DNA from: an uncultured Isosphaeraceae bacterium
Lineage (GTDB): Bacteria; Planctomycetota; Planctomycetia; Isosphaerales; Isosphaeraceae
Reading direction: 5' to 3'
DNA: 64,000 nt
Assembly: GCA_945957605.1 (NCBI GenBank)
Contig: CAMFLR010000004.1
Coordinates: 62,001-126,000, forward strand
Both the position numbers and the translations under genes were made by a program. Below, one piece after another: positions 1-64,000 of this stretch (within the stretch, counting starts at the first letter, position 1; each line of letters starts with the position of its first letter). Below the pieces are notes generated by a model. The model was given only the letters and a program-made list of their open reading frames with translations. It was not told where the DNA came from and searched no databases.

Positions 1-300
1 TGTCAGCGCGTGTTTAGGCGTCAACTCAAATCCTGTGTTATCGAGGCCTTAACCGTTTCTCAAAAGATAACTGAAGCCGTGCTGCATGGTCCGAAGTTCC
101 CAAATGAAATCGCACATCAACGAAATACGCTGATGTGTTTTACGTTCGGTTTGGTCAGGCAGTGAAGCCGTCGTACAGACGCCGAGGCTATTGATTCTGC
201 CGTGTAGACAGATTGACACTCGATTCATCGCAGACGCAAAGCGACATGGGGACTTGCGCAGATGAATCGTGCTGATTCAAGAGACCTAATTGCAAGCGTT
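1..300. other. Left-edge stretch without a supported gene
   Basis: No reading frame here resembles a known family. The minus-strand HupE-like gene ends at 301, so this is its downstream flank. I see no convincing hairpin terminator or tRNA. Confidence 0.4.
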
Positions 301-1668
301 TTATGAACTTGATGTAGGTGTACAGATAACCGGACTGGCCGACTCAAGCGGCGCGCTCGGGCGAGCAAGTGTGCTCGCGGACGACGGCGCTGATAACCTG
401 CTGCCGGATCGCTCAGTGCTTCTTGCTCCATCACGATTGAATCGCATCGAGGCATAGGCAATGCAGCTCAAAACAGCCAGGCTTGTGAGCAGCCAAGGAG
501 CCTGCGCTGCGGCACCGTCGACCAGCGTTGAAATTGGGTTGGCCAGGCCAAACGCTCGCGTTGCGAACCACGCGGCGGCGGCGACTCCAGTGAGCAAGGC
601 TCCGACAATACGGAACGGTCTGTAGGCCCGAGTCTGGGCGAGCAGAACAATCCAAGGCATCGCCATCAAAAGAACGAAGAGTTGGAAGGCCTCGATTCCA
701 AGATTGAAACCGAGGACGCTCAGAGAAAGCGTCCAAGAGTCGAGTCCGAAGTCGGCGAGCGTCGCCGCGAATGCCAGGCCATGCACCAGCCCGAACACGC
801 CCGCGATGAATGTTTCTCGCCCGCGGAAGATTGGGAATAACGCGTGGATGGCCGAGACCAGGATCGAAATCGCAATCACCGATTCGATGAACGCCTCCGG
901 CGCTCGGGTCCATCCCAACGCACCAAGTACCAAGGTGATCGAATGTCCGATCGTGAACGCGGTGACGACTTTGACGATCCGACGCACGGCGACCTTCCCG
1001 CCGACGTAGCCGCCCCACCTCCCGCCCGCAGCCACCAGTGGCGCAGGGAGGAGAAGGGCTAACAGGAACAGCAGGTGGTCGGTCCCCTCGGCGATGTGAC
1101 GCATGCCGAGGCGAAACATGGCGGCAAATCCCTGCAGCGAACTGCCCCCCGAGCGGTCGATTACCAACTCGGAATTGGTATCGCGCATGGTCCCGAGAAT
1201 TACGGGATTTTCGTTCGTCACGCCTTTGCGCCAATCGCCTGCTAGCGTAACTAGCGCCGTGTGCGTGATCAGATGGTGGAATATCGCGTCGTAGCGAAGG
1301 GTCAGGCGATCCGCGGGCGCACCGGAGGGTGGTGTCATCGTCAACATCACCCGCACGTCGGGCTCTTTCTCTTGCACCGCGATCAACTCGCGCACCGTCA
1401 CGGCCCAGGGCCGCCCGTCGGGGGCAATCGCGCGGACGTGTTGGAGCACGTAATCCTTCAGATCCTCTCCATAGAGCCGCACGGTCTCCGCCGCGTCCAT
1501 CGACAGCGGCTTCTCCCAGCCTGTCGCCAGTTCGGTGATGGGCAACGTCAATTCAGCATCAATCGACGCATGCTGAAGGCGCAAGACGACTGCCGAGTTG
1601 GGCATCGGATGCGCACACGCGGAGCGCGCCACCAACAGGAAAATCAGGGTAGGGAGAAACCGTCGCAT
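301..1668 (-). CDS. HupE/UreJ-like membrane protein
   Basis: Predicted inner-membrane protein of 455 residues with a cleavable N-terminal signal (hydrophobic stretch ending ARSACAHP) and an extracytoplasmic beta-rich region to about residue 180. A multi-pass HupE/UreJ_2 domain follows at about 185-400. The His motifs typical of that family are visible: GMRHIAEGTDHLLFLLALLL, FTIGHSITL and VFGLVHGLAFA. Family members are linked to nickel or other metal handling, but for this long subtype the substrate is not established. The start codon lies 7 bp after the stop of the upstream DUF3500 gene, and its ribosome site (CTGAGG) overlaps that stop, so the two genes are translationally linked. The last 40 or so residues after the final membrane segment are Ser/Pro/Ala-rich, do not look like the family and may be an acquired or frameshifted tail. 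Confidence 0.85.
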   Translation of the reverse strand: MRRFLPTLIFLLVARSACAHPMPNSAVVLRLQHASIDAELTLPITELATGWEKPLSMDAAETVRLYGEDLKDYVLQHVRAIAPDGRPWAVTVRELIAVQEKEPDVRVMLTMTPPSGAPADRLTLRYDAIFHHLITHTALVTLAGDWRKGVTNENPVILGTMRDTNSELVIDRSGGSSLQGFAAMFRLGMRHIAEGTDHLLFLLALLLPAPLVAAGGRWGGYVGGKVAVRRIVKVVTAFTIGHSITLVLGALGWTRAPEAFIESVIAISILVSAIHALFPIFRGRETFIAGVFGLVHGLAFAATLADFGLDSWTLSLSVLGFNLGIEAFQLFVLLMAMPWIVLLAQTRAYRPFRIVGALLTGVAAAAWFATRAFGLANPISTLVDGAAAQAPWLLTSLAVLSCIAYASMRFNRDGARSTERSGSRLSAPSSASTLARPSAPLESASPVICTPTSSS

Positions 1669-1675
1669 ACGTGCC

Positions 1676-2836
1676 TCAGAAAGAGAATTCTGCGCCGTAG
1701 TCGGTCAAACGATCACGCCAGATTGTGTGGACGTGGTCGCTCCCCTGGGTCGCGAATTCGATCCAGACGCGAGGCCCGTCGATACGCACGTAGTCGCCCC
1801 GATCGGCGAGGGCCGGCGAGCCTGAGTACGAGACCTTCACCTTGTCGAGCTCGGCTTCGTACAGCTTGAGATATTCAGCTCCCTGCGGGCTGTCACCCGT
1901 CCATGCTGCGATCGCCTTCTTGACGAAGTCCTTGGATGCATCGGAGAGCTCCGAGACGGAAACTCCTTCGCTCTTCGAGGGGAACTTGCCATCACGACCG
2001 GGGCCGACGTAGACGTCGTTGAATCGTGCGTCGAGCTTTGCGCTCTTCGACTGCTCGGGCGTGAGCGAGCCAAGCAGGCCGCGCAGAGCACTGGTCATCG
2101 GCGCAAGCGGCTCGTGCGTCTTCCCCTGATCGTCCTTCCAAACAGTCGGCTGCGAGGCGACGTGGTAAGGCGTTGCCCCGCCAGTCGTCCCCTTGTAGTA
2201 GATGTTGATGGCAAGGTGATGGCCACCGAGTTGCAAGATCCACGGCGTAGTTTTCGATGGCTTGCCCAGGAACGCGATCATGTAATTCTCTGATCCAAAA
2301 TTGAAGCCGCCACCCGGACCGCCGCCCTTCTTCTGAAACGCGCCACCAGCGGCCTTCTGGTCAGGACCGCCATCCGCTTTCTTGCGTTCAGGAGCGCCGG
2401 GGCCTCTTCCGCCGCGTCCTTTGGCGAAGGCGTCGTCCGCCGCGCGAACTTCCTGGTATCGCGCGAACCCCTCTTCACCCAGGGCGACCTTAGCGATTTT
2501 GAGCGCCGCCTCAATTTGGTTGGGCTTCAGTTCGCGGTAGAAGACGCCGTTGCGCACGTTTGAGCCACCCGGGAAATTCGTCCAGCGAGCTGCGAGTTTC
2601 GGCGTGAGTTCGATCTGAGCTACGGCCCGCTGCTGTTCTGACAGCGTGGCCAGAAACGCCTCGGCTGCATCTGCGACCTCGGCTGCTTTCGGCGAGGCGA
2701 GCAGGTTAGGCGCTTGCGCCTCAGCCGGACTGGCCTGCGCCGCGGCAAGAGGCTCGGTCGTACCGAGACTCGCAGCGAGAAGACCCAGCGGCAAAGAGGC
2801 CGCGACGGCAAGCGTGACGACGACCGGCCTATTCAT
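1676..2836 (-). CDS. DUF3500 domain-containing secreted protein
   Basis: A 386-residue protein starting at the ATG at 2836, behind a good AGGAGA ribosome site; an in-frame upstream extension lacks one. A signal peptide covers about residues 1-33 (MNRPVVVTLAVAASLPLG). The rest resembles DUF3500: a helical N-terminal half and a C-terminal part with LGGHHLAINIYYKG, LYEAELDKVKVSYSGS, DYVRIDGPRVWIEFATQG and HVHTIWRDRLTDYG. The His/Asp-rich motifs suggest metal or haem-degradation-like chemistry, but the function is unknown. A Gly/Lys-rich low-complexity linker sits at about residues 150-190. It forms an operon with the HupE-like gene 7 bp downstream. DUF3500 and HupE-like genes are, to my knowledge, often neighbours, which supports a shared metal-related role. 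Confidence 0.85.
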   Translation of the reverse strand: MNRPVVVTLAVAASLPLGLLAASLGTTEPLAAAQASPAEAQAPNLLASPKAAEVADAAEAFLATLSEQQRAVAQIELTPKLAARWTNFPGGSNVRNGVFYRELKPNQIEAALKIAKVALGEEGFARYQEVRAADDAFAKGRGGRGPGAPERKKADGGPDQKAAGGAFQKKGGGPGGGFNFGSENYMIAFLGKPSKTTPWILQLGGHHLAINIYYKGTTGGATPYHVASQPTVWKDDQGKTHEPLAPMTSALRGLLGSLTPEQSKSAKLDARFNDVYVGPGRDGKFPSKSEGVSVSELSDASKDFVKKAIAAWTGDSPQGAEYLKLYEAELDKVKVSYSGSPALADRGDYVRIDGPRVWIEFATQGSDHVHTIWRDRLTDYGAEFSF

Positions 2837-4029
2837 CCGACGTTCTCCTGTTCTCTGTGAGTTCGGAATGGATACCGGCTGCGATGAGAGCCGACAATCC
2901 TTGACCGCCTCATCCTTATAACGACCCCGGCTTCGCGTTGGCGACGGAAAAGCCAAAAAGCCCTATCATCGTCGCTTACCGCTACCTTTTTATGTCGACC
3001 ATGAACTGTAGCGTTTAAAGGGCACTTTCAAGCGACAAGAAACCTTAAAATCCCCTTCATCATCGGGCATTTGGGGCAGGGCGAAGACTGAGACCGAGCT
3101 TGTGAGCGCAGTTTCCGATGAGATTCGCAAGACTAGTGTCGAAAGCCGGCAAGTTTATCTATCGTGACTGGTATCGGAAGCGGGGACATTCTTCGGAAAA
3201 TACGAAAATTCATCCTTGGATAGTCTATATGCGATAATCTGCACATTAAATTGCGTCATCAGCCGACTAAGTCTTCACTACTTTGTTGACGAGTCTGCTG
3301 CGGCCTCAGATGCAAGCAATCCAGTCGTCTAGCACAACTGCGACTGTCAATAGAAACAATGCCAATTGGGCTCATGGAGATTTCACGCTATTTCAGCCAA
3401 ATTGGCTATCTGTGGGCTGTCATTCCTCCATAATCAGCTTGAAAACGCTCCAGTCGTCGCTTCGAACGATGAACCGACCGTTGCCGAAATGCAAACCGTG
3501 TTTGATTGAAGAGTCACCCGATCGCGAGCCGAACGCCAGAATGGCGAACGAGCGTCAACAGCCGGGATGTAGCCGTGTCGCAGAGCGATGTCCTTTGCCC
3601 CTCCAAGATTAGCAGCACCACGAAGGCCCAATATCCTGCACGACGTCAAGCTGGAAGTATCCATGATCAACGTGGCACCCGTCATTCTCGTAAAGTCGTC
3701 GAGGACCGAAAAATGACCGCCGATCTCCAGGATACCAGCATCGAAGAACGGGCATTGCGCCGTGAAATAATCGTCTGGTACCAAGGTGAGGATCCACAGG
3801 GTGCATTGGCGCCAGACCGCGAGGGCATCGTTACCGTGGCATAGACGAGATCCCTTGCTGACGATGCGGCGATGATCGTGATGCCGGGGCGATGGCGAGC
3901 CGGGTGTTGCTCAGGCCATTCAGCGCGAGACTGCGGCGAGGCGCCATCGCATCGGACGCGCCGGGAGCTTATCATATTAAGCTTAACGCGGTTCTCTCAG
4001 TTGAGGCAGAAATCCGGGAGTGCTGATTG
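2837..4029. other. 1.2 kb gap with no supported gene
   Basis: This divergent space lies between the DUF3500 gene (minus) and the hybrid kinase (plus). Short open frames exist on both strands (for example 3434-3784 minus), but none has family motifs, a clear ribosome site or the local codon pattern. The left part (about 2930-3250) is richer in A+T than the neighbouring genes and probably carries the promoter of the DUF3500-HupE operon. The segment 3430-3980 is as G+C-rich as coding DNA and may be the remains of a gene. Confidence 0.4.
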
Positions 4030-6543
4030 ATGCTCGGGGATCTGGACGAGGACATGCGCGAGCAATTGGCCGAGTTGGAAGCCGTTAATGAAGGCTTAAG
4101 GCGAGAGATCGATCAGATTCGGCAAGACGAGGAGGGGCTGCGTCTCGGCCAGCAACGCTATCGTTCGTTGGTTGAGGCCATCACGGCCATCGTGTGGAAC
4201 ACGCCGGCCTCGGGACAATTCGAGGTCGAGCAACCGCGTTGGAGCAACTTCACCGGTCAGTCATTCGAGCAACTCGGGGGATGGGGTTGGCTAGACGCTG
4301 TCCATCCCGACGATCGGCCAAACACTGCGCGCGTCTGGTCGGAAGCGGTCGCGAGTCGGTCGCTATATCATGTCGAGCACCGCTTGCGACGGCATGATGG
4401 GGCATATCGGAACATGCAGGTTCGCGCGGTGCCGATCGTCGACGAGCACGGAGCGATCCGCGAATGGATCGGCGTTCACACCGACATTACGGTGCAAAAA
4501 GAGGCTGAGGCCGCGCTTCGTGAGGCGACGGTGCTGGCAGAGGCTGCGAACCGTGCCAAGAGCGACTTCCTCGCCAACATGTCGCACGAGATCCGTACGC
4601 CGATGAACGGCATCCTCGGTATGACGGAGTTGGCCCTCGACACGGAATTGAATGCGGAACAAAGACGCTACCTGGAGCTCGTGCGGAGTTCGGCCGATTC
4701 GCTGCTCACGATCGTGAACGACATTCTCGACTTTTCCAAGATCGAGGCGGGAAAGGTCGAGCTCGAAATCATTCCCTTCTTACTGCGCGATCGTCTGGGC
4801 GACGTCTTGAAATCGCTCGCAATACGGGCGCACGCGAAGAATCTGGAACTTGCCTGCGACGTTGCCGCCGAGATTCCGGACGCGCTCATGGGCGATCCCG
4901 GACGACTGGGCCAGGTTCTTATGAACCTTGTGGGAAATGCGATCAAGTTCACGGCGAGCGGCGAAGTTGTGCTCTCGGTCCGCGTGACTGCTGGCGAATC
5001 CGCAGCCGACGACCACGCTTGCCTCTCGTTCGCCGTTTCCGACACAGGACCTGGCATCCCGGCAGACAAGGGATGCCGACTATTCCAGCCGTTTACTCAA
5101 GCGGACAGCTCGACGACTCGCGAGTTCGGCGGCACTGGTCTGGGTTTAACGATCGCGAAGCGGATTGTCGAGCTAATGGGCGGCCGCATCTGGTTCGAGA
5201 GCGAACCCGGCCGAGGCACGACTTTCCACTTCACAGCCCGACTTGCACTCCAGCCTCCAGGGACGCAAGTAGCCGCTCCCGAGACGGCCAACCTGCGCGG
5301 CCTGGCCGTGCTGGTCGTCGACGACAATGCGACCAACCGTATGGTGCTTCACGAAGTGCTGATTCGGTGGGGTATGAGACCTGTTCTTGCTGACGGAGCC
5401 GAGGATGCGCTCACGGCGATGCGCAGGGCGGTAGAGGCCGGATCGCCCTTTACCCTGGTTTTATCGGACGTGATGATGCCGGGCGTCGACGGGTACCAGT
5501 TCGCTGAGCAAGTGCGGCAACAGCCCGATCTGGCAGGAGCGGCGATCATTTTGCTCTCTTCCGCCGATCGGAGATACGACGCGGTTCGCTGTCAGCAGAC
5601 GGGTGTCGCGGCTGTTCTCACCAAGCCTGTCAAACAGTCGGAACTTGCGAGCGCGATTCTGAAGGCGCTCGACGGGTCGCAAGAATGCGCAGCCGCCGAG
5701 TCAATCGCGTGCGGTCGTATTGAAAGTTCCGGCGTGCCTCGAAAGTCGGGCGCGTTGTCGATTTTGCTCGTCGAAGACAACGCGACGAATCGACTGCTGG
5801 CCGAGACCTTGCTGGAAAAGAAGGGGCACAGCGTGATGACGGCCCACAATGGCAAGGAGGCGCTCGCTGTCCTGGCGGAGCGATCGTTCCATGTGGTGCT
5901 GATGGACGTCCAAATGCCTGAAATGGACGGTTTCGAGGCGACCACTCACATCCGTGCGCGAGAACGTACGACCGGGAAGCATGTCCCCATCGTGGCCATG
6001 ACGGCCCATGCGATGAAGGGGGACCGTGAACGTTGCCTCGAAGCGGGAATGGACGGGTACGTCACCAAACCCATACGCGCTGAGGAACTGTACCGGGCGC
6101 TCGCTCCATTTGTGCCGACCGACGTTGCAGATCCAAGTAGCCCAGACGCGCACCGTCCGCCCGAACCTGTCGAGACTGACGACCTGGACAGAGCCGCGCT
6201 GCTAGCTCGAGTCGGCGGCCGCGAAGACAGGCTGAGGACGATCATTCAGATCTTCCAGGGCGAAGCCGCGGGACTTATGACGGAATTGAGCGAGGCAATC
6301 GGGTGCGGCAATGCTGCTGGAGTGAGTCGGGCAGCGCACTCACTCAAGGGCGCCGTTGGGCTTTTCGGAGCGACGAGCGTCGTCGAAAGTGTCCAGAGGT
6401 TGGAACTATTGGGCCAGACCGGTGAATTATCGGGGGCGATGGATTTATATCTGCGACTAGAGCATGAAATGAACACGCTGAATTCGGGACTTTCGCGCGT
6501 GCTCGTCACGCTGCCCGAGAAAGCGAAGCAGAAGCGTTCTTGA
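4030..6543 (+). CDS. Hybrid sensor histidine kinase (PAS, two receivers, HPt)
   Basis: Cytoplasmic, 837 residues, no membrane segment. Order: coiled coil (about 1-45), PAS fold with PAC-like end (46-155), HisKA dimerisation domain with MSHEIRTPMNG (phospho-acceptor His186), HATPase (about 285-410, with NAIKF, DTGPGIPADKG and GGTGLGL boxes), receiver 1 (Asp480 in LSDVMMPG), receiver 2 (Asp626 in LMDVQMPEMDG) and a C-terminal HPt domain (His770 in AAHSLKGAVG). The full His-Asp-His chain is present in one protein, so it can run a phosphorelay to an external receiver. The start is the ATG at 4030 behind GGGAG; an adjacent TTG at 4027 is an alternative. It converges on the receiver/RsbW-like gene, with a shared hairpin between them, and that neighbour is a plausible partner. 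Confidence 0.93.
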   Translation: MLGDLDEDMREQLAELEAVNEGLRREIDQIRQDEEGLRLGQQRYRSLVEAITAIVWNTPASGQFEVEQPRWSNFTGQSFEQLGGWGWLDAVHPDDRPNTARVWSEAVASRSLYHVEHRLRRHDGAYRNMQVRAVPIVDEHGAIREWIGVHTDITVQKEAEAALREATVLAEAANRAKSDFLANMSHEIRTPMNGILGMTELALDTELNAEQRRYLELVRSSADSLLTIVNDILDFSKIEAGKVELEIIPFLLRDRLGDVLKSLAIRAHAKNLELACDVAAEIPDALMGDPGRLGQVLMNLVGNAIKFTASGEVVLSVRVTAGESAADDHACLSFAVSDTGPGIPADKGCRLFQPFTQADSSTTREFGGTGLGLTIAKRIVELMGGRIWFESEPGRGTTFHFTARLALQPPGTQVAAPETANLRGLAVLVVDDNATNRMVLHEVLIRWGMRPVLADGAEDALTAMRRAVEAGSPFTLVLSDVMMPGVDGYQFAEQVRQQPDLAGAAIILLSSADRRYDAVRCQQTGVAAVLTKPVKQSELASAILKALDGSQECAAAESIACGRIESSGVPRKSGALSILLVEDNATNRLLAETLLEKKGHSVMTAHNGKEALAVLAERSFHVVLMDVQMPEMDGFEATTHIRARERTTGKHVPIVAMTAHAMKGDRERCLEAGMDGYVTKPIRAEELYRALAPFVPTDVADPSSPDAHRPPEPVETDDLDRAALLARVGGREDRLRTIIQIFQGEAAGLMTELSEAIGCGNAAGVSRAAHSLKGAVGLFGATSVVESVQRLELLGQTGELSGAMDLYLRLEHEMNTLNSGLSRVLVTLPEKAKQKRS

Positions 6544-6558
6544 AGTCACAGATTTGAA

Positions 6559-6593
6559 GCCGCTGGCGCGAAGTCATGTTCGACGCCAGCGGC
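6559..6593. terminator. Bidirectional hairpin between convergent genes
   Basis: A perfect 10-bp inverted repeat GCCGCTGGCG / CGCCAGCGGC with a 15-nt loop lies 16 bp after the kinase stop and 45 bp after the stop of the opposing gene. There is no strong T-run, but the position fits a shared terminator. Confidence 0.6.
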
Positions 6594-6637
6594 AAGATCC
6601 AGCATAACGCGTAAAGCTGGCTCGCTCAGCGATTTTC

Positions 6638-7546
6638 TTAGGTTGTTGTCTTCGCTTGAACTGGCGTTTGCCGCCGCTTGACGAGGGTGATCTCGTTACC
6701 CGTCTCGTTGAAGCGGACGTCGTCCATCATCGTGCGGATCAGCATCACGCCGCGGCCGCCGATCCGGCAAAGATTCGCAGGGTCATCCGGGTCAGGAAGC
6801 TTCGAAATGTCGAAGCCGGGCCCTTCATCGCGGATGACGAAAGTCGCTTCCGATCGCGTCACGCCGACGTTAATCCGCACTCGCCGCTCGCGATAGGGTG
6901 ACTGTTCACGCCGCTCGTCGCCGAGCCGGTGGTAAATGCGTTCGTCGTCCTGCCGTAGCTCGGAGTCGAGTTCGAGGTTGCCATGGTCGATCGCATTGAC
7001 GATCGCTTCCCGCAGCGCTACGGCCACGCGGATCAGTTCAGCGCGGCCGCAAATACCCATCTCGAACACCACTTCTTCGAGACGTTGGATCAGCGGTGCG
7101 ACGAGTGTTTCGTCGTTTGGCAGGGTAAATCGCGACCGCGTTTCGTCGAGGCTATGGATAATTCGTTCCTGGTCCGGGTCGGGCGCGGTCATCGACATGA
7201 TTTGATTGACGACCGGAACGAGATCCTTGGCAAGGTCCCGTTTCGGGACGTAGCTCGCTGCTCCGCACCGCAGGGCTCGCGCAGCGATTTCTTCGCTGCC
7301 ATGTGCGGTGATGAGGATGACCGGAACCGATTGGTACCGTTCCCGGCAGGCTTCGACCAAGGCGAGTCCGTCCATGCGAGGCATTTGCAGGTCGGTCACC
7401 ACGAGATCCGGTAGCGCTTGCCGGAGCGAGTCGAGGGCGTCGTAGCCGTCTCTGGCCACCTCGACATCAATTCCGGCGTCCTCGAGCAAGAATTGGATTT
7501 CCGCAGCCTGCGTGAGACTGTCTTCGACAATGAGCACGCGCGCCAT
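6638..7546 (-). CDS. Response regulator fused to an RsbW-like ATPase domain
   Basis: A 302-residue cytoplasmic protein. The N-terminal receiver (1-120) has the acidic pair near VEDS, phospho-acceptor Asp52 in TDLQMPRMDG and a Lys in the PKRDLAKDL stretch. The C-terminal half (about 150-295) is a HATPase_c_2 (RsbW/SpoIIAB-like) domain with an N box in EAIVNAIDHGNLELD, the DEGPGFD box and the GGRGVMLIRTMMDDV box. Proteins of this type act as anti-sigma or serine kinases whose activity is gated by receiver phosphorylation. The start at 7546 has GGAGG upstream; the in-frame extension to 7699 is not receiver-like. No PP2C phosphatase or STAS antagonist is adjacent. The convergent hybrid kinase is the obvious candidate phosphate donor, but this is inference. 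Confidence 0.9.
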   Translation of the reverse strand: MARVLIVEDSLTQAAEIQFLLEDAGIDVEVARDGYDALDSLRQALPDLVVTDLQMPRMDGLALVEACRERYQSVPVILITAHGSEEIAARALRCGAASYVPKRDLAKDLVPVVNQIMSMTAPDPDQERIIHSLDETRSRFTLPNDETLVAPLIQRLEEVVFEMGICGRAELIRVAVALREAIVNAIDHGNLELDSELRQDDERIYHRLGDERREQSPYRERRVRINVGVTRSEATFVIRDEGPGFDISKLPDPDDPANLCRIGGRGVMLIRTMMDDVRFNETGNEITLVKRRQTPVQAKTTT

Positions 7547-7831
7547 CTCTGACGTCCTCCGGAAACCGGACGATGCTGGGAAATCAAGAATCACTACCCC
7601 AATTGCGAGGGACGGTAGTTGATTTGGGCTTATTATACCCGGTCCGTTCGGCCAATCGACCCTGTAGTCAGCATTCGTTTGACCGAGTTTTCTGGCCATG
7701 CAGTTTCAGGTCGGAACGGCGACGTTTTCTACGGTCTGCTCGCCATTTAGGCTTTACCGTAGTCAACCAGGTTAAATACAACATCTTGAACAATTGTGAA
7801 TAATTAGGCTTGCGAATTGAATCGGTGAGCA

Positions 7832-8416
7832 CTACGCGCAAAGTCCGTCCATCAACAACTGCCAAACGTCCTCGTAAGCCGCATCAATGGCGGGATCGCT
7901 CCAATCGGCGGCGTGGAAGGGGTGATGGAACTTCGAAGTCGCGATCAGCACTGCCCGGCCCATTGCAGTGGGATCGACGGTGCGAAATGTACCTTCCTCG
8001 ACGCCAGCGGCGATGATCGTTGCGATCAAGTTGATCATTTCTTGAATGTGGGCGACGACGATTGATTTCGCATCAACCGCCAGCGTTCCAAATGCGGCGA
8101 ACAATTCGGGATCGTCCGTCGCGCGACGGCGTTTGACCGCAATCAATGCGTCGATCAGCTTTCTCAACCGCTTGGGCGCAGGGCCTTTGCTTGCGACAGC
8201 GGCTCGAAGTGGAATCAGGGTCGCTTCGAGCCATCGCGCCACGACCATATCTCTCAATCCGGCCTTGCTTCCCACGTGCTTGTGGACTGCAGTGTGGCTG
8301 ACTCCCAACGCCCGCGCCACGTCGACGACGGTTGCCTTGGACGGGCCGAATCGCCTGATGACATCTTCGGCCGCGACCAGGATTCGATCGAGAGTGAGCG
8401 GAGCGTCAGGAGGCAT
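7832..8416 (-). CDS. TetR-family transcriptional regulator
   Basis: A 194-residue DNA-binding repressor type. The N-terminal helix-turn-helix (about 10-55) reads LDRILVAAEDVIRRFG, then TVVDVARALGVSHTAVHKHV, with GSKAGLRDMV in helix 4. The C-terminal ligand-binding part (60-194) is all-helical and resembles the TetR_C_7/AefR-like group. It is the second gene of an operon, 18 bp behind an aldo/keto reductase. Autoregulation is likely: the operon promoter near 9346-9374 is overlapped by an inverted repeat. The ligand is unknown, but an aldehyde or ketone substrate of the reductase is a reasonable guess. Confidence 0.9.
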   Translation of the reverse strand: MPPDAPLTLDRILVAAEDVIRRFGPSKATVVDVARALGVSHTAVHKHVGSKAGLRDMVVARWLEATLIPLRAAVASKGPAPKRLRKLIDALIAVKRRRATDDPELFAAFGTLAVDAKSIVVAHIQEMINLIATIIAAGVEEGTFRTVDPTAMGRAVLIATSKFHHPFHAADWSDPAIDAAYEDVWQLLMDGLCA

Positions 8417-8434
8417 GAACGATACTCGATTACT

Positions 8435-9310
8435 TCAAGACTTCGCGCCGATACTGTCGAGATCCGCCAGGACATCGGCGGGTAATTTCAAATCGGCTGC
8501 AGCCAGATTCTCGCGGAGGTGGCCTCGCGATGAGGTACCAGGAATCAACAGGATATTCGGAGAACGGTGCAGCAACCAGGCCAAGGCGACCTGCATCGGC
8601 GTGGCACCAAGGCGTGCCGCGACGTCTGAAAGGGTCGACGATTGGAGCGGTGTGAACCCACCGAGCGGGAAGAACGGCACATAGGGAATGCCCAGCAGCG
8701 CAAGGTCGTCGATGAACGCGTCGTCTCGACGATTTGCCAGATTGTAGAGGTTCTGAATGCAAACGATCTTGGTAATCGCTTGCGCCTCGGCCAATTGACC
8801 GGGCGTGACGTTGCTCAGACCGACGTGACGGATCAAACCTTGGCGTTGGAGGTCGGCCAGAACCTCGACCTTATCGGCAATTGGTCCCTCAATCGGCTCG
8901 GCCAGGCCGCCGACACGGAGGTTCACGACATCGAGCGCATCGAGCCCGAGGTTCCTGAGATTGTCGTGAACTCCGGCAATCAGCGCCTCCTTGCTGTGCG
9001 CTGGACGCCACGACGCATCGTCACCGCGAACCGCGCCGAGCTTGGTGACAATTACCAGGTTCTCGGGATAAGGATGCAGCGCCCGCTTGATGATCTGGTT
9101 CGTGACGTGCGGGCCGTAGAAATCGCTGGTGTCGATGTGATCGACCCCCGATTCGATGGCCTCGCGAAGGACCGCAACCGCCTCGTCCGGATCCTTCGGA
9201 GGACCGAAAACGCCCGGACCAGCAAGCTGCATTGCGCCGTAGCCCATCCGATGGACGGTCAGCGGCGTGCCAGGAAACGTAAACCGACTGCCGAGCTTCG
9301 CTTCGCTCAT
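8435..9310 (-). CDS. Aldo/keto reductase family oxidoreductase
   Basis: A 291-residue TIM-barrel NADPH-dependent oxidoreductase. Visible motifs: GYGAMQLAGPGVFG near the N-terminus, HIDTSDFYGP (Asp and catalytic Tyr), VIVTKLGA (catalytic Lys) and the C-terminal cofactor-binding LIPGTSSRGHLRENLAA. The fourth tetrad residue, a His in the usual LHR/LHRPD motif, is replaced in LDVVNLRVGG, so Asn or Arg occupies that place. The same change occurs, as I recall, in a subgroup of bacterial AKRs, so the enzyme is probably active but with altered proton relay. The start at 9310 is set by AGGAG upstream. It is the first gene of an operon with the TetR regulator. Confidence 0.9.
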   Translation of the reverse strand: MSEAKLGSRFTFPGTPLTVHRMGYGAMQLAGPGVFGPPKDPDEAVAVLREAIESGVDHIDTSDFYGPHVTNQIIKRALHPYPENLVIVTKLGAVRGDDASWRPAHSKEALIAGVHDNLRNLGLDALDVVNLRVGGLAEPIEGPIADKVEVLADLQRQGLIRHVGLSNVTPGQLAEAQAITKIVCIQNLYNLANRRDDAFIDDLALLGIPYVPFFPLGGFTPLQSSTLSDVAARLGATPMQVALAWLLHRSPNILLIPGTSSRGHLRENLAAADLKLPADVLADLDSIGAKS

Positions 9311-9345
9311 GCCTTGGCTCCTGTGGGAGATGTCGAACGAGGGCA

Positions 9346-9374
9346 AGTCTATGCAATCAGGTTTCAAAAGTCAA
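9346..9374 (-). promoter_or_regulatory. Sigma-70-type promoter of the reductase-TetR operon
   Basis: On the minus strand TTGACT (9374-9369) is followed after exactly 17 nt by TAGACT (9351-9346). That is 5/6 and 4/6 matches to the housekeeping consensus, with a leader of about 30 nt to the start codon at 9310. Confidence 0.55.
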
Positions 9375-9384
9375 ATAATGAAAC
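9361..9384. promoter_or_regulatory. Candidate TetR operator
   Basis: Inverted repeat GTTTCA-N12-TGAAAC. The -35 hexamer of the operon promoter lies between its half-sites, so a dimer bound here would block polymerase. This is the usual geometry for an autorepressing TetR protein, and the operon encodes one. Confidence 0.45.
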
Positions 9385-9895
9385 AAGAAACTTACGGCGA
9401 GAACCGCGTTCGATAATTTACAGAATGTGGCTTAGAAGTTGACGTAAACACTCGGACTTGTAGGCGAGCATCAATGCAGCCAAACGCCCTTAAGCACGGA
9501 TCGATCACGTCATTATTAATACCCAAAAAATAAATTCCTTCTTATTAAAATAAGGTGATTCGCTGAGGCGGATTGTTAACTGGAAACCGCGCTCATGAAC
9601 ATTCGGGAATCCAGATGCCAATTGACGCACATCTCTAACATCTGAGCCGGCAACTGCGCCCATAAAGGCGGTATTAAATTTGCAGATTCTGGCAGCCTGT
9701 CGCGGCGTCGGCCGGGGTCGGCGACGAGACGGTCGTTTTCACACCCTTCAAAGCATCCGCAAATCCCCCCTTGTCGTTGGTTTGTTGGTCGAACTGGGCC
9801 GAGTTCCTCTCAACTCGCTCGCATGGCTTGCGCGTCGATTGATGGAACCCGCGCATGATTCATTCGCTTCGGAAGTCACAGCCGGGAGGTTAGAA

Positions 9896-11818
9896 ATGTC
9901 GAACGAGCATGGACGAACTTTGGTGGGTCGTCTCTTCGAGGCCCGGGCTCGCGATCGCAAACGCCGCCGGGCGTGGTTGGGGTTCGAGCCGTTGATCAAT
10001 CTTCTCGAGGAACGAGCGCTGCTTTCTACCCTGACGGTCATGAATGCCAACGATCACGGCGCGAATTCACTTCGAGCGGAAATCGCCGCGGCCAAGCCTG
10101 GCGATACGATCGACTTCGACAGCAGCCTCGCGGGCAGCACGATCAAGTTGACGACAGGGCAGTTGGTCATCAAAACGAATCTGACCATCAATGACACCGG
10201 CGCACCGGGCTTGATCATCAGCGGCAACGGTTCGAGTCGCGTCTTCTCGATCGCAGGAGCCAGAACAACTGCGACGATCTCCAACCTGACCATTCAGAAC
10301 GGCAAGGCCAGCCAGGGCGCTGGCATTATGGTCGGCGCCGGCGACACGCTTACGCTCGACAACGACACGATCACAGCCAACATGGCGATGGGCAACAATG
10401 GAAACGCTGCGCACCGCAACGGAGCGACAGGCCAGGGCGGAGGAATCTTCGACGCTGGAACACTGATTGTGACCGGCGGTTCGATTAGTGATAACGCGGC
10501 GATCGGCGGCAGCGGCGCGAACGGTGCGAATATTACCGGCGGCGGCCATTCCAACCATAGAACGGCAGCCAACGGCGGCAACGGCGGCGCTGCCATGGGT
10601 GGCGGAATTTACGTCGCGGCCACAGGCACCGCGATGATCACCGACGCCACGATTTCCGGCAATTCAGCGATTGGCGGTGCGGGCGGCCACGGCGGTAGCG
10701 TGCGCGTCGGCAGCCACAGCAATCAGAACGTCGCTGGCAACGGCGGAGACGGTGGCTCGGCCATGGGCGGCGGAATCTTCAACGCGGGCACGACCAACCT
10801 CATCGGCGTGACAGTCACCACCAACACGGCGATGGGCGGCAACGGCGGGCACGGCGGCAACGTGATCGCGGGTGACCACAGCAATCAAAACACCGCCGGC
10901 AATAGCGGAAACGGCGGTGATGGAGTTGGCGGCGGAATCTCCAACGCTATTGGCGACATGCTGACGGTCGTGAATGACGACGCAAATACGAGCACGATCA
11001 CCGCAAACGCGGCTATCGGCGGCACCGGCGGTCACGGCGGCAACTTTATGGCCGGAGATCACAGCAACCAGAGCACCGCGGGCAGCGGAGGAAATGGCGG
11101 AGCGGGGATGGGCGGCGGACTGTTCAACGTTGGCACCGCGACGCTGACTGGCACCACCTTTTCGACGAACGTCGCGACCGGTGGTAACGGCGGTCACGGT
11201 GGCAACGTGGTGGTCGGCGACAAGACCAATCACAACGCCGGCGGGAATGGTGGTAGCGGCGGCGCGGGTTTGGGTGGCGCCTCGTTCAACGCTTCGACTG
11301 GAAATCTCACGGTTACCGACGCCATTATCAGCGACAATTCGGCCACAGGCGGTAACGGCGGACATGGCGGCAACGTGCTGGCCTTGATCGGTGGAGACAA
11401 AGGCGGCGACAACGACGATTCGCAAGGCGACGAAGACCAGGGCGGCAACAGTCAGGGCGATAGCGTTCAGAACTCTGGAGGTACCGGCGGGCTGGGCGGC
11501 AGCGGTCGGCAAGGCGGAATCCTGAATTCCGGCGGCACGTTGACCACGTCAGGCAATACCGTTTCGGGCAACACCGCAACCGACGGTAGCGACGGCAAGG
11601 CTGGCAATGTGACCGTCAGTGGCAGCGGCGGGAACGACAGCGGCAACGGCCAAGGAGACAACGGCAACGGCCAGGGTAACGGCAACCATAACGGCCAAGG
11701 CAATGGCGATGGAAACAGCCAGGGCGATGGCAACGACAATGGACAGGGAAACGGTAAGTCCAAGGGCAAGGGGAACGGCAACAGCAAGGGGAACGGCAAC
11801 GGCAAGGGACATGGTTGA
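9896..11818 (+). CDS. LEER-motif secreted protein, Gly/Asn-rich beta-helix
   Basis: A 640-residue protein. The ATG at 9896 has GGGAGG six bases upstream, so the long in-frame extension to 9680 is rejected. An Arg/Lys-rich N-terminus is followed by LLEERALLS (LEER at 37-40), the planctomycete LEPR-XLL-like tag found on large exported proteins. Residues 45-200 resemble the right-handed parallel beta-helix start common in such proteins (DTIDFDSSLAGSTIKL, ISNLTIQNGKASQG). About six Gly/Asn/His-rich repeats follow, of about 57 residues each (GGHGG, SNQN and GMGGG submotifs, each followed by a beta-strand such as TLTGTTFSTNVA). The last 60 residues are a hydrophilic Gly/Asn/Gln/Lys run with no fold. 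It is probably a structural surface protein; no enzymatic motif is seen. Confidence 0.8.
   Translation: MSNEHGRTLVGRLFEARARDRKRRRAWLGFEPLINLLEERALLSTLTVMNANDHGANSLRAEIAAAKPGDTIDFDSSLAGSTIKLTTGQLVIKTNLTINDTGAPGLIISGNGSSRVFSIAGARTTATISNLTIQNGKASQGAGIMVGAGDTLTLDNDTITANMAMGNNGNAAHRNGATGQGGGIFDAGTLIVTGGSISDNAAIGGSGANGANITGGGHSNHRTAANGGNGGAAMGGGIYVAATGTAMITDATISGNSAIGGAGGHGGSVRVGSHSNQNVAGNGGDGGSAMGGGIFNAGTTNLIGVTVTTNTAMGGNGGHGGNVIAGDHSNQNTAGNSGNGGDGVGGGISNAIGDMLTVVNDDANTSTITANAAIGGTGGHGGNFMAGDHSNQSTAGSGGNGGAGMGGGLFNVGTATLTGTTFSTNVATGGNGGHGGNVVVGDKTNHNAGGNGGSGGAGLGGASFNASTGNLTVTDAIISDNSATGGNGGHGGNVLALIGGDKGGDNDDSQGDEDQGGNSQGDSVQNSGGTGGLGGSGRQGGILNSGGTLTTSGNTVSGNTATDGSDGKAGNVTVSGSGGNDSGNGQGDNGNGQGNGNHNGQGNGDGNSQGDGNDNGQGNGKSKGKGNGNSKGNGNGKGHG
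10500..11400 (+). repeat. Six Gly-rich coding repeats, about 170 nt period
   Basis: Units begin near 10520, 10690, 10855, 11035, 11200 and 11360. Each encodes a GGHGG block, a GDHSNQN-like block and a GG(M/V/L)GGG block. Spacing is even and copies are diverged at DNA level, so the array is old or under codon-level constraint. Confidence 0.6.
11630..11815 (+). repeat. Low-complexity Gly/Asn/Lys coding tail
   Basis: Short GGCAACGGC-type units encode the C-terminal Gly-Asn-Gln tail, becoming Lys-rich at the end (GNGKSKGKGNGNSKGNG). The tail could interact with polyanions or simply be flexible. Confidence 0.6.
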
Positions 11819-11926
11819 CGTCGGGATGATTTGTCAGCGACGGAGTGAAGACCGCTAACTTTATCGTGCCGCGAGCCTCCTGCGTTTAGCGTCACGGCAC
11901 AATTGGGACCACTGTCCCACAACCAA

Positions 11927-11977
11927 CGCCCCTGCGCGACGTGCCTCATGCACGAAGCGCCGGGGCGATTGCTTTCT
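11927..11977. terminator. Strong hairpin terminator
   Basis: The arms CGCCCC-GCGC-CGTGC and GCACG-GCGC-GGGGCG pair with one mismatch and one small internal loop around a CTCAT loop. A T-rich stretch (ATTGCTTTCT) follows on the plus strand. It lies about 110 bp after the beta-helix LEER gene. Confidence 0.7.
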
Positions 11978-12217
11978 CATTGGGCGGAACGCGACTGCCT
12001 TAGCATTTCCGCAGAGTTGGTGACATTAGCAGAGTGGGCGATCTGTTTGCCGCTTCTGAAAGACTTCTGATGTAAAGATTAGTCGACACATCTGCTGCGG
12101 AAATCGATCTGGAACAGAAGCGCCGCAAATCTTGACGACTTGATTGGGGTTGTCCGTGGCGCCCTGCAATCATGCGATTGATCAGAACTCTAAAAAGAGC
12201 TGGCAAGGCGAGAGTAC

Positions 12218-12238
12218 CTGGCAAATCGCCTCTGCCAG
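12218..12238 (-). terminator. Possible terminator of the PEP-CTERM gene
   Basis: CTGGCA / TGCCAG stem with a 9-nt loop, 24 bp downstream of the minus-strand stop. CTTTTTAG follows about 20 nt further on. Alternative pairings with neighbouring repeats (AGGCGA/TCGCCT) are possible. Confidence 0.35.
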
Positions 12239-12261
12239 GCACGCGTATGAAACCCCTCGGT

Positions 12262-13011
12262 TCATCGATTGCAACTCTTTCGACGGAGCCGCACACAACG
12301 TCCAGAGACCAAGATCAAGGCCCCCAAGGCCACGTGCATCATTGTCGCAGGTTCGGGGACGCTCGGGCCTCTAGGGGTGTCGACTCCATAATTTCCGTCG
12401 CCTCTAGAAACAATCTCGCCTGTGATTTGAGACGCGTTCGCGTCTACCAGGTTCGTCACGTTGGGATTGGTGATGAGGCGTATAGTTGCCGCCAAGGCGT
12501 CCGTCTGCGATCCGGAATAGTCGAAGAACACGCGACCCAACCCAACGGACTGTCCTGTTGCAAGAGAGTTGCTCAAAGCAGATGTTGGATCGAAAAAATC
12601 GCTCGCGATCAGTGCGGATCCCGCAGGAACCAGTGCTGTGATCGATGAGGTGTTTTCAAAGCTGTTTGCTGGACCGGCAATCAGTCCATGGTCGCCGAAG
12701 ATGTAATCGGAAATGCCGACCAAGCCTGGTGTGCCGCTGGGAACTCCACCGACAGAGCGCGTGAACGCAAGCTCCGCGTCCGTAGAAAAAACACCGAAGG
12801 AGAATCCAGCCACATCAAGCGAAGAGCCCTCGTTCCTGATCGTCACATCAGTATAATAGCCCCCTTGTGACGTGCTATTTACATTCACTGGACCGACGTT
12901 GACAATTAGCCCCGCCTGGGCCGAGCGCATGTGGCTCGACCAGAGGACGCAGGCTGTCAGCACAGACGCCACGAAACGGAAGGCGCTTGTTTTTGTGAAC
13001 ACAGAATGCAT
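12262..13011 (-). CDS. PEP-CTERM sorting domain protein
   Basis: A 249-residue secreted protein. The start at 13011 has AGGGAGA upstream. A signal peptide (about 1-33, ending MRSAQAG) precedes a mature domain of about 175 residues resembling cohesin-like or choice-of-anchor beta-sandwich proteins (YYTDVTIRNEG, VGLGRVFFDYSG). The C-terminus has the sorting signal VPEPATMMHVALGALILVSG then an Arg-rich tail, the PEP-CTERM pattern cleaved by exosortase. No exosortase gene is in this window. It lies 40 bp downstream of the RHS giant gene on the same strand, so co-transcription is possible, and the beta-sandwich could be a partner of the giant's dockerin, which is inference. Confidence 0.85.
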   Translation of the reverse strand: MHSVFTKTSAFRFVASVLTACVLWSSHMRSAQAGLIVNVGPVNVNSTSQGGYYTDVTIRNEGSSLDVAGFSFGVFSTDAELAFTRSVGGVPSGTPGLVGISDYIFGDHGLIAGPANSFENTSSITALVPAGSALIASDFFDPTSALSNSLATGQSVGLGRVFFDYSGSQTDALAATIRLITNPNVTNLVDANASQITGEIVSRGDGNYGVDTPRGPSVPEPATMMHVALGALILVSGRCVRLRRKSCNR

Positions 13012-13051
13012 CGAATAATCTCCCTTGGTCATAGTCATCAGTAAAGTGCGA

Positions 13052-16000
13052 TCAATTTGACGGCGGCAGTTTGGTGCCGATCTTCTTCTGGACGAAGATC
13101 ACGTCGTTGACGTCGACAATGCCGTCGCCGTTGAAATCGGCCCAGGTCACGTAGGGGCCAACCATGTCGTTACGCGTATAAATCGCGTCGACGGTTGTTA
13201 CGGTTCGATCACCGTTGAAATCGCCTGGAAGTACGTCGAAGTTCCACGAATTTGCACCAAACAAGCCGATCGACTTGGCACCAACCAACGCGCCGATTCT
13301 TGTTTTGTCCAGACTCAACAAAAGCGCGTCGATGCCAATCGCCGATGGCAGGTTCCAGGTAACATCGGCGGATGCCGTTGTACCCGAGGTTGACGGAAGG
13401 TAGTTTACACCCGAGTTCGAGCGACTCGTGAGTGAGAGAGCACTTGCATCGGGGGCTTGCACCGGATCGGAGAAGATCACCTCGAGGCTCTGGATTGTGG
13501 CGAATGGCAGGTCGCGATTCAGTCCCACGATCGATATTGATTGCTTGCCCCAGTGCACGCGAACATCGGTCACCTTCGGATGGACGGTGAGCGTGCCGGG
13601 AATGCCGTTGAAGTCGTAGTTCGTCGCTGACACACCGCTGACATCGACGTTGATCGGATACTGGCCGGCAGCGCTGAGGCTCGTAGCCGTCGTACTCAGC
13701 TTAGGCACACCGGCAATCACAGATGGCAAATCGCCGTTGACGAAACCGGTGATGGCATCAGTCAGTGCAGGAACTGCGTCGCCGTGTCCCATATCCTGAT
13801 CGTTGGCAGTGACTGTGAGATGGGCCTTTGTCACGTCGAGGCTCCCGTTGACGGCCGAGAACGTGTAATCGAGCGCGGATAGCGTGGCCAGAGTTACGGT
13901 AATCGGATAAGTCCCAACAGGGCTCGCCGCGGTGGCTGTTGTGGACAGGCTTGGGGCGCCGCCGACGACGGCGAGCGTGTCGCCGTTCACAAATCCACTG
14001 AATGTTGCCGTGAGATTGGGAAGTGTTTGGCCGTAGACCTTAGTCTGATGGTCGGCCCTCACCGTGAGCGCGGCTTGATTGATCGTGAGAGTGCCGCTAT
14101 CGAACTGGGTGATATCGTAGTTCGCGGCGGAAAGCGTGCCCGTGTCGATCGTGATCGGATACGAGCCAACATGACTGGCCGCGGTTGCAGTCGTTGAGAA
14201 CGACGGACTGCCGCTCAATACCGAGGCACTGTCGCCGTTGACCAATCCCATGACCGTGTAGGTGAAAGCAGGATTGGCCTGACCGTAAATGCGTTTCTTG
14301 TCATCGGCGGAAATACTCAGGAGAGCACGCGAAATTGTAATCGGCAGATCATCCGCCACGGCCGACGCGAGCGGTCCGCTGCCGGAATAGACTGCCGAAA
14401 CGAGATAGGTGCCAGCACCAAGCGAGGAGATCGGCAGAGTTGTGGCTATGCCGTTAACGAGAATGACGGGGGCACCGAAGCTGACGCCGTTGAGCAGGAA
14501 CTGCACCGCGCCGGTGGGTGTTGCAAGTGCCGGATTTGTCGGAGCAACGAAGGCCGTAAACGTGAGGGCATCGCCGTAGACAGGTGCGGCCAAACTACTC
14601 TCGACGCTTACTGACGTTTCCGCTTTGGTGATGCTTTCCCCGCCTGCGAGTGAAGCCTGACTGCCCGAAAACTCGGTGGAATCGGGAATGTACAGCGCAA
14701 TGATTGAATGGTTACCTACTCCGAGTGCACCTAACGTTGGACTGGTCGCAGCGCCGTTGACAAGCGTCACGGGAGACCCAACGTTCGCACCGTCGACCAC
14801 GAACTGAACAGCGCCCGAGGGAACATCAGCACCAGGTTGCGTCGCACTCACTGTTGCGGTGAAGGTGACGATGGAACCATAGGGTGAAGGGTTCTGGCTT
14901 GATTGAATCGCCGTCGAAGTGCCTGCACCAACAAGCACGAATGTCTGCGCTTGAGCCGATGCTGGTGTGGGCTCGATGTTGCCAACGTTGTCTGTAGCAA
15001 CGCTATAGAAACTGTAGGTGTGGCCGCTTTGCCCAGTGAATGTCGCGGATGTAGCGGCAGTGCCCAGAAGGAATGGCGTATATACACCCCCATTATCGGA
15101 AACGTAGATATCGTAGCCTGCGATACCGGAGCCGCCGGGATTGTCATTGCCAGACCAAGAGACACCGAAGCTGGGTGAACTCGTCTGCGGCAACGCGGTC
15201 ACGCTGCTCTCTGGTGCTGTGGCGTCGATCGTATTCAATGCCTTCGGCGTGTCGATTGGTGCATTGGTATTGAAGACAACGCTTGCCATCGCCTGAATCA
15301 CTGTGCCGGAGAGATCGCTTGCTTTGGGCAATACCGTATAGCTCACCCAGCCTTGCCCCTCGGGCGCTGTCTTGTCTGGAGGCAGAAAGCCTTCGAGTAC
15401 GATGCCCTTGGGTTCGTCTAATGTCTCAGGATCGATCGACGTGAACTGCCAGGTGAGGAGACCAGTCTGTTCGTCGAAGTTGCCGGTCACGTCGACGAAA
15501 ACGCCGACGCTGCTAGTAGCATCGATCCGTGTAGTGTAGAACTGGCGGCCGGCTGGCACTGTATAAGTTCGACCGCCGAAGCCGAAATCGCCGAGTTGGA
15601 ATGTGCTCCAGTCGAGATTTGGGTCAATTTGTTCGGTGATCGTCACGGTTTGGGCGGGAGCGAGCGCATCAGACTCATTTTCAAAACCGATTTCGTAAGG
15701 CAGTTCGGTTTGGGGTTGAATAAAGCCCTGCGACCCATAGCCGGCTGGCCCTGAGATATAATTCGGGTCGACTGCCGCGATTTGTACGACGGAGTACTCT
15801 CCGTTTTGGTCCTTGATCACATCATAGTGAGGAGCAACACGCGGCCATTCTTGATAGAGCTTCGAGGCCTGATCGAATACCAGGCCGACAGACACGATCG
15901 CCGCTCCAATCGAGGCGACTGTTGCGAGCAGAGCCGCGCCGCCCGCCCCCACGGAAAGGCCGAAAATGCCAGTGGCCTCCCCAAGCGCTGTCCCTGCTGC

Positions 16001-19000
16001 CCAGGTGTTGAAAGTGGCCCAAGCCCCCGATGCCGCTGCGGTAACCGTTGACCATACTCCTGGATTTTCTTCCACGCTGGCAACTGCAGTCTTCGCTCCA
16101 GTCACGACCGTACTCGTGAGGTCGGCGTTGACTACATAAACTGTCTGCGATCCATAAGAGCTCGCCTGGCCCCCGTAAAACCCCAAGTTCGCAGCAGGGC
16201 CATAACCATAGCCAACCGGATAGAAGCCCGTAGGATCGGCCTGTGTTACAGGATTATTCGTGGCATATTCGTAGATATTGCCACCTCCTGCGATACCGAT
16301 CGGATCTCGGCTCAAGAAGCGTCCCGTGGCTGGGTCATAGAAGCGGGCCCCCATGATATTAAGCCCGTTGCCCTGAGCCATGACTCCGAGCTGTCCACCG
16401 AATTGGAATGGGTTTGCTATCGTCTGAGCGGAACTTTGAATCTCACCGAACGGGAGATAGCTGTAGCTGTTGACGTAGGTTCCCGCCGAGCCCGAGATTC
16501 CCACTGTGTTGCCACTTCCGTCGAAGTTGTAAAACGTTTTCGCGTTGCTTGCATCGATTCGGCTCGTAAGCCCAATGCCCTGCGTATAGTGAGCGAGGAG
16601 ATTCCCCTTGCTGTCGAACTCTCCCACGAGGGCATTCTGGCCGAGCGGGTCGATCAAGAAATGTTCGGCCTGGCCATTGTGAATGGCTCCGATTCGATTG
16701 CCCAGCGCGTCGTACTGATAGATCCAAGTGTCGGTCGCGTTTTGCACACCCGTGAGGCGATCTTCCGTATCGTAGGTATATATCGTTCCTGTGCCTCCGC
16801 CCACCTTGACGATGAGGTTTCCGGCAGCATCGTAGGTATAACTGGTGCCACCAACCGATGTATACTGATTGAGGTTGTTTGTCGTGTAATCGGTCGCTAC
16901 GCCGCTGTCACTTACTTCAGTACGGTTACCCGTGGCATCGTAGCTGTACGTAATCGTTCGGTTGCCAGGGAGGAGAACTGAAGTCAGCTCGCCTGCCGCG
17001 TTGTAGCCATACGTAGTTGTCCCCTGGAGGGTTGTCATGGTCGTCCGGAGTCCGTTGGCATCATACGTATAGTCGAAGCGTGAATTGATCGAATTGTTCG
17101 GCGCGTAGTTGATTAGCGACTTCGTATTCCCAGCGAGGTCGTAGGTATACGTTGTATAGGTGCCATTGCCCATGTCTTCGCAGAGCAGTCGCCCGGCTGC
17201 GTCGTAACTGTAGCTGGCGATCAGGTTGTTCTGTCCGTCAGACAGAACCGCGAGTCGTCCGACGGCGTCATACTGATAATTGACAGTGAAACCGGTCTGG
17301 TCGGTCATGCTCGAGCGACGGCCGCCGGCGTCGTAAGTGTATTTCAGGTATTGGTTGTTTGGGTATGCGATCTTGGTGAGATGGTGGGCGTTGTCGTAGG
17401 TTAGCGTCGTCGTTCCGTTGGCATCGGTCGCCGACGCCAGGTTGCCCTGGTTGTCGTAAGTGTAGACGATGTGTGTGCCGTCGGAGAGAGTTTGATCGAT
17501 GATCTGGCCTCGGCCGTTATAGTCGTTGGCAACGATTTGACCGCGGGCGTCGACCGCTTGAATGAGGTTGCCTGAAGCGTCGGAAGTGGCCTGCATTGAG
17601 CTGAAGTTCGGGTAGGTGATACCCAGCGGATTGCCCTGGCCGTCCTGCTGATATCCGGTCGCGTTGCCAAGCGGGTCGACGTAGTTCTCGAGACTGCCGA
17701 AGAGAGGGTTGTAGGAGAATTGGCTTGTGTTGCCTAATGGATCGACGATTTTCGTGACGTTCCCGTTTGCGTCGTATGTGAAGGAAGTGCTCAATCCTCC
17801 GACGAGTCCGGACATGATCAATTGGCCGTTGCTGTCATACCGAAGCTGTGTGATGTTTCCGAGTGGGTCGGTGGTTTGGGCAGGCTGTCCGTTGACGTCG
17901 TAGAGAATCTGAGTGACGGCGTTGTTGGCGTCTGTGATCGTGTAGCCGCCTGGGTTGAAGTAGGTGTAATTCAATTGTCCGGAACCGCCGTCTCCCGATT
18001 GCTGGCTAAGCCTGCCGAGCGCGTCGTAGCTGAAATTGGTGTGTGTACCATCGGCATGTGTGATCGACTGAAGAGCGTGTTCCTGCTCGATGTTGGCTCC
18101 GTCGATATACGTGTATTGCGTTGTGCCGCTGGGATTGGAGACGCTAAGCAAGTGCTGGCCGGAGCCGTCGTATGTGTATGTGGTCGACCAGCCTGCGGAA
18201 TCGATGATTTGGCTGATGCGCCCCTGGGGGTTGTAGACGAGGAAAAGCGAGTCGCCGTCAGAGTGCGTCAACGTCATCAACTGAGTGCCGTTGTAGCCCG
18301 CCGTCACTCGATTGCCGTTGGCATCCTGGATGTAGTTCAATCGGCCGTCATGTAGGAACGCCGTGATCGTTCCGTCCTTTTCGCGAAGTTGATACACGCC
18401 ACCGACGAGGTTCAATGCGCCGTAATCGCCCGGCTCTGACTGGTATCCACCACCTGACATGGGCGTGAATACGCGGATGTGGCCGGCGTCGAAGATAGTC
18501 ACTTTGCCTGCCGCGTCGGTTGAAGCCGAGATGTCCCAATTCGACACCCAGCCGCGCCCGAGCGTCCCCAGGCGATAGCGTCCATCAAGCGATTGGATGT
18601 AGGTACGCTGGAAGCTTAGCGGCGTTCCTGGAGCTGGGATCGAGTCATCAACTGCCGTATTGAGTGAAGGACCGGTCATTGCGTCTTCAGCCTTCATCAA
18701 CTCGTAGCCCATGAGCTGGTCGACTGAAGTAACACTTTCGCCCAGGCTGGAGAGATACAACTCGTCGTTAAACAGGACTTGCTGCATCACCGCCGGCGTT
18801 GGCCCGAGCGCCTGAATGAAATTTGCGTAAATGGCGTCCCAGGCGTCGGCCGAGATATTACTGGGGCGCAATACATCCTTTTGGCTGTTCCAGTCGATCG
18901 GCGCCTGGAGGTCGACAACGCCGTAGCCGATGGTACCGCCTACACCGGCTTGTGCGGGAACGACGGGTGCAGAGATATCGAGCTTCACGTGGCTGTATGG

Positions 19001-22000
19001 GCCGACGACAGGCAACAAGCCACCATCAGTTCCCTGTCCGAACGGGTAGATTGTGAGGGGATTTTGCTTCAGTGCGACGTTGGTTCCGGTTACTTCGATC
19101 ACGGGTGCAATCACGTCGTGGCCGGTCTGATTCCGGACGTTGAGGATGACGTCGATCGACCCGCCGACCGAGATGTATCCGCCGGCTTCATGTGGCGAAA
19201 GCTGGCCCTGGGCCACTGTGGTCTCGTTGACATCGGCATCGTTGACAAGCGGCTTCGGCGCGAACGCGGTATTGCCGTTATCAAGGGCTTCGAGCTGGTA
19301 CGTTCCCGGCGGCATTGCGTTGAGATTGAATGCGGCGAAGATGTGCGTCGAATCGGCGTAAGTAACCGACATCGCGGCGTATGCCGTGCTGCTCGCATCC
19401 ACTAGACGTACGGTCGTGTGAGGTGTGAAACCGGCGCCGGTAAGGGCGTAAGTGGTGATACCCTGCGTTGCATACGACTGCAGAGCATACTTCTGAATTT
19501 CAAGAGACGAAGTCGACACGGAGAGCGTGAAGGATTGGCCGGCACCTGCAGCGCCTCGGCCATGCAGGAGGATGTAGGTAGCGCCCGGCTGCGAACCGGG
19601 GAGGATCAGACTCTGGATTAGGTCGCTTGGCGTAGGATAGTCGTGGTCGAATGTGGATACGGTCGGGAATTGGAGGGCCCGGACCAGAAAATCGGCTTGC
19701 GAAGGCGACGTGAAATTCGCGGTGAGCTTGACGTCCTGTCCCGCCGGGACGTTGACCCGATAGTAGACGTCTTGCCCCGATGCGATCGAGCCAGAAATTG
19801 GTGTGCCGGGAGTGATCGTGGGGATCGCAACGGCGAGAGCGGCCGACGCGAGCACGTTGTTGCTTCGATCGACGTCGGGTTCTAGCGACTGGCCGTCGGC
19901 CTCGACGAGTACGTGATAGTTTCCTTCCGCCGTACCGGGCAAAATTGCCGTGAGCGTTCCTTGGTAGCTCGCACCAACGGCGAGGCCGCCGTTATGAGTC
20001 ACGTGGCCGATCATGATGGCGCTGGGATCGAGCGTGGTGAGACTTGAGAGGAAAATGGTGTCGACCCAGCTTCCTGTGAGTGCACTCCCGCCCTGGTTCT
20101 TGATCGTGAAGTTGACGGTGATCGGCTGCCCCGCGAATGCATTTGTCGACGTTACAGCGGCATTTGTAACGATGAGGTCGGGCTGATTCGAGATCGCTTG
20201 GAGCGTGAGATTGGTGGGATTGAGGATGGGGTTCAGAATCGCTTGGCCACCCACGGAAAGCCCGCTCGTGGTCGAGAAATTGCCATTCTCGCCAGCGAAT
20301 GAAAGCACGGTGAACGTTTGACCAATAGCCGTGCCAAAGCCGTTGACGAGCTTGATATCGAGCGTGCCGCCGAGGTTTGCGGTGCCATTTACAATCACCT
20401 GGTCGTACTGTTTGCTCGGGGAGGTTCCGCCGAGTGCGACGGTGAGCGCTCCGGTCGGCGTTTGAGTGAAGTTGCCCGTCACGTTGAGCGTTCCGGTGGC
20501 GATGCCCAGGTCGAGACTAGCCGCGTTTGTCAGGTCCCCCTGAACCGATCCCGGTCCGCTGAACATACCCCCCTGGATGTTGATTCCAGCATGTGGAGCG
20601 GTCGCTAAAGTCCCCCATTGCAGGCTGGTGCCTCCACCCGTCTGGAGATACGACGCGACGGTCAGGGTGCTATTCAGACCGAGGCTAACGACACCTGCGT
20701 TGGTGAGTGCGGCGGTGTCGGTGATGTTGGCGCCGCCGGTTATTGTGAGCTGCGCGCCGCTTGCATTGGCGGCGAGAGTCGAAAGGGCGCTGGTTGATCC
20801 CAGGTCGCTGTAGATATGCGAACTGGGGCCGCTGAGCACGATCTTCGCGGCGTTCGTCGTAATCTGCGAGCCTATGATCTCGAGTTTGCTGTTGTTGGTC
20901 GCTTCCCAGGTTCCGCCGGTGAGGGCTCCGCCTGCTAGATTCGTGGCACCCTGAATGGCCAGAGTACCGCCGTCGTCGGCGTTGACGGTGCCGTTCATCG
21001 TGACCGTGCTGCCGGCGGTGCTGCCGATGTAGCCGTGACCGTGGATCGAGATGCCGGGAGCGATGGTCAGCGCAGTGTTTGTGCCCAGAAGCAGCAAGCC
21101 TTGATTGCCGCCGCCCTGGCTATCGATTGAGATCGTGCCCGTGCCGCTCAGGGCCTCGGTTCCGGTGAATGTGAGGGAGTTCGTACCTGCGAGCGCGATC
21201 GTTGCGCCGACGAGTGTGAGACCGTTCGTGATGAGCGGGCTCAGCCCACTGCCGTACAGGCTGTCGTCGAGAGTTCCCTGGATCGTGACACCATTGAGGG
21301 TACCGCCTCCCTTAACCAGCAATTCCGCCCCGGCAGTGGTTGTGATCAGGCCGCCAATGATGATGCCGCCGTCGAGGACGAGCGCTCCGGTGATATCGTT
21401 GAGCACGAGCGGGATGTCGTTGGTCAGAGTTCCGGCAATGCCGATGAATCCCTGCGTCGCGTCGATGGTGCCGATCGTCGACGTCTTGAAATATCCGCCC
21501 AGTTCCAGCGTGGAGTTGTGCGATGTGATGAGTCCGGTGCTCGACCAAGACGTGCCCGCGGCGCCCTGGAGAGTAAGCGGGCCGCCGCCATCGGCGTCGA
21601 TCGTACCCTGGTTGAGAACGCTTCCGGATTGGATGTTGACCGTTCCGTTCGTCCCATGCAGCGTAACTCCCGCGCCAAGTGTGAGGTTGCCCTGGACCTG
21701 CATCGCACCGCCGCGGCCCGCAAACACAATCTGTCCGTTCCCGCCGACCGTCTGATTTCCGTTGAACGATATCTGGGGCAGAAACGTTGCTGCGTTCACT
21801 TGAATCACGCTGCCGTTGGCGAGCGTCAGACCGCCATTAACCGCGGCCGAGCCGGTCGCAACGAGCACGTTGCCAGGCTGCGGCTGGCCAGCTACCGTCG
21901 CGCCCAAGGTTAGGCCGGAAAGCGTCCCTCCTGCGTCGGTCTGCAGGTTTTGGCTGCCCAAGGTAGCCAGAGCGCCGCCCTGAATGGTGCCACCTTCAAG

Positions 22001-23899
22001 AATCCACGAACCCTTGGTCGCGCCGAGAACCAGAGTGCTGCCGGCATTGTTCAATTGTCCGGTGACATTGACCACGCCGCCGGTTCGAGTGAAGTTCGCC
22101 AGGTCGGCCGTGGCAAAGTTGCCGCCCAGGTTGAGCGTGCCGTTCTGCACCACGATCGCGCCCGTGTTCGACCACGACCCAGCAAGTGAAAGCGTGCTGT
22201 TGCTTGTCGTTTCAAGGAGAGCGCCGGCCGCATTTGTCCAGGAAGCGGTTGTGGGGTCGAAATACATGTTGCCGCCGGAAGTGGCTTCGAGAATGCCTCC
22301 GGCCGCATTCGTCCATGATGTGCCACCGAAGAGGCCGAACTCGATCCCGCCGGTGTCGGCGTCGATTGTTCCCTGGTTGATCAGGCTTCCACTGGTGACG
22401 AGGAGTGAACCATTTCCCCCGTGCAGAGTGACTCCCGGGCCCATCGTCATGTTGCCCGCGACTTTCATTGTTCCGCCACGGCTGGCGAACTGGATTTGCC
22501 CGGTTCCGGTGACGGATTGGTTACCGACGAACGAGACTGTGGGCAGGAAAGTTGCCGCACTAATTTCGACCAGGCCGAGATTGCCCAGAGTGAGTCCGTT
22601 GGCAATCGTGGCTGCTCCCGTGGCCACCAAAAACTCGCCGGGTTCATCTACTCCGCCGATGGCTGTCCCGAGGGTGAGACCGTCTAGCGCTCCGCCGGAA
22701 TAAGTTGAGTTCAGCACAGTGCCGTCGAGCGTCACGAGTGCGCCGCCCTTGAGCGAACCGCCGGCGAGGTTCCACGAGCCTGTCGCGGCGTCTAGGATCA
22801 ACGTGGATCCAGTGTTGTTGAGCGTGCCGGTCAGGTTCACCGTGCCGCCGTTCGACGTGATGCTGTTCGGGCCGGCGGCGGTCGTGAACGTGCCGCCCAG
22901 ATTCAGCGTCGATTGATTCGTTGTGAACTGCCCAGTGTTGCTCCAGTTTCCGCTCAGGTTTGCTGTGCTGCCGTTATCGAGTTCGAGCAGACCGGCGTTG
23001 CTCCAGTTACCTTCCAGATTCAGAGTGCCGTTGTTTGCTTTGAGCGAAGCACCGGCGGCATTACTCCAGTTGCCGGTAATTGAGAAGGTGCGACCGTAGT
23101 CAGGCTCGATGATTCCTTCGTTGATCAGATTGCCGATCGAGCTTTTGATCAGTCCACCAGTTCCGTGAACTGTGATCCCTGGGCCGAGCGTGACGGGAGA
23201 GCCAATCGTTGAAATGGTTCCCACCAAGCCGGGCGATCCGCTCGTTCCTAGCACGATGTTGCCGGTTCCGTCGATCGTCGCTTCCACCAGTTCAAGCTCG
23301 CCGGCATCGCCGACGGTGATCTGTCCGCCGTCTGCGAGTGTCAGGCTTTGCTGGACGGTTGCCTTTGCATCCACGAAGCTCAATATGCCGCGGAGGGTGA
23401 TATCCTGAAGATTTGCGCCGGCGGCGGTAGTCGTCACAGTTGTGCCGGCCTGGATATCGGCGGCGGCGAGTGAACTACCGTTAATCACAATTCCAGCGGA
23501 ATCCTTCAACAAGCCGCGCGGCGTGTTTCCAATGAGTCCGGCGCCGCCCGTAAGCTGAAGGCCATCCAAGCCATTGATGACGAGTGGCGCGTCCGAGGTC
23601 AGGCTGTGGATATCGTGTACGACGAGCTTCGAGATCGAGACGGCACCGCCGAAATTCAAAGCTGGGATGACTACATCGTCGGCAGATCCCGGGACGTGGT
23701 TCGTACTCCAATTCGACGCATCGTCCCAATCGCCAGCGTTTTGGTTGATCCACGTGACCACAGACAGCATCCGGCGCTCTTCCAGTTCCTCGATGTGAAG
23801 GCGACGAACGAGCGCCTTCCGCGACTTTTGGCGAACGATCGCGGCAGCTCGCCTGCGGGCTTTTCGCGGACTGGAATCTTGATGCGAAGTGCGTGGCAT
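13052..23899 (-). CDS. Giant LEER protein: beta-helix, CARDB, RHS/YD, MBG, dockerin
   Basis: A 3615-residue exported surface protein. The ATG at 23899 follows GGGGAGAG. Basic N-terminus with LEER at 39-42. Order: G8/beta-helix repeats (about 60-1200), a CARDB-like domain (1236-1350, IKNQGGSAL), a PPC-like domain (1356-1460, SGSIASGQDVYYRVNVPAGQ), a DUF6531-type RHS start (about 1745) and some 25 YD repeats (1790-2530). The RHS core ends at GNIYEYATNNPVTQADPTGF, followed by a hydrophobic segment (2636-2683), a beta domain (2730-2880), fibronectin-like (about 2900), two Ig-like (3000-3190) and three MBG domains (3190-3443). A linker then leads to a type I dockerin (3553-3613, DFNGDRTVTTVD and DFNGDGIVDVND). 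No toxin domain ends the RHS part. Upstream by 247 bp lies a receptor kinase gene. Confidence 0.88.
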   Translation of the reverse strand: MPRTSHQDSSPRKARRRAAAIVRQKSRKALVRRLHIEELEERRMLSVVTWINQNAGDWDDASNWSTNHVPGSADDVVIPALNFGGAVSISKLVVHDIHSLTSDAPLVINGLDGLQLTGGAGLIGNTPRGLLKDSAGIVINGSSLAAADIQAGTTVTTTAAGANLQDITLRGILSFVDAKATVQQSLTLADGGQITVGDAGELELVEATIDGTGNIVLGTSGSPGLVGTISTIGSPVTLGPGITVHGTGGLIKSSIGNLINEGIIEPDYGRTFSITGNWSNAAGASLKANNGTLNLEGNWSNAGLLELDNGSTANLSGNWSNTGQFTTNQSTLNLGGTFTTAAGPNSITSNGGTVNLTGTLNNTGSTLILDAATGSWNLAGGSLKGGALVTLDGTVLNSTYSGGALDGLTLGTAIGGVDEPGEFLVATGAATIANGLTLGNLGLVEISAATFLPTVSFVGNQSVTGTGQIQFASRGGTMKVAGNMTMGPGVTLHGGNGSLLVTSGSLINQGTIDADTGGIEFGLFGGTSWTNAAGGILEATSGGNMYFDPTTASWTNAAGALLETTSNSTLSLAGSWSNTGAIVVQNGTLNLGGNFATADLANFTRTGGVVNVTGQLNNAGSTLVLGATKGSWILEGGTIQGGALATLGSQNLQTDAGGTLSGLTLGATVAGQPQPGNVLVATGSAAVNGGLTLANGSVIQVNAATFLPQISFNGNQTVGGNGQIVFAGRGGAMQVQGNLTLGAGVTLHGTNGTVNIQSGSVLNQGTIDADGGGPLTLQGAAGTSWSSTGLITSHNSTLELGGYFKTSTIGTIDATQGFIGIAGTLTNDIPLVLNDITGALVLDGGIIIGGLITTTAGAELLVKGGGTLNGVTIQGTLDDSLYGSGLSPLITNGLTLVGATIALAGTNSLTFTGTEALSGTGTISIDSQGGGNQGLLLLGTNTALTIAPGISIHGHGYIGSTAGSTVTMNGTVNADDGGTLAIQGATNLAGGALTGGTWEATNNSKLEIIGSQITTNAAKIVLSGPSSHIYSDLGSTSALSTLAANASGAQLTITGGANITDTAALTNAGVVSLGLNSTLTVASYLQTGGGTSLQWGTLATAPHAGINIQGGMFSGPGSVQGDLTNAASLDLGIATGTLNVTGNFTQTPTGALTVALGGTSPSKQYDQVIVNGTANLGGTLDIKLVNGFGTAIGQTFTVLSFAGENGNFSTTSGLSVGGQAILNPILNPTNLTLQAISNQPDLIVTNAAVTSTNAFAGQPITVNFTIKNQGGSALTGSWVDTIFLSSLTTLDPSAIMIGHVTHNGGLAVGASYQGTLTAILPGTAEGNYHVLVEADGQSLEPDVDRSNNVLASAALAVAIPTITPGTPISGSIASGQDVYYRVNVPAGQDVKLTANFTSPSQADFLVRALQFPTVSTFDHDYPTPSDLIQSLILPGSQPGATYILLHGRGAAGAGQSFTLSVSTSSLEIQKYALQSYATQGITTYALTGAGFTPHTTVRLVDASSTAYAAMSVTYADSTHIFAAFNLNAMPPGTYQLEALDNGNTAFAPKPLVNDADVNETTVAQGQLSPHEAGGYISVGGSIDVILNVRNQTGHDVIAPVIEVTGTNVALKQNPLTIYPFGQGTDGGLLPVVGPYSHVKLDISAPVVPAQAGVGGTIGYGVVDLQAPIDWNSQKDVLRPSNISADAWDAIYANFIQALGPTPAVMQQVLFNDELYLSSLGESVTSVDQLMGYELMKAEDAMTGPSLNTAVDDSIPAPGTPLSFQRTYIQSLDGRYRLGTLGRGWVSNWDISASTDAAGKVTIFDAGHIRVFTPMSGGGYQSEPGDYGALNLVGGVYQLREKDGTITAFLHDGRLNYIQDANGNRVTAGYNGTQLMTLTHSDGDSLFLVYNPQGRISQIIDSAGWSTTYTYDGSGQHLLSVSNPSGTTQYTYIDGANIEQEHALQSITHADGTHTNFSYDALGRLSQQSGDGGSGQLNYTYFNPGGYTITDANNAVTQILYDVNGQPAQTTDPLGNITQLRYDSNGQLIMSGLVGGLSTSFTYDANGNVTKIVDPLGNTSQFSYNPLFGSLENYVDPLGNATGYQQDGQGNPLGITYPNFSSMQATSDASGNLIQAVDARGQIVANDYNGRGQIIDQTLSDGTHIVYTYDNQGNLASATDANGTTTLTYDNAHHLTKIAYPNNQYLKYTYDAGGRRSSMTDQTGFTVNYQYDAVGRLAVLSDGQNNLIASYSYDAAGRLLCEDMGNGTYTTYTYDLAGNTKSLINYAPNNSINSRFDYTYDANGLRTTMTTLQGTTTYGYNAAGELTSVLLPGNRTITYSYDATGNRTEVSDSGVATDYTTNNLNQYTSVGGTSYTYDAAGNLIVKVGGGTGTIYTYDTEDRLTGVQNATDTWIYQYDALGNRIGAIHNGQAEHFLIDPLGQNALVGEFDSKGNLLAHYTQGIGLTSRIDASNAKTFYNFDGSGNTVGISGSAGTYVNSYSYLPFGEIQSSAQTIANPFQFGGQLGVMAQGNGLNIMGARFYDPATGRFLSRDPIGIAGGGNIYEYATNNPVTQADPTGFYPVGYGYGPAANLGFYGGQASSYGSQTVYVVNADLTSTVVTGAKTAVASVEENPGVWSTVTAAASGAWATFNTWAAGTALGEATGIFGLSVGAGGAALLATVASIGAAIVSVGLVFDQASKLYQEWPRVAPHYDVIKDQNGEYSVVQIAAVDPNYISGPAGYGSQGFIQPQTELPYEIGFENESDALAPAQTVTITEQIDPNLDWSTFQLGDFGFGGRTYTVPAGRQFYTTRIDATSSVGVFVDVTGNFDEQTGLLTWQFTSIDPETLDEPKGIVLEGFLPPDKTAPEGQGWVSYTVLPKASDLSGTVIQAMASVVFNTNAPIDTPKALNTIDATAPESSVTALPQTSSPSFGVSWSGNDNPGGSGIAGYDIYVSDNGGVYTPFLLGTAATSATFTGQSGHTYSFYSVATDNVGNIEPTPASAQAQTFVLVGAGTSTAIQSSQNPSPYGSIVTFTATVSATQPGADVPSGAVQFVVDGANVGSPVTLVNGAATSPTLGALGVGNHSIIALYIPDSTEFSGSQASLAGGESITKAETSVSVESSLAAPVYGDALTFTAFVAPTNPALATPTGAVQFLLNGVSFGAPVILVNGIATTLPISSLGAGTYLVSAVYSGSGPLASAVADDLPITISRALLSISADDKKRIYGQANPAFTYTVMGLVNGDSASVLSGSPSFSTTATAASHVGSYPITIDTGTLSAANYDITQFDSGTLTINQAALTVRADHQTKVYGQTLPNLTATFSGFVNGDTLAVVGGAPSLSTTATAASPVGTYPITVTLATLSALDYTFSAVNGSLDVTKAHLTVTANDQDMGHGDAVPALTDAITGFVNGDLPSVIAGVPKLSTTATSLSAAGQYPINVDVSGVSATNYDFNGIPGTLTVHPKVTDVRVHWGKQSISIVGLNRDLPFATIQSLEVIFSDPVQAPDASALSLTSRSNSGVNYLPSTSGTTASADVTWNLPSAIGIDALLLSLDKTRIGALVGAKSIGLFGANSWNFDVLPGDFNGDRTVTTVDAIYTRNDMVGPYVTWADFNGDGIVDVNDVIFVQKKIGTKLPPSN
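21350..22760 (-). repeat. Two long beta-helix repeat units in the RHS giant
   Basis: Two successive units of about 260 residues share the same order of phrases (DGLTLG/SGLTLG, AATFLP, GNQ(S/T)V, GQI(Q/V)FA, GVTLHG, NQGTIDAD). This indicates duplication of a whole helical segment rather than of single rungs. Confidence 0.6.
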
Positions 23900-24146
23900 C
23901 GTGGTGCTCTCCCCGGCTGAAACCCGCAAGTCGTGTTTGTTCACCTGGAACCGCAAGCGCGCAGAGCCCCATTCCCAACTGGGTGTAACCAGCCGGGTTT
24001 TGGCCCAGGGTGGCCGTGTGCTTACGAACGAATCGACGCCCCTAAGGACTCAATTGCGTTCGGAACGCGATTGGTAACAGGCGAAATCGCGTTTTCAGAA
24101 AATTCCTGGGAAAACGCATTGGGGCGGAGTGGGGGGCAATTCTGGG

Positions 24147-27100
24147 TCAGCGGGCGAAGGGATTGGAAGGGAGGTTTGGGAGATTCGTACCAAACAAGTT
24201 GCGAGCTTCTGCGAACAAGCCATCGATCTCGTAGCTCTCGCCTGCGTCGGTAATCCTGGCCTGAGCTCGCCACTGCTCGGCTCGTGCGAGGGTGGCTCTC
24301 GCGAGTTCAATGCGACCGAGACGATGCTGACACATCGCGAGCACGAGCAGGTCGAACACATCAGGGCCACGTTCTTTGATGTTCAACTCGCTAAGTTTGA
24401 CGCTCTCTTGATACTCGCCAACGCGATACAGAGAAAGAGCCAGCGTATTCCTGACATTTTGCTTGTTCGACATGATTGCCAGAGCCCACCGCGCCCAGCG
24501 GACAGCTTCGGCCGGATCGCCGCGACCTGGCCGCAGAGCGAGACACCAGGCGAGTTCGTTGGCGGGAAGCCCCCAGTCAGGCCGCTCTCGAAGGCTGGCT
24601 TTGTAGTCGGCCGCCGCCAGTGGCCATAGGCCGATTTTTGCCCAGATTCGGGCGCGACGATAGAGCTGGTCGGGATCCGTCATTTTCGATCGGAGCATTC
24701 CACGGAAAGCGTAAGACGCTTCAAGCAAAGCTTCGAAGCCAGAGAGACGCAACAGTCCCTTATCATCAACGCCCATGACCGTGACTGGTCCGGGAGTCGA
24801 TTCAAGCTCATCGTCGTCATCGTGACTCTCGAACAGGTCTGGAAACCCTCGCGCCAGGTTCAACCCGACAAGCCTTTGGCGGATTCGCGCGAGATCCCAA
24901 AGCGCGACCTTTTGGTTGCTGTATGAAACGGCGAGCAACCGGCCATCTGGGCTAAAGCTCGTGGAATAAGGGCTGACGTCGTCCGGCCCCTCAAGAGTTG
25001 CGAGAATCTCTCCCGTATCAACATCGGCGAGTCGCACCACTGAACGAGTCGCCTCGTTGATTGCAACGAGCTTGCCGCTGGGATGGAACTCCACCATCTT
25101 GAAGCCAGTGTTCCCGCCATGGGGGATCTCGGTCGCGAGAGTCCAGTCAGAGGTTCGGTAGAAACGAATATGAGACGCTCCAGTCATCGCGATCAGCCGG
25201 CCGTCGGGACTGAAGTCCGCTCTGCTGTTGACAACAGGGAACTCGTGCACGAGCCTGTTGCGATTCACGTCCCAGATGCGGACGGTCGTTTCTTTGCGAG
25301 TTGATTCAACTCCCGACGTGGCAACCCACCGGCCGTCGCGACTGACATCGAGGTAGCCGACGTCGTTGTGCGGACCGAGCCACGTAGAACTCCAGGGACG
25401 GCCTGGGTCGAGGAGTAAGGTTGCCTGGTAGCCCTTGGCACTTAATGCAAGGAACCGTCCTTTGGAATCGCTATCGAGGCCCGTGGGAATGTTTCCTGAG
25501 TTTCCGAGGAAAGGCGCGAGCAGCATTGGCGGGCCAATGGTTCCTTCGCCATTCTCTCCCGGCCGAAAACGCCAGTGGCATAGGCCGAGAAAGTTGTAGG
25601 TGACGAGTGAGCCGTCGGGAAGGAAGACTGCTTCGTCGCAAACGCCAATCGGCAATCGTGCTACTTGCGAGCCGTCGCTTGCTCGGACGATGAGCACGCC
25701 GTCGGGCCGCATCGGTAGCGCCACGAATCGGCTATCGGGACTAAAACTCACGCGAGCGGGGCCGAAATGCTGATCGGTGGGAGGATCGGCCAGGGCACGG
25801 CAATCGATATATCGATAACCATCGCCTGATCCAATCCGATAGCGCGTGAGGCTATTGGGAAAGCCTGCGACCGGGTCGCGATTCGACTTCGTCCAGCCCC
25901 AGAAGTTACCTGGCAACACCATAAGCTGGCGGCCACGCAACGGATCCCAGCAACGCACCGTGCCGTCCCAGGCCCAGGATGCGAGAAGCCCGTTTGTTCC
26001 CAGGAAGAGCACGTTGATTCCGCTCGCTTGATGCCCCTGGAGCATCGAGAGCTGCTCCGCTGTTCCAACTTCGTAGACCCAGATTGACCGGTCGCTCGAA
26101 ACGGCGAGTAGGCGGCCTTCGGGGCTCAGCGCCACGGTCGAATGCACGCGCAGCGCTGGGAGCTTCGGTTCGAAAAGCGTCCTGTCGGTTTGGACGTCGT
26201 GAACCCATGCTTTTCCAGCGTCCTGGTTGAGGACGGCGACCCGCTTTCCATCGGCGGAGAGGGAAAGCGCCATGAAGTTGAGCCGGGTAGGGAATGTCGA
26301 CGGGATCCGGCATCGGCCCGCTACGGTCATATCGGGAAGGTTGAAGAGATCGACTTCGCCATCCGGTCGTAAAACTGCGACCTGCAAGCCGTCGCTACGG
26401 AATTTCGCGCAACGTACGTCGACCGGCCAGGCCGAGGGGATTTCGCTCCGCTCCAGATCCCACAGCTCGATTCGTCCCGCCGGCGCAGACACGAGTAGGA
26501 ATCGACCGCCTGGATTCAAGAACGGCCAAAACCGTTGTCCCGCATTCTTCGGTCGAACCACGCTGAGTTCCGACTGATCGGACAGCCGGCGAATGTGAAT
26601 CTCGCCATCCTTGCCGAGGTGGACTTGTCGGTCGACGTCGAATGCGAAAGAGTCGAGATGCTCGTATACATCGAGTCCGCTCCAGGTTTGAATTGGCCGC
26701 ATTCCCCCTTCGGCGAGCGCTGCAATTGCTTCGTCGCGCAACTCCTTCAGCAGAGTCGGGGGAGTTGCATCATCCTGGGCGATCTGTGCGGCGCGGCTAA
26801 GCGTTTCGACCGCTGCGTCTCGCACACCGGGTTCGCGGGCATGTCGTAGCGCGCGGCTTTGCAACAACAACGAACGTGCAAGCTCGATCCTGGTGTTTTG
26901 CTCTTCGCGCCGCTTCTCGTCGCGCTGGGTGCGGAAGGTCAAGGCGGCGACGGTCGATCCCACGGCAAGTACCGTCGTAAGCAATGCTGCCAGCAAGGTG
27001 AGAACCGCGAGCGCGGGATTTTTTCGCGACCATCGCCAGAGCCGTTCGGGGGCCGACGCCCGCCTTGAATGGATTGGGCGGCCCGCGAGGAAACGATCGA

Positions 27101-28316
27101 GTTCCCGCGCCATTTCCGCCGCGCCGGCGAATCGATCGGACGGACGCTTGGCCATCGCCTTCAGTACGATCGTTTCGAGGTCACGCGGGATTCGTGCGTC
27201 GAGTGCTCTTGGCCGCGAAGGCTCGACCTGAAGGATCGCGTTCATCAGCAACATGCGATCGAGGGCAGAGAATGCCGGTCGTAGCGTCAGCAATTCATAA
27301 AGCGTGAGGCCAAGGCTGTAGACGTCTGATCGTGCGTCGGCCTTGCCTCGGAAACGCTCAGGCGCCATGTAACGCAGCGTGCCCACAACGTCGCCTGCGG
27401 CCGTGAGTTCCTCGGTCCCTTCTTCCCTCGCCAGGCCAAAGTCAGTTACCCAAAGAGTGCCCTCGAGGTCGAGAAGGAGATTTGCCGGCTTGATGTCGCG
27501 ATGCAAAACGCCGTGCGTGTGGGCGTGAGCCAGTGCCTCGGCGGCCTGCAGGCCCATGCGGGCCACAGCTCGAAAATAGTGTCGCTCCTGGCCACCGTAC
27601 CCGGACAGAGACGACGAGGAATTTGATACTTGCACCTGTTCTGTGGGCGCTTCGACACTCGTACTGGCGCCAGTTAGCGGGGCTCGGTATTGGCCAGTCC
27701 GGAGCCCGGTGGCAAGGCGTGGCGGCAAGTCGCCATCGGCGACATCGCCAGTCGTGAGGTTGCTACTGCCATCGTCGCGTTGGCGGGTCAACTCTGCGAG
27801 AACCGTGTCGAGGCTTCGTCCCTCGATGTACTGCATCGCGTAGTAGTGAATGCCTTCGTGTGTACCCACCCCGAAAACCGGCACGATGTTTGTGTGGTGC
27901 AGCCGTGCCGCAGCCCGTGACTCGCGCTGGAACCGAACGAGATGAACGGCCTCCATGTGGCGGTTGAGCGATAACACCTTTAACGCGACGCGCCGCCCCA
28001 GGCTCTCCTGTTCAGCCTCGTAAACCACACCCATGCCGCCACGGCCGATTTCGCGGAGAATTCGAAATTCGCCAAGCCGATCGGGTGGTGTTGCGGTCGA
28101 TGGACTCGCGCCTTCTGTCCGACGGTTTTCCTGACGCGTCCCACCGACCCGTTCCATCATCACCAGGGTCGGAAAGAGGTCGCGAATATCATCGGCGAGG
28201 TCGGGGTTGTGCTGAACGTATTCAGTAATCGAGGGATGTTCGCCGCGGCGGAGACGCTCGGCGAATTCGTAAGCCAGGTCGTTGAATACCTCAGAAGGGG
28301 TGGCTGGATCGCCCAT
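24147..28316 (-). CDS. Ser/Thr protein kinase with WD40 and TPR repeats
   Basis: A 1389-residue receptor-type kinase. The N-terminal 80 residues match the short helical leader of planctomycete kinases (EFAERLRRGEHPSITEY). The kinase domain (about 83-410) has GRGGMGVVYEAE, ALKVL, HRDIKPANLLLD (Asp274), DFGLAREE (Asp292) and APERFRG; a Ser/Thr-rich loop of about 80 residues is inserted before the catalytic loop. A membrane segment follows at about 432-460. The outer part has WD40-like propeller repeats (about 560-1150) and TPR-like helices (1205-1375). Its ATG is 3 bp after the stop of the ECF sigma gene, so the two are translationally coupled. This sigma-kinase pairing suggests that ligand sensing by the propeller controls the sigma factor by phosphorylation; that is inference from the family. 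Confidence 0.92.
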   Translation of the reverse strand: MGDPATPSEVFNDLAYEFAERLRRGEHPSITEYVQHNPDLADDIRDLFPTLVMMERVGGTRQENRRTEGASPSTATPPDRLGEFRILREIGRGGMGVVYEAEQESLGRRVALKVLSLNRHMEAVHLVRFQRESRAAARLHHTNIVPVFGVGTHEGIHYYAMQYIEGRSLDTVLAELTRQRDDGSSNLTTGDVADGDLPPRLATGLRTGQYRAPLTGASTSVEAPTEQVQVSNSSSSLSGYGGQERHYFRAVARMGLQAAEALAHAHTHGVLHRDIKPANLLLDLEGTLWVTDFGLAREEGTEELTAAGDVVGTLRYMAPERFRGKADARSDVYSLGLTLYELLTLRPAFSALDRMLLMNAILQVEPSRPRALDARIPRDLETIVLKAMAKRPSDRFAGAAEMARELDRFLAGRPIHSRRASAPERLWRWSRKNPALAVLTLLAALLTTVLAVGSTVAALTFRTQRDEKRREEQNTRIELARSLLLQSRALRHAREPGVRDAAVETLSRAAQIAQDDATPPTLLKELRDEAIAALAEGGMRPIQTWSGLDVYEHLDSFAFDVDRQVHLGKDGEIHIRRLSDQSELSVVRPKNAGQRFWPFLNPGGRFLLVSAPAGRIELWDLERSEIPSAWPVDVRCAKFRSDGLQVAVLRPDGEVDLFNLPDMTVAGRCRIPSTFPTRLNFMALSLSADGKRVAVLNQDAGKAWVHDVQTDRTLFEPKLPALRVHSTVALSPEGRLLAVSSDRSIWVYEVGTAEQLSMLQGHQASGINVLFLGTNGLLASWAWDGTVRCWDPLRGRQLMVLPGNFWGWTKSNRDPVAGFPNSLTRYRIGSGDGYRYIDCRALADPPTDQHFGPARVSFSPDSRFVALPMRPDGVLIVRASDGSQVARLPIGVCDEAVFLPDGSLVTYNFLGLCHWRFRPGENGEGTIGPPMLLAPFLGNSGNIPTGLDSDSKGRFLALSAKGYQATLLLDPGRPWSSTWLGPHNDVGYLDVSRDGRWVATSGVESTRKETTVRIWDVNRNRLVHEFPVVNSRADFSPDGRLIAMTGASHIRFYRTSDWTLATEIPHGGNTGFKMVEFHPSGKLVAINEATRSVVRLADVDTGEILATLEGPDDVSPYSTSFSPDGRLLAVSYSNQKVALWDLARIRQRLVGLNLARGFPDLFESHDDDDELESTPGPVTVMGVDDKGLLRLSGFEALLEASYAFRGMLRSKMTDPDQLYRRARIWAKIGLWPLAAADYKASLRERPDWGLPANELAWCLALRPGRGDPAEAVRWARWALAIMSNKQNVRNTLALSLYRVGEYQESVKLSELNIKERGPDVFDLLVLAMCQHRLGRIELARATLARAEQWRAQARITDAGESYEIDGLFAEARNLFGTNLPNLPSNPFAR

Positions 28317-28319
28317 TGG

Positions 28320-28955
28320 TTACTCCTCCAGCCATTCGGGACCGACGCTGGCCATGATCTCCTTGAGCCGTCGGAGAGCGCGGATGTATCGCATGGCCGC
28401 GGCCTTTTCCTGGATTCCCAGCACCTGTGCAGTCTCGGACGGCGAAAGCTGCTCGAAATGGCGCAGCGCGAGGACTTCGCGATCGAGCGAGCCCATTGCA
28501 TCCAGGGCTTCCAGAAGCCGCGCTTCGAGCTCTCGGCGGATTGCCGCTTCGCTGGCTCGTGTAAGATCGTCGAGAAGTCCAGCGACCATCGCCGATGTGG
28601 TCGACTCCGGGGCAGCGCCGTGAATCGGCACTTCGCGACGAGCGTCGCGCATTTGCGTTCCCAGGTGATGCCTGTGAATCTCGAGCAGCCGATTTCCGGC
28701 GATTCCGCGGAGCCAGAGATAAAACGGAACGTCAGGCGCACGCTGGAACGAATCGAGACCTTTCCACGCTTCGAGATAAACATCCTGAAGGACGTCTGAA
28801 GGATCGACACGTCCCTGCAGCCGCGGATCGAGCCGAAATGATACCATGCGTCTCAAACGTGGGCGGCTCTCTTCAACGAGCGATTCCCAGCTATCGACGT
28901 CGCCCTCGGCGGCGAGCCGGATCGTCTGGTCATTTGAAAGCGGGCCTTCGCTCAT
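28320..28955 (-). CDS. ECF-type RNA polymerase sigma factor
   Basis: A 211-residue ECF sigma factor of the planctomycete type. The sigma-2 region (about 30-95) has MVSFRLDPRLQGRVDPSDVLQDVYLEAW and FYLWLRGIAGNRLLEIHR; the sigma-4 region (about 150-205) has LDREVLALRHFEQLSPSETA and a helix-turn-helix to VLGIQEKAAAMRYIRALRRL. The start at 28955 (MSEGPLS) fits the usual family length, although the ribosome site is weak; a GTG-led extension to 29063 has no family similarity. No anti-sigma factor follows; the WD40 kinase begins 3 bp downstream and probably takes that role. Confidence 0.9.
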   Translation of the reverse strand: MSEGPLSNDQTIRLAAEGDVDSWESLVEESRPRLRRMVSFRLDPRLQGRVDPSDVLQDVYLEAWKGLDSFQRAPDVPFYLWLRGIAGNRLLEIHRHHLGTQMRDARREVPIHGAAPESTTSAMVAGLLDDLTRASEAAIRRELEARLLEALDAMGSLDREVLALRHFEQLSPSETAQVLGIQEKAAAMRYIRALRRLKEIMASVGPEWLEE

Positions 28956-29160
28956 GAGAGATTCGACACCCGTTATACACACGCGAATTATTTCCGAAGC
29001 AGCGCCTCGGATTTGCCTTACCCGATGAAAATCGTACCGCCTGACGCCTCCGCGATGAAGCACTTATGCCGGATCATACCGATATACCAGCGCCCGGCGG
29101 CTTGCCTTCGACGTCAAAAGCAACTGAGACTTGCGTCTATGGGAGACCGCGAACTCGTGC

Positions 29161-30564
29161 TCAATTCTGCAAGCGTTTTGCTGTGAACGTGAAGCTTCGT
29201 TCATCACCAACTTTGAGCCCCTTGCCGGCGTCCCAGATGAGTGTTTCGCCGGGGATGACGACCTTGGCGAAGTCGGACTTCTCGAGTTTTACGTCCGTCA
29301 CGTTGTAGGGGAGCAAGTAGCTGAAAAGCCGCCAGCCGTTGTATTTTTCGGCGGTTCGCTTGTTGCCTTCGCCAACGAAGTTCACTTTTACTTTGTAAGT
29401 CATCCGAACGTCTTGCGAACCGGGGATTTGCTGGATGTCGAGCGTTTCGGTCAGGGCAGGGTCGCGGGATTTTTCGACGCGCCCTTCAAGAGCAGGATCG
29501 CCGTAGAGGACGAAGATTCCGTCGGTGAATTCCGTTCCTTCCTTGTCGCGGCCGGTAACCAACTTTTCCTCGAGCAGAAAGTGTGACCATTGGCGAAGCA
29601 GGAAGAGCGACTCGGAGAAAGTCCAACGGCCTTCCTGTTTCAAGAACCAGTCGGCCATGTTCCAGTTCAGTTCATACCAGGTCGATTGAACCGCGCCGAT
29701 GTACTGTTTCGTGCCATTTTTCATCCACGCAAGAGCATACGAGTCCTTGAAGCTGTTTCGACGCGTGTTCACAACACCGGTCAAGCAATTGCCGACGGCC
29801 CAGTAGATCTTGGGACGTGACGCAGTCAGCGGCATGCTCACGCCAGGCGCGGTCATCGTGAGCTGGCCGTCCTTGGCAGTGAGAAAGCCGCGTCCGCTGG
29901 GGTACATCAACATCCAGTTATGATGGCCGCCATGCCCGGAACCGATGATCAGATCGAACTTGTCGTCTGAGAGCAACTTGTGGACATATCGCGAATCTTC
30001 GGCATCGCTTTTCGGGCCGCCGGATGTGAGTGAAAAATCCTTATCGCGATTTTTCTCTCCTAGTTCGCCCCTGTCGCGCGTCCATTCGGTCACGTATTCT
30101 CCCTCGGGCACCCAGTTGAGCCAGTTGCCGAGTGTTTTTGTGAAGGCCCGTTTGATGACCACGGGCTCCGACTTCACCAGTTCGAGTGCATGGTTGTCAT
30201 CAAAGCCTGTCAGAATTCCCCAGATCGCATCAACGTAGGGATCGTCATCGAGCGAGCAGCAAAACTTGTTTGCCACGATTGCGAAGTCGGGGAAGTTCTC
30301 AGTCGGCGGGCAGACGAAGCAAACGTAGCGCGGATGGTACGTGCCGACGCTTTGACGAACTTCGTCGGGAGACGTTTCGTAGGCGAACGTTTTGCCTTTG
30401 TATTTCGATTGCAGGAACTGCGCGACCTTGCCCCACGGACCGGCCGCAACGTCGCGTTTGATGACAATCGCGTAGCGGGCAGGGGAGTCGGCGGCGATGG
30501 CTCGCTCGCCAATCGACAAGACCAACGCCAACACGATTAGCAGCAAGGCGGACGTCCGCGTCAT
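29161..30564 (-). CDS. Predicted secreted C25-like (caspase-fold) cysteine peptidase
   Basis: A 467-residue exported protein; the start at 30564 has GAGGA six bases upstream. Signal peptide about 1-24 (LLLIVLALVLSIGERAIAAD). The centre has a Rossmann-like beta-alpha order with two clan-CD signatures: a beta-strand ending in His (LIIGSGHGGHHNW, His211) and a later strand ending in Cys (YWAVGNCLTGVVN, Cys260). These match the His and Cys dyad positions of gingipain-type C25 peptidases. An N-terminal Asp/Tyr-rich region (about 25-200) includes HPRYVCFVCPPTENFPD. A C-terminal beta domain (about 370-467) resembles the Ig-like tail of such enzymes. It lies between a LEER giant and an ECF sigma gene, all on one strand. 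Family assignment rests on motif spacing and fold order only; substrate unknown. Confidence 0.7.
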   Translation of the reverse strand: MTRTSALLLIVLALVLSIGERAIAADSPARYAIVIKRDVAAGPWGKVAQFLQSKYKGKTFAYETSPDEVRQSVGTYHPRYVCFVCPPTENFPDFAIVANKFCCSLDDDPYVDAIWGILTGFDDNHALELVKSEPVVIKRAFTKTLGNWLNWVPEGEYVTEWTRDRGELGEKNRDKDFSLTSGGPKSDAEDSRYVHKLLSDDKFDLIIGSGHGGHHNWMLMYPSGRGFLTAKDGQLTMTAPGVSMPLTASRPKIYWAVGNCLTGVVNTRRNSFKDSYALAWMKNGTKQYIGAVQSTWYELNWNMADWFLKQEGRWTFSESLFLLRQWSHFLLEEKLVTGRDKEGTEFTDGIFVLYGDPALEGRVEKSRDPALTETLDIQQIPGSQDVRMTYKVKVNFVGEGNKRTAEKYNGWRLFSYLLPYNVTDVKLEKSDFAKVVIPGETLIWDAGKGLKVGDERSFTFTAKRLQN

Positions 30565-30648
30565 GGCAATTCCTCGACTGAAACGAGCGGTGACGACCAC
30601 AGGATCGTAACAGCTCGCTCAGACGGGATCACGCGAAAATGATCGCGA

Positions 30649-30676
30649 AGGTCGCTGGCATGAAAACCAGCGACCT
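30649..30676 (-). terminator. Hairpin after the 1907-residue LEER gene
   Basis: Perfect 10-bp stem AGGTCGCTGG / CCAGCGACCT with an 8-nt loop, 20 bp downstream of the minus-strand stop at 30696. A CATTTTCGC stretch follows, and the peptidase gene begins 85 bp further on. It may attenuate rather than stop read-through. Confidence 0.55.
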
Positions 30677-30695
30677 GGCGAAGCATTTTGCAATA

Positions 30696-33600
30696 TCAAC
30701 TCAAGGTCATGCCCAGAAGGATGACGTTGTTGTTGTTTGGCAGCGTGACGGACTTCACAACCTTCGTCTTGTTCAGCGCGAACTGGTAACCATAAAGATA
30801 ATAGGGTCCGGTCTGAGCTGAGCCATTCGTGTTGTCGCGATAATTCGTCTTAACGGCGACACTTTCGCCGGAATTGCTGTTAGACACTCCCCAGTCGCTC
30901 AGCGTCTGGGTGAATGTCTGCGAAGTTCCATCGGTGTAGTTCACGACGAAATTCTGGTTCACCTGCTCCCCGTTGACCGCGTTCCCCACGAACGACAGGT
31001 TACTGAACGATCCGGCGGGCAGGTTGATCGTTTGGCCGCTCGCGGCGACCGCGTTGTTCGCTCCCAGCGATCCGGGATAGAAGAGCAGCCCGGCCCAGGA
31101 AATTGGCGAGCCCAAGCTCGATGCCGAGAACGCACTTCCCGCCCGGTCGATTCCCGGATTGTTCGTGAACGAAGATAAATCCGCGATGATGCCGAGACGG
31201 TTGAAACTCGCTTGCAAGTTGACCGAAGTTCCCACGAGCGGCGGAGCGCTCGTTTGCGGCGTGTAGGTGATCGTGTAATTGAATGGGTTTGGGAATTCCG
31301 TCGATCCGCCGGAAAGCGTGCCGTTGAACACGCCATTTCCAGAGGTCGGCTCGAAATAGGGGACGAGGTTTCCGGGCGAGTAACCTTGTTGACCGAATCC
31401 CCAGTTAAAGAAGGCATCGGCCCAGGTCGCGGGTGCCGATGCACCAGTCGTCGGATTGACCGCGGGCTTCGCTGCGTAATACCAGCCACCGTTGAGGCCG
31501 ACATAGGGTTGCTGAGGATCAATTGGCGACAGATTGACGCCGTTGATTGCATTTGGCGTCGAGACGCCAGGCGTCGCCGGTGCACCAAAGAGCTGGCTGA
31601 GCGTGCTCAGCGCGATCGGATTCTTATTCGCGTCGACCAGGTTCCAGCCCGAGATCATCGAGCCCGACTGGGAATAGTTATACCCATAGGTCGATTCCTG
31701 AAGCATAACGGGCGTCAGCGACAGGAAATATCCCGGCGAATTGATGTTCAGTGCGCCGGAGTCGGGAGCGTAGGGAAGACTTACGTCGCCCAAGTAGGGC
31801 GGGAAGTAATTTGTGGCAGGAGTGATCAGATTCGTTTGATCGTAGGGGCCGACGTTGACCGCGTGGCTTCCTTGAAGTGCCTGCAACTGGCCGAGTTGCG
31901 TGACGAGCGGTCCTTCGGTGTTCATCTGAGGCAGGAACGTGGCGAAGTTGCCCACGGTGTTGCCGGAGAAGATCGTCAGGTCGTCGGTGGTGTCGTTCGC
32001 AACGACGTAATCATTGAAGCCGTCGCCGTTGAAATCACCGGCAGCGAGGCCCGCGAAGATGCTCGTGCCGTTGGACTGGAAATGCACGGGTGCGTTATAC
32101 GTTCCCGGACCGTTGCTGAACAGCACACCAATTCCGCTGTAAGTGTTCGATGAGTGTTTCGTGTCGATCGTCTGATCGTACGCGAAGACCAGCGACGGGT
32201 AGGGGCTGTTATTCACCGGCACGGCGATCAATGCGCTTGGCTGATAGTTGAAATCGCCCGTCGAAACCGTCGTCGGACTCTTAAACGTCCCGTTCCCGTT
32301 GCCGAGCAGAATGCTGATCTCGCTCGACGAATCGGTGTTGTCTGCAACGGCCAAGTCGAGGTTGCCGTCGCCGTTGAGGTCGGTCGCGACCAGACCTTGC
32401 GGCCCGTCGGGTCCGCCTAGGCTGATCTTCTGAGCGGCCTGGAACGTGCCGTCGCCATTGCCGAGCAAAAGGCTCAGGTCGTCGGTGGAGTAGTTGGAAA
32501 CCGCGATGTCCTGGTTGCCGTCTTTGTTGAAGTCACCAATGGCGATTCCCTCTGCGCCATCACCACCCTTCAAGCTTACGGTCTTGGCATCCTGGAAAGT
32601 GCCGTCGCCGTTGCCGAGCAGAACGCTCAGCTCGTCGCTGGAATAATCAGTGACGGCGAGGTCGAGAATGTGGTCGTTGTTGAAGTCGCCGATGGCGATT
32701 CCCTTCGGACCGTCCGGGCCTTTCAGGCTAACCTTTTGGGCCTTTGCGAATGTGCCGTCGCCATTGCCAAGCAAAATGCTCAAATCGTCGGTGGAGTAGT
32801 CGGCAACTGCGAGGTCGAGACGACCGTCGCCGTTGAAATCGCCAGTTACGATTCCTTCAGGACCATCACCGCCGTTCAAGCTAACTGTCTTGGCGGTTTG
32901 GAACGTGCCGTCACCGTTGCCAAGCAGGACGCTCAACTCATCGGTCGAATAGTCGGAGACGACCATATCGAGCTTATGGTCGTTGTTGAAATCGCCGACA
33001 GCAATGCCCTGCGGTCCATCTGGGCCGTTCAGACTGATATTGTTGCCAGTAAGGTTGGTTGTTTGCCCGTTGCCGGTTGGAAACGTCGTGGGATCGGTCG
33101 GAACCCAATGGAAGACAGCCGGGACCATCGTGTGCCATGAAGCGCGGCTCAGGATATTGGTTGCAGCGTCGCTAGGAGACAGCTCGCTCTTGCTCAGCAC
33201 AGCGCCGTCCATGTCCTGAAGTGCTTTCACCAGACCGTAGTTGCTCAGGACGGCCTGAATGAAGGTTGTGCTCGTCAAGGCGGCGTAGAAATTCTTCCAC
33301 TGATTCGTCACTGCGGCTGTGATGTTCGTGGAGAGGTCATCAAGGTGCGTCGCGTTTACGATGCTCGTCGTGACTGTGCCCAAGGGGACAGTCAGAGACA
33401 CGCTCGACGGCACTCCTGCTTCACCGATGAACGAGCCGGCGATCGAAGCGCCAGCGCCACCAAGAATCGCACCAAGAATTGGGGCACCGACCGCGGGCAG
33501 TCCGAACACAGCGCCAAGCGCTCCGCCCAAGGCCCAAACTGCGGCCTCGCCAATGACCTGGCCTGCGGACGGCGCGGCATTTGTGGGGAAGCTGACGGTT

Positions 33601-36419
33601 ACATTCTGAACTTGCTCCGCCTGCCCGTTCGCGATCGTCGCGGCGATGTTTGCCGGTACGCCGGCCGTTGAACTTACCGTTGCGAGGAAGTCGTTAACCC
33701 AACTTGCGAGCGTGGTCGGATTGGTCGGCGAGCCCGAGCCGGTGAGCACGGAATACGCCGTCTGCCGCATAATGTTTGCGTTGTAGAAGAATTCGTAAAC
33801 GGCATTTTGCGGGCTGCTCGCTGGCTGAACGGGGAACATGTTGTTCCCGTTGGGAGGCGTCGGCGGGCTGACGTGATACGCCTTCACGTAGGCATCGTCG
33901 AGGTCGCTCTGCACCGACCCGGCGCCTGTGGGCAACGTGACCGCGCTGTTGATCAGATTTGCGAATCCACCGCTTAAAGTACTGCTGTTCGAGACGAGGG
34001 TCGAATAGGCAGCGCTGAGTTGAGAAGCCCAGTTTGCACTGGTAGTAGCGAGCGGAGTGGGGAAATAGTTCTGGTCGGTCCAGAGCGGGAAATAACTTGC
34101 TGCCGCGGAATCACCCGATGAGTTGCCGGCGGTGTTATTGACGCCAGGAATGCTTGGGTCAGAATATGCCCACTGATAGACGACGTTATCGGGACCGGTG
34201 TGATTGTAACTCGTCAGCAACTCGGCCAAGCTGTTCAGAGAGCCGGGCGCAAGCGAGAAACTCACAGCGACGCCGCCGCCATTGGGAGGCATCCAGGTCA
34301 GTGTGATCTTGTAAGTGCCTGTGCGAGTCGCGCGGACAAAGGTGCTCTCCCCGCCTTTGATCGTCACCGAACTTGTGGTGCCGAGGTCGGTGACGACATC
34401 GACTTGGAGTTGGCCTAGAGACTCATCGGGCACCTGGATTTCAAGCTGATCGCCTGCATCGAGACCGACCTTGCGGACAACCGGAGCCCCCTCATTCACC
34501 GTAACTTGAGGCGATGCGAGAGGGGTCATGATATCGAGCCCCCACGTTCGCCCGCCTGCCAGCCGTTCAACGTCGGTGAACGGGTCGGTGGGGATGGTCG
34601 TGGGAACTTGCACCACGGTTGTCCCAGCAACCGGTGCGACCGCGCCGCCTCCTCCAGGGACCTGATTTGCCCATGAGGTGTTCGAGGCTGCGTCGAAGTT
34701 GAAATACTGCAGGAGATCCGTCTTGAGATCGTCGGCGGAAACAGGCGAGGTCATCGCTTGTTGGACCTGGCTCTGCGTTAGCGCAGTGGTCCAGCTTGCG
34801 ACCTCATCAATTGTGCCGATGAATCCCTGGGGATAGTTGATTTGAGGGTAGGGAGTGGACTGCTTCTCGGGGAACGTCGTCCCGCCGAGAGTGAAGGCCG
34901 TCGGCGCGTTGGCTGATCCACCATTGGCAATTGTGGGCGTGAACGAATACGAACCGCTCGAGAGGTTGATGACGCCTTCGAGCATACCGTCGAGGTAGAG
35001 GGATTCGCTGGTGCCCGTCACGACGAATGCGACGTGATGCCACGTGTTATCGACGACCGACATCTGGCTGACGATCGGATTCGCCGCGCCAACCTGGGCG
35101 TATCCGCTCTTGCTTTCGCCGCCTTGCAGTCCATTGGCAGCCTGCCAGCTAAGGACGGTCATGTTGTTCTGCACGGGGAGTTGCGTTGTGTCGAACAACC
35201 CCGCGACGAGATTTCCTGACGAGTTGATGTAGATCAACGGGGCTTGCATCGCAGTGCCATTGACTGCGACGTTTTCCGAAAGCAGGGCACCCGGCGATTT
35301 CGCCTGGAACCAGGTTTGGAAAGTCACACCCGATGTCAACGAACTCACGAGCGAATAAGGCAGAGTGAGCTGAGGCTGAACCGCTGTGCCGGTCATGATC
35401 GCGTTGTAAGGGACTTGCGGCAGAACGACGCCGTTGCCCCAGGGCGAAGCAGAAGGAATGCCCGTGCCCGACACGGCGAGAGGCTCGTTATAGGCGGCGG
35501 GATCGGTGACTGGATCGGGAACGAGTGCCTGCCGGTTAGTTAGGTAATATTGATCGACCGGATCGCCAACATTCACGCTCGCCGAAACACCGAGCGCGGA
35601 GCGCCGCTCGACATCTTGGCGCGACTCGGTACTCGAAAGGAAGCGAGCGAGCACGAGGCGGAAGCCCTGAGGACCGGCGATTTCGCGATTTGCGACCTTC
35701 AAGGTTTGGTCTGAGAACTGGCCCTGTGTCAAAGCGATGCCGGAAAGGCGCTCAGTCCAGGTACGCTGGAACTGAGGCGTTTTCACCAGGGCATTCAGCA
35801 AAGCCAGCCGCTGTGCAACGGTGTCGACAGGGCGATTTTGGAGCGAGGCTGGCAAGCTCGCCGCGCTGAGAAGGTCGCGTGCAATCAGCTTGCGGTACGC
35901 CAGCGGATTGCGATTGGCCCGTGCAAAATATTCCTGGCTCGCAGCAATCTGGATCAAGGCCGGCGCGAGATCACCACGCTTGATGAAACCCGAGGGATGA
36001 ACGTAAGGAGCGCTGGGATTCTCGGTGCGGTTCAGCAAGAACTGGTAGGCAAGTTGCGAAGTCGCGACGCGTCCTTCGGGAGTTTGCAGCAATTTGAAGA
36101 TCGCCGTGCGCGGCGAAAGACCGTTGGCGATTTGCGTGGCCGTTCGCGTGACAATTTGCTGCGGCAGAGTCGTGTGCAGCACGAGCTTTGCCAGATCGTT
36201 CAACCATCGAACGTTATCTGCAACCGTCCCCGCTTGAGTTCCTGACACGACCGCCGGTGCCAGCGACTGCACGGAACTCAGAGGCGAGGCTGTGAGCGCG
36301 ATCCGCTCCTCGAGGGCTTCAAATTGCAAGCGAGACGCTCTGCGTCTCGATGCGCGGCCCTGGAAAAGTCGACCTTCCTCGTGATTTCGCTGCTCGCGGC
36401 TCCGCGCATTCGCTGCCAT
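30696..36419 (-). CDS. Giant LEER protein: DUF4214-like, LamG-like, VCBS repeats
   Basis: A 1907-residue exported protein; the ATG at 36419 has GAGGA upstream. Basic N-terminus with LEER at 36-39 (FEALEERIALTASP). Order: helical DUF4214-like repeats (about 60-290; VHPSGFIKRGDLAPALIQIA, SQEYFARANRNPLAY), a LamG/concanavalin-like sandwich (346-546; YLDGMLEGVINLSSGSYSF, GTIDEVASWTTALTQSQVQQ), a beta domain with pre-peptidase-like features (about 600-690) and a long central region with a Gly/Ala-rich membrane-like segment (about 950-985). Five or so VCBS/FG-GAP repeats follow (1125-1386) with Ca-binding loops such as GDFNNDHKLD. The C-terminal third is a planctomycete-specific region ending in beta strands. 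Probably a calcium-stabilised adhesin or matrix protein. A 17-bp palindrome sits 47 bp upstream. Confidence 0.82.
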   Translation of the reverse strand: MAANARSREQRNHEEGRLFQGRASRRRASRLQFEALEERIALTASPLSSVQSLAPAVVSGTQAGTVADNVRWLNDLAKLVLHTTLPQQIVTRTATQIANGLSPRTAIFKLLQTPEGRVATSQLAYQFLLNRTENPSAPYVHPSGFIKRGDLAPALIQIAASQEYFARANRNPLAYRKLIARDLLSAASLPASLQNRPVDTVAQRLALLNALVKTPQFQRTWTERLSGIALTQGQFSDQTLKVANREIAGPQGFRLVLARFLSSTESRQDVERRSALGVSASVNVGDPVDQYYLTNRQALVPDPVTDPAAYNEPLAVSGTGIPSASPWGNGVVLPQVPYNAIMTGTAVQPQLTLPYSLVSSLTSGVTFQTWFQAKSPGALLSENVAVNGTAMQAPLIYINSSGNLVAGLFDTTQLPVQNNMTVLSWQAANGLQGGESKSGYAQVGAANPIVSQMSVVDNTWHHVAFVVTGTSESLYLDGMLEGVINLSSGSYSFTPTIANGGSANAPTAFTLGGTTFPEKQSTPYPQINYPQGFIGTIDEVASWTTALTQSQVQQAMTSPVSADDLKTDLLQYFNFDAASNTSWANQVPGGGGAVAPVAGTTVVQVPTTIPTDPFTDVERLAGGRTWGLDIMTPLASPQVTVNEGAPVVRKVGLDAGDQLEIQVPDESLGQLQVDVVTDLGTTSSVTIKGGESTFVRATRTGTYKITLTWMPPNGGGVAVSFSLAPGSLNSLAELLTSYNHTGPDNVVYQWAYSDPSIPGVNNTAGNSSGDSAAASYFPLWTDQNYFPTPLATTSANWASQLSAAYSTLVSNSSTLSGGFANLINSAVTLPTGAGSVQSDLDDAYVKAYHVSPPTPPNGNNMFPVQPASSPQNAVYEFFYNANIMRQTAYSVLTGSGSPTNPTTLASWVNDFLATVSSTAGVPANIAATIANGQAEQVQNVTVSFPTNAAPSAGQVIGEAAVWALGGALGAVFGLPAVGAPILGAILGGAGASIAGSFIGEAGVPSSVSLTVPLGTVTTSIVNATHLDDLSTNITAAVTNQWKNFYAALTSTTFIQAVLSNYGLVKALQDMDGAVLSKSELSPSDAATNILSRASWHTMVPAVFHWVPTDPTTFPTGNGQTTNLTGNNISLNGPDGPQGIAVGDFNNDHKLDMVVSDYSTDELSVLLGNGDGTFQTAKTVSLNGGDGPEGIVTGDFNGDGRLDLAVADYSTDDLSILLGNGDGTFAKAQKVSLKGPDGPKGIAIGDFNNDHILDLAVTDYSSDELSVLLGNGDGTFQDAKTVSLKGGDGAEGIAIGDFNKDGNQDIAVSNYSTDDLSLLLGNGDGTFQAAQKISLGGPDGPQGLVATDLNGDGNLDLAVADNTDSSSEISILLGNGNGTFKSPTTVSTGDFNYQPSALIAVPVNNSPYPSLVFAYDQTIDTKHSSNTYSGIGVLFSNGPGTYNAPVHFQSNGTSIFAGLAAGDFNGDGFNDYVVANDTTDDLTIFSGNTVGNFATFLPQMNTEGPLVTQLGQLQALQGSHAVNVGPYDQTNLITPATNYFPPYLGDVSLPYAPDSGALNINSPGYFLSLTPVMLQESTYGYNYSQSGSMISGWNLVDANKNPIALSTLSQLFGAPATPGVSTPNAINGVNLSPIDPQQPYVGLNGGWYYAAKPAVNPTTGASAPATWADAFFNWGFGQQGYSPGNLVPYFEPTSGNGVFNGTLSGGSTEFPNPFNYTITYTPQTSAPPLVGTSVNLQASFNRLGIIADLSSFTNNPGIDRAGSAFSASSLGSPISWAGLLFYPGSLGANNAVAASGQTINLPAGSFSNLSFVGNAVNGEQVNQNFVVNYTDGTSQTFTQTLSDWGVSNSNSGESVAVKTNYRDNTNGSAQTGPYYLYGYQFALNKTKVVKSVTLPNNNNVILLGMTLS
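32260..33045 (-). repeat. VCBS/FG-GAP coding repeats with two-unit alternation
   Basis: Tandem units of about 156 nt encode GDFN(N/G)DxxLD and LLGNGDGTF blocks. Units 1 and 3 share GPDGP, NNDH and DELSVLL; units 2 and 4 share GGDG and DDLS(I/L)LL. The array therefore grew by copying a pair of repeats. Confidence 0.7.
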
Positions 36420-36465
36420 TTCTAATCCTCGTGATGCAATGACAAGTCGTCGCTGACTTTATGGT

Positions 36466-36482
36466 TTGCGCAGACTGCGCAA
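36466..36482. promoter_or_regulatory. Perfect 17-bp palindrome upstream of the LEER giant
   Basis: TTGCGCAG-A-CTGCGCAA: two perfect 8-bp arms around one base, 47 bp before the start codon at 36419. Length and position suit an operator for a dimeric regulator; an RNA hairpin in the leader is the alternative. Confidence 0.45.
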
Positions 36483-36735
36483 GTTTATTTTGCAGTCAGA
36501 CACGATAATCGATCCGGGCACACGATGACACAAGTTGCCGATCGCTTTCGTTCAGGTTCAAAAGAAATCTAACGCCCAATCGCAAACTGATGCCGCTAAA
36601 CAACGTGATTGACAATTGTTAAGCAACAACCGTTCACATCCGGTTACATGCGGTGAGGAAACGCAGACTCTCACCCTGACTCCCTTCGCATCGGTGAGTG
36701 ACCGCAATCCATTTGATCGGGCATTGCCGATGGCA

Positions 36736-36765
36736 TTGACATGTTGTTGCGACTGCGTTTATCAA
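36736..36765 (+). promoter_or_regulatory. Possible promoter of the kinase-AAA-TPR gene
   Basis: Perfect TTGACA at 36736-36741, then TATCAA after 18 nt (4/6 to the -10 consensus). It would give a leader of about 240 nt, which is long, so the call is weak. Confidence 0.3.
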
Positions 36766-37015
36766 GTTAAGCTGGAAGGATTGGTCATTATCGCATATGT
36801 GGCAAAGAGGAACGTCTCCGCTCGCATTTTCTCCCAGGCAAGTATTACGTCGCCGGAAACCGATTCTTCAAACCGCTGTTTGGTTTTGATTCGTTTCAGG
36901 AGCACAGGTCAATGAAATAGAAACACTGAGTTTGATCGTTTGAATCAGACTACGAATGTCCACCCGACATTCGCAGACTCGGTCGATCTTCCCCCCACGA
37001 TCAATGGAGTTTTCG

Positions 37016-40000
37016 ATGCCACGTGCGGATTTTGAACTGGAAGGTGACGGCACGCGTTCGTTCCGTCGCGCCGCGGCGACGCTTGAATTGGCAACCGCAA
37101 CAGACCCGAACGCCGCGTTTCGCGAACCGCCATCGCCCGACACCGTCGACCTGTGGCACGAGCGTTTCAAGATTGGATCCAAGCTGGGCGAAGGCGGTAT
37201 GGGCGTTGTCTACCGCGCTCACGATACGCGAGACGGTCGCGACGTTGCTTTGAAGCTGATGAAGGGGGCGATCGCCGGCACCGCGCGTCGACGCTTCGAA
37301 CGCGAATTTCGTTCGCTCTCAGCGCTTCGGCATCCACACTGCCTGGGCGTTTATGATTACGGCGAGCTCGGTGGCGGTCCGTTTTTTACGATGGAGCTGT
37401 TCCTGGGTCATCCGATCACCTGGCTGACCAGCCGGCCGCTCGCCGAACGGCTCGACCCGCTGATGCAACTCACTCACGCACTCGACTACATCCACAGCCA
37501 CGGAATCGTTCATCGCGATGTGAAGCCCTCAAACGTGCTGGTTCGATCGGGTTCGCGCGAAGATGGTTCGCCGCAGTTTGAGACGCGTTTGATGGATTTC
37601 GGCCTCGCCAAGTATTACGGGGTGAAATCGTCGCTTTCTGCCGAAGCAGGTTTCGTCGGCACTGTGGCTTACTGCGCGCCCGAGCAAATCAACCTCGACG
37701 AACTCGACCATCGCGCCGACCTGTATTGCCTGGGCCTTGTTGCGTATGAGGTTCTTTCGGGGCGATATGCTTTCCCGGAAGCGCGGCTCGCGGGGATGCG
37801 GCCGCTGATGCAGGCGCAACTCAACGACAAACCCAAACCACTTGCCGATGTGAATTCAGACGTCCCTGCGCCAATCGCCGAAGTTGTGATGAAGTATTTG
37901 CGCAAGCAGCCGAGACGCCGTCCCGATTCGGCGGCTCAGCTTCGCGCAGCGATTGCGAACGTACTGGGAGTTGATACGCAAAGCATGGTTACCGGGATTT
38001 CGATTCCCCAATCACGGCCGACGCTCGCGGTCACAGGATTTGTCTGTCGAACCAGCGAGCAAGAAGCGCTCGAGGGCGTCATTCGACGTTGCCTGCGACC
38101 TACATCGCATAACGGCGAAATTGCTCCATCGGCGATCGTCGTTACCGGCGAGCCTGGTATTGGTAAGAGCAGCGTTGTGCAAGAAGCCGAGCGGCTGGCG
38201 CGCGGTCATGGATGCCAGGTTTATGAGGGGCGCTGTTTCGACGGCAACCTCTCACCGTTCCAGCCGTTTGTTGAGATTCTTCGCCAGCTCATCGCAGAGC
38301 TCCGGCTTCAGGAGCGTCGCGAGCAAGCTGCCGTCGATGAAGATTTGACTGGCACGCACGTAGCAGGCTTGCCTGCCGAGTCGCTCGTGAGGTTGCTGGG
38401 AATCGTGAATGACTATCGTGGCGAACTGCTGCGAATCGCGCCCGAACTGCGGAAATATCTTCCCGGCGAGGCCTATCAACACACCGATTACGGCCTCGAC
38501 GGCGAGTACATCCACCGCGCTTTGGCTGCGTTTTTCATGGAGATCGCCACGTTCCAGCCTGTGTGCCTCAGCTTTGAAGATCTGCAGTGGGCGGACAAGA
38601 GCTCGCTCGATCTTTTGAGGCATCTCGCCGCCGCGCTGGCTGCTGCTCGGCATTCGTTGGACGATCTCGCGCGCGTGCCAAAGCTGGTGATCGTTGCCTC
38701 GGCACGAACCGGTTATCCATCACTCGAAAACTTGCTGGCACAACTACGCGACCAGCAGCATTTGCTCGAACTTCGCCTCGAACCGTTGACCGAACAAGAA
38801 ACGCGCGAGCTGATTGCGCTGCGTTTAAATTGTCAGTCGACCGAGCTTGCCGATGATCTTGTGAATCGCGTGCACGTCCTGTGCGGTGGAAATCCGTTCT
38901 TTGTCGCCGAAACAGTGCGTGACTGGTTCGATAAGCAAGTGATCACTCAAAGCGAGCCGGGCTGGGTGATGTCGATGGCGGTCGGCGATAGTACCGACTT
39001 ACCTGAAACCGTGCGCGACGTTATGCGGCTTCGCGTCCAGGGACTTACACCGAAGGCACAGCAGGTTCTCGGAGCTGCCGCGGTTATTGGAGCCGTGGTC
39101 GAAATCGATTTGCTCGCTGAAGTTTTGCCAGAGCTTTCCGAGTCCGACATTCTCGACGCGATCGATCAACTTCTCCCTCGCCGGGTTTTCCGCGAAACCG
39201 GGAACGCGGGGCGGGTCGAGTTCGTGCACGACCTTTTGCGCGAGCTGCCATACGCCGAACTTTCGGCCGCGAGACGGCGAAGCTTGCATCGTCGAGCAGG
39301 GGAAGTGCTGGAGCAGAAGAGGTCAGCGGGACAGACTGTGCCATCCGCGCTTCTGGCCGATCATTTCCGCAATGCCGACGACGCTGCAAGAGGGCTCACA
39401 TATACCGTCGAGGCGGCGCAGGCCGCACTTGATGCTTACGCGTTCAGCGACGCGATTGCTCGGCTCGATACCGCCCTGAGCCTTCTTCCCGCGGACGCCA
39501 ATCACGAGTTGAAGTATCGCGTTTGGAAGATGATGGGGACGGCGCGGCGTGCGTCGGGCAAGGTTGACGGTGCGATTGAAGCTTTCAACCAGGCATTAGC
39601 GTTTGCGACCGATTGGACCTTGCGTGCAAACATTGAAGAAGGGCTCGGAGAGGCGTTTCATCGCAAGGGAGAGTTCAAAGAAGCGGCCAGGCATTTCGAC
39701 ACCGCGTTGCGCGAGATCGGCTACCCGCGTCGACAATCGTTCCCGGCAATGCTCGTCGACATGATGAGACCCGCGACTTATTTTCACGTCTTACCTTCCT
39801 GGTTGCACCTTCCCGATATTCGGAGTGACGCGAAGAAGCGGATCGAAGTCGCGTTTGCTCATTACGAACGTCTCGCCCGGGTTTTCGCAGGAACTGACCT
39901 CGTTCGCTACAGTTATTGCTCTTACAAGATGGCGGGGTTCGCGAAGCATTTGAAGCAGCCCGAAATGGTGACGATCGGGTACAGCAAAATCGGCTTCAAC

Positions 40001-40960
40001 TTCGCGTTGTTCGCACTCGGCGGTCTTGGATTGGGCTATATCGACCAGGCGCGACAGGCGTCGCAGTTGTGTCAACGCACCGAGGTGCTTTGGCCGTACA
40101 AGGCTCACCTGGGTATCGCCTACTATTGCCTGTCGCGTCTTGATGAGGCCGAGGACGTGCTGCATGAAACGGTCGTCCATCTCGATAAAGTTGGCGATTG
40201 GTTTGGCGCGTTTGCTCACCACATTTTGCGGCACGTTTACACCGTGCGCTGTGACATACCGCGGGAACTCGCTGAGGCGGAAGCTGAAGTACAAATTGGC
40301 ACAACGTGTGGCGACCGCGATATTGTCGCCTGGGGTCATTATGGCAAGGCCGGCATTTTCGCTCGGACGGGTCGCATCGACGAAGCGATGCAGAGCGCGT
40401 TGTTAGCGGTCGATCACCTGACTAAAACCGGCGCATGGGCCGTTTCGATCGCCGAACAGGTTCTTGGTTTCGTCCGGTTGCAGGCCTCCGACTATGCCGG
40501 GGCACGAGCCGCGCTGGAACGATCGGCAGCGATTGTGATTCGCACGATGTCGCTCATCGAATTCGTGGCGCCCGTTTACGCCTTGCTACCCGAGAGCTTG
40601 CTTGGCCCGAATTGGGCCGATTCGAGTGGATATCCCAACCGGAAAGTCGCTCGTAAGGCGTGGCGTGAAAGCGGTTTTGCGCGCTTCATCGGCCGTTGTT
40701 ACCGGAACTGCGGTCCCCATGGACTGCGAGTCAGCGGCCGCGCCGCGTTTGCATTGGGCAAGCGACTAAAGGCGGCTCGCTACTTTGAGCAGTCAATCCA
40801 AGCCGCCGAGAAACTTGGCGCCCGCTATGACCTGGCACGTGCCTATCTCGATGCATCACGTGTGATCGCCGAGAAATCAGTCGAGTATTCAAACCGCGGG
40901 CAGCGACTGCTCGACGAACTTGGCGCGGTTGTTCCTGAGGCGGAAAGAATATCGTCGTGA
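37016..40960 (+). CDS. Ser/Thr kinase fused to AAA ATPase and TPR domains
   Basis: A 1314-residue cytoplasmic signalling protein with no membrane segment. The kinase domain (about 45-320) has KLGEGGMGVVYRAHD, VHRDVKPSNVLV (Asp168) and MDFGLAKYYG (Asp194). A STAND/AAA ATPase follows (about 345-700) with Walker A GEPGIGKSSV (about 377-386) and Walker B LSFEDLQWADKSS. The C-terminal 550 residues are TPR-like helical repeats (AHLGIAYYCLSRLDEAEDVL, GHYGKAGIFARTGRIDEAM). The order matches the PknK/COG3899-type kinases, where TPRs sense a ligand and the ATPase amplifies or assembles; no output DNA-binding domain is attached. I chose the ATG at 37016 (GGAG six bases upstream); in-frame ATGs at 36956 and 37004 have no ribosome site. 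Its stop is 12 bp from the convergent cupin gene. Confidence 0.9.
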   Translation: MPRADFELEGDGTRSFRRAAATLELATATDPNAAFREPPSPDTVDLWHERFKIGSKLGEGGMGVVYRAHDTRDGRDVALKLMKGAIAGTARRRFEREFRSLSALRHPHCLGVYDYGELGGGPFFTMELFLGHPITWLTSRPLAERLDPLMQLTHALDYIHSHGIVHRDVKPSNVLVRSGSREDGSPQFETRLMDFGLAKYYGVKSSLSAEAGFVGTVAYCAPEQINLDELDHRADLYCLGLVAYEVLSGRYAFPEARLAGMRPLMQAQLNDKPKPLADVNSDVPAPIAEVVMKYLRKQPRRRPDSAAQLRAAIANVLGVDTQSMVTGISIPQSRPTLAVTGFVCRTSEQEALEGVIRRCLRPTSHNGEIAPSAIVVTGEPGIGKSSVVQEAERLARGHGCQVYEGRCFDGNLSPFQPFVEILRQLIAELRLQERREQAAVDEDLTGTHVAGLPAESLVRLLGIVNDYRGELLRIAPELRKYLPGEAYQHTDYGLDGEYIHRALAAFFMEIATFQPVCLSFEDLQWADKSSLDLLRHLAAALAAARHSLDDLARVPKLVIVASARTGYPSLENLLAQLRDQQHLLELRLEPLTEQETRELIALRLNCQSTELADDLVNRVHVLCGGNPFFVAETVRDWFDKQVITQSEPGWVMSMAVGDSTDLPETVRDVMRLRVQGLTPKAQQVLGAAAVIGAVVEIDLLAEVLPELSESDILDAIDQLLPRRVFRETGNAGRVEFVHDLLRELPYAELSAARRRSLHRRAGEVLEQKRSAGQTVPSALLADHFRNADDAARGLTYTVEAAQAALDAYAFSDAIARLDTALSLLPADANHELKYRVWKMMGTARRASGKVDGAIEAFNQALAFATDWTLRANIEEGLGEAFHRKGEFKEAARHFDTALREIGYPRRQSFPAMLVDMMRPATYFHVLPSWLHLPDIRSDAKKRIEVAFAHYERLARVFAGTDLVRYSYCSYKMAGFAKHLKQPEMVTIGYSKIGFNFALFALGGLGLGYIDQARQASQLCQRTEVLWPYKAHLGIAYYCLSRLDEAEDVLHETVVHLDKVGDWFGAFAHHILRHVYTVRCDIPRELAEAEAEVQIGTTCGDRDIVAWGHYGKAGIFARTGRIDEAMQSALLAVDHLTKTGAWAVSIAEQVLGFVRLQASDYAGARAALERSAAIVIRTMSLIEFVAPVYALLPESLLGPNWADSSGYPNRKVARKAWRESGFARFIGRCYRNCGPHGLRVSGRAAFALGKRLKAARYFEQSIQAAEKLGARYDLARAYLDASRVIAEKSVEYSNRGQRLLDELGAVVPEAERISS

Positions 40961-40972
40961 TCCGGCGTCGAT

Positions 40973-41344
40973 TTATACCGGTCGGAGTTGTTCTTCGAGA
41001 CTGCGCGTCGCTGCGATCACTTCATTGCCCGTGTGGCGCGTGGTCTTGCGTTCGATGAGCATGATGAGGCATTCGCGTTCGGCGATCGGGTTATGGCGTA
41101 CGCCTTTGGGGACCACAAACGCGTCGCCCTCGCGGAGGACGACGGTGCGGTCCTCCATTTCGATCGTCAAACTGCCTTTGAGCACATAGAACAGCTCGTC
41201 TTCGTCATCGTGGCTGTGCCAGGCAAGCGTCCCCTGAACCTTGGCGACTTTCACATAGGAATCATCGAGTTCCGCAACAACACGCGGCGACCACATCTCA
41301 GTCAGGCTAGCAGCGATCAGGACAGGGGAAACGACATTCGCCAT
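40973..41344 (-). CDS. Cupin domain protein
   Basis: A single-domain cupin_2 protein of 123 residues. The metal site is intact: His43, His45 and Glu49 in WHSHDDEDELFYVLKG, and His84 in PKGVRHNP. The start at 41344 has GAGG upstream. Such small cupins are isomerases, dioxygenase-like enzymes or sugar-binding proteins, and the sequence alone does not decide. It stands alone, convergent with the kinase-AAA-TPR gene and divergent from the DUF1592 gene. Confidence 0.88.
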   Translation of the reverse strand: MANVVSPVLIAASLTEMWSPRVVAELDDSYVKVAKVQGTLAWHSHDDEDELFYVLKGSLTIEMEDRTVVLREGDAFVVPKGVRHNPIAERECLIMLIERKTTRHTGNEVIAATRSLEEQLRPV

Positions 41345-41568
41345 GTTGTGCCTCGCACGATGAAAGAAGAGATTCTAGCGGCACGCATTAGAGCGATTCA
41401 GACGGTTGGGCTCACCTCGTGCCTTTTTGAGGCCTTCGAAGCCGCCGAAGTCTCGGCCAATCGTACCGCATGTCTTCCTGGAGCGACGGCCATTTAATCT
41501 CGCCAAGAAATGTCATTGGAGCAACGGCCGTCGTGGGTTAAACTTTTTTGTAACATGGAGTCCAGCCG

Positions 41569-44127
41569 ATGAGCTTTGCCGTTCCATTTCTGGCTGCCGT
41601 TGTAACCCTTGGCACAGAGGGGCCGGTCAACGATTTGCCTGGCTCGGCACGCGAGTTCATCGCCGACCATTGCATATCTTGCCACGACAAGACGACAAAA
41701 AAGGGAGGGCTCGACCTCTCTTCGCTTCGATTCGACGCGAACGATCGCGCGTTATTCACGCGTTGGGTGGCCTTGCACGACCGCGTGCGCGACGGCGAGA
41801 TGCCCCCCAAAGACGCCGATAAACTTGAGCCGCAGGAACGATCGGCTTTTCTTTCGGCGATTGGCGATCAGCTTGCCGTACGCGATCGCGAACGCGCGAG
41901 GGTTTCAGGACGGTCGGTCTGGCGGCGGCTCAATCGCTACGAGTATGAAAATACGCTGCGCGAACTGCTGGAAGTTCCCTGGTTGCAAATTCGCGACCGG
42001 CTTCCTGAGGATGGCGAGGCATATCGCTTCAACAAGTCGGGCGAAGCGCTTGATGTCTCGCACGTTCAACTCGCCCGCTATCTCGGAGCCGCCGAGTACG
42101 CGCTTCGCGAGGCCACGGCGTCGCGCGTCGACAAACCTGAGTCGAAGGTTGTCCGTTATTACGCGCGCGAGCAGCGATCGTTTATCAACAAGATGAAGTT
42201 CGGCCCGTTCAACCGTTCGCCCGAGCGTGCGACGTTTCCCCTTCTCGACAACCAGGCTCAGCCTGAGGTGATCGAAGAGAAGGCGCCGGTTTCGGTCGGA
42301 AGGTCCAACCCGGAAATTCGCGAGCGTGAAGCCTTCGGTGTCGTGGCGAGCAGTTACGAACCGATGGAGCCGACGTTCAACAGCTTCCGAGCCCCCATAT
42401 CGGGACGTTACAAGCTGAAGTTTTCGGCCTATTCATTCTGGGCCGGGCCTGGGAAAGGGCCGAGGTGGTGGACTCCCGATCGAAACGTCGCGTCGGCCGG
42501 CCGAACGGTTGAACCTGTGGTCATCTCATCGGAAGTCCCGCCGCGACAGCGTCGCCAACTTGGGCGATTTGACGTCAAACCCGAGCCCGGCGTTTACGAG
42601 ATCGAAGCATCGCTTTTGAAGGGCGAAACGATCGCTGTCGACGCCGCGCGGCTGTTTCGCTCGCGCCCGCCGGCGTGGCACAACCCGCTCGCAACGACGG
42701 AAGGATCGCCGGGTGTGGCGTTTCGCTGGATGGAAGTCGAGGGTCCAATCTTCGACGAATGGCCGCCTACCAGTCACAAGATCCTGTTCGGTGACTTGCC
42801 GCTAAAGGCCGGAAAAGACAGCATCACGGCCGCCGTCTCGAAATCTCCGCTCCGAGACGCCGAGCGGCTCATGCAAGCGTTTCTCGCCCGGGCCTATCGC
42901 AGACCGGTCGCGACGGGTGAAGTTCAGCGTTTTCTGCCGGTCGTAAAATCGGCACTCGAAAGCGGCGCCGACTTCAACGAAGCGATGTACGCTGGCTTTT
43001 CAGGTGTGCTTTGTTCGCCGGAGTTCGTCTGTCTCGTCGAGGCGCCGGGCCGGCTCGATGATCATTCGCTGGCTTCAAGGCTTTCTTACTTCCTCTGGAA
43101 TTCGCCACCGGACGAAGCGCTTCGCAGTCTGGCTGACCGCAGCGGCCTGAATGACTCTACCGCGCTTCGAAAGCAGGTTGATCGGTTGCTCGACGATCCC
43201 AAATCGCAGCGATTCGTCGACGCATTTCTCGACTACTGGCTCGATCTCCGGCGAATTCAGGCGTCGTCGGCCGATGAGTTGCTCTATCCCGATTACTATC
43301 TCGACGACTTGCTCGTCGATTCTGCGCTGGAGGAAACGCGGCTCTTCTTTGCCGAGTTGCTACGTGCGGATCTCCCTTCGCGAAACATCGTCGCGGCCGA
43401 TTTTGCGTTTATCAACGACCGGTTGGCGGACCACTACGGCCTGCCCAAGGTTGGTGGATCGGCGCTTAAGAAAGTTACGCTGCCCTCTAGTAGCTCGCGT
43501 GGTGGATTGCTGACGCAGGCGAGCGTTTTGAAAGTGACCGCGAATGGCACAACGACCTCGCCTGTCGTTCGAGGTGCGTGGGTGATGGAGCGGATCGTCG
43601 GAAAACCGCCTTCACCACCGCCGCCGGGCATCCCTGCGGTCGAGCCTGATATCCGTGGCGCGGCGACGATTCGCGATCAGTTGGATAAGCATCGATCGAT
43701 TAAGTCGTGTGCCAGTTGCCACGCGAAAATCGACCCACCGGGCTTCGCACTCGAGGCGTTTGATATCCTTGGAGGCGCGCGAGATCATTATCGAGCTATC
43801 TCGGAAAAAAACTGCGTCGCGGGTTTCGGCAAGAACGGTCAGCCGTTCAAGTTTGCGGTGCCGCTCGAGGTTGATCCTTCGGGCACACTTGCCGATGGCC
43901 GCAAGTTTGCTGATGTTCGCGAGATGAAGCGATTGCTGCTGACCGACGAACGGCAAATTGCCCGAAATATGCTGAATCAACTTCTCATTTATGCGACAGG
44001 GACACCGATTCGATTTGGCGATCGCGCAGAGGCGGAAAAAATCCTCGACGCGACGGCCGCGAATGGTTACCGCGTTCGCTCGCTGATCCATGCCCTGGTA
44101 CAAAGCGACCTGTTCCGATCCAAGTGA
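41569..44127 (+). CDS. DUF1592-family secreted cytochrome-like protein
   Basis: 852 residues; the ATG at 41569 has GGAG eight bases upstream. A short signal-like N-terminus precedes a cytochrome-type haem motif C35-I-S-C38-H39. Domain blocks then follow the planctomycete order DUF1587 (about 110-175, [15 protein letters not shown]), a carbohydrate-binding-like insert (about 265-375), DUF1595 (about 425-485, [20 protein letters not shown]), DUF1592 (495-620, [20 protein letters not shown]), DUF1588 (640-735, [20 protein letters not shown]; second CxxCH at 714-718) and DUF1585 (about 770-845). The role is thought to be periplasmic electron transfer linked to polymer breakdown; not proven. The DUF1552 gene follows 17 bp after its stop, in the standard pairing. 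Confidence 0.93.
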
Positions 44128-44144
44128 CCCGGAGGTCTGAGCGC

Positions 44145-45452
44145 ATGTCGACTTCTGCCCCGTTCGCCGCTCGCAATCGAGCCATTTCACGCCGATTTTT
44201 TCTCCGGGGAACCGGCGTCGCGCTTTCGTTGCCGATGCTCGATGCCATGCGTCCGGCCTTCGCTCGTGCTCCGGAAACGGCTCCGCGCCGGATGCTTGGT
44301 GTCTGCAATAACCTCGGACTCTTGCCAGACGAATTCTTCCCGACAGAGGCCGGACGAAGCTACAAGCCGTCACCATATCTCGAACTTCTGGCCGAGCACC
44401 GTAACCATTTCACGGTGTTCAGCGGGGTCTCGCATCCCGATGTCGATGGCGGTCACCCTGCGGACAATTGCTTCCTCACGGCCGCGCCGCACCCCGGAAA
44501 CGCTGGTTTTCGCAACACAATCTCGCTCGACCAGTACGCAGCCGAACGCGTGGGGCATCTCACGCGATTCCCCTCGCTCACGCTGGGCGTGAACGTCAGC
44601 AAAGGTCAGCGCAGCCTTTCCTGGACGGGTGGCGGCGCGTTGATTCCCTGTGAGGATCGCGCATCGGAAGTCTTCAAAAGGCTGTTTTTGCAGGGGAGCC
44701 CTGAAGAGGTGCGGGCGCAGGTAAAGCGGCTCGATCGGGGTCGCAGCGTGATGGATGCCGTCGCTGGCCAGCTTGGCGACCTCCGCCGGACGCTCGGTTC
44801 ACCCGACCGCGATCGGCTCGACCAGTATCTCACCGGCGTTCGCGATTTGGAGAAGCGCCTCGACGCGGCCAAGGAGTGGGAAGGCCGACCGAAGCCCAAA
44901 GTCGCCGCCAAGCCGCCGATCGATCCCGCCGATCCCAAGGCGTACATGGAAAAAGTTCGCTTGATGTACGACCTGGCCCGGCTCGCATTCGAGACCGACT
45001 CGACGCGGTTCATCACGTTGATGCTCGACAGCGTGAATTCACCGGCGATTGAGGTCGAAGGCAAGGCGACCAGCGACGGATATCACAACCTGTCGCACCA
45101 CGGCAAATCGGCCGCGAAGCTCGCACAGCTCAAGACAATTGATCGTGAACACATGAAGTTGCTTGCGGATTTGTTTGGAGCGATGAAGGGGCATCGCGAA
45201 GGCAGCGAGACGCTGTTCGACCGCGCAATGGTGCTGTACGGCAGCAACATGGGGAATGCGAATACGCACGTCACCACAAACTTGCCGGTTCTGCTAGCTG
45301 GCGGCGGATTCAAGCATGCGGGGCATCTTGCGTTCAGCCGCGAGCGCAATTTTCCGCTCCCGAACCTCTTTGTTTCGATGCTTCAGAAGCTCGGTCTCGA
45401 AACAGATCGCTTCGCCACCAGCACCGGAACGATGCGAGGGTTGAGCGTATAA
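44145..45452 (+). CDS. DUF1552 domain-containing protein, Tat-exported
   Basis: 435 residues. The ATG at 44145 is nine bases after GGAGG; a GTG at 44124 overlaps the preceding stop and is unlikely. The N-terminus carries a twin-arginine signal ([20 protein letters not shown]). The mature part is a DUF1552 domain resembling the alkaline-phosphatase/sulfatase-like fold: [74 protein letters not shown] and [14 protein letters not shown]. It almost always travels with DUF1592 proteins, as here, implying a joint periplasmic function. It is convergent with the HzsA-like gene, 14 bp apart. Confidence 0.93.
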
Positions 45453-45466
45453 GCAACGTCTCGATT

Positions 45467-47371
45467 TTAGCGGCCGAGGCGTTCGGTGGGGTCGAGCACG
45501 GCGAACGTGTGGCCGGTGTGGCAGCCGTTGCAGTAGTGGTAGCCGTTTGTGCGAACCCCACTGTAATGATCGCCCGCCTGCGCAAAATAGGTTCGCGCAG
45601 GTCGATCACCGGATGCTGGTCCAACCCAACTCGCAACCTTGCCCTGGCCGTCAAGTCCTACGAGAACGGCGGGACGCAAGGGATCGCTGAAGATCCAGGC
45701 GCGGAGCGAATCGGGGCCGTCGAGCGGCAGAATCATCTGTTTTTCCCAGGTACCCGGAACGCGGAGCTGCTCGGGATCGTCGAATCGGTCTCGATTCGCC
45801 GAGTAAACGGCAAGTGATTTGACGTTTGGCGGCGGGGACACAAGAGGATTGACGCGCGGGTCGATGCGCTCGCCGTTCGAGCGATCGTGCCAGGGAATTG
45901 GGTTACGAATCGGCCTGCTCATCGCGACGTTTTCGATGTAGCCCATCGGTCCGGTGTAGGGCTCGCCTGACACGAGTTTAACGCTCTCGGGCGGCCCATA
46001 GGCTGAGGCGTTTGGTGGCGTGAGCGGACGGGGCTCGGGGACGAATCGTCGCGGATAAACCGCCACCGGTTCTGCATCGACAAACTCGGGATCGTCGAAG
46101 AGACGCTCGGGGGTTTGAGATGCAGACTTCCAATCATCTGAAACTCGATAGATCGCATATGAATTCGTGGGGGAGCCGGCAGGCAATCCAGCAAAAAGCA
46201 CGGAACGATCTGGCGACGGTGATGGGCAAGCGGCGATCAACTCGCGCCCCTGCGCATCGCGATTCGGGCCGAAATAGAGCTGTGCGCCCCCTTCGTAAGG
46301 AAGCTGTTCGCCGTCAGCGAGAGAACTGGGGGAAGTGCGAATATAGCCCCAATCGGCCTGGGCCAGACGCATCGGCCCGCCAGGTGTTGAGGCCGTCATG
46401 AATGCGACGCGACCATTGAACAGAGGCCGAGGACGCCACACCGGCTCGACACTCTTGATCGCATAACCGAACATCGCCGCGTTTGTCATCACGATTGCGG
46501 CCATCCAGTTGTTCGTGGGTCGAGTGGCAAACTGACCGCCCAACGACACCGGCCGTACCTCGGAGAGATCGGCGGCGACTGCCTCGCGATTGCGGCTCCA
46601 AAGGCTAAATAGGATTTGCTCGCCGACGATCAAAATGGGCCAGCGATCGTTGTTGCGGTTTGCAGTCACCGGTTCTGGAGCAGTTGCCCCAGGTGCCCAG
46701 GTCCAGATTTGCGTGGCGCGCCGACTATGATCTCGGCCGAGGTCGGGAAGGCGGCTCGAAGCGAAGGCGAAGCCATTGGGTCCGAGATCGGTCGGATCGA
46801 TATCGTCGTAATCGAGCTTTTTCCGCTCGTCATCCGTGAACCGCGATCCATCGGCGCGGAAGCGAAGGGGCGGAATTGCGATGCAACCGGGATCATCAAC
46901 ATTTCCGGTCAACTGTTTCAGGTGTGATCCGTCGACGCCGATTTCAAAGATCCGCCAACGCGCTGCTTCACCTTTGCGACCAGCAAAGAGAACTCGCTTG
47001 CCATCAAGCGAAACCGATGGGCTCATCACGTCGGTGATCGTCGATCCATCAGGAAGTATGCGGCCCCATGTCAGTTCGAAGAGATGGCCATCGCGATCGA
47101 GCATACGAAGCCGCCCTTGACGCGCGGCCCATGGGATTTCAACCGGCTCGCGGTAAGGCTCACTTTCCGGTGCTTCGGGTTGAATGCTCGAGGGTTCAGT
47201 GCGCGAGGTGAAGACTATTGCGCAAGTCGGCTGATGTTCAACGTGCTGAGTCGCGGCAGAGTTGGGCGTGATGGCCATGCTCTTTTGTGTGAGAACTCGC
47301 GCAAACGCAAACAATGCGATAACGGAAACTGCAACCAAGACAATGATGCTGCGTCGAACATGAAGCCACAT
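45467..47371 (-). CDS. HzsA-like beta-propeller protein with C-terminal haem motif
   Basis: A 634-residue exported or membrane-anchored protein. An N-terminal hydrophobic segment (SIIVLVAVSVIALFAFA, about 8-25) is followed by PD40/TolB-like propeller blades (SPSVSLDGKRVLFAGRKG, DGSHLKQLTGN, ACPSPSPDRSVLFAGLP) over most of the length. The C-terminus has a c-type haem motif C614-N-G-C617-H618-T-G-H. The general pattern resembles the alpha subunit of hydrazine synthase and its many relatives in non-anammox planctomycetes, so HzsA-related is used as a family name, not a claim of hydrazine synthesis. The start at 47371 lacks a strong ribosome site; an ATG at 47443 is possible but would overlap the terminator of the preceding gene. 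Confidence 0.7.
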   Translation of the reverse strand: MWLHVRRSIIVLVAVSVIALFAFARVLTQKSMAITPNSAATQHVEHQPTCAIVFTSRTEPSSIQPEAPESEPYREPVEIPWAARQGRLRMLDRDGHLFELTWGRILPDGSTITDVMSPSVSLDGKRVLFAGRKGEAARWRIFEIGVDGSHLKQLTGNVDDPGCIAIPPLRFRADGSRFTDDERKKLDYDDIDPTDLGPNGFAFASSRLPDLGRDHSRRATQIWTWAPGATAPEPVTANRNNDRWPILIVGEQILFSLWSRNREAVAADLSEVRPVSLGGQFATRPTNNWMAAIVMTNAAMFGYAIKSVEPVWRPRPLFNGRVAFMTASTPGGPMRLAQADWGYIRTSPSSLADGEQLPYEGGAQLYFGPNRDAQGRELIAACPSPSPDRSVLFAGLPAGSPTNSYAIYRVSDDWKSASQTPERLFDDPEFVDAEPVAVYPRRFVPEPRPLTPPNASAYGPPESVKLVSGEPYTGPMGYIENVAMSRPIRNPIPWHDRSNGERIDPRVNPLVSPPPNVKSLAVYSANRDRFDDPEQLRVPGTWEKQMILPLDGPDSLRAWIFSDPLRPAVLVGLDGQGKVASWVGPASGDRPARTYFAQAGDHYSGVRTNGYHYCNGCHTGHTFAVLDPTERLGR

Positions 47372-47406
47372 ATTCAATTCCAACCAGTGAATTGATTGAA
47401 ATACAA

Positions 47407-47440
47407 ACTCGGCCCGAGGAACGTTCGCCTCGGGCCGAGT
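47407..47440 (-). terminator. Strong terminator of the DUF1559 gene
   Basis: Perfect 13-bp stem ACTCGGCCCGAGG / CCTCGGGCCGAGT with an 8-nt loop, 28 bp after the minus-strand stop at 47469. TTTGTATTTC follows on that strand. It lies just upstream of the next gene's start at 47371. Confidence 0.85.
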
Positions 47441-47468
47441 CACTTTCGCGAATCAACGAACTCGAATC

Positions 47469-48578
47469 TTAGTAGCTATCTGCGCTGATGACTTCGCCGC
47501 CGGCGCGGGTGCCGAGGCCTGAGTAAACGGCAGGAGCGATCGTCTGCTTGATGAAGCGAACGCTGCCGTCGCCCATCAGGAAGTTCGCACCGCCCGGGTG
47601 AGCGCTGCCGAAGCTGGCGATGTACGCTTCAAGAGCGGCGCCGCTGAAGACGTTCGGGCCGGGCGACTTCAGGTTGATCGGCACGCCCGTGCTGCCGAAC
47701 GCTTCGTTCATGCCGTACTGGCAGTCGATGCTATCCGAGCCGAATTCCCAAACCGCCTTACGACGAGCGACGCCCTGGAGGTCAAGTTCAGTCACAGCAT
47801 AGCTGGGCTTCAGCGTGTAGTGCTCTTCACCGACGAAGATCGTGTTCGAGAGACCGTCGGTGATCTGCTGAATCGTCATGCGCTTGCCGCCCGCGTTGGC
47901 GTTGCGCTCGAGCTGGAAGGCACCATCCGAAAGCTTCGAACCCAACGGATTGCCGACGAGGTCGGTGTCCTGATAAAGCTGCGTGAGCGTACCCGAAGCG
48001 CACACGGCGTAGTTGGCCGGAACGCGCTTCTGGACGATCCAGTTTTCATAGCTTGGGCTGTTGCAGTGTTCGGGCAGTGCAGAGGAGGGGCAACGAAGGA
48101 CAGCCATTACAGTTTCGCAAGCCGCAACGCAACGCTCGGTCGCGGGACCGGTTGCTCCGCCAACGGCGTAGTTCGTCTGGTTCGAGCTAATGCCCGAGGT
48201 GATGTCGGCGTTCGCGAAGCCCGGGTCGGGCGAAGCCCAGTCGCCGTTCGAGCCAGCGACACCAACTGCGACGTCGTCGACGTGACCGTTCTCGGGCAGA
48301 ATCCACATCGCGTCGGCGAGCGCCTTCTGCTCGAAGTAAGGAGCGAGCCAGGCCGTCCACATCGTGCCGTTATCGTTGGCACCCGGCGGGAACTTGCTTT
48401 CGGCGGTGTAAACGTTGTGAAGCGCAACGCCGAGTTGCTTCTGGTTGTTGACGCACTGCGACCGGCGGGCGGCTTCGCGGGCGCTTTGAACGGCCGGGAG
48501 GAGCAGGGCAATGAGCACGGCGATGATCGCGATGACCACTAGCAGCTCGATGAGCGTGAAGGCTCTACGACGGAACAT
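47469..48578 (-). CDS. DUF1559 prepilin-like protein
   Basis: A 369-residue pseudopilin-like protein. The type IV prepilin signal [20 protein letters not shown] begins at residue 3, with processing expected just before Phe7 (Ala in place of the usual Gly). The DUF1559 domain contains [20 protein letters not shown]. The C-terminal H-X9-DG motif is complete ([16 protein letters not shown]). Planctomycetes carry many copies of this family, thought to form extracellular fibres or link to type II secretion. A small lipoprotein gene lies 33 bp upstream on the same strand, and a 13-bp-stem terminator follows, so the two form a clean transcription unit. Confidence 0.93.
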
Positions 48579-48611
48579 GGGTTGTCCTCGGAGGGTTGAA
48601 AAAAGGAATGA

Positions 48612-49061
48612 CTACTTCTTGGGTTTGATGTCGAACGTGAACGAGTTGCTGCCGCGGCCGATTGTGGCCTTGACCGGCGTGTCTTTGGCTGTGCGGTAAT
48701 CGTCCGCAACGCCCTCTTTCTCGGTCGCTTCTTTCTCGGCCGCCTTGCCGCCGCTGCCCGCGAGGGTGGGCTTGCCCTTCACCAGGGTCTGCGAAAACGT
48801 GACCTTGTAGTCGCCCGCGGGGAAGCCGGTGTTCTTGCCGTCTTCGCCGACCTTGAACTTGCCGGCGTCGTCCGTGGTGCCGGTGCCGCCGTACTGCGAG
48901 CCTTCTTCCACCGGATGCAAGCGCACAACGACGAAAGGGGCTGGCTTGCCATCAATGGTCACCGTGCCCGTTGCGGCATACCGCGAAGGCTCCTGAGAGC
49001 ACCCGGTAACCGTCGCGGCTGCTGCCACGAAAAGCATGACCAGTCCCGCAGCGCGCACCAT
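48612..49061 (-). CDS. Lipoprotein with carboxypeptidase-regulatory-like domain
   Basis: A 149-residue lipoprotein starting at 49061 (GGAGG upstream; an extension to 49100 is less likely). A lipobox ends at Cys21 (TVTGC). The mature part is a small beta-sandwich of the carboxypeptidase-regulatory/transthyretin-like type (GTVTIDGKPAPFVVVRLHPV, DDAGKFKVG, FPAGDYKVTFS). A Lys/Glu-rich loop (KAAEKEATEKEG) sits near residue 110. It is the partner usually found beside DUF1559 genes and probably tethers or caps the fibre protein at the outer membrane; inference. Confidence 0.88.
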   Translation of the reverse strand: MVRAAGLVMLFVAAAATVTGCSQEPSRYAATGTVTIDGKPAPFVVVRLHPVEEGSQYGGTGTTDDAGKFKVGEDGKNTGFPAGDYKVTFSQTLVKGKPTLAGSGGKAAEKEATEKEGVADDYRTAKDTPVKATIGRGSNSFTFDIKPKK

Positions 49062-49201
49062 AAACGGATTCCTCCGATTCAGAAGTGAGGTTCGAGCCAT
49101 CGATCGCCAGAGAGTGACACGTCGACGGCTCGCATCTTGAGAGGTTTCGCAATGATCGGTTCAAGCGAACTTGCCCAACGTCGGGCATAGGCTGTTGCTG
49201 A

Positions 49202-50146
49202 TTACTTCGCCGAGTCGAACGCGTCGACCACTGGGCGGCCAATCCAGCACTTTGGCGGCGTCAAACCAAGCGCGAAGGCAATGGTCGCCGCCGTGTCGTA
49301 GGTATTCACAGTCGGAGCGAGTTGGCGCCCCTTCGCAATGCCGCGTCCCTGAATGATCCAGGGGATTTCGATCTCGCCCATCGTCGAACCACCGTGGCCC
49401 TTACCCTTGCCGCCGTGATCTGACGTGACAAGCACGAGCGAGCTATCCGCCAGCCCGGTTTCGCGAAGCGCGGCGAGGACCTTGCCAATCAACTCGTCGG
49501 CCTCTTCGATCGACTTGTCGTACTGGGGGGTGCCGTGGCCGAAGGTATGTCCGGCATGATCGACGTGATCGAGATGGATGAAGAGCAGGGCCGGCCGTTG
49601 ATCTTTCAAGTAGGCGATCGCCTGATCGGTCGTTTCAACCGGCCCCTTGGGATGGACGATTTTGTTGCAAACGTCGGGCTCAACAAGCCGACCGAATCCA
49701 GCCCAGTCGTGGAAGCAGCCAATTTTGCTCGACGGCTTCTGCTTGCGAAGCTGGCCGAAAATCGTCGGGAAGATCCCGCCGGGACCCGCTTCGGTCGGCG
49801 TGATCGTGCTCTGGCCGGGCTTCCACTCATTGGAAAGAACACCGTGCTGCTCGGGACCAGCTCCCATGATCATCGAGGCCCAGTTCGGACTGCTCACGGT
49901 CGGCATCACGCCGCGAGCGTGTAGGCTCGATGCGCCTTCGGCCATCATCTTGTGCAGCACAGGAGTTTTGGCTCGTTGAATCCCTTCAGGACTCAGCCCA
50001 TCAACTCCAATGACGATGAAATGCTCGACCCCACGCACCTGTGCATCACCGCGTTGGGGCTGCATGATGACAGCCAATGACGCGAGGAGAAGAATCCGGA
50101 CCAGACTGCCGGCGGCCCCGAAAGGCTGGACGACTCGGCGATTCAT
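49202..50146 (-). CDS. Secreted alkaline-phosphatase-superfamily phosphodiesterase
   Basis: A 314-residue exported enzyme. The start at 50146 has GAGG upstream; signal peptide about 1-35 (LLLASLAVIMQPQRGDAQ). The type I phosphodiesterase/nucleotide pyrophosphatase metal site is visible: Asp49 in VIGVDG, nucleophile position Ser85 in PTVSSPNWASM (Thr in most relatives), IHLDHVDHAGHTFGHG (Asp, His) and VTSDHGGKGKGHGG (Asp, His). It hydrolyses phosphate or sulfate esters; the substrate is unknown. It is divergently transcribed from a GntR/LacI-type regulator, which may control it. Confidence 0.9.
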   Translation of the reverse strand: MNRRVVQPFGAAGSLVRILLLASLAVIMQPQRGDAQVRGVEHFIVIGVDGLSPEGIQRAKTPVLHKMMAEGASSLHARGVMPTVSSPNWASMIMGAGPEQHGVLSNEWKPGQSTITPTEAGPGGIFPTIFGQLRKQKPSSKIGCFHDWAGFGRLVEPDVCNKIVHPKGPVETTDQAIAYLKDQRPALLFIHLDHVDHAGHTFGHGTPQYDKSIEEADELIGKVLAALRETGLADSSLVLVTSDHGGKGKGHGGSTMGEIEIPWIIQGRGIAKGRQLAPTVNTYDTAATIAFALGLTPPKCWIGRPVVDAFDSAK

Positions 50147-50324
50147 GCGGATACCTCAGCGTGCCCCAAGCGTGACTCAAATCAACCGGCGGCTGGGGGC
50201 CTGTGCTAGGACAAGGGGAGTTACTTCGACGGGGCGAATATTACAGCCGAAAGCACAGTATCTGGTGTCGATGTCATGAAATTGGCGTGAAGTGCGAACT
50301 TTTTTAAAAATCCCGGCCGACTGC

Positions 50325-50354
50325 TCTACACTTTGCGCTTATCTGTGCTATACA
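50325..50354 (+). promoter_or_regulatory. Possible promoter of the GntR/LacI-type regulator
   Basis: TCTACA, then TATACA after 18 nt (4/6 each), about 65 bp before the start codon. The heptamer TACACTT is directly repeated at 50327 and 50351, which could be an operator pair. Confidence 0.3.
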
Positions 50355-50420
50355 CTTAGCCGCAGGACGCAATCTCAAATCGGCTCATTCCCTAAAACCA
50401 ATCGCTGCGACAAGATTCGC

Positions 50421-51578
50421 ATGAACGAATCGATTAAATATCTCGAAGTGTCTCGCAAGATCGAAGAAGAAATCGCCTCAGGACGATGGCCGGAGGGCGG
50501 ACGCATACCGGGCGTCCGCGGTATTGCATCGAAGTATGGCGTTTCGACGGTCACTGCATCGCGGAGCCTGCAAGTTCTGCGCGATCGCGGCTTGATTCGC
50601 TCCGTCGAACGTTCAGGTAGCTTTCCGGTACCGCGAAATACCGCAGTCGAGCGCGGACGGACGCAATGGGCTGTCTGTTTTCGGACGACCGCAGGCCCGT
50701 GGCATCGCGCATCGCACTCGATGACGATGAGCGGTTTCGACGCAATGGCTCGCGCGGGCGAGATCAACCTCGCCGCGGGTGCGTTTGATGTCGAAGACTC
50801 GCCGACCGAGCAAGAAATCACGCGCATGGCCGCTGATGCACGAGCGCAAGGCGTTAACGGCCTCTTCTTGATGCCTTCTCGCATCAGCGAAGCGGCGATG
50901 CAGCAAGACGAGGCGATTCTCCGCGCTTGCCGTTCGCACAGCATTCCCGTCGTCTTGATCGAGCGTAATCTTCGAGGCCGCGGACGTGCACTGGAGCACG
51001 ACCTCGTTTGTCCTGACGATCTTGATGGCGGATATCAGGCGGTGCGCCACCTTCACGAGTCGGGACGGAAACGCGTGGCGTTCGTTCAGGGCTGGCCGAC
51101 GAGCAGCCATCGCGATCGGCTTGCGGGTTACTTATTGGCAACGCAGGAGGCGGGCGAAACCTCAATTGTCGTTGAAATCCCCGGTGATCCCCGTGATCGC
51201 CTCGCCTATTCGGGACTGGCAGAACACGTGATCGACTCGGGGGCCAATGGCGTTGCGTGTCATCACGACGTCGTCGCGATGGGGCTCATTCTCGAGCTGC
51301 TCTCGCGCAGGATTCGCGTGCCTGAAGACGTCGCGGTGGTGGGATTCGAAGACCTGCCGATTGGCGACGCGTTTTCCATTGGACTCACCACATACGGTCC
51401 CGACTTTGGAGCGATTGCGCGTCGGGCGCTTCGGATCATGGCCTCGCGCATCGAAACTCCCGACGCTCCTCCCGCGCGCGTCGCGATTCCGGGCCGGCTA
51501 ATCATCCGCGAGAGTGCACCCGTTGTTCGAACGCCTCTTTCATCTTCAAAATCTCGTCACAATTCTGAACCGAAGTAA
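50421..51578 (+). CDS. GntR-type regulator with LacI-like sensor domain
   Basis: A 385-residue transcription factor. A winged helix of the GntR family (about 1-75: RKIEEEIASGRWPEGGRIPG, SKYGVSTVTASRSLQVLRDR) is joined to a periplasmic-binding-protein-like sensor (about 95-360: AVRHLHESGRKRVAFVQGWP, VACHHDVVAMGLILELLSR, DVAVVGFEDLPIG). This arrangement is the AraR-like class, usually sugar-responsive. The start at 50421 is set by the wHTH boundary; the upstream in-frame extension to 50292 has no family similarity and covers the promoter region. The neighbour on the other side of a 274-bp gap is the phosphodiesterase gene. Confidence 0.9.
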   Translation: MNESIKYLEVSRKIEEEIASGRWPEGGRIPGVRGIASKYGVSTVTASRSLQVLRDRGLIRSVERSGSFPVPRNTAVERGRTQWAVCFRTTAGPWHRASHSMTMSGFDAMARAGEINLAAGAFDVEDSPTEQEITRMAADARAQGVNGLFLMPSRISEAAMQQDEAILRACRSHSIPVVLIERNLRGRGRALEHDLVCPDDLDGGYQAVRHLHESGRKRVAFVQGWPTSSHRDRLAGYLLATQEAGETSIVVEIPGDPRDRLAYSGLAEHVIDSGANGVACHHDVVAMGLILELLSRRIRVPEDVAVVGFEDLPIGDAFSIGLTTYGPDFGAIARRALRIMASRIETPDAPPARVAIPGRLIIRESAPVVRTPLSSSKSRHNSEPK

Positions 51579-51928
51579 GCCTGCTTGTGCTCGATTTGAA
51601 GATAAACCGCAAATAAATGAATTGCCGTTCAAAAACGTAGTACTGTCAACCTGGTTTGGCGCGCGTGGTCTCTGCGAAACGTTTTTTGTGATGGGTGGAT
51701 GAAGTACCTCAGTTATGTTTGACTGCTTATCAGCGACCGGATACGAAGTGGAACAGCCTCGCTCCGTTGGTTCTGCAAACGGGTGAAATGCGCGTCGCAA
51801 ACCCGTGCGTCGTAACGTTCCTCGGAGCAAATGCGGACGTCGTGCTCCGCCCGTCCTTTAGCCATGCTTGCATTTACAATCCGTTCCTTACGGTAGAGCG
51901 AACCTCGTCCCTCTAGGTGAGCACTCCC
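51579..51928. other. Intergenic region before the 1806-residue giant
   Basis: It holds the leader of the giant LEER gene, ending in its ribosome site AGGTGAG (51915-51921). I see no hairpin terminator for the regulator gene and no clear promoter hexamers. Confidence 0.4.
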
Positions 51929-54900
51929 ATGAGACTGCAACGATCACGTCTCGCGAAGATCGTCCGTCCCTCTCGCGCCCGCATGACGCGGCCTACGGTC
52001 GATCGACTCGAAGAACGCGCGCTTCTTGCTGCGCCGTCGCTTGCGTTGACGCTGGCGTCGCACTTCGTCCAGGCCAATTCGGGGCTCGCCACGACTACGG
52101 GCACACTGACAGTGACCGGTAGCGATACATCCGCGCCGCTGAATGTTTCGCTCACGAGCAGCAACCCGTCGCTGATCCAGGTTCCGGCGATCGTTGTGAT
52201 TCCTGCCGGCCAGACGAGCGTCACGTTTAACGTCGATGCGACTTCCCCCAGCGCGCTCGGCAACCAGACCGTGACGATCTCCGGCGCGGCGAACGCTGAA
52301 GCTCAGTTCAGCAGCGATCTGACCTTTAGCACATCCGCTCAGTCATTCATGACAGATTCGATCGCGTTAACGCCCAACGGTGGCATTTTTGCCGCCGGAA
52401 TTCTCTACACGGGGAATAGTCAGAACTACTACGACATGGCGGTGACGAAGTATCTGCCGAACGGTGGGATCGACACGACATTCAACGGCGGCGGCGTTGC
52501 GCTCACGGCTATCACCGGGCAACTGGTGAAGGCGCAGGCGGTTGCAGTTCAGCCCGATGGCAAGGTGGTGGTAGGCGGCGTCTATCAGGTGAGTGGCGAC
52601 GCGCACTTCAACTTCGCGCTGTCGCGATTCAATGCTGACGGAACCGTTGACACCACGTTTGGTAACAACGGTCTGGTTCAGATCACGCCATCGACCGGTT
52701 ATTACAATGAAATCTGGTCGCTGGCCGTCTCGTCGGACGGCAAGATCCTCATCGGCGGAGACGTCGACAACAACTCGCCGACGTACGACGACTTCGCGGT
52801 CGCCCGACTGAATACAAACGGCTCGCTCGATACTACATTCGGGAACGCAGGATACGCTGAGACGAGCTTTGCCAGCGGTGCGGACCGCGGTTTCCAGCTC
52901 GCGCTTCAATCCGACGGAAAGATCCTTCTCGCGGGTAGCAGTTTCGGCGGCAATTCGACATCGCACTTCGCGCTTGCCAGGTTCACAACAAGCGGACAGC
53001 TTGACTCGACATTTGGCGCCGGCGGCAAGGTTTCGACCGACGTACCAGGCGATTTCGAAGGCGCTCGCTCGCTCGCAATTCAGCCCGATGGCAAGATCGT
53101 CCTCGCGGGATCGGTAAGCAACACGGGCGTTTACCCGCCGGTCTACAACTTCGCACTGGCCCGATATAACACGAACGGCAGCATCGACACGACGTTTGGT
53201 AGCAGCGGCGTCGTGATCAAGGATTTCGGCGGAAACGATAGCGCCGGCGCGGTTGTCGTCGACTCGAATGGGATGATCACAGTTGGCGGTGCAGGCGGTG
53301 CAAACGGCGGACTGGTAGTTGCTCGGTTCACGCCGAACGGCACATTCGCGCAGTCGATCATCAACAATCAGTACGGCATTCAAGCGATGGCGATCCAGCC
53401 GGGTGGACGCGTCGTCGCGGCGGGCAGTTCGACGTCGTTGTTCAACCAGGGATTCGTCACCGCGTTCACTGGCACGTCGGTGGTCAATTCGTCCGACTCA
53501 CTGACTGTAGCCGGTACTGGCTCGATCACCGTTGCCAACGACAGCTACACCGCGACGCGCGACCTTGTCCTAAACATCGCCGCGCCAGGCGTTCTCGGCA
53601 ACGATACCGATCCCTCCGGCCTCACGCTTTCCGCGGCGCTCGTGAATGGACCAACACACGGCAAGCTTACGCTCAACGCCGATGGATCATTCAGCTATAC
53701 GCCAAACGCAAACTATCTCGGCTCCGACCAGTTCACCTATCAGGCGTCCGACGGAACGAGCACATCCAGCGTGGCGACCGTTAGCCTCAACGTCACTGGC
53801 ACGGATGATCCGCCCGTTTCCGCAAACGATTCGTATTCCCTTCTTGTACCCGGCACACTGAGCATCCAATCCCCCGGCGTGCTCTCCAACGATAGCGACA
53901 TCAACGGCCAGGCAATCACCGCGCAGCTCGTGAGCAACCCCGGCCACGGCTCGCTGACGCTCAACGCGAACGGCTCATTCAGCTATACGCCCGTCGCCGG
54001 CTTCTACGGAACGGATAGCTTTACGTACCAGGCGAACGATGGGACGCTGAGCAGTAACGTCGCGACTGTGACGATTTCGGTTTATGGCAAACCCGTTGCG
54101 GTTGCGGACACCTATTCGGCCAACGAGAACACCACGCTCACCGTCTCTGCCCCTGGCGTGCTGGCGAACGATAGCGATCCCAACGGCCTGGCGCTGACGC
54201 CGATTGTTTCGGCATATCCACAGAACGGCTCGCTCACACTCAATAGCGATGGTTCGTTCACGTATGTTCCGCGTGCGAACTTCTATGGGCAGGACACGTT
54301 CAGCTATTACGTGCGCGACAGCAAGGCACAGAGCGCGCCAGTGACCGACACGATCAACGTCAGTTTCGTCGATCGAGCTCCAACGGCGAACGACGATTCC
54401 TACACATTGAACGAAAACGCGACGCTCACTCTGCCGGTGATCACCAGCTCGGTGCAGATGACCAGCCAGAAGGGTGACTACATTGGCCAGGGGCTCACAT
54501 ACAACTATTCGCCGGCCAATGCGACAATCTCAGCACACGTGATGAGCGGCGGCGCCTATCAGAACACGATCGAGGTCGACGTTAACGGAAACAATGGCGA
54601 CTGGTGGTACCTGCGCTTCGTCGCGCCCAACAACGCGATTCTAACGCCAGGCGTCTACAACAACGCGACGCGCTGGCCTTTCGAAGCGGCAGGCTCCCCT
54701 GGGCTCGACATCTCTGGTAACGGCCGTGGCTCCAATACATCGACGGGCCAGTTCACGGTGACCGTTGCTCAGTACGACGCCAGCGGCAACATCACCGCGT
54801 TCCAAGCAAGCTTCGTGCAGCACTCCGAAGGAGCACCGCCAGCACTCACAGGTACCGTTTCTTTTGGGGCCGGAAACGGCGCAAGCGTAGGCGTTCTAGG

Positions 54901-57349
54901 GAACGACACCGATCCCGACGCGGGGCAAACGCTAACGGCCAAGCTCATCACCAACCCGTCGCACGGCTCGCTCACATTCAACTCGAACGGTACGTTCACC
55001 TACACGCCGACCACAAATTACAGCGGCACCGACTCGTTCACCTATGTTGCGAACGACGGCACGCTCGATAGCAACGTGGCGACCGTTCATCTGACGATCG
55101 CCTCGGTCGATCATGCCCCCGTCGCCAATAACGACCAGTATGTCGCTGCCACGAACACGCCGCTCAACGTTCCGGCCCAGACGGGCGTGCTCGCGAACGA
55201 TACCGATGCCGACCACGATCCGCTCACGTCGATCGTGGTTTCGCAGCCCTCGCACGGCTCGCTCAAGCTCAACACCGACGGATCGTTCACATATACGCCG
55301 GCCTCAAACTACTTCGGGCCCGATAGCTTCACCTACAAGGCGAACGACGGACAGCTTGATTCCAACGTGGGAACCGCTTCGCTCACCGTCGACCAACCGC
55401 CAACGGCGTCGAACGGGTCTACCTCAACGAATGTCGATGTTCCAGTCGCGGTGTCGCTAAGTGCGAGTGACCCGGAAGGCTCTGCGCTGACTTACACGAT
55501 CGTGACAGCGCCAGCGCATGGCACTCTCAGTGGCACGGCGCCAAACCTGACTTACACCCCGAGCGCTGGCTACAACGGAGCCGACAGCTTCTCGTTCACA
55601 GCGAGTGATGGCTCGTTCAGTAGTAACGTCGCGTCGGTTTCGCTGAGCGTCAATCAGATCGTGCCGACGCTCACCTGGAATACGCCGAACGATATTACTT
55701 ACGGGTTCGGGCTGAACGCGAATCAACTGAACGCCACGGCGAACGTCGCGGGCACTTTCTCCTACACTCCCGCGCCGGGGACGGTGCTTGGCGTGGGGGC
55801 GGGGCAATCGCTCTCCGCGATTTTCACGCCAACGGACACGGTTCATTACACGAGTGCGACCGTCGCCACGACGATCAATGTCCTCCAGGCGACTCCCAAC
55901 ATTTCCTGGCCGACTCCCGCCGACATCGTTTACGGCACGGCGCTCGGTTCAACCCAATTAAACGCGATGGCCAACACTCCCGGCACGTTCAGCTACTCGA
56001 TAGCAGCGGGCACCGTGCTGAGCGCCGGCGCAGGTCAGGTGCTGACCGTTACATTTACGCCCAACGACACAGCCGACTACAAGTCGGCAACGGCATCGAC
56101 GACGATCAACGTCCTTAAAGCGACGCCACTCGTTACATGGGCAAATCCGGCGGCCATCGTTTACGGAACGGCGATTAGCTCGACGCAGTTGAATGCGACG
56201 GCCAATGTTGCTGGTACGTTCAGCTACGCAACCGCACCAGGCACTGTATTGAATGCAGGTGCTGGCCAGTCGCTGACCGTCACCTTCACACCCAACGACA
56301 CGGCTGATTACAACACGACAACAGCGTCGGCGACGATCAACGTCCTCAAAGCGACGCCGACTGTAACCTGGGCGGCTCCCGCTTCTATCGTTTACGGAAC
56401 TGCCCTGGGGGCGACGCAACTCAACGCACAAGCTTCGGTGCCTGGCACGTTCACCTACACACCAGCGGCCGGAAAAATCTTGAACGCCGGGACCGGACTG
56501 ATTCTGACGGCGATCTTCACTCCGACCGACGCCAGCGATTATGCCACCGTCAACGCGCAAACGACGATCACAGTCCGCAAGGCGCACCTTAGCCTTACTG
56601 CTGTGAGCGTGGATATCGGCCACGGCGATCCGCTGCCCAATTTCACGTACATCGTGAAGGGGCTGCTCAACGGCGATACGACGCAAGTTTTGAGCGGAGC
56701 GCCGTCGATCACCACGACGGCGACCAGCGCGAGCCCGATCGGAACCTACCCGATCAACATCACCGCAGGGACCATTACCGCTGCCAATTACGACGTGAGC
56801 GGACTGTACAAGGGAACGCTTACGATTCACCCGAAGGTTCTCGACGTCCGCGTGACGTACGGCTCGCGGTCGATGTCGCTCATCGGCCTCAGTCGCGACT
56901 TGCCTTTCAGTAACATTAGTGCCATCGACATTATTTTCAGCGACGATATGACGATTGCTTCAAGCGATCTCTCGCTGAAGAGCACGGTATCGAAGCAGTC
57001 ATACACACTGAACCAGTTCTCTTACAACGCCACGAGCCACGACGCGAAATGGAACATCCCATCCGGTCTCGACGTCGATCGGCTGCTGCTGGCGCTGGAC
57101 AACAAGTTCGGAGCCAAGGCCGCGCCAACGCTTACGGTCTTGAATACGACGCCCATCGCCTTCAACGTCTTGCCTGGTGACTTCACTGGCGATGGCGTTG
57201 TGGACTCGGCGGATTCGGCGGGGATTCAAAATCTGGTAGGTGCTTCGACATCAAACCCATCCGCAGTTTGGGCCGATCTCGATGGTAACAATGTCGTTGA
57301 TTCCAACGATGTGAGTATCGCCATCAAGCGGCGCGGCACAAGGGTGTGA
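51929..57349 (+). CDS. Giant LEER protein: delta-60, cadherin-like, MBG, dockerin
   Basis: An 1806-residue exported protein. The ATG at 51929 lies seven bases after AGGTGAG; a GTG at 51917 is an alternative. Basic N-terminus with LEER at 27-30 (VDRLEERALLAAP). Order: a Calx-beta-like domain (45-125), delta-60 repeats (144-517; ALQSDGKILLAG, LDTTFGNAG), tandem cadherin-like repeats (530-1157; LNADGSFSYTPNANYLGSD), an Ig-like unit (about 1160-1240), four MBG-type repeats of about 74 residues (1244-1549), an MBG_2 domain, a linker and a type I dockerin (about 1750-1806; DFTGDGVVDSADS, DLDGNNVVDSND). A separate 150-residue domain interrupts one cadherin-like repeat. The last 240 residues are homologous to the end of the RHS giant. 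Probably a Ca-dependent surface or complex-forming protein. Confidence 0.87.
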   Translation: MRLQRSRLAKIVRPSRARMTRPTVDRLEERALLAAPSLALTLASHFVQANSGLATTTGTLTVTGSDTSAPLNVSLTSSNPSLIQVPAIVVIPAGQTSVTFNVDATSPSALGNQTVTISGAANAEAQFSSDLTFSTSAQSFMTDSIALTPNGGIFAAGILYTGNSQNYYDMAVTKYLPNGGIDTTFNGGGVALTAITGQLVKAQAVAVQPDGKVVVGGVYQVSGDAHFNFALSRFNADGTVDTTFGNNGLVQITPSTGYYNEIWSLAVSSDGKILIGGDVDNNSPTYDDFAVARLNTNGSLDTTFGNAGYAETSFASGADRGFQLALQSDGKILLAGSSFGGNSTSHFALARFTTSGQLDSTFGAGGKVSTDVPGDFEGARSLAIQPDGKIVLAGSVSNTGVYPPVYNFALARYNTNGSIDTTFGSSGVVIKDFGGNDSAGAVVVDSNGMITVGGAGGANGGLVVARFTPNGTFAQSIINNQYGIQAMAIQPGGRVVAAGSSTSLFNQGFVTAFTGTSVVNSSDSLTVAGTGSITVANDSYTATRDLVLNIAAPGVLGNDTDPSGLTLSAALVNGPTHGKLTLNADGSFSYTPNANYLGSDQFTYQASDGTSTSSVATVSLNVTGTDDPPVSANDSYSLLVPGTLSIQSPGVLSNDSDINGQAITAQLVSNPGHGSLTLNANGSFSYTPVAGFYGTDSFTYQANDGTLSSNVATVTISVYGKPVAVADTYSANENTTLTVSAPGVLANDSDPNGLALTPIVSAYPQNGSLTLNSDGSFTYVPRANFYGQDTFSYYVRDSKAQSAPVTDTINVSFVDRAPTANDDSYTLNENATLTLPVITSSVQMTSQKGDYIGQGLTYNYSPANATISAHVMSGGAYQNTIEVDVNGNNGDWWYLRFVAPNNAILTPGVYNNATRWPFEAAGSPGLDISGNGRGSNTSTGQFTVTVAQYDASGNITAFQASFVQHSEGAPPALTGTVSFGAGNGASVGVLGNDTDPDAGQTLTAKLITNPSHGSLTFNSNGTFTYTPTTNYSGTDSFTYVANDGTLDSNVATVHLTIASVDHAPVANNDQYVAATNTPLNVPAQTGVLANDTDADHDPLTSIVVSQPSHGSLKLNTDGSFTYTPASNYFGPDSFTYKANDGQLDSNVGTASLTVDQPPTASNGSTSTNVDVPVAVSLSASDPEGSALTYTIVTAPAHGTLSGTAPNLTYTPSAGYNGADSFSFTASDGSFSSNVASVSLSVNQIVPTLTWNTPNDITYGFGLNANQLNATANVAGTFSYTPAPGTVLGVGAGQSLSAIFTPTDTVHYTSATVATTINVLQATPNISWPTPADIVYGTALGSTQLNAMANTPGTFSYSIAAGTVLSAGAGQVLTVTFTPNDTADYKSATASTTINVLKATPLVTWANPAAIVYGTAISSTQLNATANVAGTFSYATAPGTVLNAGAGQSLTVTFTPNDTADYNTTTASATINVLKATPTVTWAAPASIVYGTALGATQLNAQASVPGTFTYTPAAGKILNAGTGLILTAIFTPTDASDYATVNAQTTITVRKAHLSLTAVSVDIGHGDPLPNFTYIVKGLLNGDTTQVLSGAPSITTTATSASPIGTYPINITAGTITAANYDVSGLYKGTLTIHPKVLDVRVTYGSRSMSLIGLSRDLPFSNISAIDIIFSDDMTIASSDLSLKSTVSKQSYTLNQFSYNATSHDAKWNIPSGLDVDRLLLALDNKFGAKAAPTLTVLNTTPIAFNVLPGDFTGDGVVDSADSAGIQNLVGASTSNPSAVWADLDGNNVVDSNDVSIAIKRRGTRV
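52340..53480 (+). repeat. Delta-60 repeat array
   Basis: About seven units of 50-60 residues with (Q/S)(P/S)DGK(I/V)x(I/V/L)(A/G)G, FALARF and G(S/T)(I/L/V)D(T/S)TFG blocks. These are likely blades of a propeller-like fold. Confidence 0.65.
53520..55400 (+). repeat. Cadherin-like tandem repeats with one insertion
   Basis: Units of about 90 residues share DSY, GVL(G/A/S)ND(T/S)D, GxLxLNxxGSFxYTP and DSFTYxANDG. The unit starting near 54370 is split by about 150 unrelated residues (54433-54885). Confidence 0.7.
55662..56577 (+). repeat. Four MBG-type repeats of about 222 nt
   Basis: Each unit carries IVYGTALGxTQLNA, A(N/S)xxGTFxYxxAxG and FTPxDxxxYxxxxAxTTI blocks. Copies are similar enough to suggest recent expansion. 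Confidence 0.7.
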
Positions 57350-57392
57350 CCGTCGTTGATCAAGTCGTAGCGTGAATCGGCTTCAATTCGAG

Positions 57393-57441
57393 GACCCAGA
57401 TGCTTGTGCAAGACACACAGGCATCTGGGTCTTTGTTCATT
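57393..57441 (+). terminator. Strong terminator of the 1806-residue giant
   Basis: Perfect 11-bp stem GACCCAGATGC / GCATCTGGGTC with a 17-nt loop and a following TTTGTTCATTT. It lies 44 bp after the stop and 12 bp before the 3' end of the opposing tRNA-Cys, so it separates the two units. Confidence 0.85.
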
Positions 57442-57452
57442 TCACGATGAAA

Positions 57453-57523
57453 AGACCGGGGCGGGATTTGAACCCGCGTATCCGCATTTGCAGTGCGGCG
57501 CCTCGCCTCTCGGCCACCCGGTC
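57453..57523 (-). tRNA. tRNA-Cys (GCA)
   Basis: A 71-nt gene on the minus strand. The acceptor stem GACCGGG/CCCGGTC, the anticodon stem CCGCA/TGCGG around loop CTGCAAA (anticodon GCA) and the T arm GCGGG-TTCAAAT-CCCGC all pair. CCA is not encoded. Confidence 0.93.
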
Positions 57524-57538
57524 GAATGAATAATGCAG

Positions 57539-57622
57539 TGGGTGTGAAGGGATTCGAACCCCCTCAGCCAAATGGCGCCGCGGTTACAGCGCAGCCCGAC
57601 TCTCCAACGTCGGCGCACACCC
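57539..57622 (-). tRNA. tRNA-Tyr (GTA)
   Basis: An 84-nt class II tRNA on the minus strand. Acceptor GGGTGTG/CACACCC, anticodon loop CTGTAAC (anticodon GTA), long variable arm and TTCGAAT T loop. CCA is not encoded. It lies 15 bp upstream of tRNA-Cys. Confidence 0.92.
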
Positions 57623-57688
57623 AGTCATTCTCGAGGCGAATTGAAAAAGTCGTCCGTTCCGCTCACTATCCTCGGAGCTCAACTCTCA

Positions 57689-57705
57689 CTTCGCCGCAGG
57701 CGAAG
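57689..57705. other. Short hairpin between tRNA-Ser and tRNA-Tyr
   Basis: CTTCGCC-GCA-GGCGAAG, a perfect 7-bp stem immediately 3' of tRNA-Ser. It may mark a processing site in a tRNA precursor or a weak terminator. Confidence 0.4.
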
Positions 57706-57789
57706 CGGAGGGAGAGGGATTCGAACCCCCATGTCCTTGCGGACGGCTGTTTTCAAGACAGCTGCCTTGCTCAGTTAGGCTATCCCTCC
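57706..57789 (-). tRNA. tRNA-Ser (TGA)
   Basis: An 84-nt class II tRNA on the minus strand. Acceptor GGAGGGA/TCCCTCC, anticodon stem GCTGT/ACAGC with loop CTTGAAA (anticodon TGA), variable arm GTCC-GCAA-GGAC and T loop TTCGAAT. CCA is not encoded. First of three tRNAs in one direction. Confidence 0.93.
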
Positions 57790-58225
57790 GATGATGCGGC
57801 AAACCCAAACGGGTTAGCGTCGGCGAGCTTTTAGGTTGCAAAACGCGAGCGCCTTGTCGACGCCTGATCAGATTCAAGGAGACGAAGACGTCCCGTTCGC
57901 GTTTCAGCGGTTTCGTTCTTTAGGATTCAAAAATGGATCAACAGGAATAGGAAGAACAATAGTATGCTTCGACCGAAGAGAAAATGCCGACAACCAACAC
58001 CCGAGTTGCGTTAAGACCACCAGTTATGTTGGGAAGAATGTTCATGACCGAACCGTGGCAACACGTGAAGATTTCTGTCCTCGTAGGGAAAGACACGCTC
58101 TGGATCGAAAGGTTCGCGGGATTTTTTCTTCGCTCAGATTTCCCTGCCAATGACCTGAACTCGGCGCAACAACTCTGCCCGGAAAAACTAGAAGCTGGTA
58201 ATCTCGGAATGGTTGCGATGCCTCG
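57790..58225. other. Gap between the tRNA cluster and a membrane protein gene
   Basis: Short open frames on both strands have no family features. The minus-strand promoter of the tRNA cluster should lie at the left end. I see nothing else. Confidence 0.35.
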
Positions 58226-58744
58226 ATGAAGGGCTTCGCGTCGCAACATATTGGCCAAATCCTTTCGGCCTGCAGGGTGCGTTCAAGAATGATTTCATTG
58301 ATTGCCAATGATCGCTGTCGACTCGCCGCAGCTTGGACGGCCGTCTACTGCCTTAATCTGATCGTGCCGTTTAATTTCGGCAAAGGGCTCACCGCGGAAG
58401 CCGGGCATCCGGGTATTTACCTTGGAATCACGGTCTATTGGACGGCAGGCCTGTTTTTGTGCGCGGCATATCCTAAGCAAGCTCATGCATTAATAAGAGG
58501 GGGCACGGCGACCGCCTTTTTTCAAATCGCACCATTTTTGCAATTCTTTTCCGGCTGGATCGCTTTATATATTGTCGCGTCCCTTGGAGAACTCGACCGA
58601 GCGTTTTCTGCGTTTCTCTTGGTCCTGATTACCGGTGGAATTCTACTGGTTGTCGCCTACCTGGTTGGTCTTGCCTGGACCGATTTATTGAATGACCCAA
58701 GAAAAAAAGTGGCCAACGTTGCCGACCTCGACGCCGAACTCTAA
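58226..58744 (+). CDS. Small integral membrane protein, unknown family
   Basis: 172 residues, or 151 if translation begins at the ATG at 58289; neither start has a strong ribosome site (AGGG stands 12 bases before the second). Four hydrophobic segments are visible: AAAWTAVYCLNLIVPFNF, GIYLGITVYWTAGLFLCAA, FFQIAPFLQFFSGWIALYIV and FLLVLITGGILLVVAYLVG. The acidic C-terminus is probably cytoplasmic. I do not recognise the family. A gene is supported by the hydrophobic pattern and by the frame running to a stop just before the next promoter. Confidence 0.6.
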   Translation: MKGFASQHIGQILSACRVRSRMISLIANDRCRLAAAWTAVYCLNLIVPFNFGKGLTAEAGHPGIYLGITVYWTAGLFLCAAYPKQAHALIRGGTATAFFQIAPFLQFFSGWIALYIVASLGELDRAFSAFLLVLITGGILLVVAYLVGLAWTDLLNDPRKKVANVADLDAEL

Positions 58745-58822
58745 TGTGTCGAGCCCTCGACTTCGTAATGAGAACGCATTCATCTCACTTTGGCTCATAA
58801 CCTGGGCAATGTCCGTCGGTCG

Positions 58823-58850
58823 TTGACACTTCGCCGCCGATTGTTAGCCT
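58823..58850 (+). promoter_or_regulatory. Possible promoter of the second sigma-kinase pair
   Basis: Perfect TTGACA at 58823-58828, then TAGCCT after 16 nt. The leader would be about 50 nt to the TTG start at 58909. Confidence 0.4.
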
Positions 58851-58908
58851 AACGCATACACTAAACTCTTCGGCGTCGTCGATTCATTGCGAATTAAGGA
58901 AGTGGACC

Positions 58909-59493
58909 TTGCAGGGCACCGCGCTGGGTGAAGGCTGGTCGGTTGAAGCCTATCGCGACTACCTTGCGCTCCTCGCTCGGCTGCAAATTGGCGGACGCTT
59001 GCGTTCAAAGCTTAGCGCGTCCGACGTGGTTCAGCAAACGATTCTGCAGGCGCACACGAAACAATCGCAGTTTCAGGGCCGCACCGAGAGCGAATGGCTC
59101 GCATGGATTCGCGCGATTCTGGCAAACGTACTCGCAGGCGCTGCTCGACGTTTCGAGACGCAGGCGCGCGATGCTCAGCGAGAGAGATCGCTCGAAGCCG
59201 AACTGGATCGATCGACGGCAGGCCTGGCTGAGTTACTCGTCGCCGACCAAACCTCGCCGAGCGAAGGCGCCGTACGCGGCGAGGAATTGCTGCGGCTCAC
59301 GCATGCTCTTTCGCATTTGCCAGACGACCAGCGTCGCGTGATCGAACTGCATTATCTTGGCGGGCACACGGTTGCGGAGGTTGCAGAGCAGATTGGCCGA
59401 TCGCGGCCGGCGGCAGTCGGACTATTGTTTCGTGGATTGAAACGACTGCGCGAATTGCTTCACGAGCCAAACGAGGGTCGTGATGAAGCATGA
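58909..59493 (+). CDS. ECF-type RNA polymerase sigma factor
   Basis: 194 residues from a TTG start with AAGGA eight bases upstream; no ATG fits the family boundary. The sigma-2 region has SKLSASDVVQQTILQAHTKQ and ESEWLAWIRAILANVL; the sigma-4 region has LPDDQRRVIELHYLGGHTVA and a helix-turn-helix to IGRSRPAAVGLLFRGLKRLR. It belongs to the planctomycete ECF group whose genes precede receptor kinases. The kinase start overlaps its last 11 bases, so translation is coupled. No anti-sigma gene is present. Confidence 0.9.
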   Translation: MQGTALGEGWSVEAYRDYLALLARLQIGGRLRSKLSASDVVQQTILQAHTKQSQFQGRTESEWLAWIRAILANVLAGAARRFETQARDAQRERSLEAELDRSTAGLAELLVADQTSPSEGAVRGEELLRLTHALSHLPDDQRRVIELHYLGGHTVAEVAEQIGRSRPAAVGLLFRGLKRLRELLHEPNEGRDEA

Positions 59494-61738
59494 GGCGACC
59501 GACGATATCGCACTCGAAGAGCGTCGCAACAACGCACTTCTCACCTACCTCGAAGCGCTCGAGGCCGGCCAGGATCCCGATTGCGAAACCCTGTTCGCCG
59601 AGTTCCCCGAGCTTCGCGATGAAATCGACACGTTTCTTGCGGATCATCAACGCGTCGCACGGATCACTGCGCCGTTAAGGAAGACTCATCGAGTGCTTCC
59701 GAAGCGACGAGACAGCGTTGCGATGGAGGACGCGCGTGAAATCGCATCCCCACTCGGCGAGTTGGGTGACTATCGGTTGATGTGCGAGGTCGGTCGCGGT
59801 GGGATGGGCGTGGTCTACGAAGCTGAGCAAATCTCGCTTCGCCGACGAGTTGCACTGAAGGTTTTGCCGTTCGTCGCCGCCATCGACCCACGTCGGTTGC
59901 AACGATTCAAAACTGAGGCAATGGCCGCGGCGCATTTGCATCACGAAAAGATCGTCCCGGTCTACAGCGTCGGCTGCGAACGCGGAGTTCACTACTACGC
60001 GATGCAGTTTATCGATGGTCAAAGTCTCGCTACGCTGATCGAAGAGCTTCGCGCGTTGCCCGTCGCTGAGAGTGTGTCGTCATCTCCTCTCGATACGATC
60101 GATGAAAACACGCGTTCGGTCGGGGAAAACGCGTCGTCGGCATCGACAATTTCCAATCAACGTTCGGCCGATCGCCACCAATACGTGCGCCGGATGGCCG
60201 AGTTGGCCCGACAGGCCGCCGCTGCGGTCGAACATGCGCATCAAGCCGGAGTCGTTCATCGCGACATCAAGCCGGGAAACTTGTTGCTCGATCTGCGTGG
60301 ACAACTCTGGGTGACCGACTTCGGCCTGGCACAAGTCACTGGAGATGCAGGCCTTACGTTCACAGGAGAGATGCTAGGCACTCTGCGCTATGCCAGTCCT
60401 GAACAGGTGATGGCCCGCCGTGGTGTTATCGACCATCGTAGTGATATTTACTCGCTAGGAGCGACGCTTTACGAGCTTCTCACACTTCGTCCGCCATTTG
60501 ACGGTGAGGATCGTACGCGATTGATCCGACAGATTGTCGAGGAAGAGCCTGAATCGCCGCGATTTTTCGATCCTGCGATTCCCTCTGCACTCGAAACAAT
60601 CGTCCTCAAAACCCTCCGCAAACAGCCGGGCGATCGCTACGCAACCGCACAGGAATTGTGCGACGATCTCGAACGGTTCCTCGACGGCCGCCCAATCGCC
60701 GCGCGACCGCCTTCGGGCGTCGATCGCTTTTTCAACTGGTCAAGGCGTCATCCTGCAATCGTCGGCACAACAGGCGTCGCGATGACGCTTCTCTGCGTCG
60801 CATCGCTCGTTAGCGCTGTTTTGATTGGCCACGAGCAATCTAAAACGCTTGCCGAGCAGCGGAAAGTGCAGGACGCATACATTCGTGAACACCAGCGTGC
60901 TAACGAAGCGGAAGCGCGGTTTCGGCTCGCCAGACGCGCAGTGGACGAGCTTATTCGTACCAGTGAAGAGGAGCTTGCGCATCGCCCCGGAATGGAGGGA
61001 TTGCGGAAACGCTTGCTGACATCGGCATTGGTCTACTATCGGGAGTTCATCGACGAACGCCGGGACGATCCCAACGCACAGGCCCAATTGCTGGACACCA
61101 GCCGCAAGGTTGAAACGATTCTTGCCGATCTCGCAGTATTGCGCGCGTCGAACGAACTGTTCCTCTTGGCCCAACAAACGGCGCTCGATGACCTTCGGCT
61201 TAATGCGGCGCAACGCAAGAAAGTCAGCGACCTCTCGGCTCGATCGGCAAAGCGGTGGTCGGAGGCGTTTGGCGATCCCAACCGAGTTGTCGCCCCATCC
61301 GACCGTGCGAAACGTACGCTCGCGCTCGCCAAAACAAACAGCGCAGAGATCGATGCGATTCTTAAACCTCAGCAGCGCGTACGATTGCGGCAGATCGCGC
61401 TTCAAGCCGAAGGACCAGGTGCGTTCCGCGAGCCCGAGGTGGTCGAGAATCTGTCACTCACGCCTCCGCAGCGCGAGCAAATTCGGAGCATTGAGGAAGA
61501 GGCGTTCTTTCGCCAGATCCGCGAAATGCGGGCAGGAAAAACTCCAGAGGACACGGCCAAATCGTCGGTTGAACGTATCCTCGCAGTTCTCGATGCGGGC
61601 CAAATCGAGCGCTGGTCGCTCATCATCGGTGAACCGGTTCGCGGACCGCTCAGCGCCTTCCCGATGCCATTTCGCCCGAATCGAGAGGCCGCAAAGCCTG
61701 CTGGCTCAGATCATCCAGCTCGTCCGAATTCGCATTAG
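59483..61738 (+). CDS. Ser/Thr receptor kinase with LTxxQ-like outer region
   Basis: 751 residues; the ATG at 59483 follows GAGGG, and a GTG at 59480 is possible. A leader of about 95 residues is followed by a kinase domain (about 98-385) with GRGGMGVVYEAE, ALKVLPF, HRDIKPGNLLLD (Asp261) and DFGLAQV (Asp279). A Ser-rich loop lies before the catalytic loop, as in the other sigma-linked kinase of this window. One membrane segment (about 423-451) leads to a helical outer region (460-730) with two regions like the Spy/CpxP LTxxQ motif (NLSLTPPQREQIRSIEEEAF and a preceding ILKPQQRVRLRQI). Such motifs bind unfolded proteins in the periplasm, so this kinase may sense envelope stress and signal to its sigma factor. 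Confidence 0.88.
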   Translation: MKHEATDDIALEERRNNALLTYLEALEAGQDPDCETLFAEFPELRDEIDTFLADHQRVARITAPLRKTHRVLPKRRDSVAMEDAREIASPLGELGDYRLMCEVGRGGMGVVYEAEQISLRRRVALKVLPFVAAIDPRRLQRFKTEAMAAAHLHHEKIVPVYSVGCERGVHYYAMQFIDGQSLATLIEELRALPVAESVSSSPLDTIDENTRSVGENASSASTISNQRSADRHQYVRRMAELARQAAAAVEHAHQAGVVHRDIKPGNLLLDLRGQLWVTDFGLAQVTGDAGLTFTGEMLGTLRYASPEQVMARRGVIDHRSDIYSLGATLYELLTLRPPFDGEDRTRLIRQIVEEEPESPRFFDPAIPSALETIVLKTLRKQPGDRYATAQELCDDLERFLDGRPIAARPPSGVDRFFNWSRRHPAIVGTTGVAMTLLCVASLVSAVLIGHEQSKTLAEQRKVQDAYIREHQRANEAEARFRLARRAVDELIRTSEEELAHRPGMEGLRKRLLTSALVYYREFIDERRDDPNAQAQLLDTSRKVETILADLAVLRASNELFLLAQQTALDDLRLNAAQRKKVSDLSARSAKRWSEAFGDPNRVVAPSDRAKRTLALAKTNSAEIDAILKPQQRVRLRQIALQAEGPGAFREPEVVENLSLTPPQREQIRSIEEEAFFRQIREMRAGKTPEDTAKSSVERILAVLDAGQIERWSLIIGEPVRGPLSAFPMPFRPNREAAKPAGSDHPARPNSH

Positions 61739-61866
61739 CAAATCAGTCAATAAAAGTCAGAAAAAGCGCGCTACACTCGCGCACAAATCGCATCTACAAG
61801 GGTGAGGGCCAGCGATGCACCATGCTGGCGCGTCGCGTCCAGACGGTCACCCGATGAGTTTAAGAG

Positions 61867-64000
61867 ATGCACCGATCCGCCGTGGTTAAGACATTAATCG
61901 TTACGTCATTTTGTTTTGTATTTTCGACGCGACTTCTGGCAGTACCGCCGGATGGAGAGAAACTGGCACCGGCGTTTGGGCTCAATCATCTGCTGAAGAT
62001 CGAAATTGAAATGACGCCCGAAGAGTACCGGGCAATGCAGCCGTCGCCTCCAGCAGGTATGCCGGGTAGCCCGGCGCAAGCAGCTCCACCAAGAAAAAGG
62101 GGCGATCGCGATATCGAGCGAAATCTTTTTGGCGTCGAGTTCCCCTGGGCGCAAGGGACTCTCAAGTCGGGAGGCCTGACGCTTGAAAAAGCTGCGCTTC
62201 GTTATGCCGGCAATGCGTCCTACCTGGCGTCGGCCTTCGGGCTGAAGCGTTCGCTGTATGTTGAGCTCGATGGGGCGACGAAGTCGGACCTTCATTCTCT
62301 CCGATCGCTGGCGTTTCAGAGTGGGGCGCTCGACGCAACGAAATCACGCGAGGCGCTTGCCTTTGAATTGTTCCGCAAAGCCGGCGTCCCCGCGCCCCGT
62401 ACAGCACTCGCCGAAGTTACGCTCACCGTACCTGGCGAGCGTAACAAGGCGTTGCTTGGCGTTTATACACTCGTCGAGCCTTTCGATGCGTCGTTCTTGA
62501 AGAACCATTTCGGGGTCGATAAGGGATTGCTTCTCCGACCGCAAGGGCTTCGTGGACTCGACTACCTTGGCGATGACTGGTCGAAATACCGTGCGAATTA
62601 TCGTCCGGCCGTCGAACCATCATCGGAAAATGCACAACGGTTTATCGCATTCGTCAAACTTGTGCAGCAAGCAGGCGACGAGCAGTTTCAGAAGGAGATT
62701 GGTCAGTATCTTGATGTCGACCGATTTTTGCGCTTCATGGCGATGCAGTCGTTCCTCGCGAATGCCGATGGCTTTTTCACTCTTGCATACAACTATGCGA
62801 TAGTCCTCGATCCCAAAATCGGGAGATTTGTCTTCATTCCCGGCGATCAGGAATTGTCGTTTGCGAACTTCTTGATGATGGGTTCGGCCGAGCAATTGAT
62901 GGATATGAGCATCGACCATCCCTACGGTGGTCAGAATCGCCTGGCCGATCGATTGCTCGCAATACCATCGGTCCGGGACACTCAGAAGAAAATTCTCAAG
63001 GAGCTGGCTGCGACGGTTTTCGTCAAAGAGCGACTTCTGGAACAAATCACCGCGCTTGAACGGACAACGAAGCCGATCCTTGAGCGTGAACTGGCGGCGC
63101 GAGCCGAACGCGGCGAACCACCCGCGGGATTCGGCCCGCCAGGCACTCCCTCCGCTCCCGATCTCCGCACCTTTGTCGAGAAGCGACTCGCTTCGATTGC
63201 CGATCAGCTCGCGGGCAAGAAGTCGGGATATCGGCCACAGTTCAACTTCGCGCCACCGCGTGCAAATTTGCCGCCAACTCCGATCGACGATCGCACGATT
63301 GGGGACGTTGTGAAGGCGCCGGAGGGCTTCAAGGTAAGCCTGTTCGCCGCGCCACCGAAGGTGGGTTATCCCGTGGCTATCAGCGTCGCGCCCGACGGCG
63401 CTGTGTTCGTAGCTGTTGACGAGCAAGGTTCGCTCGGGCGAACGGCGGGCGGCGGGCGCGTGGTCCGATGCATCGACGAAAACGGCGACGGCAAGGCTGA
63501 CCGAGTCAGCATTTTCGCCCGAATGGAGCATCCTCGCGGAGTGATTGCCCAGGACGGAGAGGTCTGGGTTTTGCACCCGCCGATTTTGAGCCGGTACGAA
63601 GACGACGATGGCGATGGCGTGGCCGACCATGAAGAAACGCTCGTCACCGGCCTGACGACCCGCCTACTTGACGAACGCGGAGGCGATCATACGACCAATG
63701 GGATTCGCATGGGCGTCGACGGCTGGATTTACATCGCTGTAGGCGATTATGGGTTTCACAAAGCTACTGGTAAGGACGGCACCACCATCTCCCAGCGCGG
63801 TGGTGGAATTCTCCGCGTTCGCCCCGATGGAACCGGCCTCGAAGTTTTCGCCACTGGCCTGCGCAATCCATTCGCAGTCGCCATTGACCCGTTCATGAAC
63901 ATTTTTACGCGAGATAACACAAACGACGGCGCCGGCTGGGATGAGCGTGTAAGTCACATTTTGCAGACGGCCGATTATGGCTACCCGTTGCGATTCACGC
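61867..64000 (+). CDS. CotH kinase domain fused to PVC-type dehydrogenase (partial)
   Basis: An open frame from the ATG at 61867 to the window edge (711 codons, no stop), so the gene is truncated on the right. A signal peptide covers about 1-24 ([12 protein letters not shown]). Residues 30-400 resemble a CotH kinase-like domain ([77 protein letters not shown]). From about 490 the frame becomes the beta-propeller of PVC-type membrane-bound dehydrogenases ([64 protein letters not shown]). In relatives this part is followed by a haem-binding c-type domain, expected beyond the window. The ribosome site is weak. Confidence 0.85.

Follow-up and report, generated by a model that had tools for sequence, protein, structure and literature searches.

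A predicted cohesin with a PEP-CTERM signal is encoded beside a dockerin-ended giant protein in a planctomycete genome and its relatives

Results

Layout of the locus

We analysed a 64,000-nucleotide stretch of contig C4 (G000:C4:62001-126000; hereafter the window) of an 8.8-Mb planctomycete genome (the home genome). The close relatives of one window protein, among named records, were from Gemmata, Limnoglobus and other planctomycetes. The original prediction had described six consecutive minus-strand ORFs, and these indeed fill positions 12262–36419 with the makeup it gave (Table 1). The block is flanked by plus-strand genes at 9680–11818 and 36956–40960, the former encoding a LEER protein whose C-terminal end consists of long Gly-Asn rich repeats. 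The order of transcription is P0006 (LEER giant), P0005 (exported protein), P0004 (ECF sigma factor), P0003 (kinase), P0002 (RHS giant) and P0001 (PEP-CTERM protein).

Spacing divides the block. The sigma factor and kinase genes are separated by 3 bp and the P0002 giant and PEP-CTERM genes by 13 bp, whereas the remaining gaps are looser, at approximately 95–250 bp depending on the start chosen. Because of these two tight pairs and the looser gaps elsewhere, the six ORFs probably represent several transcription units and not one operon. A promoter scan was no better than shuffled sequence (3 promoter-like sites vs 6.0 expected) and a terminator scan barely exceeded it (23 terminator-like sites vs 17.5 expected).

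Table 1. Features of the locus, with positions in the window
Feature	Position	Strand	Description
P0001, PEP-CTERM protein, 258 aa	12262..13038	-	Signal-peptide-like N-terminus, predicted cohesin-fold domain, PEP-CTERM tail
P0001 PEP-CTERM sorting signal	12298..12363	-	VPEPAT..., hydrophobic stretch, RLRRK
P0001 predicted cohesin-fold domain (structure-model stretch)	12358..12927	-	AF2, VIA, PDB profile
P0002, LEER giant, 3634 aa	13052..23956	-	CARDB, DUF6531/RHS core, Ig-like, MBG_2 repeats, pre-dockerin domain, dockerin
P0002 C-terminal dockerin	13079..13228	-	PF00404; two canonical Ca loops, DFNGDRTVTTVD and DFNGDGIVDVND
P0002 LEER motif (LEERRML)	23765..23785	-	Follows basic N-terminus
P0003, Ser/Thr kinase	24147..28316	-	Kinase domain with insert, WD40 repeats, TPR-like C-terminus
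P0004, ECF sigma factor	28320..29063	-	Likely ATG start 28955; 3 bp from kinase
P0005, exported C25-like protein, 479 aa	29161..30600	-	Neighbour outside the unit; relatives elsewhere, weak PF01364
P0006, LEER giant, 1907 aa	30696..36419	-	Neighbour, not established as a unit member; LamG and FG-GAP, no dockerin
Second dockerin-ended LEER giant, 1810 aa	51917..57349	+	No adjacent cohesin

The six-gene block in relatives

The original prediction suggested a regulated module of all six genes for the display, trimming and assembly of large surface proteins. The single strand, the exported or membrane-bound appearance of most products and the tight spacing of the sigma–kinase and giant–PEP-CTERM pairs agree with that idea, but the distribution of the first two genes does not. 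Relatives of P0005 were found at 12 loci, eleven of them 58–79% identical and one approximately 30%, and in none of these neighbourhoods were sigma factor, kinase, giant or PEP-CTERM genes arranged as here. Across 58 related genomes, P0006 had no relative over its full length; only its FG-GAP repeats and last 190 residues are common to other giants, and it has no dockerin. The gaps around the peptidase-like gene are also the wider ones. A single six-gene module is thus very improbable: the block as a whole is not conserved in close relatives and, since the 12 relatives of P0005 sit elsewhere and P0006 has no full-length counterpart in the 58 genomes, the trimming role is unsupported.

The peptidase label given to P0005 found weak support. 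P0005 itself had no Pfam match, but 4 of 10 members of its family matched Peptidase_C25 (PF01364) below threshold (best E = 0.0025), and His223 and Cys272 were invariant in 10 sequences. The family profile had no match in the PDB, and an AF2 model of P0005 built without an alignment was uninformative (pLDDT 38). With weak support from the family, P0005 looks like a diverged C25 relative. The family (L010-L017, L046-L049), whose proteins are exported, is scattered among planctomycetes, always in a different neighbourhood; this patchiness suggests that the gene has been transferred or often lost. Residues 1716–1904 of P0006 (window 30696–31274) form an unnamed C-terminal domain found in several copies in other giants, for example a 9213-aa frame in G033:C280.

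Pairing of dockerin-ended genes with PEP-CTERM beta-sandwich genes

The likely ATG start of P0002 is at 23899, and its C-terminal residues are IGTKLPPSN. Its dockerin has the two F-hand-like calcium loops of Dockerin type I and scored 23.3 bits against PF00404 in one search and 19.6 in another (cut-off 22.9). The next gene encodes P0001, whose best home-genome relative is on contig C27. There it lies 10 bp after the gene of a 4420-aa LEER giant, and a sigma–kinase pair in turn precedes that giant. A dockerin or dockerin-like tail ends the C27 giant and also the genes preceding the P0001 homologues in genomes G020 and G031 (Pfam dockerin matches for C27 and G020). Given these tails, we built a profile from the beta-sandwich alone, leaving out the PEP-CTERM sorting tail, and used it to search the family.

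The profile identified 23 members, spread over 13 of the 45 family genomes. Of these members, 20 immediately follow a dockerin-ended ORF on their own strand (gaps of −58 to 254 bp). Among non-seed members the proportion was 16 of 19. The three members outside the pairing have an upstream gene that looks degraded (L205), none (L211) or one that was not resolved (L201). As background, 144 regions totalling 2.8 Mb of other sequence yielded only two distinct dockerin-ended genes, both in this window. Eight of the 20 paired dockerins lack two perfect calcium loops. Dockerin distances correlated with those of the partner domains across pairs (Mantel r = 0.46, P = 2 × 10−4), a correlation that shared ancestry can also yield. 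PEP-CTERM homologues whose match was confined to the tail (L185-L187) had no upstream dockerin gene within the flanks examined. One pair appears broken: at L124:1582-8127 (G024) a LEER giant is followed by a frame with only the second half of the cohesin-like domain and a PEP-CTERM tail. Transposase-like frames adjoin the C27 unit (L188:2372-3318) and also occur within a region of LEER genes on C7 (L064:7265-8089).

A predicted cohesin fold in P0001

Because the genes upstream of family members end in dockerins, we predicted that the domain of the PEP-CTERM protein is a cohesin. The Pfam cohesin model had no match in 21 family members. A profile of these 21 sequences, compared with all PDB sequences, gave five matches, all of them cohesins (best E = 0.0011). 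An AF2 model of the P0001 domain, made from the 21-sequence alignment, was of medium confidence (pLDDT 71, pTM 0.73), with a low-pLDDT insert at residues 81–102. When this model was compared with known structures by VIA-align, the top 48 entries were all cohesins (Z up to 11.5, 122–141 residues aligned). Foldseek returned both cohesins and CBM2 domains (best E = 3 × 10−4), with CBM2 folds also near the top.

The fold itself allows another function. P0001 could bind a different ligand, such as a polysaccharide, and its place next to the giant could reflect no more than the export of both proteins to the surface: the fold is common to cohesins, CBM2/CBM3 and other beta-sandwiches, Foldseek placed CBM2 at similar E-values, and PEP-CTERM proteins are classically tied to exopolysaccharide (PMC1569441). 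However, VIA put 48 cohesins first, and a dockerin ends the neighbouring gene in 20 of 23 cases although dockerins are scarce, with six in the home genome. We therefore judge another ligand unlikely, and a diverged cohesin, predicted to bind dockerin, is the best-supported reading of the model. The original prediction had described P0001 as a PEP-CTERM beta-sandwich protein; the resemblance to a cohesin that would match the dockerin of the giant had gone unseen.

The sorting signal of P0001 (VPEPAT...RLRRK) scored 19.0 bits against PF07589, just below the cut-off of 20.7. The home genome encodes an exosortase EpsH (PF09721, 215 bits, at C1:655988).

The home genome and the wider phylum

Six Pfam dockerins were found in the 8.8 Mb of the home genome, and the cohesin profile identified four proteins, on contigs C4, C27, C9 and C1. 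All four are encoded directly behind a dockerin gene. The fourth pair was found after the hypothesis had been formed, via separate searches for cohesins and dockerins. The pattern fits five of the six dockerin genes, the fifth being on C7, where a diverged PEP-CTERM relative follows (L224:556-1356); this protein matched the cohesin profile weakly and is maybe a second cohesin subtype. The sole dockerin gene without an adjacent partner encodes the 1810-aa giant in the window (51917–57349), for which a partner in trans is possible. A second sigma–kinase pair lies behind this gene (window 58909–61738), with a cluster of three tRNA genes (Cys, Tyr, Ser) in between (window 57453–57789).

At three of the four family-member loci (C4, C27 and C9) the order on one strand is sigma factor, kinase, LEER giant and cohesin. 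The open frames of the giants are 3634 aa on C4, 4420 aa on C27 and 8296 aa on C9. The C9 frame (G000:C9:78655-103392) has a LEER motif at its start and a dockerin at its end, with the cohesin after it and a kinase and sigma factor before it; for the C9 and C1 giants, and likewise for the C9 kinase, the analysis covered coordinates and end pieces only. The C9 sigma factor belongs to subfamily TIGR02999, unlike those of the other units, so the recurrence is not merely that of one duplicated block. The proposed regulated display module thus failed as a six-gene block, yet sigma factor, kinase, dockerin-ended LEER giant and PEP-CTERM gene recur in that order on two further home-genome contigs. 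Across the family, it was the giant–PEP-CTERM pair that recurred and not the whole block.

Phylum-wide, matches to the cohesin profile are rare: among 392 genomes, four besides the home genome had one, three of them weak. The best of the four, G362 (L215), from another family of the class, has a dockerin-ended gene, a PEP-CTERM cohesin gene and an exosortase gene (PF09721, E = 2.7 × 10−26) in a row on one strand, an arrangement that, as a gene row, ties the predicted dockerin–cohesin pair to the sorting enzyme. A weak match from another part of the phylum (L217:667-2049) combines sub-threshold Pfam matches to cohesin and to dockerin in a single chain.

The sigma factor and kinase

P0004 scored 67 bits against TIGR02937 (cut-off 42.9) and 170.9 bits against TIGR02984, planctomycete sigma subfamily 1, vs a cut-off of 183.75. 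P0003 has, as read by eye, a hydrophobic segment near residues 437–460, between its kinase and WD40 parts. Planctomycete kinases with a predicted extracytoplasmic WD40 part have a similar segment in this position (PMC11032199). PADLOC detected kinase-domain matches in P0003 and nothing else.

ECF43 sigma factors are coupled to Hanks-type kinases in the pairs EcfK–PknS and EcfP–PknT, and phospho-activation of EcfP rests on loss of the sigma2.2 acidic motif (PMC13147305). The present pair resembles these in that an ECF sigma gene adjoins that of a membrane-type Ser/Thr kinase with no anti-sigma gene seen. Unlike in ECF43, P0004 retains the acidic motif (DPSDVLQD) and the P0003 kinase has WD40 repeats. 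As DxxD is intact and not replaced by a target Thr, the ECF43 phospho-switch does not apply to P0004 as such.

We examined whether sigma genes of this kind adjoin LEER genes more generally. In the home genome, 13 sigma factors matched TIGR02984 strongly, and kinase-domain matches numbered 116. Under a strict rule, 5 of the 13 sigma genes have the start of a LEER-motif gene within 6 kb, vs 6% of random genes (P = 7 × 10−4). A looser rule gave 9 of 13 vs approximately 7–11% of random genes, but it was tuned after the home genome had been seen, so the stricter figure stands. In relatives there was no LEER enrichment at sigma genes, the counts of 3/35 and 3/23 (6 of 58 sites) being close to background. 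A general planctomycete rule that sigma–kinase pairs adjoin LEER giants was thus rejected; the association is a feature of the home genome, not of the family.

The absence of enrichment at those 58 sites, together with the richness of Gemmataceae genomes in such pairs (13 strong TIGR02984 factors and 116 kinase-domain matches here), leaves a real chance that the sigma–kinase pair has no link to the giant and stands beside it by accident. This concerns the regulatory part only and is compatible with an anchoring unit. We lean against it: LEER genes lie within 6 kb of sigma genes in the home genome at the frequencies given above, and the order of sigma factor, kinase, giant and cohesin was seen three times with two sigma subfamilies, for which the rough chance is approximately 1 × 10−5. 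Control of the expression of giant and anchor by the sigma–kinase pair is the most likely reading of these arrangements.

Discussion

Giant genes are a known trait of planctomycetes; to our knowledge, their products have no established means of attachment, and planctomycete dockerins have no obvious cohesin partners. From the observed gene order, conserved pairing, dockerin signatures and genomic exosortase, and from the predicted cohesin fold, we infer binding, anchoring and regulation: we consider it likely that two genes at the core of the locus make up an anchoring unit, in which a cohesin would hold the giant by its dockerin, under regulation by the sigma–kinase pair. P0002 would be exported, with its calcium-type dockerin at the extreme C-terminus. 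The next gene would provide P0001, with one putative cohesin domain and a PEP-CTERM signal; the exosortase of the genome would process this protein, which would then stay at the surface of the cell or at its outer membrane. There the P0001 cohesin would grip the P0002 dockerin and, in our proposal, this non-covalent latch, dedicated to the giant, would keep it on the cell. The ECF sigma factor and Ser/Thr kinase, encoded directly upstream on the same strand at this locus and two others, would control both giant and anchor.

Contacts between cohesins and dockerins are the basis of cellulosomes, which are anchored to the surface by cohesin-bearing anchoring scaffoldins such as Ruminococcus ScaE and Clostridium SdbA/OlpA. 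The proposed unit shares with these a surface-attached cohesin, its fold predicted here, that would hold a dockerin-bearing partner. It differs in having one cohesin per giant in a gene pair, a PEP-CTERM/exosortase anchor and an adhesin-like partner, with no scaffoldin seen. A cellulosome was rejected on the single cohesin in P0001, the lack of any Pfam enzyme domain in P0002 and the count of six dockerins genome-wide.

Non-cellulosomal cohesin–dockerin pairs have precedents. In the hypothetical 'planctosome' of freshwater Phycisphaerae, also Planctomycetes, cohesins lie within large anchor or adaptor proteins that tether peptidases, with a lamin-tail tether (PMC6461901). That model includes neither a PEP-CTERM cohesin nor a gene pair of giant and anchor. 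ANME archaea have non-cellulosomal dockerin and cohesin proteins, and exosortase-type sorting is also present (PMC9012536, PMC5244752), but no one-to-one adjacent pair with a sorting-signal cohesin has been described there. The P0001 tail resembles the C-terminal PEP motif, hydrophobic stretch and basic end of the PEP-CTERM/exosortase system, at a profile score just below the Pfam cut-off, and the exosortase is in the genome. Known PEP-CTERM proteins are tied to exopolysaccharide and floc formation (Haft 2006, PMC1569441). In the open papers searched we found no cohesin cargo of this system, nor any mention of PEP-CTERM together with dockerin.

A wider generalisation, to which we give somewhat less than an even chance, is that PEP-CTERM cohesins are the missing receptors of planctomycete dockerins, with one exosortase-sorted latch per giant and, in some loci, a sigma–kinase pair that might sense the outside through its WD40 part and control display. 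The present analysis provides a candidate partner for the dockerin and an exosortase route to the surface, and the sequence profile allows cohesins that are invisible to Pfam to be detected. If the predicted binding is true, these would be new cohesin–dockerin pairs for protein engineering. Our findings suggest that cohesin–dockerin latching also holds adhesin-like giants, beyond enzymes, and the recurrence of giant-plus-anchor gene pairs in related genomes suggests how unusually large proteins may stay on the cell.

Follow-up and report, generated by a model that had tools for sequence, protein, structure and literature searches.

A predicted exported cysteine peptidase with a gingipain-like fold beside a LEER giant gene in an uncultured Isosphaeraceae bacterium

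The window is a stretch of 64,000 nucleotides from an uncultured Isosphaeraceae bacterium. It contains a gene for a C25-like cysteine peptidase, which the original prediction placed directly after the gene for a LEER giant on the same strand and before a sigma factor and kinase pair. This gene order is correct: the LEER giant lies 131 bp upstream, and the ECF sigma factor and the kinase are downstream. The features of the locus are as follows.

24147-28316, minus strand: protein kinase with WD40 repeats (domain scan)
28320-29063, minus strand: ECF-type sigma factor (domain scan)
29161-30564, minus strand: C25-like peptidase gene, encoding 467 aa and ending in a stop codon (open reading frame list and homologues)
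29164-29463, minus strand: C-terminal beta-sandwich-like domain, residues 368-467 (predicted strands)
29467-30489, minus strand: catalytic domain with gingipain-like N- and C-terminal subdomains, residues 26-366 (model and fold matches)
29494-29502, minus strand: GDP motif common to C25, residues 355-357 (30/30 rows of alignment A6 and 23/23 C25 rows)
29785-29787, minus strand: codon of Cys260, predicted catalytic Cys (conservation; aligned with the C25 Cys)
29932-29934, minus strand: codon of His211, predicted catalytic His (conservation; aligned with the C25 His)
30490-30564, minus strand: signal peptide, approximately residues 1-25 (read from the sequence)
30696-36419, minus strand: LEER giant (1907 aa; LEER motif at 36303-36314) carrying FG-GAP repeats as well as a laminin-G-like domain

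The ATG at 30564 seems a better start for the peptidase than the in-frame GTG at 30600, since a GAGGA (30571-30575) sits upstream of it with a spacing of 6 nt. Read by eye, residues 1-25 have a basic start, a hydrophobic core and an Ala-rich end with no lipobox Cys. On this reading the peptidase is probably an exported protein. The N-terminus is a low-confidence part of the full-length structure model. The source genome has one copy of the peptidase. A Pfam and NCBIfam scan of the protein gave no family at E<=10, sequence searches of the PDB gave chance-level matches only, and nothing matched in a scan with a defence-system library. Two checks for mobile elements were negative: no plasmid matched, and of 37 candidates none was confirmed as a viral-contig relative.

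The full-length model has a pLDDT of 81.5, while the catalytic domain modelled alone has a pLDDT of 94.0 and a pTM of 0.92. The domain is predicted to have a caspase-like fold, so the outcome named as speaking against the original prediction, a model lacking such a fold, is not seen. Gingipains are the best Foldseek matches, with RgpB first (E 6.3e-9). A second aligner matched the catalytic domain alone to four RgpB and Kgp entries with Z scores of 21.8-22.1 over 275-284 of 341 residues. The next matches in the domain-alone comparison are separases and CHAT peptidases (Z of approximately 10-14.7). The original prediction had called for a comparison with both gingipain and PorU. The likeness to gingipain is strong, but latent PorU matches with a Z of only 8.2 over 206 residues and is not among the domain-alone matches listed, an absence that by itself rules nothing out.

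His211 and Cys260 are present in SGHGGHHNW and VGNCLTG as was claimed. In the full-length model, each of the two residues directly follows the end of a strand, 205-209 for His211 and 252-257 for Cys260 (205-208 and 252-256 in the domain-alone model). The predicted placement, each residue just after a strand, is that of clan CD peptidases, which agrees with the original prediction. We infer from the fold that the two residues lie close to each other. His211 is invariant in three overlapping alignments (19/19 rows of A1, 28/28 of A3 and 30/30 of A6). Cys260 is found in 18/19, 28/28 and 30/30 rows, respectively; the exception in A1 is the row of the very distant locus L020, which is aligned in A3 but misaligned at the Cys in A1 and has its Cys in NIACYTG. 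Since sequences down to approximately 30% identity keep both residues and the fold matches gingipains with a Z of approximately 22, the dyad is more than a chance pairing.

Membership in C25 itself is a separate question. Of 294 genomes from the phylum, 150 match the Pfam C25 model (PF01364), but the window protein does not match it in a scan to E<=10. Among its relatives, 7/19 rows of A1 match PF01364 at E<=1 (best 5.7e-4) and 2/28 rows of A3 match at E<=0.01. A PF01364 search of the source genome gave no match, though no control matched in that search either. For a more sensitive comparison, an alignment of planctomycete C25 domains was made from 23 of 30 retrieved C25 loci. Its identity is clear from matches to RgpB (1e-52), PorU (3.4e-49) and Kgp (2e-37). 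A profile of the window family matches this set with an E of 6.5e-10 over 283 columns. Leaving out row L020 gives 3.5e-8 over 148 columns, and both alignments put the His, the Cys and the GDP motif in register. With A3 the match to the C25 profile loses strength and length relative to A1 (E 9e-7, 94 columns), and a control of unrelated neighbour proteins (A4) gave an E of 0.92.

A Glu that is invariant in all 23 planctomycete C25 domains (E273 of L077) aligns with Leu278 of the window protein, and this position is Leu in 27/30 rows of A6. The Glu is our own marker of C25 and is not taken from MEROPS. Because the Pfam match and the invariant Glu are both absent, we call the window peptidase a C25-like sister family rather than a C25 member, judging by sequence. 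The C25-like caspase fold, the dyad and the export signal are supported. By its predicted fold and dyad, the window protein would work like a C25 peptidase. Several relatives found with an alignment query, among them L108, L109 and L110, are long proteins that match mainly the N-terminal subdomain, and L110 also passes PF01364 weakly. Such proteins may bridge the window family and C25.

Compared with gingipains R and K, the protein has the same fold over the whole catalytic domain, His, Cys and GDP in the same sequence and register, and a predicted beta-sandwich-like domain following the catalytic one, but only 11-14% identity. RgpB has an Ig-like domain in the latter place, whereas the window protein has a predicted beta-sandwich at residues 368-467, where the full-length model is of lower confidence (strands 371-379, 385-394, 413-430, 439-445 and 455-464) and fold matches are weak (Z up to 7.9). 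The RgpB N-terminal propeptide is given as 229 residues in PMC4357240. In the models of the window protein the catalytic domain starts at approximately residue 26, right after the signal peptide, and a propeptide of gingipain size is absent. Therefore, a large N-terminal prodomain is not likely to be the inactivating device here. The planctomycete C25 proteins are distant sequence relatives in the same phylum by profile comparison, but all 30 pass PF01364 clearly and 11/30 carry Propeptide_C25, unlike the window protein. PorU is also a C25-type peptidase, but its large multidomain chain, which functions together with the type IX machinery, has 1156 aa in comparison to 467 aa. The type IX component SprA had no match in the source genome, and no control genome matched either. 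Separases and CHAT peptidases (Csx29/Craspase) have the clan CD fold in common with the window protein, but are clearly less similar to it than gingipains. They are cytosolic complexes.

The window protein is fairly probably an exported, stand-alone clan CD cysteine endopeptidase of the gingipain (C25) fold, belonging to a diverged sister family. The signal peptide would direct Sec export, after which the protein would fold into the two-subdomain caspase-like catalytic domain and the C-terminal beta-sandwich. Conservation and fold suggest that Cys260 would attack the peptide bond with His211 as the base. In RgpB, the P1 arginine is described as bound by Asp163 and by two main-chain glycines around the His, under a Trp284 lid (PMC4357240). 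In the window protein Gly210 and Gly212 flank His211, although position 212 is Ala in 22/30 rows of A6. Trp296 is in the loop corresponding to the RgpB lid and is Trp in 26/30 rows. Glu160 (29/30 rows, with one Asp) is between the first strand of the catalytic subdomain and the strand of the His. Speculatively, the substrate may be bound under an aromatic lid with Trp296 as the candidate, and Glu160 could be the acid for a basic P1 residue. Both assignments are guesses that rely on aligning the sequences by hand, and they could be mistaken. The resulting activity would be general proteolysis or turnover of periplasmic or extracellular proteins in those planctomycetes that carry the gene.

Scanning genome contigs for relatives of the peptidase turned up 8 loci, and every title names Planctomycetota or one of its genera. 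Matches were found in 12 of 99 relatives, the source genome included. Of these, 8 are close (71-80% identity, besides the source genome itself) and 4 are distant (30-34%). A query with the alignment matched 73 of 392 genomes of the phylum, many of them by the N-terminal part only. The close clade (15 rows) has 59-77% identity to the window protein, which in these sequences is indicative of purifying constraint. The close peptidase is present in 6/45 genomes of the same family. Limnoglobus roseus is a cultured species that carries an orthologue. This patchy presence fits many roles. In a tree of 18 rows that was asked about horizontal transfer, the branching of the close rows gave no resolution. 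The truncated L008 is in A1 but was excluded from A3, A6 and A9. A3 also excludes L041, L043 and L047-L050. Eight loci (L009, L014, L021-L024, L055 and L061) are repeats of others and were left out.

The original prediction proposed that the peptidase processes surface proteins. As a dedicated processor of LEER proteins it would either cut the N-terminal LEER region or free the ectodomain of its neighbour after export. No terminator-like site was found between the LEER giant and the peptidase gene on their strand. An LE.R gene is also directly upstream of the close peptidase in L003, so this arrangement is seen in 2/15 close loci (1/14 without the window). That is more than we would expect blindly, but the first of the two prompted the finding. 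The upstream neighbour in L007 is a surface-type protein with FG-GAP repeats. However, the peptidase has no conserved partner. The order of LEER gene, peptidase, sigma factor and kinase is not conserved, no gene family recurs in the 15 close loci beyond very close relatives, and no Pfam family is found in more than 4 of 62 neighbours of close and intermediate loci. Neighbour genes were called with a simple codon-score script, by which the intermediate loci L111 and L112 gave no family gene.

The distribution of the motif also argues against this role. A profile of the motif region has a best match below 0.0016 in 28/28 same-family genomes, and two of the best-scoring genomes contributed rows to the profile. 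All 44 relatives searched match it at E<=10, a threshold at which some of the weak matches are due to chance. Only 5 of the same 28 same-family genomes have the close peptidase; most genomes with LE.R thus do without it. Since LE.R is in all 28 same-family genomes searched while the peptidase is patchy and its neighbourhood is not conserved, the proposed processing of LEER proteins is not borne out. A LEER-processing role is possible, yet it is not indicated, and we consider it unlikely that the protein is a dedicated LEER processor.

Other LE.R proteins were seen around these loci. The protein directly upstream of the peptidase orthologue in L003 (552-1931, same strand) has 459 aa, an LEPR motif and no Pfam match, and no likeness to the LEER giant of the window was seen outside of the motif. 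L005 and L006, which form a sister pair, have an LE.R gene three or four genes off on the opposite strand. The window itself has a second giant (13052-23956, minus strand, 3634 aa) downstream of the kinase gene, with an N-terminal LEER, RHS/YD repeats and an RHS-associated core domain. A literature search on LEPR-type sorting signals and planctomycete giant genes or surface proteins gave no title recognised as describing the LEER motif.

Distant relatives of the peptidase have a link to a transglutaminase-like domain (PF01841). The domain is found in 5/10 long members scanned with Pfam, before or after the peptidase domain, and the two orders imply more than one fusion. A local profile finds it in 9/41 non-close sources, in the same frame in 6 (L098, L099, L100, L101, L103 and L124) and in an adjacent gene on the same strand in 3 (L116, L117 and L119). 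The profile was built from five fused members; Pfam independently found those five and two neighbours. The transglutaminase Cys and His are apparently intact, as judged by eye. Within 1.5 kb the domain is present at 7/28 family loci in comparison to 0/30 C25 control loci (Fisher p 0.004). By Pfam in the same open reading frame the numbers are 4/28 and 0/30 (p 0.048).

A broader reading, in which the proteins form a clan CD family of their own, a sister of C25 seen here only in Planctomycetota, and have a wider function tied to transglutaminase-like chemistry, is improbable as a whole. The enrichment at family loci favours reading the window protein as half of a peptidase-transglutaminase pair, in which cleavage would be coupled to amide transfer or crosslinking by a partner encoded elsewhere in the source genome. 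None of the 17 close-clade sources, the window included, has such a neighbour. Because the window clade is without the transglutaminase link, the link says little about the window gene, and such a pair is quite unlikely here. It is very unlikely that this clan CD protein is non-proteolytic or has a regulatory role, such as one together with the sigma factor whose gene comes after that of the peptidase: a domain of the anti-sigma factor DdvA (PDB 8rot) is similar (Z 13.7), but the dyad is invariant in 30/30 rows of A6, and the sigma neighbour is not conserved, with sigma genes making up only 2 of the 62 neighbours scanned.

The preferred reading is therefore that of the stand-alone exported peptidase. 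This keeps what was observed correctly (the fold and the dyad) apart from a role that is attractive but lacks support. The protein is probably ordinary in function and new as a family. A literature search on C25 in planctomycetes and on gingipain with transglutaminase found no title describing this family. The branch that it represents, one of probably exported peptidases with the gingipain fold, lies outside Bacteroidota, is uncatalogued and is missed by the standard family libraries used. If the wider function tied to transglutaminase-like chemistry is true, some members would cut exported proteins while others would cut and re-join them, and the window clade would be the stand-alone form. 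The transglutaminase link in distant relatives gives a specific clue to how proteins mature at the surface of planctomycetes.
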